From Burkholderia sp. GAS332 (GTDB lineage Bacteria; Pseudomonadota; Gammaproteobacteria; Burkholderiales; Burkholderiaceae), in contig FSRV01000003.1 of the NCBI GenBank assembly GCA_900142905.1, forward strand, positions 682,001 to 746,000: DNA of 64,000 bases, in the 5' to 3' direction. The position numbers and the translations under genes were made by a program. Within the stretch, counting starts at the first letter, position 1; each line of letters starts with the position of its first letter. This document shows, one piece after another, positions 1 to 64,000 of the stretch. The notes beneath the pieces were generated by a model. It did no database searches, had not been told where the DNA came from, and saw only the letters and a program-made list of their open reading frames with translations.

Positions 1-416
1 GTCAGATCAGGAGAGTTTCGTGCAGGTGATTCAGAAAGGTGTCGTCCGGCAGAAATTGCAGACAGTGTCGGGACAATTTTTGGGGACGGGGATTTTGCAG
101 ACAGCGTCTGCAAAATCTGCTCCGTCGGCCTGCTGAGATAAAACGCCCGCATCTGCGAAAGGTTGCGCCAGCCGAAGCCCCGCCCAAATCGCTGGGACAG
201 ATCGGCACCGAGCCGCTTGATTAGTGCTTCGCCGTAAGCGGCGCGGTCCTCACCGCCCTGCTCGAATTCCACAATGCGCCGGCCAATCTCCCAATAGGTT
301 GCCGTCATCAACGCGTTGAGACTGCGGGCCGTCGCCTCGCGCGTGGACTCCACTACGTCAGCAATTTCGCGTTGCAGGCCCGCATAAACGGCTGCCGCGA
401 TGTGGGACTTCGTCAT
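1..416 (-). CDS. DUF1016/YhcG-type nuclease, N-terminal part (cut by left edge)
   Basis: An ATG at 416 opens a frame that stays open for 138 codons to the window edge. Residues about 35-100 match the DUF1016 N-terminal helical domain pattern (ALMTATYWEIGRRIVEFEQ, later GWRNLSQMRAFYL). In this family, with E. coli YhcG as the named member, that domain precedes a C-terminal PDDEXK nuclease fold, which here would lie outside the window. The start codon overlaps the stop of the HU-like gene as ATGA, so the two are probably co-translated. The role is not established; such genes are often accessory and near restriction or defence genes. The family call is fairly secure; the nuclease activity is inferred because the catalytic half is not visible. 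Confidence 0.7.
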   Translation of the reverse strand, partial: MTKSHIAAAVYAGLQREIADVVESTREATARSLNALMTATYWEIGRRIVEFEQGGEDRAAYGEALIKRLGADLSQRFGRGFGWRNLSQMRAFYLSRPTEQILQTLSAKSPSPKIVPTLSAISAGRHLSESPARNSPDL

Positions 417-679
417 GACGCGTTCACCGCCTCCCTGAATATATTGCCGGCAGTGAACTTGGCCGTCTTCACCACTGGAATCTGGGTTGCTTTCCCGGTT
501 GCCGGGTTAAGCCTCACGCGTGGCGCACACTCGCCACCCGAGAAGGAACCGAAATCGATCAGTTGCACAGTTCCGCGCCCTGCCACCGCAGTGGTCACCG
601 CGTCGATCGCCTCACCGGTAGACATCTTGCTTTCACTTTTTGCGCCGACGACCGTATCAACCAGCTCATGCTTATTCAT
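413..679 (-). CDS. HU/IHF-family DNA-binding protein
   Basis: This 88-residue protein has the length and layout of HU: MNKHELVDTV at the N-terminus, a middle segment VQLIDFGSFSGGECAPRVRLNPATGK that varies the HU signature (GFGTF, then RxGRNPxTG), and a C-terminal helix ending in KFTAGNIFREAVN. HU proteins bend and coat DNA without strong sequence preference, as dimers in the nucleoid. The arm has RVRLNPATGK rather than the usual GRNP motif, so it is a divergent plasmid-type HU. ATG 679 was chosen over an in-frame ATG at 790 because AGGGA lies just upstream and HU proteins begin at this point. It sits between rep and the DUF1016 gene and may aid origin architecture, which is inference. Confidence 0.8.
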   Translation of the reverse strand: MNKHELVDTVVGAKSESKMSTGEAIDAVTTAVAGRGTVQLIDFGSFSGGECAPRVRLNPATGKATQIPVVKTAKFTAGNIFREAVNAS

Positions 680-874
680 CGTTTGTCCCTGTAGGGCGTT
701 CATGAGACCGTTCCCGAGGACCGCGGCCGCCGGTAACGCCACCCTATCGCACGGCGGCGCATCCGTGCAAACAGAACGGGGATCCCTCAACTCCAGATAC
801 TCCAGGGGCCGCCAGCGATTGAAAAAATAGCGACAGCGAATCGCTTGAAAACGAGGAGGTGTTCATGCTGACAT

Positions 875-2281
875 TTACGCCGTTGCGCGAGACGAATTCA
901 TGCGCCCGAATACGAATTGCCCTAGGTACCAAACCAGTTCCGTATTCGCAACGATGTCCTCCTCCTCTACAGTTGCGGCCTCGAGCTTCATACGACGCAG
1001 CATGAGCTTGCCCTCCCTCGACGCAACCCATGCGCGCACCAGTTCTTTGCGGGTTTTGGCGTCCGCCGCGTTGAAGTGTTCGCGGCCCTTACGCGATTCC
1101 TCGTTCATGCGTGCACGGACCTCTTCTTCGCGCGAAGCGATGCTGCGTGCGACCGAACTCTGGGTTTCAGTTTTTACAACCTCCGCTTCAGTCTCTTCGG
1201 TAAGTAGCTTCGCCTGAACCTCGACCATCTTCCGCTCAGCTTCAGACATCTTCCAGTTATCGCGCAGGGCTCGCATCAGGTAGCCGGCGGGACTCCTTTT
1301 AATCTGTCCACGATTGAGCTTGAATCGCGTGTATTCGACAGCCTGCTGGATGTGCGCATCGCTCCAGACTTCGCGGTGCTCGGAAATCTCGCTGAACTGC
1401 TTGGTAGACAAGTTAAATTCTTCTTTGAGAATTTTGTACAGGTGGCTGGCGTCAGCCAAGCTGGCGAGCGCAGCGTCGGCGGTATCCTTGCGCTTGAGCA
1501 GGAACCTTATGCGGTCGATTTTCCTCGACGTGCTGGACTCGGTCCTGGTCTCATAGGACAGCTCGATGTCCGACACCTCATTGATTTCACGCACAGCCGG
1601 TTCTAGCCAGTCGCGCTTGAAGTATTTGAAGATGGCGGCGTTCGCTCCCATTCTGCCGGGCCAGTTTCGCATGTCTTCAAGCGGTATCCATTCCGTTCGG
1701 CCATTGGGAACACTGGGAAGGACCTGGTCATAAATCGCGCGCGCTAGGCTGCGAGTAAAAGCCGTCGATATGCGCAGGCTCAACCAGTGAGATTTTTTTG
1801 GGTCACGGATTTGCGGGACCAAGCGAGGGTGCACGTCGAATCGAATGCGCCCCCTGTGGAAGCCGACCATACCCATCAACTGGACTGATACCCACAGGTC
1901 GTTTTCGTTGGGGTCCCGATCGAGCGGTGTATCGGTGACCTGGATTTTCGCGTTCTGAGCTTCGTCCGCAATAGTGCGCAAGTGCTTGAGATTGCGGCTG
2001 TCATAGCGCATCAACCACTTGAAGTAGTTCAACTCAACGTCGTACTGGTCTCGTGCTTCCTGCTCCTGGGCGACAATGAAATACGCGGCGTCAAGAAAGC
2101 GCCGCGCCGGCAGCCCCATGTTGACAACTTGGGTGAAGAAGTTGTTGCGCTGGTATCCGATTTCACGATTCGCTTCGGTGATGGGCAAACCCAAGTCGAA
2201 CATGTCCTCGAACAGCGCGAGCGCCATCTGTCGCGGTGTCACTTTCGACTTGCCTTCTTCTGGACTGTCCTCGGCCGCCAT
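875..2281 (-). CDS. Replication initiator protein (Rep_3-like)
   Basis: This 468-residue protein is read away from the iteron region. Residues about 15-160 and 165-270 look like the paired winged-helix domains of iteron-binding initiators; the stretch RIRFDVHPRLVPQIRD resembles the motif leading into the first winged helix of Rep_3 proteins, followed by SLRISTAFTRSLARAIYD and a second unit around DRIRFLLKRK. The C-terminal third is rich in charged residues (TEETEAEVVKTETQ) and probably forms coiled coil. Rep would bind the ACCTCACC iterons just upstream and recruit the host helicase. It is longer than small plasmid RepA/RepB proteins, which fits Burkholderiales megaplasmids. The family call rests on motif pattern and context (iterons, parAB), not on a search. 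Confidence 0.8.
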   Translation of the reverse strand: MAAEDSPEEGKSKVTPRQMALALFEDMFDLGLPITEANREIGYQRNNFFTQVVNMGLPARRFLDAAYFIVAQEQEARDQYDVELNYFKWLMRYDSRNLKHLRTIADEAQNAKIQVTDTPLDRDPNENDLWVSVQLMGMVGFHRGRIRFDVHPRLVPQIRDPKKSHWLSLRISTAFTRSLARAIYDQVLPSVPNGRTEWIPLEDMRNWPGRMGANAAIFKYFKRDWLEPAVREINEVSDIELSYETRTESSTSRKIDRIRFLLKRKDTADAALASLADASHLYKILKEEFNLSTKQFSEISEHREVWSDAHIQQAVEYTRFKLNRGQIKRSPAGYLMRALRDNWKMSEAERKMVEVQAKLLTEETEAEVVKTETQSSVARSIASREEEVRARMNEESRKGREHFNAADAKTRKELVRAWVASREGKLMLRRMKLEAATVEEEDIVANTELVWYLGQFVFGRMNSSRATA

Positions 2282-2555
2282 ATTCTCATCTGCTCTTCAT
2301 TTTCGCTTTCGGGAATGTAGCATTCGTGGGTGAGCTGTCAACACATACAACCTCACCATGAGCCGGCCGCACTGGCCGTCTGTCGCCTGCGCTCATCTGC
2401 CATGCACAATGAACCTCACCGCAGCACAATCAACCTCACCACGACAAACACGTATCTCCCCTCAAACCCTTATCCCGTGTGATTAGAAGTAGTTTTTGCG
2501 CCGCTATGCACAGCCAACCTCACCGTGGCATGAGCCAGCGATTCCTGCACATCTG

Positions 2556-2651
2556 ACCTCACCTTCGTGTGGAACTGGTCTCACCTTGTCCACACAACGA
2601 AACTCACCTTCGTACACAACTGACCTCACCTTTGACACATCTGACCTCACC
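2556..2651 (+). repeat. Five helically phased iterons
   Basis: This is the densest part of the array: five direct cores at 22, 23, 22 and 21 bp intervals, three matching ACCTCACC and two degenerate (GTCTCACC, AACTCACC). Four of the five are followed by TT(C/T/G)G. Regular two-turn spacing is typical of cooperative initiator binding, and a plausible DnaA box lies between the second and third copies. Confidence 0.75.
2586..2594 (+). promoter_or_regulatory. DnaA-box-like site
   Basis: TTGTCCACA differs by one base from the consensus TTATCCACA. Its position inside the phased iterons supports a role in initiation, but a one-mismatch 9-mer is weak evidence alone. Confidence 0.4.
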
Positions 2652-2700
2652 TTTTGGAGGTTAAGACTCTGAAAATAAACGAAGTTGGGTTCCCCTGTTT

Positions 2701-2735
2701 GTTTGTTGGATTGTTTGATTTATAAAAAAACAAAC
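2701..2735. other. AT-rich stretch, possible DNA unwinding element
   Basis: A run of T, A and few G/C bases including GATTTATAAAAAAACAAA stands out in an otherwise GC-rich replicon and sits about 50 bp from the phased iterons. Partly inverted arms (GTTGGATTGTTTG and CAAACCAAC) could also form a hairpin. Its function as the melting site is inferred from position only. Confidence 0.4.
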
Positions 2736-3309
2736 CAACCCGTCGCTAAGAAGCAACCTGCGGAGCGTCCATGATGGTGAGGCTGATTGTGCCGAATAGC
2801 AGTTTGGGTCCAGCCCCTGGATTTGTTTCACAGAAACACGTTTTGGATCGGGAAAGCAACCGATCGAAGGTGAGGTTCATTGTGCAGGCGTCTGCACAGA
2901 CACCTGTATAGAAACCCGCGCGCGTACGATCCGGTGAAAATCGTAAAGGAAGGTGAGGTCAATTGTGCTGGGTGAGACAACTTTCAGCGAGCCGATGTGT
3001 TCGTAGCACAATGAACCTCACCATGTGCTGCACTTTTGTGCAAAGTGCGATTTGCGTGCGGATACAGCCTTCAGAATGAGCACAAGCGACCTCACCTTGA
3101 ACGACCATCTGGTGACCGGTGCGCTAACTACAGCGCCTTGTCGGTGACAATACTGCCGAATGGTAGCGGTCGAAAGAGCGGGAGGTTCCTCTTTTACGCG
3201 TGTCGGCCGCATTCCAGTCAACCGCAAACGGGCAATGACGAGTGGTTTTTGAGAAAGTCTTCATAAAAAACAGTCGTTTATAGAGCAATTTTCATGTGTT
3301 TCCTGTATT

Positions 3310-3343
3310 CTGAGGTTCATCGAAATTTACGGATAAACCTCAG
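3310..3343. promoter_or_regulatory. Inverted repeat abutting parA start, probable operator
   Basis: CTGAGGTT (3310-3317) and AACCTCAG (3336-3343) form a perfect 8-bp inverted repeat with an 18-bp spacer, ending one base before the parA ATG. The half-site AACCTCA is shared with the iterons (ACCTCACC), so Rep or ParA itself could bind here and repress parAB. Type Ia ParA proteins are known autorepressors with an N-terminal DNA-binding domain, which fits this ParA. Confidence 0.6.
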
Positions 3344-3344
3344 A

Positions 3345-4556
3345 ATGGTGAAAACGAGCCAACTTCCTGCTGTGGACCGAACGGTTCCTCTTGAGCAGAT
3401 TAGCCAGTTCGCTGAAAAGGTTTCAATTTTCACGGATGAACTGCGTAACACCATTCTCGCACCCCGACCGCGAAAAGCTGCTCCTGTTTTCAAAACAGGG
3501 GAAATTGCTGAGATGTGCAACATCTCTCATTCTCAGGTCCAATACCTCGCAACGAAGAGCGACGGAGAGTTGCCGCCAGGGACCGCTGCCGGTACCGGCC
3601 GGACCCGCACATTCACTCTGGAGGAAGCACGCCTCTGGGTCCAGAAAGTCTCCGACATTTATCAGACTCCACTGGTTACGGGAACGCGTGAGCCAGAAGG
3701 GAAAATTGTTATTACGGCGCAGTTGAAGGGCGGCTCGGCAAAGACAACCACAACTATGTGTCTCGCGCAAGGACTGACGTTGCGCGGGCGCAAGGTGCTT
3801 GTCATAGACCTCGACCCCCAAGCCTCGCTTTCTGAACTGTGCGGCTTGTACGCGGAAAAGGATGTGACGCCGGATGACACCGTGTTGCCGTATATCTACG
3901 ACCAAGACGTCGAGGGTGGCCTGGAAGCAAGGGTTCAGTCGACTTACTGGGATGGGCTTGATGTAATTCCGGCTCACACCGAATTGATTGGCGCAGAGTT
4001 CCATCTGCCGGCGATGCAGAAGATGAGGCCAGGATTCCGGTTCTGGACAGTGCTTCGCCAAGGTCTCGAGCCATTACGCAAGCGCTACGACTACATCCTC
4101 ATGGACACGTCGCCTTCCCTGTCGTACCTCAACCTGAATGCACTGTTGGCGGCGGATGCCATGGTCATGCCGATGGTTCCCGAAAATCTGGACTTCATCA
4201 GCTCGCTATCGTTTTGGCGACTGTTTTCAGATGTATCCAAGAGTTTCATCAAGTATGAGCAAGACAAGAAATACGATTTTATCTCACTGATGCTTTCGAG
4301 GGTCGATTACGGGCGCACCTCCTCCGCACCTATCGTGCGCGCATGGGCACAGAGCGCATATGAGAGCTGGCTGCATTCGATTGAAGTGCCGGCCAGTTCC
4401 GTGATGAGCACAGGAGCGTTGGCATTTTCAACGGTATTCGACGTAAGCAGTACCCATGCCGCGGCGAAGTCGTTGCAGCGTGTACGACAGCCCCTTGTCG
4501 ATTACTGCCGATGGGTGGACGAAATCTATTCAGAAAAATGGAGGAGCGCGCAATGA
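3345..4556 (+). CDS. parA: Partition ATPase ParA (type Ia, with N-terminal HTH)
   Basis: This 403-residue protein has an N-terminal helix-turn-helix region (residues about 45-100, FKTGEIAEMCNISHSQVQYL) followed by a deviant Walker A motif, KGGSAKTTTT, near residue 128, a Walker A' region VIDLDPQAS, and MDTSPSLSYLNLNAL. These are the hallmarks of type Ia plasmid ParA, which binds ATP and the nucleoid to position plasmids and represses its own promoter. ATG 3345 was preferred to an in-frame ATG at 3294 because an operator-like inverted repeat ends at 3343; no strong ribosome site precedes either. The stop overlaps the parB start as ATGA. Confidence 0.92.
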   Translation: MVKTSQLPAVDRTVPLEQISQFAEKVSIFTDELRNTILAPRPRKAAPVFKTGEIAEMCNISHSQVQYLATKSDGELPPGTAAGTGRTRTFTLEEARLWVQKVSDIYQTPLVTGTREPEGKIVITAQLKGGSAKTTTTMCLAQGLTLRGRKVLVIDLDPQASLSELCGLYAEKDVTPDDTVLPYIYDQDVEGGLEARVQSTYWDGLDVIPAHTELIGAEFHLPAMQKMRPGFRFWTVLRQGLEPLRKRYDYILMDTSPSLSYLNLNALLAADAMVMPMVPENLDFISSLSFWRLFSDVSKSFIKYEQDKKYDFISLMLSRVDYGRTSSAPIVRAWAQSAYESWLHSIEVPASSVMSTGALAFSTVFDVSSTHAAAKSLQRVRQPLVDYCRWVDEIYSEKWRSAQ

Positions 4557-5530
4557 GCAATATGCGAGATCAGTTGCTGGCCAAGACGTCCGGCATCCGG
4601 ACGACCTCATCTATTAAGGAAGATGAGGTCAAGCGTAGTAACCGAACGCAGACGGCGCCTGGCCTCGCGGGTGCGCTTGCGGTAGCGCAACTACGGGTCC
4701 AGGAGCTGGAATCCACTGGCGCCGCGTCGCAATTATCGGTGTCCGACATCGTGCCGAACCCTTGGCAGCCGCGGCGGGTATTCAACGAGGCAAAGCTGTC
4801 GGAACTGGCCGAGTCAATTCGAGAAGTCGGGCTTATGCAGCCCATCGTGGTCCGTCGCGCCGAGGATATCTATCAGATTGTGGCAGGCGAACGTCGGTGG
4901 CGCGCACATAAGATGGTGGGACTCGATGCCATCAAGGCTGTCGTTGTGGAGTGCTCCGACGAAGACATGGCTGTGCTAGCCCTCGTGGAAAATGTTAGTC
5001 GTGACGACTTGTCGGACTATGAGGTCGCCATGTCCATGAGGCAGACCGAGAAGGAGTTCCCTGACCGTAAGCGGATGGCTGAGGCACTGGGTATGTCTCG
5101 AAGTGGGCTCTACCAGTTTCTCTCGTTTGAAAATTTGCCGGACTTCATCAGAAAGGACCTCGATATCCAGCCGCGGCTGCTTGGCGGGACGGCTGCCCAA
5201 GCCATTGTTGCGGCCATCAAGAAACATGGCGAAGACGGTGCGAACGCAGCAATGGAACTCTGGCCGCTTGTCGTGAAGGGCGACATGGATCAGGGGAAGG
5301 TGGCTGCGGCGATTAAGGCGTTGGCAACTCGTCGAACGACGACGACTAATTCTGCAAGCGAGAGAAGCATCGACAAGTTTTTCTCTGGCAAGGAACACGC
5401 CGGGTCCATTACCAAGGACATTGGGGGTATCACGGTAAAGATTAAGGCCGGCGTGCTCACCGACGCGCAGGAGACGCAGATTCGGGAGCTTATCAGCCAG
5501 ATGTTCCACGCTCAGCCGAAAGCGAACTGA
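4553..5530 (+). CDS. parB: Partition protein ParB
   Basis: This is a 325-residue centromere-binding partner of ParA. The ParB/Sulfiredoxin-like domain is visible from about residue 60 (ISVSD-like entry SVSDIVPNPWQPRRVF, then LAESIREVGLMQPI and the box GERRWRAHKMVG), followed by the helix-turn-helix region around MAEALGMSRSGLYQFLSF. The C-terminal 80 residues would give the dimer contact. The start at 4553 has GGAGGAG just upstream and overlaps the parA stop. It is followed within 20 bases by a terminator and then by the six palindromes that are its likely binding sites. ParB-box proteins use CTP, but this has not been shown for this protein. Confidence 0.92.
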   Translation: MSNMRDQLLAKTSGIRTTSSIKEDEVKRSNRTQTAPGLAGALAVAQLRVQELESTGAASQLSVSDIVPNPWQPRRVFNEAKLSELAESIREVGLMQPIVVRRAEDIYQIVAGERRWRAHKMVGLDAIKAVVVECSDEDMAVLALVENVSRDDLSDYEVAMSMRQTEKEFPDRKRMAEALGMSRSGLYQFLSFENLPDFIRKDLDIQPRLLGGTAAQAIVAAIKKHGEDGANAAMELWPLVVKGDMDQGKVAAAIKALATRRTTTTNSASERSIDKFFSGKEHAGSITKDIGGITVKIKAGVLTDAQETQIRELISQMFHAQPKAN

Positions 5531-5548
5531 GGAAGGCTCACTCTTAAC

Positions 5549-5576
5549 CAAGCCCGCCTTGCGCGGGTTTTTTTTC
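5549..5576 (+). terminator. Rho-independent terminator after parB
   Basis: CCCGC-CTTGC-GCGGG followed by eight T residues begins about 20 bases after the parB stop, which closes the parAB operon before the centromere repeats. Confidence 0.85.
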
Positions 5577-5593
5577 GTCCAGCCGTCCCTAAT

Positions 5594-6073
5594 GTGTCTA
5601 GAGTCTAGACACACCGCCGCTTGCGTCGCTATCTGGCCCAGAGCATACGTGTCTAGACTCTAGACAAGGGGTTAGGCAGCGCTTGGCGGCCACCGTGCGG
5701 CCACGAGAGGACCAATGAAGGGCTGCGACCCCCTTGGCGTGTCTAGAGTCTAGACACGCAAGAAGATAGTTGTTGGTTCCGGGTAGCGCGGGCACGATCC
5801 AAGCAGTTCACGCTACGGTAAGCATCGATGGTTGCGGACGAGGGCTTGAGCGTGTCTAGACTCTAGACACGAGGTTAGGCAGCAGTTGGCGGCAACCATG
5901 GGGCCATGCGAGGACCGATGAAAGGCCGTAGGCCCCTCGGCGTGTCTAGAGTCTAGACACGCCAGAGGATAGCTGTTGGTTCCGGGTAGCGCGGTCTGGA
6001 CCTTGGCAGTTCACGGCACCGGTAAGGCTCGATGGTTGCGGACGAGCCTTGAGCATGTCTAGGCTCTAGACAC
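5594..6073. repeat. Array of six palindromic centromere-like (parS-type) sites
   Basis: Six copies of the 19-bp palindrome GTGTCTAGAGTCTAGACAC or its complement form start at 5594, 5649, 5739, 5852, 5942 and 6055. The second ends in CAA instead of CAC, and the sixth reads ATGTCTAGGCTCTAGACAC. The central trinucleotide is GAG at sites 1, 3 and 5 and CTC at sites 2 and 4 (sixth also CTC-like), so neighbouring sites alternate in polarity. Distances are 55, 90, 113, 90 and 113 bp. Location directly after parB and repeated palindromy make this the probable ParB-loading centromere. The sequence is not the chromosomal GTTTCACGTGAAAC-type site. No gene is seen in this stretch. Confidence 0.8.
5668..6073 (+). 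repeat. Two tandem 203-bp repeats carrying the palindromes
   Basis: Bases 5668-5870 and 5871-6073 are diverged copies of one 203-bp unit: each begins near GTTAGGCAGC, has a GAG-centred palindrome at offset 71, then TGTTGGTTCCGGGTAGCGCGG and GATGGTTGCGGACGAG, and ends with a CTC-centred palindrome. The palindromes are far better conserved than the spacers, which indicates selection on the binding sites after duplication. Confidence 0.8.
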
Positions 6074-7045
6074 GCCTTCAATGGAAGCAGCTACACAGGA
6101 GCGAGGCCATTGTTGAGAAGCTGCGCACGAGAGTCAGTAAATCAGCGCCCTCGCAGCAGCCTGCTCAAGTTGAATGCGAAAAGCGTGCGGCCCAAGGAAC
6201 ACTTCGGCTCACCCCCAAACTTGCGACAAGCATTCATCGTGACTGCGAGTAAGCGTTCCTGTTTGCCGTACCTTCGTCTTGAAAGTTGCTGATTGTTGAG
6301 CAAAACCCACTCGCGCAACTGGCCGCGGATTCGAGAAGATGCCGGACGAGCATCCACCGCGACATTCACGTCCGGTGCCCTGGTGCGTTTGAAGGACGCA
6401 GCGCCGCCCCCGCGGCAACCCCTAATATCGCGACGAACCAGACTGCTGTGGTCAGCAATGTTCGTCTGTGCGCGACCATCTCCTTGATGTTGTTGCAGGT
6501 CATGGTATTTCCTCTTGCAATTGTATCCATGCCTTTGTGGAGCAAGCAGGCGTGATTGCCATGACCGTATGCTGATGCGTTTCTATTACTGCGTGCTCAA
6601 GTAGCGTCGCACTAGAACTTCCCTCCTTCCGCTCGCCGTCGATACTACCCGGCAGCACCTTAGACTGGTCCACACGCCGATCAACTCTCTCTCTCTCTCT
6701 CGAAGCACCGAGACGATTTCAGTCATCAGAGCCGGCCCGGGCGGGCGGATATCCAATAGGCCGGCTGCCCGCCGCGAATGGCCTCCGCGATTTGTAATGA
6801 ACTGGCCAGTTGCGCGGGTACCAATTTCTCTAGTATTTGCGGTGAGCGCCGGATCGTGATCGGCGAGGGACGCCGCGCCAATGACAGCTCATCACGTGCG
6901 TGAAGCTCTGCCGCACGTTGCGGCGGAGGATGTGCAAGCGGCCATCGTGAAGGTCCAGCGCATCGACAATCCTCGCTGCGCCGATCATAGCGACGAGGAG
7001 ATCCTAATTGCGCGGTGGTTTCTGGTAGTGGTGGGATGCTGACTG
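6074..7045. other. Intergenic stretch with one possible small gene and a CT microsatellite
   Basis: Apart from a 45-codon minus-strand frame (6366-6503) and a (CT)8 run at 6685-6700, no convincing gene was found. Short frames on both strands lack family features and start signals. It may be decayed plasmid backbone between the partition locus and the integrase. Confidence 0.4.
6366..6503 (-). CDS. Possible small membrane protein
   Basis: ATG 6503 is preceded by AGAGGA at good spacing and opens 45 codons: a basic N-terminus (MVAHRR), then a hydrophobic segment TLLTTAVWFVAILGVAAGAA long enough to cross the membrane, and a short polar tail. The stop overlaps a second short frame (start 6369) that has no recognisable features. 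It could be a real small protein or the head of a broken longer gene. No family is recognised. Confidence 0.3.
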   Translation of the reverse strand: MTCNNIKEMVAHRRTLLTTAVWFVAILGVAAGAALRPSNAPGHRT

Positions 7046-8272
7046 TTACCGTGTCACGCGTGAACGGGCCAACTGCGTCGCCAGTGCGCGTTTCAGCGGT
7101 TCGTCGTCCACGTACTGACGGAAGGTCCGCAGATCGCTGTGGCCCATGTTCTCGAGTGCCGCAGAGGCGTCCAGGCCGTCGCGGACCGCCTGCGCGAGCC
7201 CTTTGGCGTAGGTGTGGCGCAACCAGTGCGTGGACGCGCGTTCAAACCGGTCGGCATCGACGCGCCGGCCGTGGGCGCGGGCGTAGGCGAGGGCCTCGCT
7301 GCACAGTCCGGTGACCAGTTTCCAGATCGCGGTGCGGCTGCGGATGCCCTTGAGTTCACCCCAGCGGGAGCGCCGCACCGACAGTAGCAGCGGCAGGTCC
7401 TCGTCTGGTGACAGCACCGGTGGCAGGCCAAACGCGATCCGGTAGGCCTGCAGCGACAGCGCAATCTCGTCGCACGGCACCCAGCGTGCTCTGCCGCCCT
7501 TGCCGCGCTCGACGCGCAGCAGCCACTGGAGGGGGGCGTCCGGAAACTCGCGGCGCAGCGTCTGCGGCACCGGTTCGATGCGAACATGGCCCATACGGCA
7601 CTGCACCACCTCACTGGTGCGCAGGCCGGTCCGTTCCAGCAGGTCCACCGTGAACAGGTCGCGCGCATTCGCCAAGCGTGCCTCGCGGCCGGACTGCGCG
7701 CCCGGGCGGGCGGCAATCGTCTCGCGCAGCAACGCCGTGTCGTCCGGTGACAGGAAACGCGACTGCTTTTCCGGCTCGCGCCGGCCGACCGTTGGCAGGC
7801 CCGTGGCCGGATTCAGCTGCAGGTAGCCCACGTCGCGCAGCCAGTCGAACAACGAGGTGACGATTTTCTGGGTCTGGCCTGAGGAGCGGTCGGTGAGCGG
7901 CCCGAGGAACGGCCCGAGGAACGGCCGCCAGTCCGGCGAGCCGCGACGTACGCCGTGCTTGCGCACCGCCCACGGCGCGGGCGCCTGCAGGAACCCGATG
8001 TAGGCGGAAAACTCGTCTAGCCCCCAGTTCGAGATCGGCACGCCGGTCTGCCGCGCATACCAGAACAGACGTTCAGCCTCGGTGCGGTACTGCGCGAGCG
8101 TGGTCGCGGCGAGCCGCCCGCGACCGGTCGCCTTGGCCGCGAGCCAGCGGCCGACCACGTCCTCGTCGGACAGGTCCGGGGGGAGGATCGGACTCTCACG
8201 CCGGTTGACGACTGCACGGGTCGCGGCGGACGCGACGGCAGTGTCCGGTGCTAAACGGTCGACTGCGCTCAT
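7046..8272 (-). CDS. Tyrosine-type site-specific recombinase (integrase)
   Basis: This is a 408-residue phage/plasmid integrase. An N-terminal SAM-like core-binding domain (residues about 35-150) precedes the catalytic domain, where the full set is visible: Arg218 in TGLRTSEVV, Lys258 in RGKGGRARW, His349-x-x-Arg352 in HWLRHTYAKG, His378 in MGHSD and nucleophile Tyr387 in TFRQYVD. It therefore looks catalytically complete. ATG 8272 has GGAG at good spacing and was preferred to a TTG at 8314. A 12-bp tandem duplication near 7895-7920 gives FLGPFLGP. Sequences of this type occur as stand-alone integrases on plasmids; the attachment site is not identified, though a palindrome lies upstream at 8346-8361. 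Confidence 0.9.
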   Translation of the reverse strand: MSAVDRLAPDTAVASAATRAVVNRRESPILPPDLSDEDVVGRWLAAKATGRGRLAATTLAQYRTEAERLFWYARQTGVPISNWGLDEFSAYIGFLQAPAPWAVRKHGVRRGSPDWRPFLGPFLGPLTDRSSGQTQKIVTSLFDWLRDVGYLQLNPATGLPTVGRREPEKQSRFLSPDDTALLRETIAARPGAQSGREARLANARDLFTVDLLERTGLRTSEVVQCRMGHVRIEPVPQTLRREFPDAPLQWLLRVERGKGGRARWVPCDEIALSLQAYRIAFGLPPVLSPDEDLPLLLSVRRSRWGELKGIRSRTAIWKLVTGLCSEALAYARAHGRRVDADRFERASTHWLRHTYAKGLAQAVRDGLDASAALENMGHSDLRTFRQYVDDEPLKRALATQLARSRVTR

Positions 8273-8345
8273 CGTGCGGCTCCGACCGCGTGTGGCGCGT
8301 AGCGAACGACGCAACTAACGGTCTGATCGCACTACATCGGCGGCA

Positions 8346-8361
8346 GCCCGCATGTGCGGGC
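8346..8361. promoter_or_regulatory. Palindrome upstream of integrase
   Basis: GCCCGCA and TGCGGGC flank a two-base centre about 75 bp upstream of the integrase start. It could be an operator or recombinase arm site. It has no T-run, so it is not a standard terminator. Confidence 0.3.
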
Positions 8362-8435
8362 CAGTCGCGGCGTGCAGACCTGGTCGCTGGCCACGCCAGC
8401 TAAGGTCCGCAGGGTTGGAAACCTCGGCTGCCCGG

Positions 8436-9548
8436 TCATACGCCGCCCCCCGCAAAATTCGTCTGGGTGTGCTCAATTCCGACCGCGTTCCAGAGCGGAT
8501 CAAGTGCCAGCGCCATCAGTTGAGCCGCGGGCACGCCGAGATCCTCGACGTAGACGGGCGGCGACAGAAGATCGGTCAGGTGGGGTGGCAAGGGGCGATT
8601 TTCCGCATGGCGCGTCCCGGGGCGGCAGACGGTGACGTAGGTGGCACCGCGCCGGTGCAGGCTGACGAACAGATAGACCGGGGCCGGAACGCCCAGCGTG
8701 GCCAGTGCCTGAGCGATCATCGGGATGCCGTGCTGGACCAGCGGCAACTCGTGCTGAGCGGGGTAAATCGTCGGCGCGGGGGGCTGCTCCACGTCGCCGG
8801 TCGACAGCAGTCCCACCAGTTCGATGGAGCCGTCGCGGAACAGTTGCGCGTAGGCATTGCACTGCCGGTCGCCGTCCGGACCGGTTGTGCAGACGACGCC
8901 TTCGTAGTTAACCTCGGGCGCGCGCAGCGCGATGCCCGCCGGTTGGGCCCGCTGCAGGTGGAGCGCGGCCGCCTTCAGTTCCTCGACCGTATGCGTGTCG
9001 CGCCGCGTGAGCGCCAGCACGGGCACGGCGTGGACGACGATCCGCGGTCGCAGCGGGGGCACCCTTACCTGCGCGAACCCCTTGTTCAGCAACGCTAGCC
9101 GGCGATCACGGAAGGCGAGGGCACGGTCGGCCAGCCCGTCAGCAAAGGCAAAGGCGGTGCGGATTGCGTGGATATCCATCGGTTCCTTTCCTACCGAATT
9201 GCGCAGATAGAACTGGCCGGACCTGATGGCACGGTGTGGCGCGTTGGGGCTCGCCGACACCCGCAGCACCACGACGTGACCGCCGCTGGCGAGCGGCACC
9301 GCGTGACTCAGCAGCGCGGTCGTCACACGCGGCTCGACCGCGTCGCGCAGGAAGTTCGTCAGCGTGAGCAGCTGGGCATCGATATCGGCAATGTCGAGCG
9401 GGATGGCTTCGGCGGCCATGCCGCCGACCTCGCGCATGCCGAACACGAGATCGCCGCCGACCGTATTCGCGAACGCGCAGACGTCCTCGGCGAGTGCCTG
9501 CCGGCCGTCGCGCGAAAGATCGAGTTCTTCGTCGGTTGAAGAGAAAGT
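8436..9548 (-). pseudogene. AlbA_2-domain (Schlafen-type) protein, 5'-truncated
   Basis: The translation contains most of an AlbA_2 putative nucleic-acid-binding domain: RDGRQALAEDVCAFANTVGG, GDLVFGMREVGG, then the strand pattern VVVLRVSASPNAPH and FYLRNSVGKEPMDIHAIR, followed by about 200 residues without a recognised family. The domain normally starts with a conserved ELDFK-type strand 20-30 residues earlier. Here that part is missing: upstream of 9548 the frame runs only into unrelated codons and a stop near 9672, with no ATG. A GTG at 9446 could still give a 336-residue product. The break lies close to the left end of the Tn7-like element, suggesting that insertion or deletion there removed the 5' end. 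Confidence 0.65.
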
Positions 9549-9663
9549 TGCTGCACCTGTGGTCAGCCTGCAGTGGGTGAAGGATGGGTTGCCGTCTGTG
9601 CCGTAATAACTTTTGCTTCTGCGCGCGAAGAAGTGAAAGTCGGAAATGCTAGGTGAAGGAAGA

Positions 9664-9693
9664 GAATGTCTGAAATGTCACATGCCCTGGCAC
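9664..9693 (+). repeat. Left-end repeat of the Tn7-like element
   Basis: GAATGTCTGAAATGTCAC here pairs with the inverted copy at 15245-15270. The 300 bases from here to tnsA contain no gene; they hold other TGTC-type repeats (ACATGTCCGTG near 9705, CCATGTCCGG near 9960) that may be further TnsB sites, as Tn7-type ends carry several. Confidence 0.5.
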
Positions 9694-9986
9694 TGCCCGC
9701 CCGACATGTCCGTGAAACAGAAGGGCGGTCGACTTCAGCACCCGAAGAAGCAATAGCGATAAGGCTTTGCGGCCAATTTTGCCGACTTTTCGTCGGATTG
9801 TTTCACGACTAGACGCGGTTGGCGAGCAGCTAGGCCGCCCAGGTACGGAATATGTGCATATGCACATTTAAAGGCGCGAAAAACGTAACGGACGATACGT
9901 ATTTTGTAGTGATTGCATTGGCGTGCGAAACCGCAATCACGTCGACTGCCGCACGCGCCCATGTCCGGTTCGTTTTGTACTAAAAC

Positions 9987-10658
9987 ATGATGGTCGGGCA
10001 AACCGGAGCGTTGTCGATGATACCACCACGTTTCTTGCGGGCAGTCAACAACGCACGTCCGCACGGCGCGCATCGATATGACCTCTTCGGTCCGAAGATC
10101 GGGCGTCGGCTAACCTTGTTTGGGCGGCTCGCCCTCGATCTGTGGGTTCGCCTCGAATCAGATCCGCAGGTGGTTACGTAATGCGAGCGGCCCCTGTGCA
10201 TTCCTGACGCAAAGCCGCCCCGGGTTGTCGACTTCTGGGTCCGCACGCACAACGACGAGAAATTGTGCCTCGTACTGCAAACGGCGGAGGCGAGGACAGC
10301 CGCGGAGGGCGGTCCCCTGTTCCCGGCTTTTCAGTTGTGGAGCCATGCCTCTTCGCTGCAGTTGCAAATGATTCATCCGCAGGAGCTCGACGACCCACAG
10401 GTGCTTCACGAAAACCGGATCATCATGCTTCGTTATCTGGCAGGTAGTCACGCCCTTCCAGTCGAGAAATTGACATCGGAAGTGGTCGCCGCGTGTAGCG
10501 ACGGCACTATGCTGGCAGAACTCGAACGGCGATTCGCGACGGTCGATCCGATGCTCGTTCGCTCGGCTGTTTTCAGACTGGTGCTGCGCGGCGAGGTGGG
10601 ATGTCCGGCACTTGCATTCGAGCCACTGGGGCCGAATACCCGTCTGGAGCCGATATGA
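9987..10658 (+). pseudogene. tnsA: TnsA-like transposon endonuclease, interrupted by TAA
   Basis: One frame runs from ATG 9987 to 10658 with a single TAA at 10179-10181 (codon 65), where a Tyr codon (TAC to TAA) is likely: DPQVVT-stop-CERPLCIP matches the TnsA pattern DPxVVxFxEQPL. The later VVDFWVR corresponds to the catalytic-Asp strand, and the C-terminal half (LTSEVVAACSDGT, RSAVFRLVLRGEV) is the TnsC-contact, winged-helix-like region. By-eye alignment puts Ala where the catalytic Glu of TnsA usually stands (ALDLWVRLESDP against ExxFxxxLExDP) and shows no Q-x-K motif after the Asp, so even the ancestral protein may have lacked cleavage activity. The stop overlaps the tnsB start as ATGA. 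Confidence 0.65.
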
Positions 10659-12637
10659 AGCAGATCGCCTTCGGCGCATTGCGGTTCGATCGAAGCTCCA
10701 TTCCGCACGATCTTACCGATATAGGTCAATGGCCGGCGGCGGACGACAGCGCGCTTTCTGATGAGGGCCGCGACCTACTGAAGCGCCGGATCCGGGCGAT
10801 GACGCTGTTTCTGGACGGCCACACACCTTTGCGCGAAATCAGCCGGGAAACGGGAGTTGGCTTCAACGACCTTTATCGCGTCTTCGAGCGGTGCATCACG
10901 CAGCACGAGGACGGCCGAATCTTTGGCTGCCGCGCATTGATCCCTTATCAGCACACGCGGCCGTACGACCGCCGCTCGCAGGTCAAGCCGTCCCGTGAGG
11001 GCGTCGCGAGCAACGCCAGCGGAGCCTTCACCCGGTTGCTGCAGCGCTATCCGGACACCGCTCGCTGGATCGAACGCAAGGTCGCCGAACGCAGCAGGAA
11101 GCACACAGAACTCACCGAAGTTCATCGGCACCTGTGGCGACTGCATTGAGGCTTTCTTGCGCAATGCCGGCAGGCGGGCATTCAGGCGCACGAATATCCA
11201 TTCAACCAGAAATACCTCGCCGAGCGATCGCTTGCCAGTCACGCCCGCGCGCTGTCGAACGGGAATTTCGATGCGGCGGCTCGGGCGACAGGCGCCCAGC
11301 AGATCAGACATCGCTGGAACGACGATCCCGAGGCCGTTCGCAAGCCTGCAACCCGTCCTTTTGAGGCAGTTGAATTCGACGGTCACAAGATCGATGCGCG
11401 CCTGACACTGCGCATCGACGATCCGTTCGGTTTCGAAACATTGCTTGTGCTGCACCGGATCTGGATTCTGCTGATCCTCGATGTGGCAACCCGTGCAGTG
11501 ATTGGCTATGCGCTCGCGCTGGGGCGTGAGTACAACAAGGACGACATTGCTGCGGCTTTGCAGGCGAGCCTGACGCCACACACAGCTCGCGCTTCGAAGA
11601 TTCCGGCGCTGGCGGTCAGACCCGGCTGGGGTTTCCCGTCCGAGGTGATTCCCGGTTCCGCGTGGGCGTGCTGGGGCACGTTTCACTTTGACGCAGCGAG
11701 GGCACATTTCGCGAAGGCGACACTTGAGCGCCTGACCCAGGTCGTCGGTTGCACAACCGACAACGGGCCGCTGGGCCAGAAGAACGAACGCGCGTTGATT
11801 GAGCGCTTCTTCGATCAGATCGCGTCGCATTTCGCGCACAGATTGCCGGCCACCACGGGCAGCGATCCGCGCGCGGTCGAACGTGTGCTCAACGATGTCG
11901 GCGAGAAAGCTTCGCTGATGATGACACTCGACGAGCTCGAAGATGTGATCGACGTGGTTCTCGCCAACTACAATGGCGAGCCGCATGGGGGACTGGGCGG
12001 GCGTACGCCGCTGGAGGCAATGCATTTCCTGCTCGAGAAACAGGACGGCCTGCTGCGTACGTTGCCGGTGGCCAGACGCAGCGCCTTGTGCCTGCTTCAG
12101 GAGGCCCGCGTTGTCACGATCCGCGGCAACGTGAGCCGCGGCGACCGCCCGCATATCAATTTCGAACACGTGCGCTACGACAACCGGGTACTGTCGGGCA
12201 TCGCAGGGCTGATCGGCAAGCAGCTTCGCATCTATTTCAACGTCAAGGACATCCGCCATCTCCACGCGTTCCATATGGACGGGTCAGAACTGGGGGTGTT
12301 GACTGCCGCGCGTCCCTGGTGCTTTACGCCACATTCGCTGCGCGTGCGACAGGAAATCTTCTCACTGATCCATCAGCGACAGCTGTCGGTGCGCGAAGGC
12401 AGCGATCCCGTTGGCGCGTGGTTTGCCTACAAGAAGGAACAGGCGCGAAGCCATACACGCGACGCCAATGACCTGGCGCGCATGCTGACAGACCGGGCGA
12501 AGTCGCACCAGGCACTACCTTCGCCCGATGTCGCACACGCTGGCCCAGCCGTGAAAAGCGAAGCGCCGGCGGCAGAAACACCTGCCCGAAAGACGCAGGA
12601 CGCACCGTGGCTCACGCAGATTTTCACGTTCGGGTGA
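10655..12637 (+). pseudogene. tnsB: TnsB-like DDE transposase, interrupted by TGA
   Basis: The frame spans 660 codons with one TGA at 11147-11149 (codon 165; RLH-stop-GFLAQCR, possibly CGA to TGA). An N-terminal HTH region (REISRETGVGFNDLYRVFER) precedes the rve-type catalytic core: Asp242 in VEFDGHKID, Asp346 in FHFDAARAHF and Glu383 in IERFFDQ, a DD(36)E triad. A Mu-transposase-type C-terminal beta-barrel follows (LLQEARVVTIRGN, ISRG-like NVSRGDRPHI). A compensated pair of 1-base indels around 11146-11165 is an alternative to a point mutation, since EAFLRNA is readable in the next frame. In Tn7 systems TnsB binds the ends and joins the 3' strands to target DNA. The catalytic residues are intact but full-length product is not expected. 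Confidence 0.8.
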
Positions 12638-12640
12638 CCG

Positions 12641-13636
12641 ATGCCTGATTCGCTGAAACGCCCCGTTGATCCGTCGGCGCATCCGCTCGTGAACCAGGCG
12701 TACATGGTGCCCACCCCGGCAATCGCGGCGATGTACTCACGCGTGCGTCAGTGCATCCGGCGCGGCGTCGCTGGCGCTGTCATCTATGGGCACACTCGCT
12801 GGGGCAAGACCTATGCGATCCGGTACTGTGTCCGGCTGCTGAATCTGGAGCTGCCTCGCGTGGCAATCCTGACGATCGGCATGCCGCGCAATCCGTCGCG
12901 CTCGGAAGCGCTGTTTTTCGGCATGCTGCTTGAGGCGGCACGACATGGGCGCCCGGATAGCGGCACGACGTTGCAGCGCCGGCTGCGCCTCTACCACAAG
13001 CTGGCTGAACTGGTCGAACGTGCCGCCGGCAACAAACTGATCTTGTTCGTTGACGAGGCGCAGCGGCTCGAACTCGAGCACTACGAATGGCTGCGCGACG
13101 TGCAGGACGAACTCGAGCGTCGAGGTATGCGCATGTTCACGTTCCTGGTCGGCCAGCCAGGCATCCTGAACCGCAAGAGCTCATTCCGGCAGAACGTGGA
13201 TACCTCGTAGATCGTGTCCCGCTTCATGATTGACGAATTGCGCTTCGAGGGCTTCCGTTCTGCCGACGATCTGAAAATGTCACTCGGTGCCTACGACACG
13301 TCGACCTTTCCCGACGACAGCGAATGGCCCTATACGCGGTTCTTTCTGCAACGCGCATTCGATACCGGTTTTCGCTTGGGAAAACAGCATCAGGAGTTGT
13401 GGGAGGCGTTCGACGCCGCGCATCGGCGCGCGCGGTTCGACTTTACGATGGAAATTCCCACGGAATATCTGGCCCGCACGGTGGAGATCGCGCTGACGGA
13501 CAACATGCAGCACGATGGCCCAGACTTCGCACTTAGCCAGGCCTGCTGGTCGCAAGCGGTGGAGGAATCGAATTTCGTCGCCGCGCTGGAGGAACTGCGC
13601 ATCATCTTTGTTGACGATGCCTCGTACGGATCATGA
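12641..13636 (+). pseudogene. tnsC: TnsC-like AAA+ ATPase, interrupted by TAG
   Basis: The frame has 331 codons with one amber TAG at 13208-13210 (codon 190; NVDTS-stop-IVSRFMIDE, plausibly CAG to TAG). Walker A is GHTRWGKT (residues 50-57) and Walker B is LILFVDEA (Asp138-Glu139). After the stop, the rest of the AAA+ lid and the TnsC C-terminal region continue in frame (IVSRFMIDELRFEGFRS). TnsC is the ATP-dependent regulator that links the transposase to the target selector. The product of the first part would lose the sensor and lid helices. It begins 3 bp after tnsB and its end overlaps tniQ by ATGA. Confidence 0.8.
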
Positions 13637-15174
13637 CGCGACGTTTCAATATCCTCGTCCCGCACCACCAGCCGGAAACACCCGGCCTCTGGTGCTGGCG
13701 TGATGACTGGCAAGCGCCCGGACAGTCTGCGTTCGCGCTACTCGCGAAATTCCAGCGTCTCAATGCGCTCTCATGCACAGCCATCGCGGACTATTTCGGT
13801 CACCGTGAAGGTCGCCGGTCGGTACCGCGAGATATCGATCTGCGTGACGTGAGGCAATTTGATGTGCGGCGTCTGACGGATGTGCTCCGCCTGCCGCTGG
13901 AGGACATTGCGCGCGCGTTCACTATGCCTTCGCATCTGGCGGGCGTGATTGCCGCGCCGACGCTGCGCTGGTGCGAGCGTTGCGCGCGTGAGGGGATGCA
14001 CCTGACGGCGTTCCAGATGCGGGCTCGCCGTTTGTGTCCCGTCCATCACACTGCGCTTGAGGATCGCTGCCCACGGTGTGGTCTGGAAATTCCTTTCCGG
14101 CTACGACCGGATGTGTTCCGGACGCCGTTCGCCTGCCCGTCCTGCGCAACGCCGTGGATTGCGCCATTACGGGATCTCGACGACCTGCGCGTCGACGATG
14201 CGTATCGGCGCGTGCTTTCCCGGTGGATTGCCAGCACGGTGCTGAACGGGCCGCCGGTCGCCCGGATGCGGCGCAGTCGGCGCGCTATCGCGCAGGACGA
14301 TCCGCAACCCGCACCCGCAGACGATGCGTGGAACGTATGCAGGGCGGACGAACAATCAGAGCCGCAGTACGCACAGTGGACGCAGCCACCGGATACCACC
14401 GTTCGTGGCGATGAACTGCTGTCGCGAGCGCGTAGTTGTTACAAGGCGATCAGGCGCCAGATCATGCGTCGATACGGCGGCCAGCATCACGGATGCATTG
14501 TGTCGGCTGCCCGCCATCTGTGCTGGAGAATGGACGGTCGCTCGACGACGCCATTCTGTTCGATCGCATTGGCAGTCTTGCGCTGGCGCACGAAATGGGA
14601 AGGCTTTGGCGTCCCTCAGGCCCTGCTGCATGCGCCACTGCACGCTCCACTTGGTATTGTGATATGGCTTTCGCGTTATGCGCCGGTCCCGAGGGACGAG
14701 TGGAGCGAATCTACCAGCCAGTGGTTCACGCTGCACCTGTTCGCGATAGCATGTATCGACAGCTTTTATACCTTCCTGCGCGAAGCGCAGCAGGCGCGCA
14801 GGCATGAGCGCATCGTGTGGTGGCCGTTTCCCAGCGACGATTTCCCGCGGCGCGAGCTGATCGTGCGCGGCAGGGACCGGCCAGACGATCCTGCGCGATT
14901 CCGGCTGACATCGTTCGAAACGGGGCAGGGCGGTGGCGCTGCGCCGACACGCGTGCCTGGTGGCTTAGTCCATCGCAAACAGCATGTGCAACTTCTGGTC
15001 AGCAACAGGATGCCACGGGATGCTTCGGGCCTCTCTCCGCCGTCCGGGTCCGCACCGTACGCCAAACCGACGACGCCGGCCGGCGATGACAACGAACGTC
15101 TGGTTGTGACGCAGCAGAACGATGCTGGTCCAACTTTCGCCAACGCCAATGTCGTCGGGACTCACTTCACGTGA
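13633..15174 (+). CDS. tniQ: TniQ-family target-selection protein
   Basis: This 513-residue protein has the TniQ domain in its first 180 residues. An N-terminal segment (SCTAIADYFG) leads to a zinc-ribbon array: Cys114-x-x-Cys117, Cys135-x-x-His138, Cys146-x-x-Cys149 and Cys168-x-x-Cys171. TniQ/TnsD proteins recognise the target site and recruit TnsC. At 513 residues it is closer to TnsD than to the short TniQ of Tn5053 or CRISPR-associated elements, so it probably carries its own DNA-binding C-terminal domain and recognises a specific site. It is the only gene of the element without an internal stop. The C-terminal 60 residues are low in recognisable structure. Confidence 0.85.
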   Translation: MTRRFNILVPHHQPETPGLWCWRDDWQAPGQSAFALLAKFQRLNALSCTAIADYFGHREGRRSVPRDIDLRDVRQFDVRRLTDVLRLPLEDIARAFTMPSHLAGVIAAPTLRWCERCAREGMHLTAFQMRARRLCPVHHTALEDRCPRCGLEIPFRLRPDVFRTPFACPSCATPWIAPLRDLDDLRVDDAYRRVLSRWIASTVLNGPPVARMRRSRRAIAQDDPQPAPADDAWNVCRADEQSEPQYAQWTQPPDTTVRGDELLSRARSCYKAIRRQIMRRYGGQHHGCIVSAARHLCWRMDGRSTTPFCSIALAVLRWRTKWEGFGVPQALLHAPLHAPLGIVIWLSRYAPVPRDEWSESTSQWFTLHLFAIACIDSFYTFLREAQQARRHERIVWWPFPSDDFPRRELIVRGRDRPDDPARFRLTSFETGQGGGAAPTRVPGGLVHRKQHVQLLVSNRMPRDASGLSPPSGSAPYAKPTTPAGDDNERLVVTQQNDAGPTFANANVVGTHFT

Positions 15175-15244
15175 AAACACTTGCGGGGCGATAGCCGGAG
15201 CGCGACGAACTTCTGAATTCGACCAATTTCCACCATTCGTCTTC

Positions 15245-15290
15245 GTGCTCAGGGGAACATTCAAACATTCGCCGGGCTAACGTCGCCACA
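15245..15290 (-). repeat. Right-end repeat and probable terminus of the Tn7-like element
   Basis: Read on the minus strand the sequence starts TGTGGCGACG at 15290 and reaches GAATGTTTGAATGTTCCC at 15270, mirroring the left-end repeat. The 180 bases after tniQ contain nothing else recognisable. Confidence 0.5.
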
Positions 15291-15351
15291 ACTCCGCTTG
15301 GACTCTGGACGAAGGCCGTACAGGACGACAACGTCGCTTCCGTAGCTAGCG

Positions 15352-15472
15352 TTACTTTGCGCTGTCTTCAAAAAATGCTGCGACATGGTCGATAAATGCC
15401 TTCACTTTCGCGGGTAACAGCGCACGCCCGCTGTAGGCGAGGCGGACCTCGGCCGCCGTATCGTAGACGGGA
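15352..15472 (-). pseudogene. C-terminal remnant of a LysR-family regulator
   Basis: About 40 codons on the minus strand read IPVYDTAAEVRLAYSGRALL, then PAKVKAFIDHVAAFFEDSAK and a stop at 15352. This is the usual end of LysR-type regulators of the subgroup ending VRLVYPxGRxLPxKVRAFIDF. The rest of the gene is absent; upstream sequence (right of 15475) is unrelated and AT-rich. The fragment lies 60 bp outside the Tn7-like right end and may mark an older deletion. Confidence 0.6.
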
Positions 15473-15596
15473 ATAAATCAGTCAAAATTTCGCTAATAAT
15501 TCTGTCAGTTCGCGGTCGGATCGCGCAGGCGGGGCGGACACGAAACCATTGCGAAATCAGGCCCTTATCGGCAAATCTCGCAACCGCCGCCCGTAC

Positions 15597-16601
15597 CTAT
15601 TTCACCTTAACGACGACCTTGCCTTTTGCACGTCCTGTTTCGACGTAAGCCATGGCCTCTTTGGTCGATTCGAACGGAAAGATCCGCTCTACAACCGGGC
15701 GTATGGCCCCGGATTCAATGAGCGTTGCGATTTCGCGTAGTTGTTTTCCGCTTGCCTTCATGAAGAGAAATGAATAGTTCACGCGACGACGCTTGGCGCT
15801 CTTCCGGATTCGATAACTCAACAGGCGCATCACCAGCCGCAAGAACGAGGACGCTCCATGTTCTTTCGCAAAGGCAGGATCAGGCGGCCCAGATATCGAA
15901 ATGAGCCGTCCGCCGGGTTTCAGTACCTGCAGAGATTTTTTGAGCGTGTCGTTGCCGAGACTATTCAAAACTACGTCGTAGTCCTTCAGGATCTTCTCGA
16001 AATCGTTTTTCCTGTAATCGATCACGATATCGGCACCGAGGCCCTTCACCCAATCGACGTTCGCTGTGCTCGTTGTCGTGGCCACAGTGGCACCCACATG
16101 CTTCGCCAGTTGAATGGCAAAGGCGCCCACACCGCCGGAGCCCGCGTGAATCAGGACTTTTTGTCCCTTCTTCAGTTTTGCCATTTCGATCAGCGCTTGC
16201 CAGGCGGTCAACCCGATCAGCGGGATGGAAGCCGCTTCCTCCATGCTGAGGTTCTTCGGCTTGTGTGCCAGTGACGTTTCCTTGATCGAAATGAATTCCG
16301 CAAAGGTCCCGATTCGATCGGCATCCGGCCGCGCATAGACTTCATCGCCAGGCTGGAATTGCCGTACCCGGGATCCGGCCCGAACCACGACGCCAGCCAG
16401 ATCGTTGCCCAGAATGAGCGGCAAACGATAGGGCAAAATGAGTTTGAACTCACCGTCCCTGATTTTGGAATCAAGAGGGTTCACGCCGGCGGCGTGGATC
16501 TGAACCAATACGTCATCGTCCCGCAGTTCTGGCTCAGGCATTTCGCCGGCTCGCACGCGATCCTTGTTTCCATAACGTTCGAGAATGAATGCTTTCATCA
16601 A
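15597..16601 (-). CDS. NAD(P)-dependent medium-chain oxidoreductase (quinone reductase type)
   Basis: This 334-residue protein of the zinc-free MDR superfamily has an N-terminal GroES-like domain (ILGNDLAGVVVRAGSRV), the nucleotide-binding GSGGVGAFAIQLAKHVGA motif near residue 155, and a C-terminal catalytic lobe. Relatives reduce quinones or the C=C bond of enones with NADPH. ATG 16601 (ATGATG) has AAGGAAA upstream. It reads in the same direction as acuI and the SDR gene upstream, with an 85-bp gap, so it may belong to the same transcript under the TetR operator at 18618. The substrate is unknown. Confidence 0.8.
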   Translation of the reverse strand: MMKAFILERYGNKDRVRAGEMPEPELRDDDVLVQIHAAGVNPLDSKIRDGEFKLILPYRLPLILGNDLAGVVVRAGSRVRQFQPGDEVYARPDADRIGTFAEFISIKETSLAHKPKNLSMEEAASIPLIGLTAWQALIEMAKLKKGQKVLIHAGSGGVGAFAIQLAKHVGATVATTTSTANVDWVKGLGADIVIDYRKNDFEKILKDYDVVLNSLGNDTLKKSLQVLKPGGRLISISGPPDPAFAKEHGASSFLRLVMRLLSYRIRKSAKRRRVNYSFLFMKASGKQLREIATLIESGAIRPVVERIFPFESTKEAMAYVETGRAKGKVVVKVK

Positions 16602-16686
16602 GTTTCCTTGCCAGTTTCCTGTTGAGTCAGATTGCTTCGCAGGCTGTCGCCCGGATGTACGCTCGCAGATCGGTTAGAACACAAAG

Positions 16687-17673
16687 TCATGCGTTGACAT
16701 CAACGACTGTGCGGCCTCGGACTTTCCCTGCGAACATCCGGCCTACCACCGCGGGCACCTCGGCGAGGCCAACCACGTGTGTCGTACGGGCGAGTTTGTC
16801 CAGGTCAAGATCGCGCGCCAGGCGCGACCAGGCTTCGATGCGGGCGCCGTGCGGTGCATTGACGGAGTCGATGCCGGCCAGGGTCACGTTGCGCAGGATG
16901 AAGGGCAGAACCGATGCAGGAAGATCGGTGCCCTGGGCCAGGCCGCAGGCCGTGACCACGCCGCGATACTGTGTGCGCGCCAGCACGTTCGCCAGCGTAT
17001 GGCTGCCGACCGAGTCCACGGCGCCAGCCCATCGTTCGCTCGCGATCGGCGCTCCCGCTTCGGAGAGGGTGCTGCGGTCAATGATTTCTGCCGCACCGAG
17101 GCTGCGCAGGTAATCGGCTTCATCGAGTCGCCCGGTCGATGCGACGACGCGGTAGCCAAGGCCCGACAGGATCGCAATCGCAATCGAGCCGACGCCGCCA
17201 TTCGCGCCGGTGACGAGGACGTCGCCGCGTTGTGGCGTCAGGCCACCGTGTTCCAGCGCCAGCACCGACAGCATCGCCGTATAGCCGGCCGTGCCGATCG
17301 CCATGGCGTCCCTGGTGGTGAACGCATCTGGAATCTTGACCAGCCACTCGCCTTTCACGCGTGCCTTTTGCGCGAATCCGCCGTGATGGGTCTGGCTGAG
17401 ACCCCAGCCGTTGGCGACGACGCGATCGCCGACAGCGATGCCGGGATACGAGGAGGCCTCGACAGTGCCGGCAAAATCAATTCCGGCGATCAGGGGGAAC
17501 TGGCGTATGACCTCGGCGTAGCCGCTCAGTGCGAGCGCATCCTTGTAGTTCACCGTTGAATAGTCAATCCTGACGGTGACGTCTCCAGGCATGAGATCGT
17601 GCTCACTCATGTCGACCACGCTGGCCGAAATCTTGTCACCGGTTTTTGTTGCAAGTAGTGCTTTAAACGTCAT
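16687..17673 (-). CDS. acuI: Acrylyl-CoA reductase family oxidoreductase (AcuI/YhdH)
   Basis: This 328-residue MDR protein carries the AcuI/YhdH signature run: MTFKALLATKTG start, YSTVNYKDALALSG, PLIAGIDFAGTV, GWGLSQTHHGGFAQ and the NADP site VTGANGGVGSIAIAIL. AcuI reduces acrylyl-CoA to propionyl-CoA with NADPH and can act on other short enoyl-CoAs or enals. It lies between the SDR gene and another reductase. Bases 17253-17642, its N-terminal half, are repeated almost exactly at 41058-41447 in a broken copy, and the first 20 codons of a more diverged relative are found at 20424-20489. Confidence 0.85.
   Translation of the reverse strand: MTFKALLATKTGDKISASVVDMSEHDLMPGDVTVRIDYSTVNYKDALALSGYAEVIRQFPLIAGIDFAGTVEASSYPGIAVGDRVVANGWGLSQTHHGGFAQKARVKGEWLVKIPDAFTTRDAMAIGTAGYTAMLSVLALEHGGLTPQRGDVLVTGANGGVGSIAIAILSGLGYRVVASTGRLDEADYLRSLGAAEIIDRSTLSEAGAPIASERWAGAVDSVGSHTLANVLARTQYRGVVTACGLAQGTDLPASVLPFILRNVTLAGIDSVNAPHGARIEAWSRLARDLDLDKLARTTHVVGLAEVPAVVGRMFAGKVRGRTVVDVNA
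17253..17642 (-). repeat. 390-bp direct repeat, copy A (inside acuI)
   Basis: This segment matches 41058-41447 in the same orientation with only two base differences seen by eye over about 375 bp. The copies are 23.8 kb apart, so homologous recombination could excise or duplicate the DNA between them. Confidence 0.85.
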
Positions 17674-17747
17674 TTTTCTTCTCCTGGACGACCGTGTTGG
17701 TCTGAATGTTTGACCTTTGATCGGGGCATCGGTGACAGTAACGCCGC

Positions 17748-18557
17748 CTACGATTCGAGCCGCAGATCTTTGCGTATACCGGAGTCCACCAGCCCAGCAG
17801 GCGCAAATCTGCGTAGCAATCGCAGACGGCCGGCGACTCCGCCGGATGCGTAGCGCAGTTTCGGGCGAGCCGCGATGGCGGCCTTCAGTACGGTCTCGGC
17901 TACAACACCAGGCCCGTCAGCGCCCTCGACCACTTCCTTCACCCGCTTGTCCAGCGCCGCGCGCAGTTCGCGGTACTCGTCGAGGGGGGCGTCGGGCGCC
18001 ATGACATTCGCGTCAAAAGGTGTCTTGATGTAAGCAGGCTCAACGACCGAGACCCGGATGCCCAATGTGCGCAACTCATGGTCGAGCGATTCCGAATAGC
18101 CTGCGACCGCGTGTTTGGTGGCGGAATACAGCGCCATATACGGCATTGGCAGGAAACCCAGCACGGAGCCGATATTGATGATGCGGCCGCTACCGTGTCG
18201 CCGCATAAAGGGCACGACGGCGCGCGTCATGCGGACGATGCCGAAGAAGTTCGTATCGAAGATCGCGCGAGCCTGGTCGATCGAACTCTCCTCCGCTGCG
18301 GCGGGGGCGACGCCGAAGCCGGCGTTGTTGACCAGCAGGTCAATGCGTCCATGTAGGCGCAGCACTTCCCCAACGGCAGCTTCGACTGATTCGTCACTGG
18401 TCACATCAAGCGGCAGTATGTCGAACGGCCTTCGGCCTGCTTGCGCGCCACGCCGGCTGGTGCCATACACCTTGTAGCCGGACGTCGCAAGCCGCTCCGC
18501 CGTGGCCTCGCCGATCCCTGACGAGGCTCCAGTAACCATTGCTATTTTGCTCTTCAT
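17748..18557 (-). CDS. SDR-family oxidoreductase
   Basis: This 269-residue classical short-chain dehydrogenase has the cofactor motif VTGASSGIGEATAERL at residue 8, NNAGFGVAP near 95, the catalytic Ser-Tyr-Lys set (GSVLGFLPMPYMALYSATKHAV, with YSATK) and PAYIKTPFD downstream. The Arg pair after YGTSRRG suggests NADP(H). Its start lies 61 bp from a palindromic TetR operator and just downstream (in transcription) of the tetR gene. It is followed by acuI. A decayed second copy of this SDR-acuI junction lies at 20424-20640. Confidence 0.88.
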   Translation of the reverse strand: MKSKIAMVTGASSGIGEATAERLATSGYKVYGTSRRGAQAGRRPFDILPLDVTSDESVEAAVGEVLRLHGRIDLLVNNAGFGVAPAAAEESSIDQARAIFDTNFFGIVRMTRAVVPFMRRHGSGRIINIGSVLGFLPMPYMALYSATKHAVAGYSESLDHELRTLGIRVSVVEPAYIKTPFDANVMAPDAPLDEYRELRAALDKRVKEVVEGADGPGVVAETVLKAAIAARPKLRYASGGVAGRLRLLRRFAPAGLVDSGIRKDLRLES

Positions 18558-18617
18558 AGTGTCCGTCCGATCATCATGGGAGTGTTTTCAAGGAGCAGGT
18601 CGCCGTGATCTTTTTAT

Positions 18618-18631
18618 ATGACGATCATCAT
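18618..18631. promoter_or_regulatory. TetR operator upstream of the SDR gene
   Basis: ATGACGATCATCAT differs by one base from the perfect palindrome ATGATGATCATCAT found upstream of tetR at 19280; with flanks the symmetry extends to ATATGACGATCATCATAT. It lies in the SDR promoter region. Confidence 0.7.
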
Positions 18632-18669
18632 ATTTATGAGGAAATGCAAGCTGTCTTGACGACCCTGCA

Positions 18670-19275
18670 TCACTTCTCCGCGGGAGCAAATTTTTCCACT
18701 GCTACATCGAGAAAAGCGTCAGAGAGCTTCGGATCGTCAACTGCACGCGCCAGCACCATCGTTCCGACCATGGTGGCCGCCGTTAAAAGCGCCTGTTCGT
18801 GTGAGCCTGGCTGCCCCCAGTCGGGTAACTGGCGCGCAATCAGATCGACCATCTCCTTAATGCGGCGAGTGGCCGCGCGCCGCACCGCCGGAGCCTGGCG
18901 CGGCATCTCCGAGCCCAAGGCCGAGACCGGGCAGCCGGTTTCGATATCTTCAAAATGCTCCCTGGACAGGTACGCGCGGACCATCGACGTCAACGCCTGC
19001 TCTGGCGGCGCCGAGGCAGCAATTTGCTCGAACAGTTCCACGGCGTCAGCCCCGGCGCGGTCCGCCGCTTCAACAAGCAGCGCCTCGCGCGACGGAAAGT
19101 GGGCGTAAAAGCCGCCATGCGTCAGGCCAGCCTCCTTCATGATGTCAGCGACTCCCGTGCCATCGTAGCCACTGCGCCGGATTGCGCGCGCGGCTACCTC
19201 GACGATGTGGTCGTGAGTGATTTCCTTCTTACGTTTGGGTGCGGGGCGTGTCACGGTGACGATGGCAACTGTCAT
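18670..19275 (-). CDS. TetR-family repressor
   Basis: This 201-residue regulator has the TetR_N helix-turn-helix at residues about 20-65 (VEVAARAIRRSGYDGTGVAD, then LTHGGFYAHFPSREAL) and an all-helical ligand domain containing GCPVSALGSEM, typical of the subgroup that controls oxidoreductase genes. A perfect 14-bp palindrome sits 5 bp upstream of its ATG and a near-identical one before the SDR gene, so it probably represses both itself and the SDR-acuI-reductase operon until a ligand binds. It resembles the TetR protein at 52609, whose promoter carries a similar site. Confidence 0.9.
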   Translation of the reverse strand: MTVAIVTVTRPAPKRKKEITHDHIVEVAARAIRRSGYDGTGVADIMKEAGLTHGGFYAHFPSREALLVEAADRAGADAVELFEQIAASAPPEQALTSMVRAYLSREHFEDIETGCPVSALGSEMPRQAPAVRRAATRRIKEMVDLIARQLPDWGQPGSHEQALLTAATMVGTMVLARAVDDPKLSDAFLDVAVEKFAPAEK

Positions 19276-19279
19276 TTAC

Positions 19280-19293
19280 ATGATGATCATCAT
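19280..19293. promoter_or_regulatory. Palindromic operator at the tetR start
   Basis: ATGATGATCATCAT is a perfect 14-bp palindrome immediately upstream of the TetR start codon (ATG at 19275), where binding would block its own transcription or translation start. Confidence 0.8.
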
Positions 19294-19395
19294 AATACAT
19301 TCCGGTTCGGAGCGCTAGCCGGAATGTTTGCCGCCATCACCCGAAATCCAGCCGCTCGGGCGAAAAGACCAGATGCGCCGACGGATACTCGTCGG

Positions 19396-20400
19396 TTAGC
19401 TGATCTCCACAATCACCCCCCCCGTGCGCCGCCCCCTTTCCACCGCTTGGTGTGCCTGAGCCACGTCCGTCAGGACGAAGCGCGCATGCACCGGCACCTT
19501 CAGCGCCCCAGATTCCAGCGCCTGATTCACGCGCGAGATCGCTTGGGCGCGTTCCTCGTCGTCCAGCAGGTAGATCAGCACGAACTCTAGCCGCACGCCC
19601 TTGAACATCAGTGGGTAGAACGGAAGTTCTGGCCGCGGGCGCAAAGCCGATCCGAAAGTCGCGATGCGCCCTCGCGGTTTGATAATCCCCGCATCAGCAT
19701 CGATGTTTAGTCCGAACTCCACTTCGACGATACGATCGACCGATCGGCCGTTGTTAGCCTCCAGCACGCGTACCTCAAGTCCCTCGTTCGCGTAGTCGAC
19801 GACGTGATGTGCGCCGGCGGCAAGCACGCGCTCCGTGTCCGCGCCCGGCCGCGCAGTTGCGACCACATGGGCTCCCCCCCAGCGCGCCAACTGCACGGCC
19901 AGCATGCCCACAGTGCCCGCGCCGCCGCTGATTAGTACGGTCTGTCCGGACACCGGCCCATCGCTGCAAACCAGGTGCGCGGCGGTGAGCGCTGGAATAC
20001 CGAGCGAGGCGCCTGTGGCGTCGTCCACGCCCTTGGGCAAGGGCACGGCCTGGTTCGCGGGCAGTGCAACGTATTCAGCGCAGGTGCCAAAAGGCCGCTG
20101 CCATTGTCCGTTCCACAGCCATACTCGCTGGCCGATGCGCGAGCGGTCCACGCCCGCGCCGCAGGCCTCGATCACGCCCGCGCCATCGCTGTGCGGCACG
20201 ATGCGCGGAAATGGCATCCCGCTACCGCCGGCGCGCGTGCCCGCGCGCGCCTTCACGTCGGACGGATTTACGCCCGAAGCGCGCACGCGCACCAGCACCT
20301 CGCCGGGCTCCGGTTCGGGTCGGGCCATCTCGCCCACCACCAGCACATCGGTGGCGGGGCCGGTTTTCTCGTACCAGGTTGCTTTCATGGTCCCACTCAT
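19396..20400 (-). CDS. NADPH:quinone reductase-like zinc-free oxidoreductase
   Basis: This 334-residue MDR protein has MKATWYEKTGPA at the start, GVNPSDVKARAG and IVPHSDGAGVIEACG in the GroES-like domain, and the nucleotide-binding stretch ISGGAGTVGMLAVQLARWGG near residue 150. Relatives are one-electron or two-electron quinone and enone reductases. ATG 20400 has TGGAGAA seven bases upstream; an ATG at 20430 lacks this and one at 20388 is also possible. It is transcribed toward tetR, about 120 bp ahead of the tetR start. It is a paralogue, not a copy, of the reductase at 15597. Confidence 0.82.
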   Translation of the reverse strand: MSGTMKATWYEKTGPATDVLVVGEMARPEPEPGEVLVRVRASGVNPSDVKARAGTRAGGSGMPFPRIVPHSDGAGVIEACGAGVDRSRIGQRVWLWNGQWQRPFGTCAEYVALPANQAVPLPKGVDDATGASLGIPALTAAHLVCSDGPVSGQTVLISGGAGTVGMLAVQLARWGGAHVVATARPGADTERVLAAGAHHVVDYANEGLEVRVLEANNGRSVDRIVEVEFGLNIDADAGIIKPRGRIATFGSALRPRPELPFYPLMFKGVRLEFVLIYLLDDEERAQAISRVNQALESGALKVPVHARFVLTDVAQAHQAVERGRRTGGVIVEIS

Positions 20401-20423
20401 TTGCTTCTCCATAAGACGCGCTC

Positions 20424-20489
20424 TCACCAACGCGCGCCGGTCGAAATCGCCTTGCCCGTCTTTGTTGCGAGCACTGCTTTGAATTTCAT
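20424..20489 (-). pseudogene. 5' remnant of an acuI-like gene
   Basis: A GGGAGAGAAC ribosome site and ATG at 20489 begin MKFKAVLATKTGKAIS, matching the first 16 residues of AcuI (MTFKALLATKTGDKIS), then the frame becomes unrelated and stops at 20424. The remainder was replaced by the reductase gene to the left. Confidence 0.65.
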
Positions 20490-20577
20490 CGTTCTCTCCC
20501 AGATGGATTTACATACCGAATACCGGTGTGCGAGACAGCGGCACCGTCAGCGCGTCGCGCCGTGACACTTTTCAAAC

Positions 20578-20640
20578 TCAGGCATCCAACAGCCCAGCAG
20601 GCACAAATGTGCAAAGCAATCGCTGGCGACTCGCGACCGC
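20578..20640 (-). pseudogene. 3' remnant of an SDR gene
   Basis: The minus strand reads SRQRLLCTFVPAGLLDA and stop, which aligns with the end of the intact SDR (GRLRLLRRFAPAGLVDSG). It precedes the acuI-like start at 20489, giving the same SDR-to-acuI order as the intact pair at 17673-17748. The remaining bases to 20754 show nothing else recognisable. Confidence 0.5.
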
Positions 20641-20753
20641 GCTGGCTCTGCATCGGACCCCAACGATGCGTTCGTGACGTGGCTTACGTACGTTTGCGGG
20701 ATGTTCGTGTCATGGCGGTGACATCGATATGCCAATGCCAACGCTTCCATCGA

Positions 20754-21923
20754 CTATGTGCGCTCGTAGACGGCCGCGATCCCCTGGCCGCCACCGATGC
20801 ACATGGTGGCTAACGCGTATCATCCGCCTGTCCGCTGTAACTCATGGACTGCCTTGGCGCTGATGATTGCGCCCGTTGCACCGATCGGATGACCCAGCGA
20901 TATCCCGGATCCGTGCGGGTTGACGCGCTCTGGATCGAGGCCTAGCAACCCACTCACCGCGCACGCTTGTGCTGCAAACGCCTCGTTGGCCTCTACCACG
21001 TCGATCGCAGATGTCCGCAGTCCGGCTTGGGCCAGCGCCATTTGTGCGGCAGGCACCGAACCAATTCCCATGAGGTGCGGCTCGACACCCGCAAAGCCAT
21101 AGCTAACAATCCGTGCAACGGGCTTCAGATTGTGCTTCTTCACTCGCGAGCACCAATGCCGCGGCGCCGTCGTTAAGTCCCGAAGAATTGCCTGCGGTGA
21201 CGACGCCATCCTTCTTGAATGCCGGCTTCATCGTTGAAAGAGCTTCCACAGTCGTCGCGGCCTTGACGTGCTCGTCGACACAAAACTGCTCCATGTGGCG
21301 CCCTCGCGCGTATTCGACTGGCACGATCTGAGTGTCGAAAACACCATTCTCGATGGCAGCAGCCGCCCGGCGGTGGCTTTCAGCCGCCAAGGCGTCCATG
21401 TCTTCGCGTGAAACGCGGAACTCCGCGGCGACGTTTTCGGCGGTGATTCCCATGTGGAATTTCTCGAATGGATCTTGCAGCATGCCCACCATGTAGTCGA
21501 GCAGTTGCGTGTCACCCATCCGAGAAGCCCAACGCGCACTCGGCATCAGGTATGGGCTGCGCGACATCGACTCGGCGCCGGCGGCAATTGCCACCTCTGC
21601 ACTGCCGGAGACGATCAACTGGTGAGCCGAGATGATTGCCTGAAGGCCGGAACCGCATAGCCGGTTCACGTTGAACGCGGTGTCTCTTTAAGAAGGCCAG
21701 CCTGCAGCGCCGCAACGCGGCCGAGATAGGCGTCACGCGGTTCGGTGGGGATCACCGTTCCCATCACCAGATGCGCCACCGCCTCCGAAGGAACACCGCT
21801 TGCCTGTAGAGCCGCCTTCACCACAGGCGTGGCGAGATCCGATAGAGGCACGTCCTTGAGAGATCCGCCAAACGTGCCGATTGGGGTGCGCAGGGCGCTG
21901 ACGACGAAAACTTGGGTGGTCAT
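20754..21923 (-). pseudogene. Acetyl-CoA acyltransferase (thiolase), frameshifted and truncated
   Basis: Three frames together give a near-complete thiolase: MTTQVFVVSALRTPIGTFGG, then VNRLCGSGLQAIISAHQL (catalytic Cys), EANEAFAAQACA, NPHGSGISLGHPIGATGA (catalytic His) and CIGGGQGIAAVYER (second Cys). A missing G near 21680 (CCGCGTTCAAC for CCGGCGTTCAAC) breaks the frame before the active-site Cys, a second shift lies near 21140, and CGA to TGA at 20820 removes the last 22 residues including CIGGGQG. The gene is last in a minus-strand acyl-CoA operon, overlapping the dehydrogenase gene by 4 bp. It would have released acetyl-CoA or propionyl-CoA; another thiolase must now supply the step. Confidence 0.85.
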
Positions 21924-22882
21924 GTTCCTTTCCTCTCAGCAGAGCCTTCCCTACACGGCTCCTGGTTAAGTTTGTGCGCTGCGAGCTTCATCAGTTGCGA
22001 GTCCCGCCACGCCCGCCGGGCATTCAGTTCGGCTCGTGGCAGAATCACGCTTCGCGCGGCATTCACTTGCTGAACCAGGTGAGCCGGCCAACCGACGCCG
22101 GATTGCGGTCGCTCGTCGCGTCCGAAGGACAAGTGCATGGCACCGTATCGCTCGCAATAGTCGTCCAGGCCGCCAGGCGCATTCAGGTCGATGGTTTCGA
22201 ACGGGCCCATCAGCGCCCACCGAAGCCCCAGCCCCTCCTTCACCGTGCGGTCCAGGCCTTCGACGTCAACGTAGCCGTTGTCGACTAGCCAGAAGGCCTC
22301 CCGCAACAGCGCCGCCTGCAGGCGGTTGAGAACAAATCCGGGGAGTTCCCGCTTGACCATAACCGGCCGTTGACCAACCCGCTCGAGCATGGCGCAGGTA
22401 CGCTCCAGAACCTCAGGAGAAGTCCAGGACGCACCGCAAACTTCGACAACCGGCAGAAGGTATGGCGGGTTGACCGGGTGAGCTACGACACACCGTTCTC
22501 GCCCGCGGAGTTTCGTCGCGAAGCTCGAGATGGGCAGGCCGGAACTGGAACTGGCCAGCACTGCGTTGTGCGGCGCGAGCCTGTCCAGTTCCCGGAAGGC
22601 GTCAACCTTGACGTCCAGAACCTCCGGCAGGTTCTCCTGGACGTGTTCGACGTCTGCGACAGCATGTTCGAGGGTGTCGCACGCCTGGATACGTCCGCGA
22701 GCGTCCGCTGCATCGATCAGACCATGCTTCTCCAACTCCTGGAGGCGAGCCGCAATCGCATGCAGCGATGCGTTCAATGCGGCCGGATCTGCGTCCCAGA
22801 GGAACACCTCACAACCGGCACGTGCGAAGACAATGGCCCAGGCTTGGCCGATGAAGCCCGTGCCCACGACGGCGACTCTCAT
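21920..22882 (-). CDS. 3-hydroxyacyl-CoA dehydrogenase
   Basis: This 320-residue protein has the Rossmann motif VVGTGFIGQAWAIVFARAG at the N-terminus, an Asp (FLWDAD) that selects NAD, the catalytic region SSSSGLPISS and AHPVNPPYLLPVVEV, and the C-terminal helical domain with PGFVLNRLQAALLREAF. It oxidises a 3-hydroxyacyl-CoA to the 3-oxoacyl-CoA; the single C-terminal domain and AHPVNPP motif are like the lambda-crystallin/short-chain branch. It overlaps the fumarylacetoacetase stop and the thiolase start by 4 bp each, so it is translationally coupled in the operon. Confidence 0.88.
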   Translation of the reverse strand: MRVAVVGTGFIGQAWAIVFARAGCEVFLWDADPAALNASLHAIAARLQELEKHGLIDAADARGRIQACDTLEHAVADVEHVQENLPEVLDVKVDAFRELDRLAPHNAVLASSSSGLPISSFATKLRGRERCVVAHPVNPPYLLPVVEVCGASWTSPEVLERTCAMLERVGQRPVMVKRELPGFVLNRLQAALLREAFWLVDNGYVDVEGLDRTVKEGLGLRWALMGPFETIDLNAPGGLDDYCERYGAMHLSFGRDERPQSGVGWPAHLVQQVNAARSVILPRAELNARRAWRDSQLMKLAAHKLNQEPCREGSAERKGT

Positions 22883-24243
22883 GTGTGCGCCTCGCGGTTG
22901 TCGCGTTCCTGTGCCGACGCACCCAGGTCGACCGGGCGCAGCACAGTCCCGTCATTGACTCCAAAGCCGATGCGCCTGGACCCGGCGCGCTCACACCAGC
23001 CGTTGAGGATGACTCTGTCGCCATCCTCCAGGAAGCTGCGTTCTTCTTGGGACGTGATCCGCAGGGGCTGTTGGCCGGCGGAACTCAGCTCGATCATCGC
23101 ACCCGCGCTCCTCGGATGCGGGCCGGAGATGGTGCCCGTCCCCAGCAAGTCGCCGATCTGCAGGTTGCAGCCGCCTGCGGTGTGATGCGTCACCATCTGG
23201 CCGACGGTCCAGTACTGGTGCACGAAGTTGGTCCTGGAAATCACTTCTGGCGGCAATCTGCCCGCTCGCATTGCCGCAGTCTCCAAGGAGATCTCTAGGT
23301 GAATGTCGAGAGCACCGTTGATGCGGACGTGCTCGCTATCCAGGTAAGGCAAAAGGTCCGGTCCCTCCACGACCCGCTCCAGCGGCGAGCGGAACGGTGC
23401 CAGTGCGTCGAGGGTGACAATCCAGGGTGCAATAGTGGTTGCGAAATTCTTCGACTGGAACGGGCCCAGCGGGGTCATCTCCCATGCTTGAATGTCGCGA
23501 GCGGACCAGTCGTTCAACAGGCAAAGACCGAACACGTGATCCTCCGCCGCACTGATGCCCACCGGTTCGCCGAGTGAGCTTCCGGTCCCGATGACTATGC
23601 CGAGTTCCAATTCGAAGTCGAGCCGGCGGGTAGGCCGGAACACGGGGGTATTTGAATGTGAATCGAGCACTTGCCCGTGAGGTCTGCGGACCTCCTGGCC
23701 GGCGACGCCGATCGATGAGGCGCGGCCGTGGTAGGCCATGGGCAACCATTGAAAGCTGCGAGCCAACTTGTAGTCCGGGCCGAGCAGCCGCCCTCCATTG
23801 ATTGCGTGGTGAATTGAGGTGAAGTAATCCGTGTAGTTACCGATTCGGATGGGCAGATCGTATGCGGCGTCGTCCTGCCGCACGAGGCAATCGCGCGCGG
23901 CGGTGACGCTCGCCGACGGTGCCTCGCTATGCAAGACGTTGAAGAGAGCATGGCGCAGTGCTTGCCAAGCAGTGGGCCCAAGGGCTAGAAGATCGTTCAG
24001 GCTGGGCTGTGAACAGGCGGCGGCCGCCTGCGCTGCCAAGCCGTCAAGCAAACCGGATTCCTGTAGCACGGATAGATCGACGATGTACTCGCCGATGCCC
24101 ACCCCTCCCCGGAAAGGGTCGCCTGTGTTCCTGCGCCGGAACACGCAGTAGGGCAGGTTCTGTAAGGGGAAATCAGTGTCCGGTTTGTTGGCGCTTAGAA
24201 CCCAACTGGCAGCCGCGGCATTGTGAGTGAAATCGATTGGCAT
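22879..24243 (-). CDS. fahA: Fumarylacetoacetase (FAH family)
   Basis: This 454-residue protein contains the N-terminal FAH domain (DFPLQNLPYCVFRR) and the catalytic domain with YTDYFTSIHHA, LPMAYHGRASSI, the metal-ligand strand LDFELELGIVIG, and LLNDWSARDIQAWEMTPLGP. True fumarylacetoacetases of tyrosine catabolism share all of these; the protein splits a beta-diketone into two acids using Ca or Mg and a His-Glu pair. It sits in an acyl-CoA operon without homogentisate genes, so it may cleave a different diketone made from a ring compound. The start is 10 bp after the CoA-transferase gene. A broken relative is found at 38456. Confidence 0.88.
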   Translation of the reverse strand: MPIDFTHNAAAASWVLSANKPDTDFPLQNLPYCVFRRRNTGDPFRGGVGIGEYIVDLSVLQESGLLDGLAAQAAAACSQPSLNDLLALGPTAWQALRHALFNVLHSEAPSASVTAARDCLVRQDDAAYDLPIRIGNYTDYFTSIHHAINGGRLLGPDYKLARSFQWLPMAYHGRASSIGVAGQEVRRPHGQVLDSHSNTPVFRPTRRLDFELELGIVIGTGSSLGEPVGISAAEDHVFGLCLLNDWSARDIQAWEMTPLGPFQSKNFATTIAPWIVTLDALAPFRSPLERVVEGPDLLPYLDSEHVRINGALDIHLEISLETAAMRAGRLPPEVISRTNFVHQYWTVGQMVTHHTAGGCNLQIGDLLGTGTISGPHPRSAGAMIELSSAGQQPLRITSQEERSFLEDGDRVILNGWCERAGSRRIGFGVNDGTVLRPVDLGASAQERDNREAHT

Positions 24244-24252
24244 GATGTTCGC

Positions 24253-25482
24253 CTACTCGAAGGAGCCGGTGGGGCTGCGACGCGCGCGAAGCACGCCCTT
24301 GGCGCGGAGCGCCTGCAGTTGGTCGCGCTGGACGCCTTGGGACGCAAGCACCTCGTCGTTGCATTCGCCCTGGAAATATGGAACACCCGGCTCCGGGAGT
24401 GCCGCTTTGCTGAATTTCCACGGGACCCCAGGCATGCGTACCTTGCCGCCGCTGCGATCATCGACCTCAACAACCGCTCCCCAGTGGGACGCCCATTCCG
24501 ACTCGCTGAATTCCGTCGTCGTGCGGACCTCGCCGATAGCGAGCCCAGCCTCGCTCACCTGCGCCTGAAGCGCGTCAAGGTCGCTGAATGTGAGGATCCA
24601 GGAACGTACTTCGTCCAGCAGCGACGCGATGTTCTGGCGTCGAAGTGTGGGCGTGGCGTATTCCGGCCTCGACATCAGGTCCATCCGCCGCATCATGGCG
24701 CAGTAACTTAAAAAAATCGGAGAAAACACGGGGCTCGAGGCAATCGTGAGTTTGCGGCCGTCGGGTAGGGCGAACACGGGAGAGTCCGCTGCACTGAGCG
24801 CGTAAGGTTCGTCGTTCACGTCCAAACCGGACATGAGCGCGCCGGCACGCTCGTTGACCGAAAGCATAGTGGCAGCCATGGAAACGTCCACGTGTTGCCC
24901 TTCACCGGTTCGCGCGCGATGCTGCAGTGCGGCCAGGACCGCGATCGCTCCCTGGAGGCCCGTGTAGAGGTCTGCATGGCTGCAGGAGTCGTTCAGCAGT
25001 TCCGTCAGAGCGCTTCCGTAATGCTCTTCATTGATCGCAGTGAGGCCGGTCTCTGCCTGAATGGTCGGAGCGAAAGCGGGCCGGTTGCGCCACGGGCCGG
25101 TCTGTCCGTATCCACTCATGGAAACATAGACGACGCGCTTGTTTGTCCTCGACACTTCGTCGTAGCTAAGACCGAACCTCGCAAGGGTTCCCGGACGGAA
25201 ATTCTCGACGATGACGTCCGCGCTTTTACACATATCAGCGACAATCTCCCTTGCCTCCGGCCAGTTCAGGTCGAGGCTGATGTTGCGCTTGCCTGCGTTT
25301 TGTTGGACGTAGTAGAGCGACATCGGACCTACGTGCGGCACGCCGGCCCGGCCCACGTCGCCCGCGGGAGGTTCGATCTTGATGACATCTGCTCCGAGAT
25401 CCCGTAGGAGCTTGGTGCAATGCGGACCCGCCAGCACGCGCGTGAAGTCGATGACTTTGATTCCAGAAAGCGGTGCGTCCAT
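24253..25482 (-). CDS. CaiB/BaiF-family CoA-transferase
   Basis: This 409-residue class III CoA-transferase has the N-terminal signature GIKVIDFTRVLAGPHCTKLLRDLGADVIKIE, the NVSLDLxxP-like GKRNISLDLNWPEARE, and the catalytic Asp in HADLYTGLQGAIAVLAAL. It would move CoA between a carboxylate and a CoA-thioester to activate the pathway substrate. It lies between the enoyl-CoA hydratase and fumarylacetoacetase genes with gaps of 2 and 9 bp, so it is within one operon. The partner acid is unknown. Confidence 0.9.
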   Translation of the reverse strand: MDAPLSGIKVIDFTRVLAGPHCTKLLRDLGADVIKIEPPAGDVGRAGVPHVGPMSLYYVQQNAGKRNISLDLNWPEAREIVADMCKSADVIVENFRPGTLARFGLSYDEVSRTNKRVVYVSMSGYGQTGPWRNRPAFAPTIQAETGLTAINEEHYGSALTELLNDSCSHADLYTGLQGAIAVLAALQHRARTGEGQHVDVSMAATMLSVNERAGALMSGLDVNDEPYALSAADSPVFALPDGRKLTIASSPVFSPIFLSYCAMMRRMDLMSRPEYATPTLRRQNIASLLDEVRSWILTFSDLDALQAQVSEAGLAIGEVRTTTEFSESEWASHWGAVVEVDDRSGGKVRMPGVPWKFSKAALPEPGVPYFQGECNDEVLASQGVQRDQLQALRAKGVLRARRSPTGSFE

Positions 25483-25484
25483 TC

Positions 25485-26246
25485 TCAGTTCCCTTCGAAT
25501 ACTGCGGTGGCGGGGCGGCCATCGCGAGCGAATGCTGCGAGTCCGCGCTTATGATCTTCGGAACTCCACATCAGGTTATTCACCTCTGTCTGCCGGGCAT
25601 CTGCCAGTTGGACGCCGCCGCGTGCCGAAAGGTCCGCCATTGTCTTGATGCAACGGTATGCGATAGTCGGCCCGGATGCGAGCTGCCGCGCCCACGACAT
25701 TGAAACCGCAGCAAGCTCTTGTTCGGGAGTTACCAGGTTGACGACTCCCCAGCGTTCCATCGCGCGTGGATCGTGTCGCCGCCCAAACATGGCGAGTTCC
25801 TTTGCGCGTGCTGGCCCCACCCGCTGAACCATCCTCTGGACACCGCCAAGGAGCGGCAGCAGCCCAAGCGAGGCCTCTGCCATGCTGAAGGTGGCCGTAT
25901 CAGCCGCGATGATCATGTCGCACATGATCGCCAGCTCGAGTCCGCCTCCAAGCGCAGCGCCTTGCACCGCTGCGACGATCGGAACAGGCACTTCTTCAAG
26001 CTGGGCCCAGAGGCGATACAGGCTGTCGTCGTCCAGGCGTTCGTCGTAGATGACGTCGAGGTCAGCCCCGGCGCAGAAATGTCTCATCGAACTGCGCAAC
26101 AGGATCGAACGGCAGCCGGCTTCCACGCTCGCCTGCAGCGCAGAAGCGAGCTCCGCCAGCGTGGACTTGTCCATAAGATTGTGCGGCGGTTTGCACATCG
26201 TGACGACGCCTACGGCGCCGTCTTTCTCCAAATTGACTGTCTTCAT
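25485..26246 (-). CDS. Enoyl-CoA hydratase/isomerase family protein
   Basis: This 253-residue crotonase-fold protein has the two oxyanion-hole segments MRHFCAGADLDV and ALGGGLELAIMCD, and an acidic pair in FSMAEASLGLLPLLGG and RAKELAMFG that fits the catalytic glutamates of hydratases. It is the first gene of the minus-strand operon (hydratase, CaiB, FAH, dehydrogenase, thiolase), which as a set could hydrate, oxidise and cleave an activated ring-opened acid. The long 5' region up to the TetR operators at 26690 is unusual. Confidence 0.88.
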   Translation of the reverse strand: MKTVNLEKDGAVGVVTMCKPPHNLMDKSTLAELASALQASVEAGCRSILLRSSMRHFCAGADLDVIYDERLDDDSLYRLWAQLEEVPVPIVAAVQGAALGGGLELAIMCDMIIAADTATFSMAEASLGLLPLLGGVQRMVQRVGPARAKELAMFGRRHDPRAMERWGVVNLVTPEQELAAVSMSWARQLASGPTIAYRCIKTMADLSARGGVQLADARQTEVNNLMWSSEDHKRGLAAFARDGRPATAVFEGN

Positions 26247-26689
26247 TTTGTTTTCCTAATTGGATTGCTATAGGGGGTGTCGCGTTAATTCAGTTAGCGG
26301 GATTGCACAGCACCTTCGCTGCGGCCTAATGGCCTTCGCTTCCGGTCTGAAAACTCAACATACTGAAGGCCCAACGGATCAAGGGGCACCGTAGCCAATC
26401 TCGCGAGGCCGCCATCATATGCTGGCGATCTTTCCGCTCGTGCCTTGTTGGTTCGGTCGAACCTGAGGTTGGGGGCGTTGAGGTGGCAAAGATGGTGGAC
26501 CAAGTGTTGAATCGACCTTTACACCAGCTGTCTACGATCGCCGCCCGACTCGGGATGCGCCTTGTTGATAAATTGACTGGCTTCGTCGGGAGCGAATCGG
26601 CACGGACTGTTCTTGGCACAAAGAAGAACGTGCGCGCAGCACAGCAAGGTGAGCGAGGCGGGGCGCGATCTGTCATTCCGGTTCCTTTG
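26247..26689. other. Long leader between the acyl-CoA operon and its operators
   Basis: No convincing gene is seen: frames on both strands lack ribosome sites and family features. The part nearest the operators (about 26620-26689) is related to the relic at 35940-36010, for example both have CAGCACAG(A/C)AAGGTGAGCGAGGC. It probably holds the promoter and leader, or debris of a lost gene. Confidence 0.4.
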
Positions 26690-26704
26690 GTTAACAGTGT
26701 TAAC
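26690..26704. promoter_or_regulatory. TetR operator 1
   Basis: GTTAACA-G-TGTTAAC is a perfect 7+1+7 palindrome. Its centre is 41 bp from a second, imperfect site at 26731-26745, the same spacing as in the relic control region at 35887-35942. It faces the minus-strand acyl-CoA operon. Confidence 0.75.
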
Positions 26705-26730
26705 TAGCTTACTCGGCCACTCAGTGATCT

Positions 26731-26745
26731 GCTAACATTGTTTAC
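26731..26745. promoter_or_regulatory. TetR operator 2, at the regulator's start
   Basis: GCTAACA-T-TGTTTAC is an imperfect version of operator 1 that ends 5 bp before the TetR ATG, so binding would autorepress. Confidence 0.65.
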
Positions 26746-26749
26746 CCTA

Positions 26750-27541
26750 ATGGCGACTGATGGCAGAACCACGCAGTCGTCAGAACTGGCCTCCTCAAGA
26801 TGGATGCCTCGGCGTGAGTGTCGCCATTCTTTTTATCTCGCAGGAGCAGCGGTGCGGCAAATCACAGAGAGCAAGGATCCCCACAAGAGAGAGGGCGGGC
26901 TGCGGGAAGCCCTGGTGAAGGAAGGGCGTTTGATTTTCGAAGAGAATGGTGCGAAGGAACTGAGCTTGCGTGAGGTGGCACGTCGCGTTGGCGTGTCCGA
27001 GGCCGCGCCATTCAAACATTTCGAAGGCAAAGAGGGCCTGCTCGCCGCCATCGCGGCCAGTGGATTCAGGGAGCTGGCCGCACAACGCAAGAAGATCGCC
27101 GCTGCAGACCACGACTCGTTCACGCGGGCGTACCAGATGATGATGAGTTATGTCCGGTTTGCGCGGAAGAATGAAGGGCTGTTCGATATGATGATCAGCC
27201 CTCGACTCCGGAAATTCAGGGAACGAGGAGAGCTCTGCGAAGCGGCGTCGGAATCCTACGGCCTATTTACCGATGCCATACGAACCCTCGCGGGCGAACA
27301 TGATTGGCCGGACGAACAACTCGATCTTCTCTCACATGCTGCTTGGGGTCTGGAACACGGAATCGCTGCTTTGATGTTGGCCGGGGTGATACCGCGCGAG
27401 GAGAGCAAGCTGGATCTCAACGCCATCATTGAATTTTCTGTGGGCCTTCTTCTGCGTGCCATCCAGGCAGGTCCGGGGGTAGCCGGCTCATTGCCGTCGC
27501 CACTCGCACATTCAGCCAAAAGACGTCGCGCGGCGCGTTGA
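26750..27541 (+). CDS. TetR-family regulator of the acyl-CoA operon
   Basis: The helix-turn-helix is clear (LVKEGRLIFEENGAKELSLR, then RRVGVSEAAPFKHFEGKEGL), followed by a helical ligand domain with TetR_C-type pattern MMSYVRFARKNEGLFDMMISP and a C-terminal WGLEHGIAALMLAGV. From ATG 26750 the protein has 263 residues with an unusually long N-terminal tail of about 45 residues; a start at ATG 26803 or GTG 26851 would give a more typical length. It is divergent from the hydratase operon, with two palindromes in the shared region, so it most likely represses that operon and itself. Confidence 0.85.
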   Translation: MATDGRTTQSSELASSRWMPRRECRHSFYLAGAAVRQITESKDPHKREGGLREALVKEGRLIFEENGAKELSLREVARRVGVSEAAPFKHFEGKEGLLAAIAASGFRELAAQRKKIAAADHDSFTRAYQMMMSYVRFARKNEGLFDMMISPRLRKFRERGELCEAASESYGLFTDAIRTLAGEHDWPDEQLDLLSHAAWGLEHGIAALMLAGVIPREESKLDLNAIIEFSVGLLLRAIQAGPGVAGSLPSPLAHSAKRRRAAR

Positions 27542-27573
27542 GCCCATGCCAGAGGCGCTGTGCGCTCGATATG

Positions 27574-28704
27574 CTACAGATGATCTGTCGGCGAAAATCC
27601 GCCGGGAACGGTTACTTTTAATCGACCACTACCTGCCTCATCAGTCACGTCCGGCATCCGGAACAGATCTGGCGGCAGAGAGAAGGCTTCAGGGGCTGTC
27701 CCGAAGGAGGTGGTGATTCGGCGCTGTGCGATCAGTTGTCGTGGTGAAACGCCATACCAGCGCTGGCAGGCACGTGCGTAGGTGCTTTGCTCGGAATAGC
27801 CAAGCATTGTCGCGATCAGCGAAACCCGCATGCCGGTAGCCGACAACTGCCAGGACAACGCGCGGCGCACGTCATCCAGTATTTCCTCAAAAGATGTGCC
27901 TGCTTCTGCTAGTCGTCTTTGCAACACGCGCGGATGCAGTGCCATTGCATCGGCGACCGTCAGCAGCGTAGCCCGGTGGATTTTCAGCAGGTGGTGAATC
28001 GTCTCGCGCACCTGATCGACGATCGAGGTTCTAGGTTCGGCTAAAGCGAGGTAGTTCTCCGCCAGCGCCAGTGCTGCCGCATCCCGTCCCGGGACCTGCC
28101 TGCTCAAGACATCGATTGGGAATTGCACTGAGTTTTCTTCAGCCCCAAAGCTGACCGGGCAACCGAACACCTCGCGATACCTCTCGGGAGAAGAAATGCG
28201 CGGATGCTGCAAGGTGACCTTAAGCGGGACGAATTCCCCACCGAGCATGAGCCGGAACGCTTCCATCGTGACGGAGAAGGTCTTCTCAATCATCTGATCC
28301 CGGTGCGCAAGTTGCCGCAAGGCAATTGAGTACGAGAAGTTCGCCGTGTGCCTTCCGCGCCTCAGTTCGGCGATATCGGGCGGCGCCAATACCTTGAGAT
28401 AACGACAGACACCCTCGAGCGCGTCGGCGATGGTCTCGGAGTGCCGCAAGAGCACCGCAACCGGACCAAGGAACTGAATCCCCTGCTTGTGGCCGAGACG
28501 CATGCCGAAATCGGGACAGTCCAATTCGCGTGCCGCCGCGCCCATCAATGCGGCCATTCTTGAATAAAGGATGAACCGGTCAGGGTCGCCCACGGCCGAC
28601 GGGTCGACGCCGCACCCGCGTGCGACCGCCTCCGGATCACCACCGAGCTGCGATACCAAATTCGCAAAGTGGAGTAGCGCTGTACCGCGGATCAGATCAG
28701 CCAT
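27574..28704 (-). CDS. AraC-family transcriptional regulator
   Basis: This 376-residue protein has an N-terminal Arabinose_bd-type domain (residues about 15-190, with DFGMRLGHKQGIQFLGPVAV) and a C-terminal double helix-turn-helix of AraC type: LTVADAMALHPRVLQRRLAEAG and VSLIATMLGYSEQSTYARAC, ending RWYGVSPRQLIAQRR. OruR-type regulators share this layout and activate nearby catabolic genes. ATG 28704 was preferred to a TTG at 28713. It is divergent from the dehydrogenase-dioxygenase-hydrolase-ligase operon that begins near 28832, its likely target. Confidence 0.9.
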   Translation of the reverse strand: MADLIRGTALLHFANLVSQLGGDPEAVARGCGVDPSAVGDPDRFILYSRMAALMGAAARELDCPDFGMRLGHKQGIQFLGPVAVLLRHSETIADALEGVCRYLKVLAPPDIAELRRGRHTANFSYSIALRQLAHRDQMIEKTFSVTMEAFRLMLGGEFVPLKVTLQHPRISSPERYREVFGCPVSFGAEENSVQFPIDVLSRQVPGRDAAALALAENYLALAEPRTSIVDQVRETIHHLLKIHRATLLTVADAMALHPRVLQRRLAEAGTSFEEILDDVRRALSWQLSATGMRVSLIATMLGYSEQSTYARACQRWYGVSPRQLIAQRRITTSFGTAPEAFSLPPDLFRMPDVTDEAGSGRLKVTVPGGFSPTDHL

Positions 28705-28831
28705 AGTCGTCAAAAGATAAATTATTTTCGCGAAAAGTCAAGTCTGCTTCGTCGAGATTCGCCAAGATATTCATCAATGCCACAACGCAAAGTGGCGTCG
28801 ATTATGAACTCCACTGGAGAGGAGCGAGACA

Positions 28832-28960
28832 ATGAGCCTCAAGATAAGTCGCAGCCGTGCGCGGGAAACCGGTGCCTGCGGCAAGAACAGAACCTACGCC
28901 GTATGTGGCCATGGTTTGTGCAGAACGGTCAGTGAGCACGCGGCGAGGAGATCGCGATGA
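28832..28960 (+). CDS. Small basic ORF coupled to the dehydrogenase gene
   Basis: GGAGAGGAGCGAGACA precedes ATG 28832, an excellent ribosome site, and the 42-codon frame (rich in Arg and Cys: CGKNRTYAVCGHGLCRT) ends as ATGA on the start of the next gene. It could be a translational coupler, a leader peptide, or the shortened head of a lost gene. No family is recognised. Confidence 0.35.
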   Translation: MSLKISRSRARETGACGKNRTYAVCGHGLCRTVSEHAARRSR

Positions 28961-30048
28961 CAATGCGTACCGTTGTCATGCGTCAAGGGACCCTGAGTAT
29001 GGCCGACGTCCCGGTCCCGCAGCCCGGCCCGGGCGAAGTCCTGGTCAAAACGCTCGCGTGCGGAATTTGTGGAAGCGACCTGCACTGCTGCAAGCATGGC
29101 GCGCAACTACTGGCGAGTGCGCGGGAGATAGCCGGCGTTGAGCTCTTCGATTTTGATGCGCCTGTTGTCCTCGGTCACGAGATTTGCGCCGAAGTGGTCG
29201 AATACGGGCCAGACTGTCAACGGGCTATCGCAGTAGGCTCCCGGGTCGTCTCGGCACCGTTCCTCATTCGCCCGGAACCGATCACTCTCGGGTTCGGCAG
29301 TCTGGACACTCCGGGGGGCTTTTCCGAATACATGGTGTTGTCGGAAGCCCTGCTTATTCCCGTCCCAGATCACGTGCCTGACGACCTCGCTACCCTTGCG
29401 GAGCCGGTGGCGGTGGCGTTGCACGCTGTCAACCGCGGCAACCTCGGTTCCGACGACGTGCCAATCGTGATCGGCTGCGGTCCAATCGGGCTCGCGATCA
29501 TCGCGGTGCTCAAGATGCGCGGCGTTGGTCCGATCATTGCAGCGGACTTTTCGCCAGCGCGCCGGGCGATGGCTGCTGAGCTCGGCGCCGAAATCGTGGT
29601 CGATCCACGCGAAATACCGCCCTACGAATCGTGGCGCTCGGCCGCCGCTGTGTCGGACCCCGCGCGCGTGGGCCGTCAGACCCCGATGTTCCCCGGCTCT
29701 GCGTTCCGTCCCTCGGTCGTATTCGAATGCGTGGGCGCTCCTGGGATCATCCAGCAAATTCTCGCAGGCGCTGCGCCTTGTTCCCGGGTGGTGGTCGTTG
29801 GTCTCTGCATGGAGAAGGACAGCTTCCATCCATCCTACGCAATCCTGAAAGAAATCGACCTCGTGTTCTGCGTCGCCTTCAGCATCGAAGAATTCGTGGA
29901 AGCCTTCACGTATATCGCATCGGGCGAGTTGAAGGTGGGCGCGCTCATCACTGGTCATGTTGGGCTTGACGGTGTCCCGGACGCCTTCACCAGGCTCGGC
30001 GACCCCGAAAAGGACGTAAAGATCGTCGTCCGTCCCCACGCCGGCTAG
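28957..30048 (+). CDS. Zinc-dependent alcohol dehydrogenase-like protein
   Basis: This 363-residue MDR dehydrogenase has the catalytic-zinc ligands in CGICGSDLH and VVLGHEICAEV, a nucleotide-binding motif IGCGPIGLAIIAVL, and AADFSPARRAMAAELGA beyond it. The four-cysteine structural zinc lobe of classical alcohol dehydrogenases is not visible. It would oxidise an alcohol, or reduce a ketone, with NAD(P). As first gene of an operon with a dihydroxyacetophenone-dioxygenase-like cupin, it may make the aryl ketone that the cupin cleaves, which is inference. An in-frame ATG at 28963 is an alternative start. Confidence 0.85.
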   Translation: MTMRTVVMRQGTLSMADVPVPQPGPGEVLVKTLACGICGSDLHCCKHGAQLLASAREIAGVELFDFDAPVVLGHEICAEVVEYGPDCQRAIAVGSRVVSAPFLIRPEPITLGFGSLDTPGGFSEYMVLSEALLIPVPDHVPDDLATLAEPVAVALHAVNRGNLGSDDVPIVIGCGPIGLAIIAVLKMRGVGPIIAADFSPARRAMAAELGAEIVVDPREIPPYESWRSAAAVSDPARVGRQTPMFPGSAFRPSVVFECVGAPGIIQQILAGAAPCSRVVVVGLCMEKDSFHPSYAILKEIDLVFCVAFSIEEFVEAFTYIASGELKVGALITGHVGLDGVPDAFTRLGDPEKDVKIVVRPHAG

Positions 30049-30129
30049 CGTCGGCCGAAAACGTAAGTGCATGTCCGAGGGCAACTATTTTCGGTTCGCC
30101 CAAAACAATCAAAGCCTATGGAGGCACCC

Positions 30130-30660
30130 ATGAACGTCCAAACCGCAGCCAAATTGCCCGTTTTCTCACTACCGCAGGATCAGCTTCTTACCCTCAATGT
30201 CAATGATATCCCGGTGATGCGTGATTCATTGGGACCCGGGATCCACTTCAAGCCGCTGTTGGCAGATCCCGAGGGCGGCGTATCGGCTGTGCTCGGTATC
30301 TTCGCTCCGGGCGCTCTCGTGCCGACCCACTATCACACAGGCGCCGTGCATGGATATACGCTGAGCGGCATGTGGTACTACAAGGAGTATCGTGACCAGC
30401 CGCAGACGGCCGGGTCCTATCTCTATGAGCCAGCTTCATCGGTACACACCTTCGTCGTCCCGGAAACGAACACCGAGGATACGGTCGTCCTGTTTATTGT
30501 CTACGGCGGAAATATCAATTTCGACGAAGAAGGCAAATTCCACTCAGTTCTCGATGCCATCACCCTTCAGAACCTGATCAAGATGTGTTCGGAGAAGCAG
30601 GGAATCGATCAGGTCCGTTACCTGAAAGGGGGCTCGGTGCATTACAGCACCGACAAGTAG
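30130..30660 (+). CDS. 2,4'-dihydroxyacetophenone dioxygenase-like cupin
   Basis: This 176-residue single-domain cupin has the metal motif THYHTGAVHGYTLSGMWYY (His ligands), the partner His in SSVHTFVVPE, and the length of the known 2,4'-dihydroxyacetophenone dioxygenase, an iron enzyme that splits the C-C bond next to the ketone to give 4-hydroxybenzoate and formate. TATGGAGG lies 5 bases before ATG 30130, which decides the start over an in-frame ATG at 30067. Related cupins act on other substrates (acetylacetone dioxygenase-like), so the exact diketone or hydroxyketone is uncertain. Confidence 0.72.
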   Translation: MNVQTAAKLPVFSLPQDQLLTLNVNDIPVMRDSLGPGIHFKPLLADPEGGVSAVLGIFAPGALVPTHYHTGAVHGYTLSGMWYYKEYRDQPQTAGSYLYEPASSVHTFVVPETNTEDTVVLFIVYGGNINFDEEGKFHSVLDAITLQNLIKMCSEKQGIDQVRYLKGGSVHYSTDK

Positions 30661-30830
30661 CCGCTTAGCTTTCTCGGCGGAACAGACTGTACGCAGCGCC
30701 TGGTCGTCCTGGTGGAACCAGTCACGATCGGGCTCTGGTTTCATACACAAAGAATCTCGCTTCGCACTTCAAACGGCCCATGTGCGGGGGAGCCGTTGGC
30801 GGAATCTGAAATCATTGAGGAGAATTGGCC

Positions 30831-31892
30831 ATGACTGATACGGACTGGGATCAGCGGACCGTCCTGGCTAACGGACAGCGTATCCATCTAAGGATTGCCG
30901 GATCATCGGGCCCGATGGTGCTGCTGTGTCACGGGTTTCCTGAATCCTGGTATTCGTGGCGGCATCAACTCGAGGCGCTGGCCGCCGCAGGATATCGCGC
31001 CGTCGCGATGGACATGCCGGGATATGGCCGGTCGTCGAAACCGACCGACCCGACGTCCTATGGGGTAACTGAACTGGTCAACGTTTGCGTCGGCGTGGTC
31101 GAGGCCTTGGGCGAGACGTCTGCGGTGATCGTTGGTCACGATCTCGGTGCCCCCATCGCTTGGACCGCAGCCTGGACTCGATCTGATATTTTCCGCGCGG
31201 TTGTCGGGATGAGTGTTCCTTTTGGCGCGCGCGGCCTGGCTTGTCTTCCGGGAAGCCCCTTCGGCGAAATCCGGCCGAGCGAAGCGGGCGAGCAATTGGC
31301 CGGCCCCGACCGGATGTTCTATCACGAATATTTCACGCTTCACGCACCGGCCGCGATACAGGAGGCTGAGCGGGATCTGCGCGCCTGGTTGGCCGCCTCG
31401 TTTTACAGCCTGTCGGCGGATTATCCGTTGCCGCCGCAGCTTGCGGGCGTGGATCTGACGAAAATGCCTGGCGAGATGGTTCGGGGGTTCGTTCGTGCTG
31501 CCATGTCGGTGCCGCAGTCTGAGGGGATAGGCAGTGTTCTAGAGGTGCCGAAGGTGCTGCCTGCGTGGATCGAGACCGAAACTCTCGATTACTGCGTGAC
31601 CGAATTTGAATATGGCGGGCTGGCCGGTCCCTTTAATTACTATGCGAACGGCGATCGCGATTGGGAGCTTCTCGGTCAGTATCAGGGCATGTCCGTTACC
31701 GTGCCGGCCCTGTATATCGGCGGCGACCGGGACATCGTGACGATCTGGGGCCAGGAATCGATCAGCCGTGCGAAGGAGCACCTAGCCGACCTGCGTGGAA
31801 CGGTCATCATTCCAAATTGCGGACACTGGATTCAACAGGAGCAGCCCCTGGCGGTCAACCGGGAATTGCTGGCGTTCCTGGAAACCCTGTGA
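30831..31892 (+). CDS. Alpha/beta hydrolase, epoxide hydrolase type
   Basis: This 353-residue protein has HGFPESWYSWRHQ (oxyanion motif), the nucleophile elbow VIVGHDLGAPIAW with Asp as nucleophile, and a C-terminal NCGHWIQQEQP with the catalytic His; GGDRDIVT supplies the charge-relay acid. An Asp nucleophile with HGxP marks epoxide hydrolases and related dehalogenases. A cap domain with Tyr residues (YHEYF, SFYSLSADYPL) would hold the substrate. GGAG lies at good spacing before ATG 30831. It lies between the cupin and the CoA ligase in a plus-strand operon. Confidence 0.85.
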   Translation: MTDTDWDQRTVLANGQRIHLRIAGSSGPMVLLCHGFPESWYSWRHQLEALAAAGYRAVAMDMPGYGRSSKPTDPTSYGVTELVNVCVGVVEALGETSAVIVGHDLGAPIAWTAAWTRSDIFRAVVGMSVPFGARGLACLPGSPFGEIRPSEAGEQLAGPDRMFYHEYFTLHAPAAIQEAERDLRAWLAASFYSLSADYPLPPQLAGVDLTKMPGEMVRGFVRAAMSVPQSEGIGSVLEVPKVLPAWIETETLDYCVTEFEYGGLAGPFNYYANGDRDWELLGQYQGMSVTVPALYIGGDRDIVTIWGQESISRAKEHLADLRGTVIIPNCGHWIQQEQPLAVNRELLAFLETL

Positions 31893-32143
31893 ACTGACTT
31901 TCATGTAACCGGCGTTGGATGTGACCTAGGGTAAGCCTAAGGCCTTGAGGTGAGGGCCACGCAAAATTCCTTTTACGGGTCAGGCGTGACTCTAAGAAAG
32001 GCATGGACCGGCGCCGTCGACGTCGCCGGGACGAGTCTCATGTGCCGACAACTCGATCTCAATGGCCGTCTGCCGGTAATCTACCTCAACTATTGGCGAC
32101 ATTAAAGTCCGCTCAGCTGGCTAATTGTTATGGAGTTTGAATT

Positions 32144-33748
32144 ATGGCGGTACCTAAACTATTGGACACAATGGGGCGCGAGGCATACGCCTACCCACTG
32201 CTGATCCGGCAATTGCTAGTCGGCGTGGGACAGCATCAGTCGGCGGAGATCGTTAGTGCGGGTCGACGGTTCACTTATCCGAAATTTGTCGAGCGGCTCC
32301 ATCGGCTCGCATCTCTTCTCGCCGTGCACGGCGTCCGGCCCGGCGACACCGTTGCCGTGATGGATTGGGACAGCCACCGCTATCTTGAATGCTATTTTGC
32401 GGTGCCGATGATGGGTGCAGTGCTCCAGACCGTGAATGTTCGGTTGACGCGTGACGTAATTGGTTTGGTGCTTCGACAGGCTGGTGCGAAAGTGCTGATG
32501 TATCATTCCGACTTCTCAACAATCGTTGATAGTCTACGCGAAAATTTGCCGGGCCTGCAGCACGTCATCCGTCTTAGCGACAATGAGGATCCTGGCACCT
32601 ACGAGGCGCTGATTGAAGAGGCACCCCGTCAATTCCCCTTTGAGGATTTTGACGAAAATACGATCGCAACGACCTTCCACACGACGGGGACGACGGGTGA
32701 CCCCAAACAGGTTTTTTTCAGTCATCGCCAGTTGGTGTTACATACCCTTGCGGCAAGCGCAGCATTAGCGAATCAACCTGAGGGGCAATCGTTTAGTCGT
32801 TCTGACGTCTACATGCCCACGACGCCTATGTTCCACGTCCATGCCTGGGGCATACCCTTTGTCGCTACCATGCTGGGTGTCAAGCAGGTCTATCCGGGTC
32901 GCTACGATCCTGGGACGCTGCTGGCTTTGAAAGAAAAAGAAGGCGTGACCTTCTCCCATGGTGTCCCCACGCTCCTGCGCATGATCCTTGACGCAGCGCG
33001 CCTGATGCCGGGCACGCTTGCCCCTTGGACGATCGTGGTAGGTGGCTCCGCATTGCCGCCGGATCTAATCGAAGAGGCTACGCGAGCGGGAGTTTCGGTC
33101 GTTGCTGGCTACGGGATGTCAGAGACAGGTCCCATCATTGCGGTGGCGCGTTCCGAACCTGGACAGGCAGCATCCGTTCGGAGTCGCGCTGGGTTTCCCA
33201 TCCCCCTTGTCCAGGCGCGGATCGACCCAACTAGCGCGGGCGAACTCGTGGTGCGGGCGCCATGGCTCACCCAAGGCTATGGTGTGCAGGCGGCGTCCGA
33301 CGATCTCTGGAAGGGCGGCTGGCTTCACACGCAAGACATCGCCGAGGTCGATGCGGATGGCGGTATTCGCATCGTTGATCGTATAAAGGATGTCATAAAG
33401 ACGGGCGGCGAATGGGTATCGTCGACCGAGATCGAGGCGTTGCTGGTCGCGCACCCTGCCGTCGTAGAAGCTGCGGTCGTCAGTGTGCAAAGCCCGAAAT
33501 GGGGAGAGCGTCCGATAGCTTTTGTGGTCGCGGCCCGGGACGTACCACTCCCGACCGAGGATGAGTTGCGCGCCGTCATCACGAAGCATGCAGCGCAAGG
33601 ACGGATCAGTCGCTATGCAGTTCCCGATCGGATACATTTCCAAGCCTCTCTCCCGCGAACCAGCGTGGGAAAAATTGACAAGAAGATACTGCGGAAGAAT
33701 GCCGATGCGGTCGATCTGCCATCCGGCGAGGACGGTGCAGTGCCTTAA
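32144..33748 (+). CDS. Acyl-CoA ligase (AMP-binding)
   Basis: This 534-residue ANL-superfamily enzyme has the P-loop-like FHTTGTTGDPKQVFFSHRQ, the adenine-binding GYGMSETGP, the hinge DRIKDVIKTGGEWVSS, and the C-terminal catalytic Lys in RTSVGKIDKK. It would convert a carboxylate to its CoA-thioester via an acyl-AMP. The first motif has FHTTGTTG instead of the usual YTSGTTG. It is the last enzyme gene of the operon that starts at 28957; the 250-bp gap upstream could hold an extra promoter. It resembles medium-chain acyl-CoA ligases more than aryl ones. Confidence 0.88.
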   Translation: MAVPKLLDTMGREAYAYPLLIRQLLVGVGQHQSAEIVSAGRRFTYPKFVERLHRLASLLAVHGVRPGDTVAVMDWDSHRYLECYFAVPMMGAVLQTVNVRLTRDVIGLVLRQAGAKVLMYHSDFSTIVDSLRENLPGLQHVIRLSDNEDPGTYEALIEEAPRQFPFEDFDENTIATTFHTTGTTGDPKQVFFSHRQLVLHTLAASAALANQPEGQSFSRSDVYMPTTPMFHVHAWGIPFVATMLGVKQVYPGRYDPGTLLALKEKEGVTFSHGVPTLLRMILDAARLMPGTLAPWTIVVGGSALPPDLIEEATRAGVSVVAGYGMSETGPIIAVARSEPGQAASVRSRAGFPIPLVQARIDPTSAGELVVRAPWLTQGYGVQAASDDLWKGGWLHTQDIAEVDADGGIRIVDRIKDVIKTGGEWVSSTEIEALLVAHPAVVEAAVVSVQSPKWGERPIAFVVAARDVPLPTEDELRAVITKHAAQGRISRYAVPDRIHFQASLPRTSVGKIDKKILRKNADAVDLPSGEDGAVP

Positions 33749-34094
33749 TTGGAGTGGACGCGGGTAGGTTTAGGTGGTTGTATTTCAAGTATTAAATAAA
33801 ACAAGATATATTCGAAATACTAATTATTAAATATTTAAAATAGAATTGTGCCGCGTATAACGTTGGACAGAGGCTCACTCTCGCGATTGCCCGGATAAGA
33901 ACTCGCGACCAGATAAGTACAATAAGAGACGCAAGAACTTGAAGGCCGATAGGGCGGCACTCGTTTTCTTATCGCGCTCGGTTTGAGGGGAAATGGCCGC
34001 AACAGAGAGAACCGCTGCCAACTCAGTAGAAGCAACCTTGACACCGGGAGACGGAATCCAGGGGCGATCAGATTTGAATCGTACACCTGAGGAA
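33749..34094. other. AT-rich intergenic stretch
   Basis: Bases 33786-33845 are almost entirely A and T (for example AATTATTAAATATTTAAAAT), in sharp contrast to the surroundings, and may serve as a promoter or mark a join between segments. Bases 34055-34094 share GATCAGATTTGAATCGTACA with the upstream regions of the related small genes at 40832 and 62295. No gene is seen. Confidence 0.5.
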
Positions 34095-34373
34095 ATGATG
34101 GTCAAAGGAGGGCGCTCTATAGCGCAGGCGATTGCAGCAGGCAACTTTCACCAGATCACGGCTTACCGCACGACCGAATCCGGAACCCGCCGCATTGTGC
34201 GGCACTACGATCCGCCTGCGTGCGAGTCACTGGATGAGGTTATCGAGTCCTATCGCAGGCTGTTTGGCACCCTGACCGAAGGCTTTACCGCAGAAGGTAG
34301 CCGTATCGCTGGTGGCTCGAGTCGAGGACGCTTCATTGAGGAGGTGTTGGATGTTACGGAGCGTCTTCGGTAG
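34095..34373 (+). CDS. Small conserved protein of unknown function, family copy A
   Basis: TGAGGAA precedes an ATGATG start; the product has 92 residues. It shares 79 of 92 positions with copy C at 62295 and the first 16 codons with the relic at 40832. Visible features are a short helix-like AQAIAAG, a basic segment YRTTESGTRRIVRHYDPPAC, an acidic helix SLDEVIESYRRLF and a Gly/Ser-rich SRIAGGSSRGR. There is no signal peptide, membrane segment or recognised domain. The variants are mostly conservative (F/Y, T/S, I/V), which indicates a protein under selection. It lies downstream of the acyl-CoA ligase and upstream of a TetR gene. Its function is unknown. Confidence 0.7.
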   Translation: MMVKGGRSIAQAIAAGNFHQITAYRTTESGTRRIVRHYDPPACESLDEVIESYRRLFGTLTEGFTAEGSRIAGGSSRGRFIEEVLDVTERLR

Positions 34374-34576
34374 CGTTGTCATGTCCGACCTGCCGACGAG
34401 CGTGGCCACACAGGCGCGAGGCGCGGGAGAACTGGTTTCGCCATTCAAGAGACGACGCGGACAGTAGGATGACGCATCTTGATCGCGTTGTGCTGATACT
34501 TGCAAAGCTCAATGCGTGCCTGTTTATCTTAATGTAAGAACGTATTTATGCTTTTATCGATGCTCCGCTCGCTTGT

Positions 34577-35239
34577 ATGAAACGCCGCCGACTCACACGC
34601 GAACAGAGTACAGCCCAGAGGCGCCTGCGCCTGGTCTGCGCCGCGCAGGCTGTCTTTATGAAGAAAGGGTTTGTTGCGACGAGTGACGAAGACATTGCCA
34701 AGGCGGCGGGACATACGCGGGGCGCGTTCTATGCGAACTTTGGCAGCAAACAGGAACTGTTCCTGGAATTGCTCCAGCGCGACCACGAGACGTTGCCCGC
34801 AGAACTCCATGGATTTTGTCACGAAGAAGCGCCGCGCGAACAGATGGAAGCGCGTGTGCTGGAATATTTCGGTAACCTTCAACGCGACAACGAGAGCTTG
34901 CTCCTATGGGTGGAGGCGAAGCTGCTGGCGATGCGTGATGGTCGGTTTCGGGCGTGCTATAACACGTTGCTGCAAGAAAAGCTTGACCTTCTGACTGCTT
35001 ATATTCGCCAGTTTTTGATGGGCGCCGACACACCATTGCACCTGCCCGCCGAAACCCTCGCGATGGGATTGCTGGGATTGCGCCACGGAGTCCGGCTCTT
35101 CCACATGGTGGATCCGCAGCGCGTGACGGGCGAGATTGTAGAGTTCGCACTTTCAGAGTTATTTATGCGAGCACTATTGGGCGGAAGACGGAATAGCGCG
35201 TTGGTGCACGCTGTCTGGCATGGCTGGAAGGCTGTCTAA
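34577..35239 (+). CDS. TetR-family regulator
   Basis: This 220-residue regulator has the DNA-binding domain at residues about 15-60 (LVCAAQAVFMKKGFVATSDE, then AAGHTRGAFYANFGSKQEL), in the style of AcrR-like repressors, and a helical ligand domain with LLLWVEAKLLAMRDGRFRA. No clear palindrome was found upstream. Neighbours are the small copy-A gene and an IS701-type relic; its target may be the preceding ligase operon or a gene now lost. ATG 34577 was used because it gives the usual N-terminal length. Confidence 0.85.
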   Translation: MKRRRLTREQSTAQRRLRLVCAAQAVFMKKGFVATSDEDIAKAAGHTRGAFYANFGSKQELFLELLQRDHETLPAELHGFCHEEAPREQMEARVLEYFGNLQRDNESLLLWVEAKLLAMRDGRFRACYNTLLQEKLDLLTAYIRQFLMGADTPLHLPAETLAMGLLGLRHGVRLFHMVDPQRVTGEIVEFALSELFMRALLGGRRNSALVHAVWHGWKAV

Positions 35240-35493
35240 CCGTGCATTTCCGCTGCCTTCACAAGAACTGCGAAGGCGCGCTGTAGCGTGTGGCGGATTT
35301 CTTGCGACTGCTGTCCCCGTAGGACGCCAAAGGCACATTGCCGAAGACTACGCGGTGCGATCCACCGCAATCGTGATCGCTGGCCAGTCAGCGTCGAAGG
35401 ATCGGTCGCATATCCTTGCCCAAGGAGCTTCGCCTCGGACAATACTCGCGGGCGCGGCGCAGCCTCGATAAAAAGCATGAACGTATATAACAC

Positions 35494-35832
35494 ATGGTCT
35501 ATGCCCTGCGTCTGATGGCCACACGGCAGACGCGGGCCAATGTTCCGGGCCGCGAGTGGGAGATCGAGATCGGCTTTGAAGCAGCCACCGGCGAATGTGG
35601 GCTGAGCCAGTATGAGGTTCGCCGATGGCGGGGTTGGTATCGTCATATCACCCTCGCACGGCTCGCTCATGCTGCGCTCGTTACCCTGCGTGTCCACAGC
35701 AACGACTCCTGTAGACCTGATGCGGCTGAGTTTCCAGGCAAGCTGGTGGCGTACGCGCCAGTGGCGCGCGCAGCAGTCACGCTACCGAAGGCGCAACCGC
35801 ACGCTCACGACATTAAAAATCTACGGTTGTAG
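35494..35832 (+). pseudogene. C-terminal relic of an IS701-type transposase
   Basis: The translation WEIEIGFEAATGECGLSQYE and VRRWRGWYRHITLARLAHA matches the end of IS701/IS4-group transposases, where the Glu of the DDE triad lies in the IExxFExxKGExGLDxYEVR motif. The preceding part (35240-35494) shows only decayed fragments in other frames and no catalytic Asp region. The tail ends near 35832, where the relic of a TetR control region begins; insertion may have removed that regulator. Confidence 0.65.
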
Positions 35833-36460
35833 TACTAAGAATTCCATGCTCGCGACTTAGTCGCTCAGCCATCAGTCACCACTAGGGTTAACAACGTTAG
35901 CGAATCGCGAGGCAACTGGGTAAGCTGGTAAGCACTGTTAACCAAAGGGGTCGTAATAATCGTGTTGCCTCGCTCACCTTTCTGTGCTGTGAAAAATGTT
36001 TTTCATTGCGGCAGGAACCGTTCACGTCAATTCGTTTCGGACGAGGTCGAATTAAATCCTTACCTTTCCCCACCTCGAGGGCGCTGGATTCCCCGCTTGA
36101 CGAGGTAAAGCGGGCGCTCTGGATGATGTCAGTCGCCGATGGAATTCGCCGAGTCGAACTGGGTGTACTGATCGGTCTGCATTGAGAAGGTGTCGAACCA
36201 TCGGAGCAACGCGGTGCGCATGCCCGGCAAGCCATGGAAATTTGCGAAACCGTGGCTTGCACGGACGAGGGACGCTACCTATCGCGGCGAATAGGATATC
36301 GAAGTGCTGCGTGATACGGCTGTTCGCAGGCTCAGATCGATGCACTAACGAAAGCGGGAATTTTGCTTAGTCATCCGCCGTCAGACGACCTTGCCAAGAC
36401 GCAAGACGCAAGACGCAAGACAGTGACGTCACTGCGTGACAAATTTTAAGCGAGGAAACC
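35833..36460. other. Relic control region and undefined DNA upstream of DUF485-actP
   Basis: Read on the minus strand, about 36010 down to 35850 resembles the TetR control region at 26620-26770, including both operators and the regulator's first codons (GACTGATGGC). The rest, 36010-36460, holds no gene I can support; it ends with a short ACGCAAG triplet repeat at 36399-36419 and the promoter of the DUF485 gene. Confidence 0.5.
35887..35942. promoter_or_regulatory. Relic or shared TetR operator pair
   Basis: GTTAACA-A-CGTTAGC (35887-35901) and GTAAGCA-C-TGTTAAC (35928-35942) match the two operators at 26690-26745 in reverse order, with the same 41-bp distance between centres. The regulator gene that should follow on the minus strand is missing, but the TetR at 26750 could still act here on the actP operon. 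Confidence 0.6.
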
Positions 36461-36781
36461 ATGTCTCAACCCTCCGCAAAATGGCGGCAGAAGATGCGGA
36501 CCGAATCAGATTTTATGGAGCTCGTGACCAATCGTGCACGGCTGCGATGGGGGTTGTCCTGCTTCACTCTCGCGCTGTTCTTTGGTTTCGTTTTCGTCAC
36601 CTCCACCGCGCCCGAGGCGCTGGGGCGCGACCTGCCTCATATCCGATTCCCGATCGGAATCACCTTGGCGCTGACAATGGTCGCGCTCATGGTCGGGATT
36701 ACTGGTACTTACGTCATCCTATCGAATTGTTGGCTCGACCCCCTATCCAAGAAAATCGCAGAAAATGAGGCCACGCAATGA
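36461..36781 (+). CDS. DUF485 membrane protein, partner of ActP
   Basis: This 106-residue protein has two membrane segments (LSCFTLALFFGFVFVTST and IGITLALTMVALMVGITGTY) and the DUF485 pattern, FMELVTNRARLRWGLS before the first. DUF485 genes (yjcH in E. coli) nearly always precede actP and overlap it, as here (ATGA at 36778). The role is unproven; it probably assists the symporter. GCGAGGAAACC gives a ribosome site. Confidence 0.9.
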   Translation: MSQPSAKWRQKMRTESDFMELVTNRARLRWGLSCFTLALFFGFVFVTSTAPEALGRDLPHIRFPIGITLALTMVALMVGITGTYVILSNCWLDPLSKKIAENEATQ

Positions 36782-38454
36782 TCGCTCGCTTCCCCTTCGC
36801 CCTCGCACTTTCCGCTTTGCCTGGCGTCGCTCTTGCCGCGGAACCGGGTCGACGAGACCTGAACTGGGTCGCTATCGGGATGTTTCTTGTCATCGTTGCG
36901 GTCACCCTTGTCATCACCTTACGCTCTGCGAATCATGCCCAATCAAAGAGCGAATTTTATGCAGCCGGTGGTTCCATCACCCCGTTCCAAAACGGCCTGG
37001 CCATCGCCGGCGATTTCCTGTCGGCAGCGGCCTTTCTGGGGATCTCCGCGCTGGTCTATTCCCGGGGATTTGACGGCCTGCTCTATGCCATCGGCTTCCT
37101 TACCGGTTGGCCAGTCGTCCTGATCCTGATGTCCGAACGGTTGCGCAACCTCGGTAGATACACCTTTGCCGACGCGGTCTCGTTCCGGCTGGATCACCCG
37201 TTGGTCCGACTCGTGGCTGCGATCGGAAGCCTCGTCGTCGTCCTGTTTTACCTCATCGCTCAACTCATCGGGGCAGGAAAGATCATCGAACTGCTCTTCG
37301 GCCTACCGTACTGGATGTCCATCGTCGGGGTCGGCCTGTTGATGATCTTCTACGTCACGGTTGGCGGCATGACGGCGACGACTTGGGTGCAGATCACGAA
37401 AGCCTGCCTGCTTCTGGGCGGCGGCACTCTGATGGCGTTCATCGTTCTGAGCCATTTCAATTTCAGTATCGTTCAACTGCTGGCCAAAGCCACCAGCGCC
37501 CACCCCGCGGGCGATGCCATCCTCCGCCCTGGAGGCCTGTTCGCCGAACCGGTCTCGGCAATATCTCTTGGCCTCGCACTCGTTTTTGGCACGGCGGGCT
37601 TGCCGCATATCATGATGCGTTTTTTCACCGTGAAGGATTCGACCGGCGCGCGCACCTCTGTCTTCTACGCGACCATTATCGTCGCGTATTTCTGCCTCGT
37701 GATCCCGCTTATTGGTTTCGGGGCCGTCGCTGTGCTGATGCCGGATGCAAGTTACTTCAATCTGGGTGCGACCGGAGCGTACAACCCAATCACCGATCTG
37801 ATTGGCGGACCGAACATGGCGGCCATTCACCTAGCCCAGGCGACTGGCGGATCACTGCTGAAAGGCTTCATGTCGGCGGTTGCTTTCGCCACGATTCTCG
37901 CGGTCGTCGCCGGTTTGGCGCTGGCAAGCGCCTCCGCCGTCAGCCATGACATCTACGGCCAGATTATCGCCCGCGGAAAAGCCGACGAACGCCAGGAATT
38001 GAAGATCTCGCGAATCTCCGTAGTGGTCACCGGCTTGGCATCGGTTGCGTTGGCCTATGCCTTCGAAAACCAGAACGTGGCATTCATGGCCGGGTTGGCA
38101 CTCGCCGTTGCGGCGAGCTGTAATTTCCCAGTTCTGTTGATGGCGCTCTTCTGGCGCGGGACCACGTCGCGGGGTGCAGTCGCAGGCGGTCTTGCGGGGC
38201 TGGTCGCGGCGGTAACGTTGGTTGTGCTTAGTCGCACGGTCTGGGTGACATTGTTCGGCTACAAGGTGCCCATCTTCCCCTACGAAAACCCTGCGCTGTT
38301 CTCGATGCCGGTCGCCTTCGCATTCATCTGGGTATTCTCCATCGCCGATCACAGTCACCGTGCCGAAGCGGAACGTGCTGCTTTTGACAGGCAGTTTGTC
38401 CGTTCTGAGATTGGTCTTGCCCCGAGTGAGACAGATGCAGCGCTGGAGGCTTGA
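36778..38454 (+). CDS. actP: Sodium:solute symporter, cation/acetate symporter type
   Basis: This 558-residue polytopic membrane protein has a short signal-like N-terminus (MIARFPFALALSALPGVALA), about 13 hydrophobic segments, and SSS-family motifs such as FYAAGGSITPFQNGLAIAGD, FLSAAAFLGISAL and GTAGLPHIMMRFFTV. ActP-type proteins import acetate and other short monocarboxylates with sodium. In this setting it may import the pathway substrate acid rather than acetate. It is followed by a broken fumarylacetoacetase gene, so DUF485-actP-fah formed an operon. Confidence 0.88.
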   Translation: MIARFPFALALSALPGVALAAEPGRRDLNWVAIGMFLVIVAVTLVITLRSANHAQSKSEFYAAGGSITPFQNGLAIAGDFLSAAAFLGISALVYSRGFDGLLYAIGFLTGWPVVLILMSERLRNLGRYTFADAVSFRLDHPLVRLVAAIGSLVVVLFYLIAQLIGAGKIIELLFGLPYWMSIVGVGLLMIFYVTVGGMTATTWVQITKACLLLGGGTLMAFIVLSHFNFSIVQLLAKATSAHPAGDAILRPGGLFAEPVSAISLGLALVFGTAGLPHIMMRFFTVKDSTGARTSVFYATIIVAYFCLVIPLIGFGAVAVLMPDASYFNLGATGAYNPITDLIGGPNMAAIHLAQATGGSLLKGFMSAVAFATILAVVAGLALASASAVSHDIYGQIIARGKADERQELKISRISVVVTGLASVALAYAFENQNVAFMAGLALAVAASCNFPVLLMALFWRGTTSRGAVAGGLAGLVAAVTLVVLSRTVWVTLFGYKVPIFPYENPALFSMPVAFAFIWVFSIADHSHRAEAERAAFDRQFVRSEIGLAPSETDAALEA

Positions 38455-38455
38455 A

Positions 38456-39228
38456 ATGAGAGCAGATCAACGATACGCACGCCGTGGACCTCTGCAGTTT
38501 CGCGGCGCAAACCAGGATGGCGTACTTCCGATCCGGCCCATGCCGTTCAGTATCTTCTCCCGCACCGGGCAAGCGTCGCGACCGGGATCGTCATCGGCGA
38601 TCGGATCCTCGATCCTCGATCTGTGCGACGCCCATGCGCGAGGAATGCCGCGCCGAGACGTCTCCACTGAGGCTTTTGCTGCAAGCAGCCTGAAGCTGCT
38701 GTTCGTACAGGGCCCTGATAGGTTGCGTGCGTTGCGCTGTCGCGGGGTGAAACTGTTCGCGTGCAGCGACAACGGCACACCTGTGCGATCAGAGGTCGAC
38801 GTGCTTTTTCCCGGCATGGACGACCGTGCTCAGGACCGACCGACGACGGTGGCGAATTACAAGTGGGTTCCCGTCGCAGATCACGGGCACGCCTCATCCG
38901 TCCGTCGGGGAATTCCCGCGATCCATCGCCCGTTTGGCCAACGGCCGCGGCAAAGGACGGGCGGTTCGCTGACCTTCGACGCCTGCGAACAGCCGGAGGT
39001 CGAACTGGAGATCCGGATATACGTTGCCGGGCGATGCCCATGGCACGTTCATCAACATCCCCGACGCGGGCGATCAGATCGTCAGGCATTCGCTGCTCAA
39101 CGACTGGTCGGCATCGCGAGATGGAGAAATGGGAATTGCTCCCGCTCGGCCCTTCCTCACCAAGAGCTTCATGACCTCAGCCTCGCCTTGGATCGTGAAA
39201 TTCGAAGCGCTGATGCATCAGGGCTGGT
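38456..39228 (+). pseudogene. Fumarylacetoacetase-like gene, frameshifted and cut by an IS5 relic
   Basis: FAH fragments in several frames follow actP: FSIFSRTGQASRPG, SILDLCDAHARG, YKWVPVADHGHASSVRRGIP, then SLLNDWSASRDGEMGIAPAR and FLTKSFMTSASPWIVKFEAL. These follow the order of the intact protein at 22879 (DFPLQNLPYCVF, AYHGRASSIGV, LLNDWSARDIQAWEM, SKNFATTIAPWIV). At least two frameshifts separate them, and the gene ends where the IS5-type relic begins. The longest single frame through here (to 39586) is an artefact of reading across frameshifts. Confidence 0.75.
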
Positions 39229-39641
39229 GAAATCCACAATCGTGAATTCCTTCATCAGCAAACAGCGCTGGCAAAGCATGATGCCGATCTCGTCGAACAG
39301 GCTCCGCGTCAGGAGCAACCGACCACCTTTAGCAGCGTGGGCGCGTCCGGTACTGCCTCGTCAGCCAGGTCGATCCCGGAAAACTCTCGCATCTCAATGT
39401 TGTCGTACTGCGCGCCTTGCGGTGACTCGTCCGACGGTCCGTACCGATGTTGCAGGAAGTAAATGCGCTGCATCCTCTCCAATCCACGAGGCGGCCCCAG
39501 CGCTTCGTACAACTCGCTCGCCGCCAGCGGACGCGGCCGTGGCGCCACCTTTTCCATCTCGGTCAGGAAACGCTGAAGCCGCGTAGGCGTGGTTTGAACG
39601 AAGCACTGAGGTGCTTCGGTTATCGCGTCCTTCTCGGGCAA
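39228..39641 (-). pseudogene. N-terminal relic of an IS5-family transposase
   Basis: From 39641 the frame reads RPLAASELYEALGPPRG, MQRIYFLQHRYGPSDESPQG, FSGIDLADEAVPDAPTLLKV, the DUF772 N-terminal domain of IS5-type transposases. After a stop at 39309 a second frame continues LTRSLFDEIGIMLCQR and LLMKEFTIVD, the next conserved block. The catalytic core is gone. The relic abuts the broken fah gene. Confidence 0.7.
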
Positions 39642-39723
39642 GAGATAACTGTGCGCAAGACAAGCAACAACCTTGAATACGTAGCGAATTCATAGGTCGA
39701 AAAACTAGGGACGGCAGGAGACA

Positions 39724-40794
39724 ATGATGAACAAAAGAATGACTTTGCTGGCAGCTATACTTGGTTTCACCATGTGTGTGAGCAGCTTTGCTCAGAGTAG
39801 CGTGACACTATATGGTCTGGTAGACGGTGGCTTGCTTTACACGAGCAGGACGCTCGATTCGGCAACCGGTCGTGATGCGGGCCCGCAGTTTGCGCTGATT
39901 GACGCCGGACTGACGGCTTCGGGATTTGGTATCACTGGAACGGAGGACCTGGGAGGGGGGCTGAAGGCGACGTTCAAGCTCGAAAGCGGTGTCAGCGTGG
40001 CCAACGGCGGTTTCAACAACTCAAATGGTAACCAGTTTGGCCGCCAGGCCTGGGTGGCGCTGGGTGGAAACTTTGGGGAGTTCAAGGCGGGCCTGCAGTT
40101 CTCGCCGTTCTTTCTGGCCGTCCATGAGTCAGATCCGCGCAGCCTTTCCGAATTCGGCAGTGGCCTCATCAACTACGTCGATAACGTCCTTGTAACCGGT
40201 CTCTTTAATGCGAATGCGGTGTCATACACCAGTCAGACCCTCGCCGGATTCACGGGTAGCGTGATGCTCGCACTGGGTGGTGAAGCAGGTAGTTTCCAGG
40301 CGGGCCGCCAGTATTCCGCGAGTCTGAAATATGAGTCTGGCGGCCTGATGATCAATGCGGCAATGTATGACGGCAATGGTGGCGGTGCACTGATAACGCC
40401 GATTCCCAGTACCGAGGCGTTCGAAGGCCGTACGCTCGGCGCCGCATACAAGTTCGGTCCGCTGATTGCCAAGGCGTCGTTCGTCAACTACAAGGTCTCG
40501 GGATCTTTCAATAACAACGTTTACGGCGGAGGTCTCGATTGGCTGGTTCAGCCACAGCTTGATGTTAATGGTGGCGTCTGGGTGACGAGCGATCGAAACG
40601 ACACGAAGAATCACTCGCTGTTGGTGGCGCTGGGCGCGGAGTGTTTTTTGTCGAAAGCGACCACACTCTATGCGCAAGTTGGCCTCGTGAACAATCACGG
40701 TGCGATGAACACGGGCCTGTCTATCAGCAGTGCATTGTATGGGGCGCCGGGCACTACGCTGGGCGTTGATCTGGGGGTGCGACACGCCTTCTAA
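39724..40794 (+). CDS. Outer membrane porin (Burkholderia OmpC-like)
   Basis: This 356-residue protein starts with a signal peptide (MMNKRMTLLAAILGFTMCVS, cleavage after SFAQ) and continues SSVTLYGLVDGGLLYTSRT, FGITGTEDLGGGLKATFKLE and FGRQAWVALGGNFGEFKAG, the standard opening of neutral Gram-negative porins in this group. The C-terminus ends in VDLGVRHAF, with terminal Phe as required by the Bam machinery. It would form a trimeric 16-strand channel and could pass the catabolic substrate. GGCAGGAGACA gives the ribosome site. Confidence 0.92.
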   Translation: MMNKRMTLLAAILGFTMCVSSFAQSSVTLYGLVDGGLLYTSRTLDSATGRDAGPQFALIDAGLTASGFGITGTEDLGGGLKATFKLESGVSVANGGFNNSNGNQFGRQAWVALGGNFGEFKAGLQFSPFFLAVHESDPRSLSEFGSGLINYVDNVLVTGLFNANAVSYTSQTLAGFTGSVMLALGGEAGSFQAGRQYSASLKYESGGLMINAAMYDGNGGGALITPIPSTEAFEGRTLGAAYKFGPLIAKASFVNYKVSGSFNNNVYGGGLDWLVQPQLDVNGGVWVTSDRNDTKNHSLLVALGAECFLSKATTLYAQVGLVNNHGAMNTGLSISSALYGAPGTTLGVDLGVRHAF

Positions 40795-40831
40795 ATGGCC
40801 CCGGTCAGCTTTCACAGATGCACATGAGGTA

Positions 40832-40880
40832 ATGATGGTCAAAGAGGGACACTCGATCGCGCAGGCAATCGCCGCGGGTC
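40832..40880 (+). pseudogene. 5' relic of the small conserved family, copy B
   Basis: ATGATGGTCAAAGAGG starts a frame that reads MMVKEGHSIAQAIAAG, matching the first 16 residues of copies A and C, with the same upstream CCGGTCAGCTTT and GAGGTA context. It then becomes unrelated. The break lies at about 40880; the following bases to 41057 contain no gene I can name. Confidence 0.65.
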
Positions 40881-41057
40881 GATGCAGCGCTCTCTTGCGG
40901 TGTCGATTTTTCTCTGGCGCGTCAATCACGCACCGTGCGACCCCGCTTCACTGGAGGCGAAATGATGAAAACCCGTCGTATCACGCTGGTCTGTCCACCT
41001 CAAGAAGCTTGAACGCGTCACCCTTGCTGATCGGGGTGCTCCCACCGCAGACTTGGT

Positions 41058-41447
41058 CCAACGCCAGCACCGACGGCATCGCCGTATAGCCGGCCGTGCC
41101 GATCGCCATGGCGTCCCTGGTGGTGAATGCATCTGGAATCTTGACCAGCCACTCGCCTTTCACGCGTGCCTTTTGCGCGAATCCGCCGTGATGGGTCTGG
41201 CTGAGACCCCAGCCGTTGGCGACGACGCGATCGCCGACAGCGATGCCGGGATACGAGGAGGCCTCGACAGTGCCGGCAAAATCAATTCCGGCGATCAGGG
41301 GGAACTGGCGTATGACCTCGGCGTAGCCGCTCAGTGCGAGCGCATCCTTGTAGTTCACCGTTGAATAGTCAATCCTGACGGTGACGTCTCCAGGCATGAG
41401 ATCGTGCTCACTCATGTCGACCACGCTGGCCGAAATCTTGTCACCGG
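41058..41447 (-). repeat. 390-bp direct repeat, copy B
   Basis: This is the partner of the segment at 17253-17642. The homology starts and stops abruptly, at TTGGTCCA on the left and just before the A-run on the right. Confidence 0.85.
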
Positions 41448-41479
41448 CTTTTTTTTGCGATAACTGCTTTAAATGTCAT
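41058..41479 (-). pseudogene. Truncated, frameshifted acuI copy
   Basis: ATG 41479 starts MTFKAVIAKK, but eight A residues at 41452-41459 shift the frame so that a stop follows at once; the next frame then reads 120 residues of AcuI identical to copy A (VVDMSEHDLMPGDVTVRID onward) up to 41058. The rest of the gene is missing and the frame runs on into unrelated codons to 40981. Two base differences in 375 bp show a recent duplication. Confidence 0.85.
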
Positions 41480-41506
41480 TTTCATTTCCTGTGCTCGATT
41501 CCTATA

Positions 41507-41611
41507 TTAATCGGAGTACCAATCAGGGTTGATGTCGAAGATCTGAATCCCCTGCGGCTCCCACTTCAGGTTGTGGGCCTCAATGAAGGCGCGCACCCAG
41601 GGCTGCAAGTT
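41507..41611 (-). pseudogene. Unidentified C-terminal gene fragment
   Basis: About 33 codons read PWVRAFIEAHNLKWEPQGIQ, then IFDINPDWYSD and stop. The composition is protein-like, but I do not recognise the family. No start is present; the upstream sequence is unrelated. Confidence 0.3.
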
Positions 41612-41779
41612 GGTTCAGGTGTCCGCATCGGGATTCCGTTTCTGGCGGTTAGCGAGCATGGGCTCACCACTCTGCCCGCAGACGCTTTCAGTTAGGGAAA
41701 TGCCAGGCAGGTGCGGTTGAGTTTGCCGCAGACGTCGAGTGCATCGAGGGTGGAGTGGGGCTAGCAGCTTTTGCTCGCG

Positions 41780-41960
41780 CAGGTTGACCTGCGCAATGCC
41801 GGCATTGTTTGCCAGCAGATTAAGCCGTCCGGCATCTGTTTGAAGGCTCGCGTCGAGCGATGTCGCATCGGTAATAGCCAGCGTAGACGAAACCGCCAGC
41901 TTGGGTTCGAGTTCCGCTTCGAGCGCGTTCGGTGCGGCGGGCTGAATATCGCGCTGACGG
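41780..41960 (-). pseudogene. SDR-family relic
   Basis: One frame reads AELEPKLAVSSTLAITDATS, LDASLQTDAGRLNLLANNAG, IAQVNL, the Asp-to-NNAG section of a short-chain dehydrogenase. The Gly-rich cofactor motif and the YxxxK site are not found in any frame nearby. Confidence 0.5.
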
Positions 41961-42093
41961 CAACGCGTCAGCCGGCAGTGGCAAAACGGCGTGCCGTTGC
42001 CTATTCAATGCCTCCTCCCAAGCCGGTCACAAAGGCAAGCTTGCTCACGGGGGGGGCCGATTTGCATTGTGCGAAGACCGGCGGGGCAACGCC

Positions 42094-42753
42094 TCAGGGC
42101 CTGTACTCGAGAACCTTGAACACCTGCGTGAATGCTTGCCGGCTTCCTTGCAGCAGGGTTGCGCGCCCCTCGCGGAGCGCATGTGCTGGTGTGATCTGGC
42201 GCAGGGCCAGCGCCATGAACGTTTCCATGTCGCACTGTATCTTGACGTCGGCGGGCTCTTCGCTGGGGCCGGAGCGCACCAGCACCTTCCCGTCGTTCAC
42301 CGGGACATGGAAGACCTCCGCCCCCACGTGAAATTCGTACAACGCTCGCAAGCCTGCGCTTGACGCCGGATCGCTCGAACCCGTCAGGCACAGAGCGATG
42401 AGTTCCGCACGGGCACTCGACGGATCGATGCGCTCGTCGACCGGCAAGCCAAGACCCCAGAGTCCAAGCGCGATCACCGGTTTGCGCAGTTGTTCGCCCA
42501 ATTCCGTCAGTTCGTAAGCTGGCGCCGCGGCGGGCGCTGGCAGCGTGGTCGATTGGATAACATCGCTCTCCACCAGCATGGCGAGACGCTCGGACAGCCG
42601 GTTTGCGCCCATGGCAGGCAGGATCGCCAGCAGATCCTTGAACCGTTTCGGACCCAGCAGGAGTTCGCGGATCACGAGCAGTGTCCACCGATCCCCGAGG
42701 ACGTCCAGCGCCCGGGCCATTGGGCAAAGTTGGCCGTAGGTTTTGTTTGGCAT
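42094..42753 (-). CDS. HxlR-family regulator with SCP2-like C-terminal domain
   Basis: Residues 1-100 form the HxlR winged helix: YGQLCPMARALDVLGDRWTLLVIRELLLGPKRF and GANRLSERLAMLV. At 219 residues it is about twice as long as simple HxlR proteins; the second half (VPVNDGKVLVRSGPSEEPAD, then IQCDMETFMALALRQITPAH, ALREGRATLLQG) follows the strand-helix pattern of SCP2-type lipid-binding domains. It may sense a hydrophobic ligand. ATG 42753 fits the usual start MPNKxYGQxC; a longer frame begins at 42834. It is divergent from the FadD-like ligase operon at 43113. Confidence 0.85.
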   Translation of the reverse strand: MPNKTYGQLCPMARALDVLGDRWTLLVIRELLLGPKRFKDLLAILPAMGANRLSERLAMLVESDVIQSTTLPAPAAAPAYELTELGEQLRKPVIALGLWGLGLPVDERIDPSSARAELIALCLTGSSDPASSAGLRALYEFHVGAEVFHVPVNDGKVLVRSGPSEEPADVKIQCDMETFMALALRQITPAHALREGRATLLQGSRQAFTQVFKVLEYRP

Positions 42754-43112
42754 GTCACATTGTACAAGGCCCCGCGCAAGCGAAGCGGGGCGAAACGCGA
42801 TAGTCACCGACCAGGCGGGAAGCCTGCCACGCAAACCCGATGGTGGTCAGTCCGCCGGGGCTAGGCCCCATGACCTGCGCGACCACGGGTGAGTCTGGGC
42901 TCCACAGTGTTCGCCACATTAACGACTATATCATTTGTATAGTAATATCGCTATATAAAGCGTATATTGACGGACGTAACCGCAGCCTGCGGTCCACGCA
43001 TCGTTGGTCTTCGACTCGGGCGATTCTCGCCTGACGTTGCCGCCAGCGGGCATGACTCAGTAGTGGGCCCGACTGCATGAGGCCTTCGCATTAGCGGACT
43101 ATGGAGACCCAA

Positions 43113-44744
43113 ATGAGCAAAAGACACTGGATCCGGTCGTACGGCTCGAACCCCCCCGAGATCGACGCCGATCGCTATCCTTCCGTGAATGCGCTGCTGC
43201 AAAGCGCAATGTGCCAGTTCTCCGGCAAGCCAGCCTTCCGCGGCGTCGGTCGGACGCTGATCTATGCGGATGTCGACCGTCTCTCGTCCGCATTCGCCGC
43301 TTACCTGCAAAAAGTGGTCGGCGTGAACAAAGGCGATCGTGTGGCTGTGATGCTGCCGAACGTGCTGTCGTTTCCGATCGCCTTCATTGCCATCGCAAAA
43401 ATCGGCGGCATCCAGGTCAACGTCAATCCGCTATACACGGCGCGGGAGCTCGAGCATCAGCTTAACGACTCGGGCGCCGAAGTGATCGTCGTTCACAGCG
43501 GTTCAACGTCCACCTTTGCGCAAGTGGCTGGCAAGACGCGCGTCAGGAACGTGATCACAGCCGGTCCCGACGACGGCGGCGCTGCGAGTCCCGGTCCCGC
43601 GATCAAAGCGTCGCTGTGCGAAGGAATCACTCTACAAGCAGCTATCGGCCTGGGCGAGAAGCTTGAATTCGATCCGGTGACAGTGAGCGGCACCGATTTG
43701 CTCTTCCTGCAATACACCGGCGGCACGACCGGGTTCTCGAAGGGCGCCGCGTTGTCGCACCGTAATCTCATCGCCAACATCGAGCAGTTCAAGGCCTTCA
43801 TGCCCGATGCGCAGCGGCCCGGCGAGGAGGTTGTCGTGACCGCGATTCCGCTGTACCACATCTTCGCGCTCATGGTGAACTTCCTGACCTACTTCTCCGT
43901 CGGCGCCGAAAACTGGCTCGTAGTCAACGCGCGAGATACCGATGCTTGCATTGATGTGCTGAAGGCCGCGCGACCGACAATGTTTGCGGGTGTCAATACG
44001 CTGTACGCCGGGCTGGCCGCCCATCCACGCCTGACTGAGGTGGACTGGTCGAGACTGAAGCTTTCTGCCGGCGGCGGGGCGGCGGTGATCGACGTTATCT
44101 CGGAGCGGTGGAAATCGATGACGGGCAGCTTCATTCGCGAGGGCTACGGGTTGTCGGAGACTTCGCCCGTCGTTTCTTTTAACCCGCAGTTCATTAGCGA
44201 CTTCACTGGCAGCACGGGCCTGCCCGTGCCTTCCACCGATGTCAGGCTGCTGGGCGACAAGGACGGGGAGGTCGGCATTGGCGAGTCCGGAGAGATCTGT
44301 GTCAAGGGACCGCAGGTGATGTCCGGATACTGGGAGGATCCCGAGGCAAACGCCAAAGCGTTCACCGCTGACGGTTATTTCCGCACGGGTGATGTCGGCA
44401 TCTTCGATAGCGAGGGCTTCCTCAAGATCGTTGACCGCAAGAAGGATATGGTTCTCGTCTCGGGCTTTAACGTCTACCCAAACGAAGTGGAAGCGGTCGC
44501 GACCACCTTTCCCGGCGTCGCTGAGTGCGCGTGCATCGGCGTGCCGGACGAAAAGACAGGGGAGGCGCTCAAGCTGTTCGTCAGCAAGGAACATGGGGCC
44601 CACGTAACTGCTGAGGCCCTGGTCGCTCACTGTCGTGCCGGCATGGCGGCCTATAAGGTGCCCAAGACTATCTGTTTCGTCGACGCACTTCCGAAATCGA
44701 CCGTGGGAAAGATCCTTCGACGCGAGCTTCGCAACATTGACTGA
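43113..44744 (+). CDS. Long-chain fatty acid-CoA ligase (FadD-like)
   Basis: This 543-residue ANL enzyme has the AMP signature LQYTGGTTGFSKGAALSHRN, the GYGLSETSP motif, YFRTGDVGIFDSEG, the FadD-type linker DRKKDMVLVSGFNVYPNEVE and the C-terminal Lys in STVGKILRRELR. FadD proteins form acyl-CoA from long-chain acids at the inner membrane; related members act on steroid or terpenoid side-chain acids. GGAG lies 6 bases before ATG 43113; ATG 43101 is an alternative. The AT-rich promoter region at 42925-42970 (TTGTATAGTAATATCGCTAT) is shared with the divergent HxlR gene. Confidence 0.88.
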   Translation: MSKRHWIRSYGSNPPEIDADRYPSVNALLQSAMCQFSGKPAFRGVGRTLIYADVDRLSSAFAAYLQKVVGVNKGDRVAVMLPNVLSFPIAFIAIAKIGGIQVNVNPLYTARELEHQLNDSGAEVIVVHSGSTSTFAQVAGKTRVRNVITAGPDDGGAASPGPAIKASLCEGITLQAAIGLGEKLEFDPVTVSGTDLLFLQYTGGTTGFSKGAALSHRNLIANIEQFKAFMPDAQRPGEEVVVTAIPLYHIFALMVNFLTYFSVGAENWLVVNARDTDACIDVLKAARPTMFAGVNTLYAGLAAHPRLTEVDWSRLKLSAGGGAAVIDVISERWKSMTGSFIREGYGLSETSPVVSFNPQFISDFTGSTGLPVPSTDVRLLGDKDGEVGIGESGEICVKGPQVMSGYWEDPEANAKAFTADGYFRTGDVGIFDSEGFLKIVDRKKDMVLVSGFNVYPNEVEAVATTFPGVAECACIGVPDEKTGEALKLFVSKEHGAHVTAEALVAHCRAGMAAYKVPKTICFVDALPKSTVGKILRRELRNID

Positions 44745-44794
44745 CCGCCGCGTCGCGCTTCGAACCGCCAAACCAGGAAAAACGGAGACAAACC

Positions 44795-44863
44795 ATGAAC
44801 ATCTTGCACGCTGATGCCCGCGTTGACGGCACCACTGGTGCGGGCGCGAGGTGCCCGCAATGA
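44795..44863 (+). CDS. 22-codon upstream ORF coupled to the GMC gene
   Basis: ATG 44795 follows ACGGAGACAAACC and the frame (MNILHADARVDGTTGAGARC) ends as ATGA on the GMC start codon. The GMC gene itself has no good ribosome site, so translation of this peptide may deliver ribosomes to it. It may also be the stump of a deleted gene. Confidence 0.35.
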   Translation: MNILHADARVDGTTGAGARCPQ

Positions 44864-46489
44864 GTGCTTCCTACGACTTCGACTACATCGTCATCGGCTC
44901 AGGCTTCGGGGGCAGCGTGTCCGCTTGCCGGCTGACCGAGAAGGGCTATTCGGTTGGCGTGATGGAGATGGGCCGGCGTTGGACGGCCGAGGATTTTCCC
45001 AGGACCAACTGGGACGCGCGGCGCTGGATGTGGAAACCTGGCCTGAAAATGTTCGGCTTCTACAACATGCGCATTTTCCGCCACGTGATGGTCTTGAGCG
45101 GCAACGCGGTCGGCGGCGGCTCGATCACCTACGCCAACGCCTTGCTGGTTCCGCCCGACAGAGTGTGGGAGGAGGGTTCCTGGGCAGGCCTAACGGATTG
45201 GAAGCGCACCATGCCGCAGTACTACGTCATGGCGGAAAGGATGCTGGGCGTCACCGAGAACAAGATTCTGGGCGAGGCTGATCTGCGGCTCAAGAAGATG
45301 GCGGACTTGCAGGGCGTGGGCGACACGTACCACAGCGGCCGTGTCGCGACTTTCTTTGCTCCCAAGGGCGAGGCCGGCGGCAAGACCTATCCCGATCCCT
45401 ACTTCGGCGGCGAAGGTCCGGAGCGCGGAACTTGCGTCGGTTGCGGCGGCTGCATGGTGGGTTGCAAGCACAACGCCAAGAACACACTCGACAAGAACTA
45501 TCTTTACTTCGCGGAAAAACGTGGTGTGCAGATCTTTGCCGAAACCAAGGTGGTAGACGTGCGCCCGCTCAACGGCAAGGCGGACGGTAGTGACGGCTAC
45601 GAGGTCTTCACCGAGCGTTCGACTGCCTGGTTCGACAAGCAGCGGCGTAGCTTCCGCTGCCGGGGCGTGGTATTTGCGGCTTCTTCATTGGGCACGATGG
45701 ACTTGTTGTTCCGGCTCAAGCACAGCGGCTCCCTGCCGCGCATCAGCGACGACCTCGGCAAGCGCGTACGCACCAATGCCGAGTCCCTGGTCGGCGTGCG
45801 CTTTCCAGCCAAAGACAAGAGCATGTCGCCCGGCGTGGCAGGTGGCGCTGGCGTCTATATCGACGAGCGTACGCACATCGGTGCAGTACGTTACCCGGAA
45901 GGCTCGGACGCGACAGGCCTGATGATGACCTTGCTGTCCGGCGGGCGTGCCGGGTGGACGCGGATTTTTACCTGGCTATGGACGCTGCTGACCCATCCGC
46001 TGAAGGCGGCGCGGGTGCACAACCCGTTCGGATTTGCGCGCCAGACCGTGCTGTTCGTGGTGATGCAGACGGTAGACGCTTTTATCAACATGCAGTTCAA
46101 GCGCCGCTGGTATTGGCCGTTTGGAAAGCAGTTGTGCACCGAGGGCGACCCGATTCCCACCTTCATCCCTGAAGCCAATGCCTTTGTGGAAAAGGGGGCA
46201 AAGGCGCTGGGCGGCATCCCTACGACCTTGCTGACCGAGATTCTGTTCAACATCCCCACGACGGCGCACTGCATGGGTGGGTGCGCGATGGCGGACTCTC
46301 CCGAGCGCGGTGTGATGGACGTCCAGAACCGCGTCTTCGGTTATCGGAATCTGCTGATCTGCGACGGCTCGATGCTCAGTTCCAACCTCGGTGTGAACCC
46401 CAGCCTGACCATCACCGCGCTGACCGAGCACGCGATGTCCCACATTCCCGCGAAATCGCCCCTTGCAACCATCCTTCCGAGTGCTAACC

Positions 46490-46512
<23 letters not shown>
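44860..46512 (+). CDS. GMC-family FAD oxidoreductase, cholesterol-oxidase-like
   Basis: This 550-residue protein starts with the FAD motif DYIVIGSGFGGSVSACRL and has the second flavin-contact stretch VLSGNAVGGGSITYANAL, plus the C-terminal GMC block YRNLLICDGSMLSSNLGVNP and SLTITALTEHAM. Between them is CVGCGGCMVGCKHNAKN, with cysteines spaced C-x2-C-x2-C-x3-C as in a [4Fe-4S] site. This layout is that of the membrane-linked cholesterol-oxidase-like GMC group, which oxidises an alcohol and passes electrons on. It is 44% or so alike by eye to the paralogue at 60354 (not computed). It overlaps the OYE gene by 23 bp. Confidence 0.87.
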
Positions 46513-47752
<1,240 letters not shown>

Positions 47753-47802
47753 CCGTTCGCCCCTTTCTACACATAGAAAACCTGACCCTGGAGATCAATG
47801 CA

Positions 47803-48771
47803 ATGCGTCATCTACTGAAGGCAAGCGTCCTCGGACTTGCTCTGTCAGCAACACTCATTTCAGCGGCAGCGGGCGCGACTGACGTTTCGCCAGATAGCGC
47901 GACGATAAGTCCGCTGACGCTGCAACAGGAATTGGAGGTCAACTGGAAGAACGTGCCAACGCAAACCATCACGGCAGACGGAGTGACCTTCGCCTACCGT
48001 GAGCTTGGCAAAAGCCACGGCGGCACACCAGTGGTGTTCCTTACCCATCTGGCCGCCGTGCTAGACAATTGGGACCCGCGGGTGGTGGATGGCTTCGCGG
48101 CGGAGCATCACGTCGTCGCGTTCGACAATCGGGGCGTCGGTGCTTCCAGTGGCTCACCGTCGAAATCGATCGAGCAGATGGCTGATGATGCCATCACATT
48201 CATCAGGGCCATGGGGTTCAAGCAGGTAGACCTTTTTGGCTTTTCGATGGGCGGCATGGTCGCTCAGGAAATCGCGTTGAAGGACCCGCAGCTTGTGCGC
48301 AAGATTATTCTCGCGGGGACAGGTCCCGCCGGTGGGGACGGCATCAGCGATGTGACCGGAGTCACCTTCTACGACATGCTTCGAGGCTTCTTCACCCACC
48401 AGGATCCGAAGCAGTATCTGTTCTTCACCCGTACGCCCAACGGCATCGACGCTGGCAAAGCGTTCCTCGCGCGATTGAATGAGCGCTCGGAGAACCGCGA
48501 CAAGGAAATCTCCGTGAGCGCGTTTCTGGCGCAGTTGGATGCGCTGCGCGCCTGGGGCCACAAGGAACCCGACGACCTGTCGGTCGTGAAGAACCCGGTG
48601 TTAGTTGTCAATGGCGACAGCGACAGGATGGTCCCAAGCAAGGATTCGCGAGACCTGGCGGCGCGCCTGCCGAACAGCCACCTCATCATCTATCCCGATG
48701 CCGGCCACGGCGCGGTGTTTCAGAATCAGGCCGACTTTGTGCCCAAGGCGCTCGAGTTCCTTGCTCAATAG
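47803..48771 (+). CDS. Exported alpha/beta hydrolase
   Basis: This 322-residue protein has a signal peptide (MRHLLKASVLGLALSATLIS, cleavage near AAAGATD) and a full hydrolase: THLAAVLDNWDPRVVDGFAA, FDNRGVGASSG, nucleophile Ser in LFGFSMGGMVAQE, acid in NGDSDRMVP and His in PDAGHGAVFQNQ. GGAG precedes ATG 47803. It is a paralogue of the cytoplasmic hydrolases at 48928 and 50649. Export implies action in the periplasm, perhaps on an ester taken up through a porin. Confidence 0.87.
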   Translation: MRHLLKASVLGLALSATLISAAAGATDVSPDSATISPLTLQQELEVNWKNVPTQTITADGVTFAYRELGKSHGGTPVVFLTHLAAVLDNWDPRVVDGFAAEHHVVAFDNRGVGASSGSPSKSIEQMADDAITFIRAMGFKQVDLFGFSMGGMVAQEIALKDPQLVRKIILAGTGPAGGDGISDVTGVTFYDMLRGFFTHQDPKQYLFFTRTPNGIDAGKAFLARLNERSENRDKEISVSAFLAQLDALRAWGHKEPDDLSVVKNPVLVVNGDSDRMVPSKDSRDLAARLPNSHLIIYPDAGHGAVFQNQADFVPKALEFLAQ

Positions 48772-48927
48772 GCTTTGAGGAAAACGCTCGCCTGGACGCG
48801 CAATCTTCGCAGGTGGTGCGTCGAAAGGGCGAAGCGACCGTTTGAGACAAAGACCTCGTGGTCCGGTAGGTCGCACCGAACGTGAGGCTCTCGTACTTCT
48901 ATCTGGCGTTTTCATAAGGATCCCAAC

Positions 48928-49776
48928 ATGACCGATACACACTTCACCGCGCCAACCCGCTTCGTCGAAGTCGGTGGCGATAGATTCGCCTATCGCCGCT
49001 GGGGCAACACCAGGACTACTGACCAGCCGCCATTGTTCTTCCTCCAACACTTCCGCGGCGGAATGGATCATTGGGACCCGCTCATGACAGATGGCCTGGC
49101 GGCAGGGCGCGAGGTGATCCTTTATAACGGTCGCGGTATCGCATCCTCTTCCGGTAAGCCGCGCACTCGAATTGAACATATGGCCGACGACGCAGCCGCG
49201 GTCATACGAGCACTGGGTATTCGCAAGGTTGATGTTTTAGGTTTTTCGCTCGGCGGTTTTCAGGCTCAGGATCTGACGCGACGTCATCCTGATCTGGTCC
49301 GCAAGCTCATGCTGCTCGGCACTGGACCCCGTGGCGGCAATCCGGATTCCGAGCCTGGGGTGCTGGAGGCGGCACCGCGCCCGGTCCCCACGGTAGAGGA
49401 CTTCCTGTTCCTGTTTTTCGGCCGGTCGGAGGCCGCGCGACAGGCCGGGAGCGACTTCTGGACACGCCGGCACCAGCGCGTGGACCAAGACTCGCCGAGT
49501 TCCCCCGCAGTGATACAGGCTCAGATCGAGGCAAACATGTACTACTTGCCAAAACTGGACCCTAAAGATCCTTTCGCTCATCTGCGCGAAATCATGCAGC
49601 CGACCTTCATCCTTAATGGCATCAATGACGTGATGGTTCCAACCATCAATTCCTGGTACATGGCGCAAAACATTCCGAATGCGCAGCTATTCATCTATCC
49701 CGACGCCGGCCATGCAGCTCAATTCCAGTACCCTGAGCGGTTCTTGACGCATGCCGTGCAGTTTCTCGGCGAGTGA
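48928..49776 (+). CDS. Alpha/beta hydrolase
   Basis: This 282-residue hydrolase shares the plan of its neighbours: LQHFRGGMDHWDPLMTDGLA, LYNGRGIASSSG, nucleophile Ser in VLGFSLGGFQAQD, NGINDVMVP for the acid region and YPDAGHAAQF for the His. The acid position reads NDV, with Asp present. It lacks a signal peptide. It has its own ribosome site (ATAAGGATC) and lies 156 bp after the exported hydrolase, so the two may be co-transcribed. Confidence 0.87.
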   Translation: MTDTHFTAPTRFVEVGGDRFAYRRWGNTRTTDQPPLFFLQHFRGGMDHWDPLMTDGLAAGREVILYNGRGIASSSGKPRTRIEHMADDAAAVIRALGIRKVDVLGFSLGGFQAQDLTRRHPDLVRKLMLLGTGPRGGNPDSEPGVLEAAPRPVPTVEDFLFLFFGRSEAARQAGSDFWTRRHQRVDQDSPSSPAVIQAQIEANMYYLPKLDPKDPFAHLREIMQPTFILNGINDVMVPTINSWYMAQNIPNAQLFIYPDAGHAAQFQYPERFLTHAVQFLGE

Positions 49777-49845
49777 AAATCCCAAAGATGCGCGGCATTG
49801 ATTGATCATATTTGCGCTGCGCGCGATGACAAAACGGAAGCTATC

Positions 49846-50226
49846 ATGCTCAAGTTCAAATTCCTGTTGTGGGCCCTGACGAAGCTCTTGCAAAGAGCAG
49901 TCAAAAAGAATCCGGCATGTGCCAGGTATATAAAGGGTAAGGAACTGGTATTTCAGATTCAAACGCTGGGCGGGATTGGCCGTCATTTCAATATCAGAAA
50001 TGGGAAGATAAGCTCTGTCGCAGGACTCACTCAGAGCCCAAAGTTCACCATGACTTTCAGAGATGCCGTCAGGGGTTTTGCGATCCTGTCTGCAAAGGAT
50101 AGCAAAGAGGCCTTTCTGGCGGCGCTGCATAAAGAAGACCTTGTCCTCAGTGGCGACTTTGTTGAGGTGATGTGGTTTCAAGGATTGACGGAATACTTGC
50201 AGCCCAGCAAAAAGCAGGTCCACTAG
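49846..50226 (+). CDS. SCP2-like lipid-binding domain protein (tentative)
   Basis: This 126-residue protein has an amphipathic N-terminal helix (FLLWALTKLLQRAVK) and a strand-helix pattern, VFQIQTLGGIGRHFNIRNGK, then TMTFRDAVRGFAIL and LVLSGDFVEVMWFQGLTEYL, that resembles SCP2 sterol-carrier domains. ATG 49846 was chosen as it begins the conserved-looking part; ATG 49798 lacks a good site. SCP2-like proteins bind lipids and acyl-CoAs. Its place after hydrolase genes, and the SCP2-like tail of the HxlR regulator, favour a lipid-like pathway substrate. The fold call is by eye. Confidence 0.6.
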   Translation: MLKFKFLLWALTKLLQRAVKKNPACARYIKGKELVFQIQTLGGIGRHFNIRNGKISSVAGLTQSPKFTMTFRDAVRGFAILSAKDSKEAFLAALHKEDLVLSGDFVEVMWFQGLTEYLQPSKKQVH

Positions 50227-50648
50227 ACGCGTCGTTTAAAGGATCAAGGTCGCTACGCATAGCCGATTTCGATTTCGGCAGTCTGGGCAGGCCGTGATCT
50301 GCTGCTTTCCACGACCCGTGCATTGTGAATGAGTGCCGCGGTTTGCCAACCCGTCTGAATACTATAGCGTCAAGCGAGACCCTCTTGTCTGAGAGTGAGC
50401 ACATGTTGAAAACTTGAGAGGCTGCGAGAGCTGCAGCAGGTGCGTCGCCACCAGGACGCTCGTGCTTAGCAAAGGAGGCGCGCTAACATTGATTGCTGCA
50501 GGCGGCGCAGTGGTAGGCGGGATGGTCACGAACTCACGACGATGCACAGTTGAGCTGACAGCTAGGCGCTGCGCTACACGACACCGCATGCGGCCTTCCA
50601 AACCCAGCGCGGCCTATTGCTGAATTGATGACGCGGCCTGGTCACGTT
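50227..50648. other. Gene-free stretch between convergent genes
   Basis: No supported gene was found. A plus frame at 50414-50623 has a Gly/Ala-rich hydrophobic run (LTLIAAGGAVVGGMV) but poor start and composition. The region separates the plus-strand hydrolase group from the minus-strand hydrolase. Confidence 0.4.
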
Positions 50649-51518
50649 TCAGGCGTCGAGGAAGGACAGCGCCTTTGGCACGAAATCGGCATGATTCTGG
50701 AAAATCCCGCCATGGCCGGCGTCTTCGTAAATGACCAGTCGCGAATTCGGGATGCGACTTGCCATATCCGTAGTGTTCACGGTGGGCACCATGATGTCGT
50801 TATCACCATTTGCGATCAGTACCGGAATACGTATCCCGCCAAGATCCTGGGGTGCCTGTCGGCCCCATGCCTGGATCGCCTTCAACTGCCGCAAGAAGGC
50901 GCCGGGCGTGGGTCCCTTGTCCCGATGCGCCTTGCGTTCCTTCAGTCGTTTCAAGAAAGCCTTCGCGGCTCGGCGACCAGTGGCCGTGGATGTGAAGAAC
51001 AGATAGAACTTCGGATCCCGTAGCGTCAGAAAGCCTTTGATCATCAATGGCCACGACACTGACCCGACCTTGTCGATGCCTTTGCCGCCCGCCGGGCCCG
51101 TACCGGTCAGAATGAGCTTTCGCACCAGGTCCGGTGCTTTCAGCACGAGATCCTGCGCGACGAATCCGCCAAGGGAAAAGCCGAGTAGGTCAACCTTCTC
51201 GAAGCCCAGCGCGTGAATCAGGGCGATCGCATCCCGCGCCATTTCATCGATGGTCACTGGCGCTGTTCCGCCGGACGCGCCGATCCCGCGGTAGTCAGTG
51301 GCGATCACGCGGCGCTTGCTGGCAAGGCCATCGATAATCCGCGGGTCGAAATTGTCCAATACCGCGCCCCAATGGTTGAGAAGAATCAATGGCACTCCAT
51401 TGCGAGGCCCCAGGTCACGGTAGGCAAAAGCAGTCCCACGGACATCGATCAATCGGTTCGCAGCGCTTACATACGGCGTATCCGATCCAAGGTGAAGGTG
51501 TTTGTCGGAATGGGTCAT
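50649..51518 (-). CDS. Alpha/beta hydrolase
   Basis: This 289-residue protein has LNHWGAVLDNFDPRIIDGLA, TDYRGIGASGG, nucleophile Ser in LLGFSLGGFVAQD, acid in NGDNDIMVP and His in YEDAGHGGIFQNH. The opening HWGAVLDNFDPR is shared almost unchanged with the exported hydrolase at 47803 (HLAAVLDNWDPR), which marks a local paralogous family. It is read on the opposite strand to the other two. No signal peptide is seen. The reaction is unknown; peroxidase-like or C-C hydrolase activities occur in this group. Confidence 0.87.
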   Translation of the reverse strand: MTHSDKHLHLGSDTPYVSAANRLIDVRGTAFAYRDLGPRNGVPLILLNHWGAVLDNFDPRIIDGLASKRRVIATDYRGIGASGGTAPVTIDEMARDAIALIHALGFEKVDLLGFSLGGFVAQDLVLKAPDLVRKLILTGTGPAGGKGIDKVGSVSWPLMIKGFLTLRDPKFYLFFTSTATGRRAAKAFLKRLKERKAHRDKGPTPGAFLRQLKAIQAWGRQAPQDLGGIRIPVLIANGDNDIMVPTVNTTDMASRIPNSRLVIYEDAGHGGIFQNHADFVPKALSFLDA

Positions 51519-51564
51519 TGCTTACTCTGCGTGTCTCGTGTGGATCGGAAATTCTGGAATGAGA

Positions 51565-51592
51565 GGGGAAAATCCCTCTCCAGGTTTTCCCC
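51565..51592. terminator. Hairpin between SDR and hydrolase genes
   Basis: GGGGAAAA and TTTTCCCC form a perfect 8-bp stem around a 12-base loop, just after the SDR stop and about 50 bp before the hydrolase start on the minus strand. It lacks a long T-run; the A/T part of the stem may serve instead, or it may act as an attenuator. Confidence 0.5.
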
Positions 51593-51606
51593 TGCTAAAG
51601 GATGCT

Positions 51607-52395
51607 TTAAGAGGGCGTTCGATACCGCTCTGCGGCATGCGCCTGCCTGATGTCCGAAAGCAGGGCTTGCCGCGCTGCCTCCAGGGCTTCCCAGCGCGTG
51701 GCGGCGTGCAGTGGCGGGATCGTCACGGGTTCACGGCGATCGAAGCCGACCAGCGCTGCATCGACCAGTTCGCCCACTTCCATTACCTCTGGCATCGCGT
51801 TGACGTCAATACCCGCACGCCCCCAGATCTCCGTGCGGGTGGCTGCAGGGAGGACGGCCTGGACATAGACGCCTTTGGGCGTGAGCTCCAGACTCAGCCC
51901 CTGGGAGAGGAACAGCACGAACGCCTTGGTCGCACCGTAGACCGACATGCCGAATTCCGGTGCCAGCCCAACCACGGAACCGATATTGACGATCGCGCCT
52001 TCACCAGCCTGCGCAAGCCGCGGAGCGATCGCGCTGGCGAGCCGGACGAGCGCGGTCGTGTTGAGCGCGACGAGCCGGGCGACATCGTCGGTCGCCTGCT
52101 CGATGAAGCTGCCAGACTGAGCGGCTCCCGCATTGTTGATGAGGATCCCGATTCGGGAATCGTCGCGCAGGCGCGTCTCGACAGCGCTCAGGTCGTCGGA
52201 CTGGGTGAGATCGGCCTGGAGGATATCGATTGCGATGCTGTTTTCCTCGCGCAGCTGAGCCGCGAGCGTCTCCAGTCGCGCCTTGTCGCGGGCAACTAGC
52301 ACGAGGTCGTGGCCGCGACATGCGAAGCGCTCGGCATAGGTGGCACCGATGCCGGAGGAAGCGCCGGTAATCAGGACTGTGGAGCGTGTGGTCAT
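51607..52395 (-). CDS. SDR-family oxidoreductase
   Basis: This 262-residue classical SDR has ITGASSGIGATYAERFA at residue 7, an Arg (LVARDKARLE) that fits NADP, NNAGAAQSG, and the catalytic GSVVGLAPEFGMSVYGATKAFV with YGATK. AGAGAG lies before ATG 52395; a longer frame to 52539 reads through the operator and is unlikely. It is divergent from the TetR gene at 52609, with a palindromic site between them, so it is probably the main target of that repressor. Confidence 0.88.
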   Translation of the reverse strand: MTTRSTVLITGASSGIGATYAERFACRGHDLVLVARDKARLETLAAQLREENSIAIDILQADLTQSDDLSAVETRLRDDSRIGILINNAGAAQSGSFIEQATDDVARLVALNTTALVRLASAIAPRLAQAGEGAIVNIGSVVGLAPEFGMSVYGATKAFVLFLSQGLSLELTPKGVYVQAVLPAATRTEIWGRAGIDVNAMPEVMEVGELVDAALVGFDRREPVTIPPLHAATRWEALEAARQALLSDIRQAHAAERYRTPS

Positions 52396-52513
52396 GTATT
52401 TGCTCTCTTGCTTAGGCGAACCGGTCGCCATCGACTTCGATGAAGCGGGTCGGTTCTGTGAGGTGGGTGTCGCTGTTGGCCAGGTCAATTTCAAAAGTTG
52501 GCTGGCTATTATG

Positions 52514-52527
52514 ATGATGGTCGTCAT
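52514..52527. promoter_or_regulatory. TetR operator between SDR and tetR
   Basis: ATGATGGTCGTCAT is a near-palindrome and closely resembles the sites ATGACGATCATCAT and ATGATGATCATCAT of the SDR/tetR pair at 18.6-19.3 kb. A second weaker version (ATGATCGACATCAA) starts at 52551. It lies in the divergent promoter region. Confidence 0.6.
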
Positions 52528-52608
52528 CTTAAACGTCAAGCACTTTGATTATGATCGACATCAATGTATATTGAGGTCTTACTTCTGGCGCAAAAGAGGC
52601 ATGTGGAT

Positions 52609-53193
52609 ATGAGGGTCACCAAAGCGCAGGTACAGGCGAATCGGGCGCGCATTGTCGAGACGGCCTCCACCCTGTTTCGTGAGCGGGGCTACGACGGCGT
52701 GGGGGTGGCGGACCTGATGGCGGCCGCCGGCTTTACCCATGGCGGGTTCTACAAGCACTTTCGCTCCAAGGCCGACCTGATGGCTGAGGCGGCGGCGAGC
52801 GGGCTTTCGCAGACCGTGGCAAATAACGGAGGCCTGGACATCGCCGAGTTCGTCAGACGTTACGTGTCCCGGGATCACCGTGACGCCCGCGGCGAGGGCT
52901 GCACGATGGCGGCCCTCTGTGGGGACGCCGCGCGTCAATCAGAGGACGTCAAGGCGACGTTTGCGGCCGGGATCGAAAACATGCTGGCAGCCCTTGAGGG
53001 CGCAGGCGCAACGCTGGGCGATGTGGATCAGCACAAAGTGCGGGCAAAGATGATCGACATGCTTGCGCATGCGATCGGCGCGGTCGTGTTGTCCAGGGCC
53101 TGTCCGGATGACTCACCTCTGTCGGACGAGATTCTGGAGGTCTGCCGCGCAGAAATTCTCGCGCCACTGTCGTCAGCAGGGGCGACCAATTAG
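52609..53193 (+). CDS. TetR-family repressor
   Basis: This 194-residue TetR protein has its helix-turn-helix at residues 10-55 (IVETASTLFRERGYDGVGVA, FTHGGFYKHFRSKADL), and a ligand domain with EGCTMAALCGDAAR that matches the GCPVSALGSEM region of the repressor at 18670. The pair appear to be paralogues with related operators. ATG 52609 was preferred to 52564 because the shorter form has the normal distance to the HTH. It likely controls the divergent SDR. Confidence 0.88.
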   Translation: MRVTKAQVQANRARIVETASTLFRERGYDGVGVADLMAAAGFTHGGFYKHFRSKADLMAEAAASGLSQTVANNGGLDIAEFVRRYVSRDHRDARGEGCTMAALCGDAARQSEDVKATFAAGIENMLAALEGAGATLGDVDQHKVRAKMIDMLAHAIGAVVLSRACPDDSPLSDEILEVCRAEILAPLSSAGATN

Positions 53194-53287
53194 CGTCCAC
53201 TGAATGAGGGGTTGATCGCTGGCTCTTGAGCTACCAGGAACGCATGAGTTCCGTTCGATCACCCTGCAACCACTTTGAGGAGATCTC

Positions 53288-53548
53288 GTGACCAAGCAAG
53301 ACATTGTTCTCTGCACTGAGGTCCGAACACCGATCGGCACCTATGGCGGCGCGCTGAAGGACACCCCCGCGTCCGACCTGGGTGCTGCCGTGATTCGCGA
53401 GACCCTGCTACGTTCGGGACTGGCCGCTGACACCATTGATACCGTCACTATGGCGCAGGTAATCCAGGCCGGTGCCGGAATGAACCCGGCGCGACAAGCC
53501 GCCATCGGCGGCGGCCAGGGCATTGCGCTTGCGCTCGAGATGCTCTGA
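53288..53548 (+). pseudogene. Thiolase with large internal in-frame deletion
   Basis: The 86-residue frame joins a thiolase N-terminus (CTEVRTPIGTYGGALKDTPA to VIQAGAGMNPARQAAIG) directly to a thiolase C-terminus (GGGQGIALALEML). About 300 residues are missing, including both catalytic regions. The join is at AIG/CIGGG, where the two ends share GGCGGC-type sequence, so slippage or recombination between short repeats is likely. The ribosome site GAGGAGATCTCGTG and the frame remain intact, so a small protein may still be made, but it cannot be a thiolase. It precedes the MaoC gene. Confidence 0.8.
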
Positions 53549-53562
53549 AGGGGAGGATCGCA

Positions 53563-54018
53563 ATGGACCTGTACTACCTGGATGACCTCGTTCCCGGACA
53601 GCAATTTGGGGGAGGAGCGCGGATACGCATTGAGGAGGAACGGAGCAAGACGTTTGCCTCCGAGTTCGATCCCCAGCCATTTCACCTGGACGAAGGGGCT
53701 GCTAGGGCCTCGATCTTCCGAGGCCTGGCCGCCAGTGGCTGGCATACCGCCGCAGTGACGATGCGGTTGCTCGTGGACAGCGGGTTCAAGCCGGCTGGCG
53801 GCATCGTCGGCGCAGGCTTCGATGAATTGCGCTGGCCACTTCCAGTAAGGCCCGGCGATGAACTGCATGTGGAAATCGAAGTGCTGGAGGTGAGGCCGTC
53901 GAAATCACGCCCGGAGCAAGGTCTCGTCAAGCTGCGCACGACGACACTGAACCAGAATCAGGAGGTTGTTCAGATTTCTGTGGGCAACCTCGTGGTTCCG
54001 CGTCGCCTGGCGCAGTAG
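53563..54018 (+). CDS. MaoC-family (R)-specific enoyl-CoA hydratase-like protein
   Basis: This 151-residue hot-dog-fold protein has the hydratase motif region EFDPQPFHLDEGAARAS (catalytic Asp and His), then FRGLAASGWHTAAVTMRL and LRWPLPVRPGDELHVEIEVL. Such single-domain MaoC proteins hydrate enoyl-CoAs or act as thioesterase-like dehydratases. GGGGAGGATCGCA precedes ATG 53563. It follows the deleted thiolase by 14 bp and so was part of a beta-oxidation unit. Confidence 0.87.
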   Translation: MDLYYLDDLVPGQQFGGGARIRIEEERSKTFASEFDPQPFHLDEGAARASIFRGLAASGWHTAAVTMRLLVDSGFKPAGGIVGAGFDELRWPLPVRPGDELHVEIEVLEVRPSKSRPEQGLVKLRTTTLNQNQEVVQISVGNLVVPRRLAQ

Positions 54019-54613
54019 CGCCAACTTGAGTATGAGCAGCTGCCGATGCGCGAACCACGCTCATACCAGTTGCCTTCGACAGCGTCGAGAGCGAATCGAG
54101 CGACGTGTCGTGGCTACGTTGTCAGATTGAGTAGCCGAGCCCGGCGGCGATTGCACCGGCGAAGTTGGTCTGACCTCAATCTCCGCGTTGTGGTTCTGCA
54201 TATTGAAAGACCTGAACATGCTGCCTTCGTGATCAGAAAGTTGCCCACTCTGTTTTTGCTGTATCGGCCGAAATAGCGACGGACGTGTCGGCGACGGCAA
54301 CCGGCGCAACCCTCAACTTTTCACCACGCACATCACGACGCGTGGCCGAGGCTCTGGAAACAGGCAGAGGGGTCTTGCCTTTCGACAGCGACGTGTGTGC
54401 CGCAGAAGACGAGCCCGTATCGGCGAGCCTGAAAACGGGAACGGCTTACTTCAGTCTGGTTGCCTGCTCTTCGAGCGACTGCGCCACTGCTGCCAGCTCG
54501 ACCAGCGCGCGTTCTGTTGCGTGACCTCGTCCAAACGCCAGACGAAATTTCAGTTAGATGTCGGCAATGCCCGATTTGCGATGCATGCGCTCGAACGAAT
54601 GTCTGGTCGAGCT
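54019..54613. other. Gene-free stretch
   Basis: No supported gene. One minus-strand frame (ending near 54450) reads LAFGRGHATERALVELAAVA, QSLEEQATRLK, with a protein-like helical pattern but no start or family I recognise; it may be a gene tail. The rest shows no structure. Confidence 0.35.
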
Positions 54614-55345
54614 TCATTTCGCCCTTGCTTTCCCTGACTTCTGGTTACGCTGCCGGTTCGATCGTCCTTCAAGTGAGGCTGCCCGCTCCGCAATCACGGC
54701 AGCGGTCGAAGACTCCACGCTTTCACGTACGGCGCCCAGGCCGACAACCAGGTTGTTGCACATCGGCACAAGGATTTCCGAGGGGGGATCGGCCACGTCC
54801 GCGAAATGGTTGGCAAGTTCGAGCATGACGAATCCATGCACGGCACTCCACAGTTGCGTGGCAATGAGCGAGGGATCGATCTTTCGCACGCAGTTGGCAT
54901 CAACCAGGCGGGCGCATGCTTTGACCAACTGTGCGTAGGTTGCCTTGAACGCTGGTGAGTGTTCGCCCGCGACCGGTGCCGCAGTACCCCATGAGAGGCT
55001 ATATCTGCCGTGAATCGACAGGCCAAACATCAGGTCATACAAATGGGGATTGCTTCGCGCGACGTCCCTGTGCGCCAAAGCCATCGAACATAGATCGGCC
55101 ATCGGATCATCCGTAGCCGGGACCAGATCGAAGGCGACGGCGAGCCTTTTGAACCCCTCGTCAGCAACTGACTGGAGAAGTTCTGGCACGCCGCCGAAGT
55201 GGGTGTAGAGGCCCATCGTCGACAGACCCGCCTCGCTCGACACCGAGCGGGCCTTAACTTCGGACGGTCCAGTTGTTGCAAGCAGGCGGATCGTTGCTTC
55301 AATGAGGCGCGTGCGGATATCAGGGTTTGACCTATCAGTGGACAT
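54614..55345 (-). CDS. TetR-family repressor
   Basis: This 243-residue regulator has a TetR_N domain at residues 10-55 (LIEATIRLLATTGPSEVKAR, LSTMGLYTHFGGVPEL) and a WHG-type C-terminal domain (LCSMALAHRDVARSNPHLYD, IATQLWSAVHGFVMLELANH). The tail is basic (GRSNRQRNQKSGKARAK). Two perfect palindromes lie 15 and 35 bp upstream of ATG 55345, so it is autoregulated and also controls the divergent enoyl-CoA hydratase, hydrolase and ligase operon at 55598. The longer frame from 55417 would read through both operators and is rejected. Confidence 0.9.
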   Translation of the reverse strand: MSTDRSNPDIRTRLIEATIRLLATTGPSEVKARSVSSEAGLSTMGLYTHFGGVPELLQSVADEGFKRLAVAFDLVPATDDPMADLCSMALAHRDVARSNPHLYDLMFGLSIHGRYSLSWGTAAPVAGEHSPAFKATYAQLVKACARLVDANCVRKIDPSLIATQLWSAVHGFVMLELANHFADVADPPSEILVPMCNNLVVGLGAVRESVESSTAAVIAERAASLEGRSNRQRNQKSGKARAK

Positions 55346-55359
55346 ATTGCAATGGCTCC

Positions 55360-55394
55360 ATAACGAAGTTATTCTACCCAATAACGATGTTATT
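55360..55394. promoter_or_regulatory. Double palindromic operator of the TetR gene
   Basis: ATAACGAAGTTAT (55360-55372) and AATAACGATGTTATT (55380-55394) are inverted repeats of the form AATAAC-N3-GTTATT, with centres 21 bp apart, two helical turns. Tandem in-phase sites suggest that two TetR dimers bind on the same DNA face. Confidence 0.85.
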
Positions 55395-55597
55395 TGCATG
55401 AGGACGCCGACAGACAATCCTTCGCTTCAAGGCAGAACGTAGAGCGGCACGCCACGGCGCCGCCAGTTCTTCCGGACATGACATACACGACGCCCCTACG
55501 TGAGGCCACCCCGCCGGACAGGGTAAGCCGATGAAAGCAGGAGCTGGAAACCATCGATGGAGAATGTTCGCTCTCCATGCTTCAGAGGATCTGAGAG

Positions 55598-56572
55598 ATG
55601 AAGAAGACACGTCCGATGCCCGGGCGCCTCAATGTGGAGGCCCGTGGCTCTGTACTGGTTGTGCGGCTGGAGGGAGGTCCGCTCGGACTGATGGGACTGA
55701 ATATGGCCAAGGAGCTTGCAGCGCTGGTGGACAGGGTGGAGTCGGATGCCGCCGTCACAGCAGTGGTCCTGACCGGAACTCATCCCGGGCGTTTCATCGG
55801 TCATGCCGACGTTCGCTGGTTGCAGGAAGGCGGAAAGAGTATCCCGTCCGTCGGGCGCGGGATGGCATCGGCGATCGCCCACACGGCCGCCGCAGTCCGC
55901 AAGGTGCCGCCACTGGCGGCCGTCGCGTCCATCACGCCGCTGGACGGTGGAATGCAACTGGATCAACTGCACGACACGTTTCTGCGGATGAACAGCTGCG
56001 GCACCCTCTTCGTCGCAGCGCTGAACGGGTCTGCGCTGGGCCTTGGCAGCGAGCTTGCGCAAGCCTGCGACGTCCGTCTGATGGCGGATGGGGATTTTTT
56101 CATCGGGCAGCCGGAGGTGCTTCTTGGAATCCATCCGGGTGGCGGCGGCACGCAGCGGTTGACGCGACTGGTCGGCGCCCACCGTGCCCTCATGATGATG
56201 CTCGAGGGCCGTCCGGTGTCTCCAAAGAAGGCACTCGAAATTGGTCTGGTCGACGAGGTGGTGCCGCCCGACGAGCTCCTCGATCGCGCGGTTGCGCTGG
56301 CCCAGTACATGAGTTCCCGCTCGAGAGATGCGATAGCGGCAATCAAGCGTGCGGTGTACCTCGGCGGGTCGATGTCGCTCGAAGAAGGACTGCATCTGGA
56401 GCGTGCGGAGTTCATCACGATATCGCCGTCAAAGACTGCGCAATCGCTGATGGTCGAATACCTGGAGCGTACCGCGCGGGATGGCGACTTGCCGCTGTAT
56501 GACCCCGCAATCTACAACGAGGCTCTTGAGAGCGGCCGGTTCCCCTTGCACAGCAACGGCTCGAAAAAATGA
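55598..56572 (+). CDS. Enoyl-CoA hydratase/isomerase family protein
   Basis: This 324-residue crotonase-fold protein has the first oxyanion segment in THPGRFIGHADVRWL, the second in ALNGSALGLGSELAQACD, then IGQPEVLLGIHPGGGGTQRL with the catalytic-type Glu and AHRALMMMLEGRPVS. It is longer than standard hydratases by about 60 residues, through an insert around residues 85-130 (GMASAIAHTAAAVRKVPPLA). It heads an operon with a hydrolase and an acyl-CoA ligase; its stop overlaps the next start by ATGA. Confidence 0.87.
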   Translation: MKKTRPMPGRLNVEARGSVLVVRLEGGPLGLMGLNMAKELAALVDRVESDAAVTAVVLTGTHPGRFIGHADVRWLQEGGKSIPSVGRGMASAIAHTAAAVRKVPPLAAVASITPLDGGMQLDQLHDTFLRMNSCGTLFVAALNGSALGLGSELAQACDVRLMADGDFFIGQPEVLLGIHPGGGGTQRLTRLVGAHRALMMMLEGRPVSPKKALEIGLVDEVVPPDELLDRAVALAQYMSSRSRDAIAAIKRAVYLGGSMSLEEGLHLERAEFITISPSKTAQSLMVEYLERTARDGDLPLYDPAIYNEALESGRFPLHSNGSKK

Positions 56573-57501
56573 GCCACATGTCCATGTCCAAGTCACCGTT
56601 ACCTTACCTATTCACCCGCCGTGATGTCAGCTTTGTCTCGGGCGAAACCTACTGCTCGGCCTGGCTCTACCTGCCGGTCGGGGTAACGCGGCCACCGGTT
56701 GTAGTCCTCGGACACGGGCTCGGCGCGGTTCGCGAGATGCGCCTCGACGCCTTTTCGGAACGGTTTGCTGCCGCGGGGATGGCGACCTTGGCGTTCACCT
56801 ACCGTTACTTCGGCGACAGCGGTGGCAAACCCAGGCAACTGATGTCCGTGAAGCGCCAGCTTGCGGACTGGGACGCCGCGCTGAACTTTGCCAGAGACTG
56901 CGGCGATGTCGATGGCAGCCGCGTCGCAGTCTGGGGCAGTTCGTTTGGCGGCGGCCATGCGATCCAGGTGGCCAGCCGGCATCCAGAACTTCTGGCGGCC
57001 GTCAGCCAGTGCCCGTTTACTGATGGACTGGCGTCAGCGGCCGCGCTAGGCGTGCGGGGATCGATGAAAATCACCCCGACCGTCGTGCGCGACTTCGCTG
57101 CCAGGCTGTTTGGCCGGCCGCCGGTCATGGTTCCAATTGCAGCAGCACCTGGCAAGCCGGCCTTGATGAATGCCCATGACGCATTGCCCGGTTATCTGGC
57201 CCTGATGCCGAAGGGGTTGGAGTTCGTCAACCACGTCGCGGCAAGGGTGATCCCGGAGATCGCCACCTATCGGCCCGGTCGCTCGGCCCGCAAGGTGGAA
57301 ATCCCGATCCTTTTTTGCGTCAGCACCACCGACACAGTGACGCCGCCTGATCAGACCATCGCACTGGCTCGCCGGGCGCCGCGTGGCGAGATCAAGCTTT
57401 ATTCCGCCGGACACTTCGATTTCTATCTGGGCGATCACTTCGAACAGATCGTGTCGGACCAGACGCGATTTCTGTCCCGGCACCTTCGGGTCGCCGGTTG
57501 A
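56569..57501 (+). CDS. Alpha/beta hydrolase (acyl-CoA thioesterase or peptidase-like fold)
   Basis: This 310-residue protein has LGHGLGAVREMRLDAFSERF, the nucleophile elbow VWGSSFGGGHAIQVA and SAGHFDFYLGDHF for the catalytic His; the acid is likely in VSTTDTVTPPDQ. It resembles the S9/S15-like hydrolases of the xylene-esterase group. It is translationally coupled to the hydratase gene, which suggests that the two act on the same CoA or ester intermediate. No signal peptide is present. Confidence 0.84.
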   Translation: MSHMSMSKSPLPYLFTRRDVSFVSGETYCSAWLYLPVGVTRPPVVVLGHGLGAVREMRLDAFSERFAAAGMATLAFTYRYFGDSGGKPRQLMSVKRQLADWDAALNFARDCGDVDGSRVAVWGSSFGGGHAIQVASRHPELLAAVSQCPFTDGLASAAALGVRGSMKITPTVVRDFAARLFGRPPVMVPIAAAPGKPALMNAHDALPGYLALMPKGLEFVNHVAARVIPEIATYRPGRSARKVEIPILFCVSTTDTVTPPDQTIALARRAPRGEIKLYSAGHFDFYLGDHFEQIVSDQTRFLSRHLRVAG

Positions 57502-57540
57502 TCCGAGCCGATATCCACTACCACCTTCCTGAAGAGAGTA

Positions 57541-59004
57541 ATGATGCGTCTTTCCAAACTTTCGGAGTCGCGTGCGGCGTCGGCACCTGGCTCGCCTTGC
57601 ATTGAAGATGCCACCACCATCCTGTCGAACAGCGAGTTTCATTCGAGAGTCCTCGCTGCGGCCGGTGTATTCGCCCATCTGGGAGTATGGGCGGGGGACG
57701 TCATAGCGATCATGCTGCCTAACCAGGTGGAGTTCGTGGTGGCGATGTTCGCCGCCTGGCGTTTGGGTGCGGCGGTCACCCCGGTCAAGCCCAGCCTTAC
57801 CCGCAAGGAGGCGACTCATCAGATTGTCGACTCGCGAGCGACGCTGGTTGTCAATACCACCGGTGAAACCGTGGTCCCGGACGTTCTTTCTCTGCCGGTT
57901 GATGCTCTGAAAGGAGGGGAGGACCACGCCGGGGTGCCGTTCGACGATCCTGCCGCGCTGGCTCTGTTGATCTACACCAGCGGTACCACTGGGCTGCCCA
58001 AGGGCGTGATGCTCGATCATGCAAATATCAAGGCGATGGTGGAAATGGGCCGGCATTCGCTCGAGGTTACCGCCGCGGACCATTGCCTTCTTGTGCTGCC
58101 GCTGTTTCACGTCAACGCTATCCTGGTGAGCACCCTGGCGCCGCTGTCAGCAGGTGGCCGCGTCACGATCCGTGAGCGCTTTGATATCGACACGTTTTTC
58201 GACGACGTCGAGCGGCTTCGACCAACGTATTTTTCCGGCGTGCCGACGATCTACGCGCTGCTCAACGCCTTGCCGGACCATGTCAAACCCGACACGTCCA
58301 GCCTGCGGTACGGTATCTGCGGCGCAGCGCCCGTGTCGGCGGAACTGCTAAAGAGTTTTGAAACCCGTTATGGCTTTCCATTGATCGAGGGTTACGGACT
58401 GTCGGAGGGTACTTGCGGGTCGACCATCAATCCCTTTGACGGCGTGCGCAAGGCCGGCACCGTCGGCCTGCCTTTCGCCGGACAGCGCATCGCGATCGCC
58501 GATCCACGCGGTATGCACTTGCCGCAGGGCGCTACTGGCGAGGTGCTGATTCATGGCCCCAACGTCATGCGCGGTTACCTGGGGAAGCCCGAGGAAACGG
58601 CGAAGACAATCGTCGACGGCTGGCTGCACACCGGCGATATTGGGCGTATCGATGAGGATGGCTACCTTTCCATCGTCGGGCGCCTGAAGGAAATGATCAT
58701 TCGCGGTGGCGAGAACATCTATCCCAGGGAAATTGAAGACGTGCTGTCGGAGTTCCCTGGTGTGCTTGAAGCGGCAGTGATCGGAGCTCCCCACGAGACC
58801 CTCGGTGAGACCGTCATTGCGTACGTCGCGTATCGCCCGGGATTCACCGGCAGTACGGATGAGCTGCATGAGCATTGCGCGAGCCAGCTGACGCGCTACA
58901 AGAGACCCGTGGCGATCAACGTCATCGACAGCCTTCCGAAGAACGCGGTGGGTAAGATCGACAAGATGAGGCTGCGGGATCTGTGGACGGCGCAGAACCC
59001 ATGA
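57541..59004 (+). CDS. Acyl-CoA ligase (AMP-binding)
   Basis: This 487-residue ANL enzyme has the complete P-loop LLIYTSGTTGLPKGVMLDH, GYGLSEGTCGS, WLHTGDIGRIDEDGYL, the hinge GRLKEMIIRGGENIYPREIE and the C-terminal Lys in KNAVGKIDKMRLR. It is shorter at the N-terminus than FadD. It is the third gene of the operon after the hydratase and hydrolase, with GAAGAGAG before ATGATG 57541. It would supply the CoA-thioester on which the hydratase acts. Confidence 0.9.
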   Translation: MMRLSKLSESRAASAPGSPCIEDATTILSNSEFHSRVLAAAGVFAHLGVWAGDVIAIMLPNQVEFVVAMFAAWRLGAAVTPVKPSLTRKEATHQIVDSRATLVVNTTGETVVPDVLSLPVDALKGGEDHAGVPFDDPAALALLIYTSGTTGLPKGVMLDHANIKAMVEMGRHSLEVTAADHCLLVLPLFHVNAILVSTLAPLSAGGRVTIRERFDIDTFFDDVERLRPTYFSGVPTIYALLNALPDHVKPDTSSLRYGICGAAPVSAELLKSFETRYGFPLIEGYGLSEGTCGSTINPFDGVRKAGTVGLPFAGQRIAIADPRGMHLPQGATGEVLIHGPNVMRGYLGKPEETAKTIVDGWLHTGDIGRIDEDGYLSIVGRLKEMIIRGGENIYPREIEDVLSEFPGVLEAAVIGAPHETLGETVIAYVAYRPGFTGSTDELHEHCASQLTRYKRPVAINVIDSLPKNAVGKIDKMRLRDLWTAQNP

Positions 59005-59222
59005 TCTTGGTCAACAACCCATGTGCGCCCCTTTTGTCCGCGTGAGATAGCAAACCCACGGATCATCGATACGTAACTCATGTCCAGTACCCCGGTCCGA
59101 TAGGGCAATGCGATTGCAAGCTTGCCCGGAGAGTAGGGCGGACCTTGTGGCCAAGGGCGTGTTTGCTGGTCGCCGAATGCGATGCAGATCTCGATTTTGG
59201 ACAGACGAAGGAGACAGTCGAA

Positions 59223-60071
59223 ATGAACATGCAGGTCACTGGGGCACAGGATAGTCACGCGATTCAACCGCCGAGCGAATCGCTTATTCCGGGAGGGCGG
59301 CCAACTATCTTCGTGACGGGTGCTGCTTCCGGGATCGGTCGCGCCTGCGCCGAACTGTTTGCGCGGCGCGGTTGGTTCGTAGGCCTCTACGATATCAATG
59401 CGGACGGTGCCGCCGCGGTCGCCGCGACCCTGGGTGAGGGCAACGCAGTCTCTGGCGCGCTCGACGTGAGCAATCCTGAAGCGTGGCAGCGGACGCTCGC
59501 AGCATTCTGGGCCGAAAGCGGCCACCGGCTCGACGTGCTGCTCAATAATGCGGGCATTCTTTCATCGGGGCAGTTCCAGGAGGTTTCCATAGCCAGACAT
59601 TATGCGATGCTTGACGTGAATGTCCGGGGAATGATCACGGGTTGTCACTGCGCATTCCGGTACCTGCAGAGGACGCCCGGTTCCCACGTGATCAATATTG
59701 CGTCGGCCACCGCGATCTATGGCCAGCCCGAGCTTGCGACTTACTCGGGAACCAAGTTCGCCGTGCGCGGATTCACCGAAGGGCTAGACCTCGAATGGAG
59801 CAAGCTCGGCATCCGCGTGAGCGACATATGGCCAAGCTTCGTCAAGACCGCAATGGCTGATGGCTTCGACCATATCCCCAGTGCAAAGTCACTGGGCATT
59901 CGGCTGATGCCGGCTGACGTCGCATCCACTGTGTGGACTTGTGCGACGACACGGAGACTCATTCACAAAACGCACTGGACTGTCGGCCTGCAAGCCGGGC
60001 TACTGTCTCTCGCCACGCGTCTGGCGCCGCCAGCACTCAGCCGCTGGGTCGTCCGGCATATCGCGTTATGA
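59223..60071 (+). CDS. SDR-family oxidoreductase
   Basis: This 282-residue SDR has FVTGAASGIGRACAELFARR, an Asp (LYDINADG) that selects NAD, LLNNAGILSSG, and the active site NIASATAIYGQPELATYSGTKFA with YSGTK. AAGGAGACAGTCGAA precedes ATG 59223, so the longer frame to 59145 was not used. It lies 218 bp after the ligase and before the second GMC gene; the alcohol produced by one might be the substrate of the other. Confidence 0.88.
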   Translation: MNMQVTGAQDSHAIQPPSESLIPGGRPTIFVTGAASGIGRACAELFARRGWFVGLYDINADGAAAVAATLGEGNAVSGALDVSNPEAWQRTLAAFWAESGHRLDVLLNNAGILSSGQFQEVSIARHYAMLDVNVRGMITGCHCAFRYLQRTPGSHVINIASATAIYGQPELATYSGTKFAVRGFTEGLDLEWSKLGIRVSDIWPSFVKTAMADGFDHIPSAKSLGIRLMPADVASTVWTCATTRRLIHKTHWTVGLQAGLLSLATRLAPPALSRWVVRHIAL

Positions 60072-60353
60072 ACCGGGTACTCATGCCTGTGTCCCCGATA
60101 CCCGGCGGCAGTCTGCGCTCACGGCAAGGTCGTTATGCAAATGCTGCGCGATTGACGTAGGGTCTTGTTATGAGAATTCAGCGGGGATTACTTATAGAGA
60201 TTAGTATATCTAATCAATTATTAATCGCACGAACTTGTTCACGAAAAAACTTTTTCATGTTCGAGCGCGTCGGCGCCTTGCCGCCGCACAGATATGTCGA
60301 GGTGTCCATGCACGGTGAAGACTCGCCCGGATGCACAGGAAGGGGAATTTAAT

Positions 60354-62018
60354 ATGGAAAACACTGCTTTCGACTTCGACTGGCTGGTTATCGGCTCAGG
60401 CTTCGGCGGCAGCGTCGCCGCGCTGCGCCTCGCGGAAAAGGGTTATCTCGTCGGTGTGGTCGAGCGTGGGCGGCGCTATCGTGATGAAGACCTCCCCAGG
60501 TCGGCCTGGCAGTTCGGCCGCTATTTGTGGGCACCTGCACTGGGGTTGAAGGGCATCATGCGCATGGCGCTATTTCGCCACATCTTTACGCCCACCCAGA
60601 ATGCCGTCGGCGGGGGCAGTATCGTGTACGGCGGCGTGCTGTACCGCGCCAAGCCAGGGTTCTTCGAGGATCAGCAGTGGCGCGCGCTCGGCAACTGGGA
60701 CATGCTGCTGCGCCCGCACTACGATACGGCGGAACGCATGCTCGGCGTAAAGACGGTGCCATTTGATTCGCCCAGCCAGCAGTTGGCTCGGGAAATGGCG
60801 CAACACTTCGGCGCCGGAGACACATTTACTCGCGCACCCTGCGGGGTGTTTTTCGGCGAGCCAGGCAAGTTAGTCAAGGATCCCTATTTCGGTGGTGAAG
60901 GTCCCGACCGCACCGGATGCACGCGTTGCGGTGCATGCCTCGTGGGCTGCCGCGTCGGCGCCGTGAACTCGTTGTTGAAGAACTACCTGTGGTTCGCCGA
61001 AAAGCACGGCGTGCAGATCATGGCCGAACGCGAGGTTGTTGACGTCACTCCGCTCGGTGCGCCCGACGGCAGTGAAGGCTATCGCGTAGTCACGCAGCGT
61101 CCCGGCGCGTGGTTCGCCCGCGATAGACAGACCCACACCGCGCGCGGCGTGGTGTTCGCGGGTGGGTCGCTCGGCACCAACGAACTGCTGGCCAACTGCA
61201 AGCATGGTGGGTCGCTGCCTGGGGTCAGCGACCGCCTCGGCGAACTGGTGCGCACCAACAGCGAATCGATCCTGACTGTGCGCCTGCCCGAGGACCGCAA
61301 AACCTGGAACGATGTAACTGCGAGCTCGAGCGTGCATGTCAATTCCGATACGCACATTGAGTTCCTCACCTACGGTCGCAACGCCGACTTCGTGAGCTTG
61401 CTCTACACGGTGTTGGTCGGCAAGGGCAACCGCCTGACGCGGCCGCTTAAGTGGCTGGGCAAAATCGCGCAGCATCCGGTGCAGTGGCTCAAGACGCTGT
61501 GGCCGGTCGGCTGGAGCCGACGCATGGTGATGCTGCTGGTCATGCAGGCGCTAGACAATGCGATCGCGCTGCGCGCCAGGAAACGTTGGTTGCGTCGCGG
61601 ATACCGACTCGCCACAGAGCAGAATCGCGCCAAACCCAATCCGACGTACATCGATGACGCCAACCGGGCAGCACAGTGGCTGGCCCAGCATACCGGCGGC
61701 ATAGCCCAAAGCAACGTGCTCGAAGCGCTGGTGAACATTCCGACCACCGCCCACGTATTGGGCGGTGCCGTCATCGGCACCGATTCTGCGAGCGGCGTGG
61801 TCGATCAATATCTGCGCGTTTTTGGCTACCGGAACCTGCTGGTGTGCGACGGTGCCGCTATGCCGGCAAATCCCGGAGTGAATCCGGCGCTGACGATCAC
61901 AGCACTTGCCGAGTACGCGATGGCGCAGATTCCGACGGCTGACGTGGCAAAACTGCAGCCTCGCACCAGGAGCCGGACTTCGCGTTGGGCCGGGGCGTTT
62001 TTGCATGAGCTTCGTTAG
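60354..62018 (+). CDS. GMC-family FAD oxidoreductase, cholesterol-oxidase-like (paralogue)
   Basis: This 554-residue protein follows the same plan as the enzyme at 44860: FAD motif DWLVIGSGFGGSVAALRLAE, TQNAVGGGSIVYGGVLYR, a CTRCGACLVGCRVGAVNS segment with cysteines spaced C-x2-C-x2-C-x3-C, and the end block YRNLLVCDGAAMPANPGVNP and ALTITALAEYAM. The second block keeps the Asn of the GMC active-site end. GGAAGGGG precedes ATG 60354. The AT-rich 280-bp leader (60200-60250) holds the probable promoter. It is followed by the copy-C small gene. Confidence 0.87.
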   Translation: MENTAFDFDWLVIGSGFGGSVAALRLAEKGYLVGVVERGRRYRDEDLPRSAWQFGRYLWAPALGLKGIMRMALFRHIFTPTQNAVGGGSIVYGGVLYRAKPGFFEDQQWRALGNWDMLLRPHYDTAERMLGVKTVPFDSPSQQLAREMAQHFGAGDTFTRAPCGVFFGEPGKLVKDPYFGGEGPDRTGCTRCGACLVGCRVGAVNSLLKNYLWFAEKHGVQIMAEREVVDVTPLGAPDGSEGYRVVTQRPGAWFARDRQTHTARGVVFAGGSLGTNELLANCKHGGSLPGVSDRLGELVRTNSESILTVRLPEDRKTWNDVTASSSVHVNSDTHIEFLTYGRNADFVSLLYTVLVGKGNRLTRPLKWLGKIAQHPVQWLKTLWPVGWSRRMVMLLVMQALDNAIALRARKRWLRRGYRLATEQNRAKPNPTYIDDANRAAQWLAQHTGGIAQSNVLEALVNIPTTAHVLGGAVIGTDSASGVVDQYLRVFGYRNLLVCDGAAMPANPGVNPALTITALAEYAMAQIPTADVAKLQPRTRSRTSRWAGAFLHELR

Positions 62019-62294
62019 GGGCGCTGGAATCGACCATCGATGCATCCGACAGTTTTGACATGTTTGAGCCGGTGCGACGCGAACGAGGGCCGCCCGGCGC
62101 CCCGGTCGCTTCTTCTCTGGAGCGCTAGTGGGGGCATGGCGACAGGGCCACTCGCCCATCGTGACACTTCCGTCTGGCGACTGCAGCCGCTTCCTGCTCT
62201 GCGTCAATGCGAGCGGGATCGTGTCAGTGCCAACCCACCATACCGGGACTCGGAATCCTGGGGCCGGTCAGCTTCGAATCGTACACAGGAGGCA

Positions 62295-62573
62295 ATGATG
62301 TTCAGAAAGGGACGCTCTATCGCGCAGGCGATTGCAGCGGGCAACTATCACCAGATCACGATATATCGCACCACTGAATCTGGAACCCGCCGCATTGTGC
62401 GCCACTACGACCCGCCGGCGTGCGAGTCACTCGACGAGGTTGTCGAGAGTTATCGAGCGTTGTTTGGCAGCCTGAGCGAAGGCTTCACCGCAGAAGGCAG
62501 TCGTATCGCCGGTGGCTCGAATCGGGGCCGCTATATCGAAGACGTTTGCGACGTGACGGAGCGCCTTCGATAG
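62295..62573 (+). CDS. Small conserved protein of unknown function, family copy C
   Basis: ACAGGAGGC before ATGATG gives a strong ribosome site for this 92-residue protein. It differs from copy A at 13 positions, nearly all conservative. The upstream GGTCAGCTTCGAATCGTACA is shared with copies A and B, so the control region was copied with the gene. It lies between the second GMC gene and the OmpW gene. No domain is recognised; the Arg-rich centre and acidic helix could bind nucleic acid or a protein partner. Confidence 0.72.
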   Translation: MMFRKGRSIAQAIAAGNYHQITIYRTTESGTRRIVRHYDPPACESLDEVVESYRALFGSLSEGFTAEGSRIAGGSNRGRYIEDVCDVTERLR

Positions 62574-62649
62574 CACCGTCGCGGCCCACTTCGTAGTTGT
62601 TTTGCCGTTTCATTTCAGCACCTATAGACGTAGAACCGGAGGAGACAGG

Positions 62650-63378
62650 ATGTTGCAGAAACGAGTAGTTGCAGTTGCCGCCGCACTGATGACAAGCACG
62701 GCCGCCCACGCGCAGAGCGCGGGAGATTTCGTCACGAACGTCGGCTGGCTTCACTTCGCGTTACAGGAGTCCAGCAAGCCGCTCACGGTCAATGCACTCG
62801 GCACCAGCGTGACGGCGGCGGGCTCCGGCGCATCAGTTGACAACGCCGATTCGTTGGGGTTCACCGGCACGTACTTTATTACCGATCACGTTGCCACTAC
62901 CGCTGTGCTCGGCATACCGCCGAAGTTCAGGCTGACCGGCACCGGATCCATCAGTGAGCTCGGCCAGATTGGCTCCGCGTACGAGTGGAGTCCAGCGCTA
63001 CTCCTGAAGTACTTTTTCAACGATGCCACGAGTAACCTTCGACCCTACCTTGGTGCAGGCGCGTCCTACGTCTGGTTTAGCGGAGTGAAACTCGAGCCGG
63101 CGAGCGCCGGGGGCGCCTTTCTGTATACGCCGACATTTGGGGGCGCCCTAACGGGGCCGACTAGCGCCAAGTTGAGCAACTCGTTTGCTCCGGTAGTCAA
63201 TGCGGGGTTCACCTTTAACATCACCAAACATTGGTCGGTTGATGCTTCGCTTGCGTATATGTGGCTGTCAACCCGTGCAACGCTGACGACGCAGTCGAAA
63301 CTGGGAACTGTCACCAGCAGCACGAAGCTCAAGCTTGATCCCATCATTTCGTTTGTGTCCGTTGCATACAAGTTTTAA
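62650..63378 (+). CDS. OmpW-family outer membrane protein
   Basis: This 242-residue protein has a signal peptide (MLQKRVVAVAAALMTSTAAH, cleavage after AHA), the OmpW entry GDFVTNVGWLHFALQES, the plug-like FTGTYFITDHVATTAVLGIP and LGQIGSAYEWSPALLLKYFF, and a C-terminal strand ending VSVAYKF with terminal Phe. OmpW-type eight-strand barrels, such as AlkL and related proteins, let hydrophobic compounds cross the outer membrane, in keeping with the catabolic genes. GGAGGAGACAGG precedes ATG 62650. Confidence 0.9.
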   Translation: MLQKRVVAVAAALMTSTAAHAQSAGDFVTNVGWLHFALQESSKPLTVNALGTSVTAAGSGASVDNADSLGFTGTYFITDHVATTAVLGIPPKFRLTGTGSISELGQIGSAYEWSPALLLKYFFNDATSNLRPYLGAGASYVWFSGVKLEPASAGGAFLYTPTFGGALTGPTSAKLSNSFAPVVNAGFTFNITKHWSVDASLAYMWLSTRATLTTQSKLGTVTSSTKLKLDPIISFVSVAYKF

Positions 63379-63644
63379 CGCTATTGCATTCCCCGCGAAG
63401 CGGTTTCGCTTCCGTGGCTCACATCCGAGGCAAGCGTAGACCACAGCGCAAGCGCCGCAGGTTCACAAATAAAAGTGGGAGCGTTCAATACCCAGGGGTA
63501 GCGACCCGGCCGCGCCCCGGGACCTATCGATAGATACTGTGACCTCGCGTATCCAGTCAAATGCACAGAGGACGCGGGTAGTTTCCATCGAAATGCCGCC
63601 CCGCAAAAGAAGCTACAGGCGATTAACACAAAGGACAACGAGAC

Positions 63645-64000
63645 ATGCATTTCTTGAACGATACGAGGACGACTGCGCGTGGCACCGTCAAGCGCGTGTG
63701 GGTCAGCGCAACGATCGCGGGCACACTGCTGGCTAGCGCAACGGCGGCGTTTGCCGATACTCCGGCTGGGCCGGCTGGCATATGGCAAACGATCGACGAT
63801 CGCACACACCAGCCCACAGCGCTCGTGCAGATTACCCAGAACGGAGACGGCACGCTCAGCGGCAAGGTCGTCAGGGGGCTTGGCGGGAACAACTCGCCCG
63901 AGCGCCGCTGCACGGAATGTACGGACGAACGCAAGGATCAGAAGATCCAGGGCATGTCGATCGTCAGGGAGATGAAACAGGACGGTGACGAATGGGACGG
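63645..64000 (+). CDS. DUF2147 domain protein, N-terminal part (cut by right edge)
   Basis: ATG 63645, after AAAGGACAACGAGAC, opens a frame to the edge (118 codons). A signal peptide (RVWVSATIAGTLLASATAAF, cleavage near AFAD) precedes the DUF2147 pattern: PAGIWQTIDDRTHQPTALVQ, GDGTLSGKVVRGLG and CTDERKDQKIQGMSIV. These periplasmic or outer-membrane-linked proteins are common next to catabolic and OmpW-type genes; their role is unknown. Confidence 0.8.
   Translation, partial: MHFLNDTRTTARGTVKRVWVSATIAGTLLASATAAFADTPAGPAGIWQTIDDRTHQPTALVQITQNGDGTLSGKVVRGLGGNNSPERRCTECTDERKDQKIQGMSIVREMKQDGDEWD

Follow-up and report, generated by a model that had tools for sequence, protein, structure and literature searches.

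The closest described systems are the Frpo/ssi promoters of F and ColIb-P9. As described in PMC9849209, PMC11541004 and PMC7736820, these are intergenic, lie 5′ of leading genes templated by the transferred strand, form a long hairpin whose stem bears −35 and −10 boxes aimed at the gene, and occur in more than one copy per plasmid. A repeat on the plasmids considered here resembles this description in its intergenic site, T-strand-templated orientation, hairpin, stem boxes and multiple copies, but differs in being a Burkholderiales sequence family with 13 copies on pOLGA2, a 16-nt spacing and a GC-rich −10. The plasmids also resemble the leading-region anti-defence islands outlined in PMC11541004 (long one-strand run to the transfer genes, zincin-like protease, methyltransferase, DUF3560), although none of the searched models convincingly matches the 92-residue family studied here. 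The main text of that paper does not contain the word Burkholderia.

The genome of Burkholderia sp. GAS332 contains remnants of this repeat beside three copies of a 92-residue gene, within the 64,000-nucleotide stretch that we analyzed (the window). These leaders are unlike Frpo/ssi in having no intact hairpin with its promoter arm. We consider it probable that the window copies are leading-region plasmid genes that were captured and retained, stranded with part of a hairpin switch, and are not catabolic helpers. What the computations show is that gene and leader are homologous to their plasmid counterparts, that the leader belongs to a repeat family whose hairpin covaries and whose promoter pattern is directed at the gene, that dN/dS is low, and that the window copies have lost the hairpin.

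Two copies of this family of 91 or 92 residues are intact, at 34095..34373 (+) and 62295..62573 (+). Their translations have 92 residues and differ at 13, as given in a preliminary description of this DNA, and their similarity extends into the 5′ DNA (34043-34374 and 62242-62574, 82% over 333 nt, E 9e-90), far above chance. The third copy is a stump at 40797..40878 (+), comprising 47 bp of gene behind 35 bp of leader. It is also genuine (a 77-82 nt match, 75.6% to the pOLGA2 homologue, E 1.6e-8); it begins 2 bp 3′ of a porin stop codon, breaks off within codon 16 and is dead. The 5′ leader and ATGATG start are common to the copies, as had been noted. Translation more likely begins at the second ATG (34098 and 62298 in the intact copies) because a ribosome-site-like GGAGG or GAGG lies only 2 nt 5′ of the first. 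The intact copies are not recent duplicates, since the dS between them (0.70) exceeds that between the second copy and its Paraburkholderia ginsengiterrae counterpart (0.43). When the whole 10.4 Mb genome was searched with the protein at E ≤ 1, these two alone were listed, the stump being too short to appear.

Close homologues of the gene are found in the MPF_F plasmids pOLGA2 (typed conjugative) and P. dioscoreae pI, the only two of 72,556 plasmid records with the gene; both are 83% identical to the first window copy and lie 5′ of a gene for a BamE-like lipoprotein. BamE-domain lipoproteins (PF04355) are neighbors of the gene on plasmid-type loci and not the family itself. The BamE-like assignment comes from Pfam for L006 (PF04355, E 6e-8), from annotation for pOLGA2 and pI, from 99% identity to L006 for L005, and from 75% identity to the pOLGA2 protein for L007, where the 92-residue protein is 46% identical to that of pOLGA2. 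According to plasmid gene tables stated as incomplete, 46 consecutive annotated CDSs of pOLGA2 (9,977-44,309) lie on a single strand heading to the coupling-protein and mobF genes, and the layout in pI and pBMUL01 is comparable. Genes for a zincin-like protease, a methyltransferase and a DUF3560 protein lie in the one-strand run, together with numerous small unknown ones. From this gene order and orientation, the region around the 92-residue gene on pOLGA2 and pI is presumed to be the leading region.

The leader of the pOLGA2 gene is one of 13 intergenic copies of a repeat (about 215-540 bp matched; a 47-bp match at 42190-42236 is not counted), all on the strand heading to the relaxase (mobF) and coupling-protein genes. 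For twelve of them the next CDS start is at most 47 bp away, and for the remaining copy 258 bp; the 13 genes behind them are mutually dissimilar at E ≤ 0.01. Eleven intergenic regions of pOLGA2 were compared, one of which (18351-19039 of L011) falls outside the repeat family. The repeat is found in 219 of the 72,556 plasmid records, 200 of them typed conjugative. Our alignment (A3) holds 48 of 49 listed repeat copies, leaving out one from L006; partial copies, such as pOLGA2 15640-15854, are unaligned.

The presumed transferred strand of the repeat folds as a long hairpin (z −3.34, −6.72 and −3.78). Across the 48 copies, 94.8% of cells are paired, compared with 33-44% in slid controls. Two-sided changes number 105, against 30.0 (sd 5.2) in shuffled alignments, with none of 500 shuffles as high, although the structure was derived from the very alignment used for the count, which favors the hairpin. 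The pattern TTGnnn-N16-TAnnnT occurs on 47 of 48 T-strands, none of 48 gene strands and 5 of 960 mononucleotide shuffles; it sits on one hairpin arm (arm B) and is aimed at the gene if read from single-stranded DNA. The −10 matches at just 3-4 of 6 positions, and mean best promoter scores are close (T-strand 7.78, gene strand 7.35, shuffled 6.89). By its architecture, the plasmid repeat appears to be an Frpo-like ssDNA promoter.

In the window, only parts of this repeat survive. The first intact copy is preceded by its gene-proximal 107 bp (33988..34094, +), which is the arm A side without the promoter-bearing arm B; leader and gene together (33988-34381) match pOLGA2 29604-30000 at 78% (E 1e-86). 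Ahead of the second copy are two pieces. The distal one (62173..62245, +; pOLGA2 29458-29531, 77%) still carries, on the minus strand, what is left of the promoter arm that faces the other way (TTGACG-N16-TGCAGT). The gene-proximal one (62243..62294, +) begins a match of leader, gene and 3′ flank (62243-62613 to pOLGA2 29660-30032, 79%), and 128 bp of the repeat, including the other hairpin arm, are absent between the two. The plasmid-like 3′ flank (62574..62613, +) ends 37 bp short of the start of the next gene.

The promoter pattern was found in none of the three window leaders. The 320 nt 5′ of the first copy fold with z −1.42 (10 of 100 shuffles as good), versus −3.78 for the plasmid leader, and the leader of the second copy gives +0.63 (75 of 100). 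Short leader pieces fold at chance, including the plasmid's (gene-proximal 135 nt, −0.14; window pieces, 0.85 and 0.63; L004, −0.37), so only the 320-nt comparison discriminates. The window leaders are decayed plasmid repeat in which the hairpin has been lost. The preliminary description was right that the upstream element is copied; that it serves as a promoter common to catabolic operons is not supported. The element is a degraded form of a repeat that precedes 13 dissimilar genes on pOLGA2. In this organism's own genome we found no MobF/TrwC, DUF3560 or 784-aa ParB-like protein (the ParB-like search had no positive control), and a DNA search found no intact repeat. That search caught the remnant at the second copy and overlooked that at the first, so decayed remnants can escape it.

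We propose that the family belongs to the leading regions of Burkholderiales MOBF/MPF_F conjugative plasmids, where it would stand first behind an Frpo-like ssDNA promoter and be followed by the BamE-like outer-membrane lipoprotein gene. On entry into a recipient the transferred strand would fold, arm B would provide the −35 and −10 boxes (TTGnnn-N16-TAnnnT), and RNA polymerase may then transcribe the gene ahead of second-strand synthesis. Were the gene transcribed upon entry, its product would most likely act early, as an establishment or anti-defence factor, a role that we infer from this placement. Plasmid genes would have moved with partial leaders into what is now a 0.8-Mb contig of this genome, and the hairpin promoter would have been cut. 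Both intact copies are presumably expressed now from neighboring conventional promoters, the second perhaps together with the adjoining OmpW gene.

The genes 5′ of the copies are as previously named: an acyl-CoA ligase (32144..33748, +) before the first, a Porin_4 porin (39724..40794, +) before the stump, and a GMC oxidoreductase (60294..62018, +; cholesterol oxidase-like, under the curated cut-off) before the second. The copies do not, however, sit at operon ends, since a TetR-type regulator (34577..35239, +) follows the first by 203 bp and an OmpW-family gene (62650..63378, +) follows the second by 76 bp, both on the same strand. The first suggestion, of a small accessory protein that serves catabolic pathways and brings its own copied promoter, would fit the position of all three copies 3′ of catabolic or porin genes, the low dN/dS, and the order of the gene and OmpW in four genomes (this one, P. 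ginsengiterrae, P. podalyriae and G512, whose OmpW match covers residues 100-242 only). This linkage is not general. Of 10 intact-gene loci inspected, five (L005, L006, L007, pOLGA2 and pI) either are plasmids or resemble plasmids or ICEs in gene content. An OmpW match at E ≤ 1e-70 occurs in at least 29 of 144 sampled genomes of the genus, with the 92-residue gene within 1.5 kb in three (this one, G503 and G512) and not in the other 26. With a leader that is also the repeat ahead of 13 mutually dissimilar plasmid genes, a catabolic role is very unlikely.

The next gene is of outer-membrane type in both contexts, BamE-like in L005, L006, L007, pOLGA2 and pI and OmpW in the four genomes, and the stump lies directly 3′ of a porin. 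The protein could therefore act at the outer membrane with either partner, for example in an exclusion-like surface change of the new host. We regard this as unlikely: the first copy is flanked by acyl-CoA ligase and TetR genes, no signal peptide is obvious in the sequence, and outer-membrane genes are common, so a few such contexts prove little.

The family is sparse in the Paraburkholderia, Burkholderia and Caballeronia genomes sampled (samples of 118, 398, 144 and 58 genomes with a limit on the candidates scored, so that match counts are minimum values). Two further copies, L003 and L004, are on contigs of 22 kb and 20 kb. The protein appears to be a small alpha/beta protein. As the preliminary description supposed, it has no assigned function: neither Pfam, PHROGs nor PADLOC (28 members; best E 0.016, 0.052 and 0.019) nor NCBIfam (two members) gives a convincing match, and no anti-defence assignment was obtained from the first three. 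Fold comparison gave no clear match. A phmmer match to the tyrosinase caddie protein MelC1 (residues 25-63), with which the protein presumably shares a HYDP-like stretch, might indicate distant kinship, but its E of 0.76 is not significant and methionine aminopeptidases score higher. MelC1 is also absent from the profile search list at E ≤ 10 and from the fold matches listed, which makes this relationship extremely improbable.

The suggested purifying selection on the protein is borne out. The two intact window copies, compared with each other and with the other catabolic-context copies L003, L004 and L024, have dN/dS of 0.10-0.16 (Fisher p 8e-11 to 5e-7 in four tested pairs, counts rounded); for the first copy the ratio is 0.10-0.15 with each of the nine others in the comparison. 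Tree support is weak, both for placing the first copy with plasmid-type copies (0.685) and for grouping the other catabolic-context copies (0.434). Every window copy could instead be a functionless relic, given that the leader hairpin is gone, one copy is truncated, and the L003-L024 ratio (0.54, from five non-synonymous and three synonymous differences, Fisher p 0.42) is not different from 1. Against this, two frames are intact, and dN/dS is 0.12-0.16 among the second copy, L003 and L004 (p 5e-7, 5e-7 and 1e-9). We judge it quite unlikely that all are relics; the intact frames are apparently still held by selection.

If the window copies are captured plasmid genes, an orphan gene beside catabolic operons becomes a marker of earlier plasmid entry. 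The repeat family looks like a large ssDNA promoter set beyond the enterobacterial models, and it makes early-entry gene sets in Burkholderiales testable, each gene behind a hairpin being a candidate establishment or anti-defence gene. We tentatively suggest that about a dozen units on Burkholderiales F-type plasmids may form a regulon under a dedicated family of hairpin ssDNA promoters. The 92-residue protein may be so useful beyond transfer itself that its gene was captured repeatedly by hosts, stripped of the ssDNA switch and retained beside outer-membrane genes under conventional control; as a resident host factor, the former entry protein would act perhaps at the cell surface or against plasmids that try to enter.

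The window encodes two intact copies of a 92-residue protein (w1, 34095-34373; w2, 62295-62573) that differ at 13 residues, as the preliminary description had stated; their DNA is alike over 333 nt at 82% (E 9e-90). The stump it had reported with the same upstream leader is present at 40797-40878 (w3) as 35 bp of leader and 47 bp of gene, beginning 2 bp past a porin stop codon. No further family copies were found at E <= 1 in a protein search of this genome (10,416,547 bases on 3 contigs, the window lying on the 804,682-bp contig C3). The w1 and w2 genes are not recent duplicates, because their dS is 0.70 versus 0.43 between w2 and the P. ginsengiterrae copy. A segment of about 438 bp is duplicated in the same orientation at 96.8% identity; one copy (17249-17686) lies almost wholly inside an ORF on the minus strand (16687-17673) and the other (41054-41491) is 175 bp beyond the stump. 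The w3 site is a possible recombination junction, marked by this adjacent duplicate. The window also contains an overlapping direct repeat (5648-5871 and 5851-6074, about 224 bp, 84%) and an inverted repeat (26583-26779 and 35853-36044, about 198 columns, 71% identical).

Selection on the protein had been proposed, and dN/dS agrees with purifying selection: 0.14 between w1 and w2, 0.10-0.15 between w1 and all others, and 0.12-0.16 among w2 and the P. podalyriae and P. ginsengiterrae copies (Fisher p 5e-7, 5e-7, and 1e-9, from rounded counts). Four proteins (plasmid/ICE-like loci L005 and L006, and plasmids pOLGA2 and P. dioscoreae pI) are identical, with 1 to 9 synonymous differences in their genes. 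As counter-evidence, the P. podalyriae and G512 copies differ by 5 non-synonymous and 3 synonymous changes (p 0.42). Tree support (0.685, 0.434) is too weak for counting captures.

The family had been said to match no known one, and the 28 members scanned lack a convincing match in Pfam, PHROGs, or PADLOC (best E 0.016, 0.052, and 0.019); the two members tested against NCBIfam have no match. Three protein searches with different thresholds listed 20, 26, and 28 clusters, and every cluster displayed with an organism name is a hypothetical protein of Paraburkholderia or Burkholderia. Few genomes or plasmids carry the gene: 2 of 118 relatives, 3 of 398 genomes of the taxonomic family, and 6 of 144 of the genus (each including this genome), 2 of 58 genomes of a second genus, five loci in a species-genome scan, 2 of 72,556 plasmid records, and none in a phage search. 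The AlphaFold2 model of w2 is confident (mean pLDDT 89.7), with an alpha-beta-beta-alpha-beta-beta order, and no clear structural relative of it was found.

The survey covered ten loci that have an intact gene, and these fall into two contexts. In the catabolic context (w2, P. ginsengiterrae, P. podalyriae, and G512) the gene is directly 5′ of an OmpW gene with GMC oxidoreductases nearby; the P. podalyriae and P. ginsengiterrae contigs are 22 and 20 kb. The G512 locus is on a 4.7-Mb contig (C1) and is 96% like that of P. podalyriae, and the G512 OmpW match is limited to residues 100-242. The w1 gene, also of the catabolic context, lies between genes for an acyl-CoA ligase and a TetR protein. 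In the plasmid or plasmid/ICE-like context (L005, L006, L007, pOLGA2, and pI) the gene is 5′ of a BamE-like lipoprotein gene, a pair kept in L007 though its 92-residue protein is just 46% identical. Nearby are a DUF5710 protein and a large protein annotated as ParB-like on pI, whose Pfam scores are weak in L006 and L007; DUF3560 genes also occur on pOLGA2, pI, and L007. Outer-membrane neighbors (BamE-like, OmpW, porin) recur beside family copies, a lead toward a rival, outer-membrane role for the protein, not proof of one. An OmpW relative (E <= 1e-70) was found in 29 genus genomes; 26 of these have no 92-residue gene within 1.5 kb of it, and one of the 26 (G004) has the gene elsewhere. The window also carries a catabolic block (41531-49143) 80-87% identical to the 4.7-Mb G512 contig, where its counterpart is near the gene-OmpW pair. 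A GMC oxidoreductase (60294-62018) resembles cholesterol oxidases, although its 580 bits to NF058674 fall short of the 850 cut-off; the resemblance suggests a steroid- or sterol-like substrate. Plasmid pI (NZ_LR699555.1) is typed non-mobilizable by MOB-suite, yet has an annotated MobF relaxase.

The pOLGA2 DNA 5′ of the 92-residue gene is a repeat. Among ten other intergenic regions set against it, four match over 532-543 bp (95.5-99.3%), a fifth over 324 bp (97.5%), four over shorter stretches (mostly 72-82%), and one has no match. The plasmid has 13 copies (about 215-540 bp, a 47-bp match left out), all on a single strand. In 12 of them the end lies no more than 47 bp from a CDS start, and in the other 258 bp short of one; the genes that follow the 13 copies have no similarity to each other at E <= 0.01. 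All 46 annotated CDSs at 9,977-44,309 are on the repeat strand and point toward coupling-protein and mobF genes at 46.6-52.5 kb. Plasmids pI and pBMUL01 have a comparable layout. Among 72,556 plasmid records, 219 have a match to the repeat, from Burkholderia, Pseudomonas, Citrobacter, and others, and 200 of these are typed as conjugative. Of 80 rows displayed in two listings, 79 are outside any annotated feature, although records partly overlap and gene tables are incomplete. At E <= 1e-10 it is found in 9 of 144 genus genomes, this genome not among them. Two pOLGA2 copies (39848-40045 and 42959-43157) have family matches on both strands and are imperfect long palindromes, one with 64-nt arms that are 77% complementary. 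G512 also has, on contig C1 with its 92-residue copy but far from it, a 76% hairpin-core match (4477282-4477410) that may belong to another mobile element.

The presumed T-strand of the repeat folds far better than shuffles (z -3.34, -6.72, and -3.78). In the consensus hairpin of 48 aligned copies, 94.8% of cells are paired versus 33-44% with partners slid 1-3 columns, and 105 cells have two-sided changes versus 30.0 (sd 5.2) in shuffles (0 of 500 reach 105), counts biased in favor of the structure, since the same 48 aligned copies were used to derive it. Of the 105, 76 are in the spacer that separates the boxes, as expected if it needs only to remain paired. Of the 48 copies, 47 have the pattern TTGnnn-N16-TAnnnT on the arm that would serve as the non-template strand for transcription toward the gene, versus 0 of 48 in the gene-strand direction and 5 of 960 shuffles. 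Mean best promoter scores are less distinct (T-strand 7.78, gene strand 7.35, shuffles 6.89), and just 3-4 of 6 positions match in the -10 boxes. In its architecture the repeat resembles a single-stranded DNA promoter such as Frpo of plasmid F. Frpo is described as having a hairpin with reconstituted -35 and -10 boxes, a T-strand template, and early expression (PMC9849209, PMC11541004).

Similarity between the window segments and the plasmid covers leader and gene, and for w2 the 3′ flank as well. The w1 leader retains the gene-proximal 107 bp of the repeat, w3 retains 35 bp, and w2 retains two pieces without the 128 bp between them. The single promoter arm of w2, now TTGACG-N16-TGCAGT, faces away and its partner is lost. 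Over 320 nt upstream, w1 folds with z -1.42 (reached by 10 of 100 shuffles) and w2 with z +0.63, versus -3.78 for the plasmid; at 130-135 nt the comparison has no resolving power, and even the plasmid piece gives z -0.14. The leader recurs on the plasmid in front of 13 genes unlike one another, which makes movement from plasmid into this genome the simpler direction. Of 46 pOLGA2-region proteins, the 92-residue protein alone was found in the window and the P. podalyriae and P. ginsengiterrae loci at E <= 0.01. Searches of this genome gave no TrwC/MobF relaxase, DUF3560, or ParB-like protein (the last search run without a positive control). A DNA search of this genome for the repeat found the w2 remnant alone, and its sensitivity is limited because it missed the w1 remnant. 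We infer that the 92-residue protein may be an early establishment or anti-defence protein.
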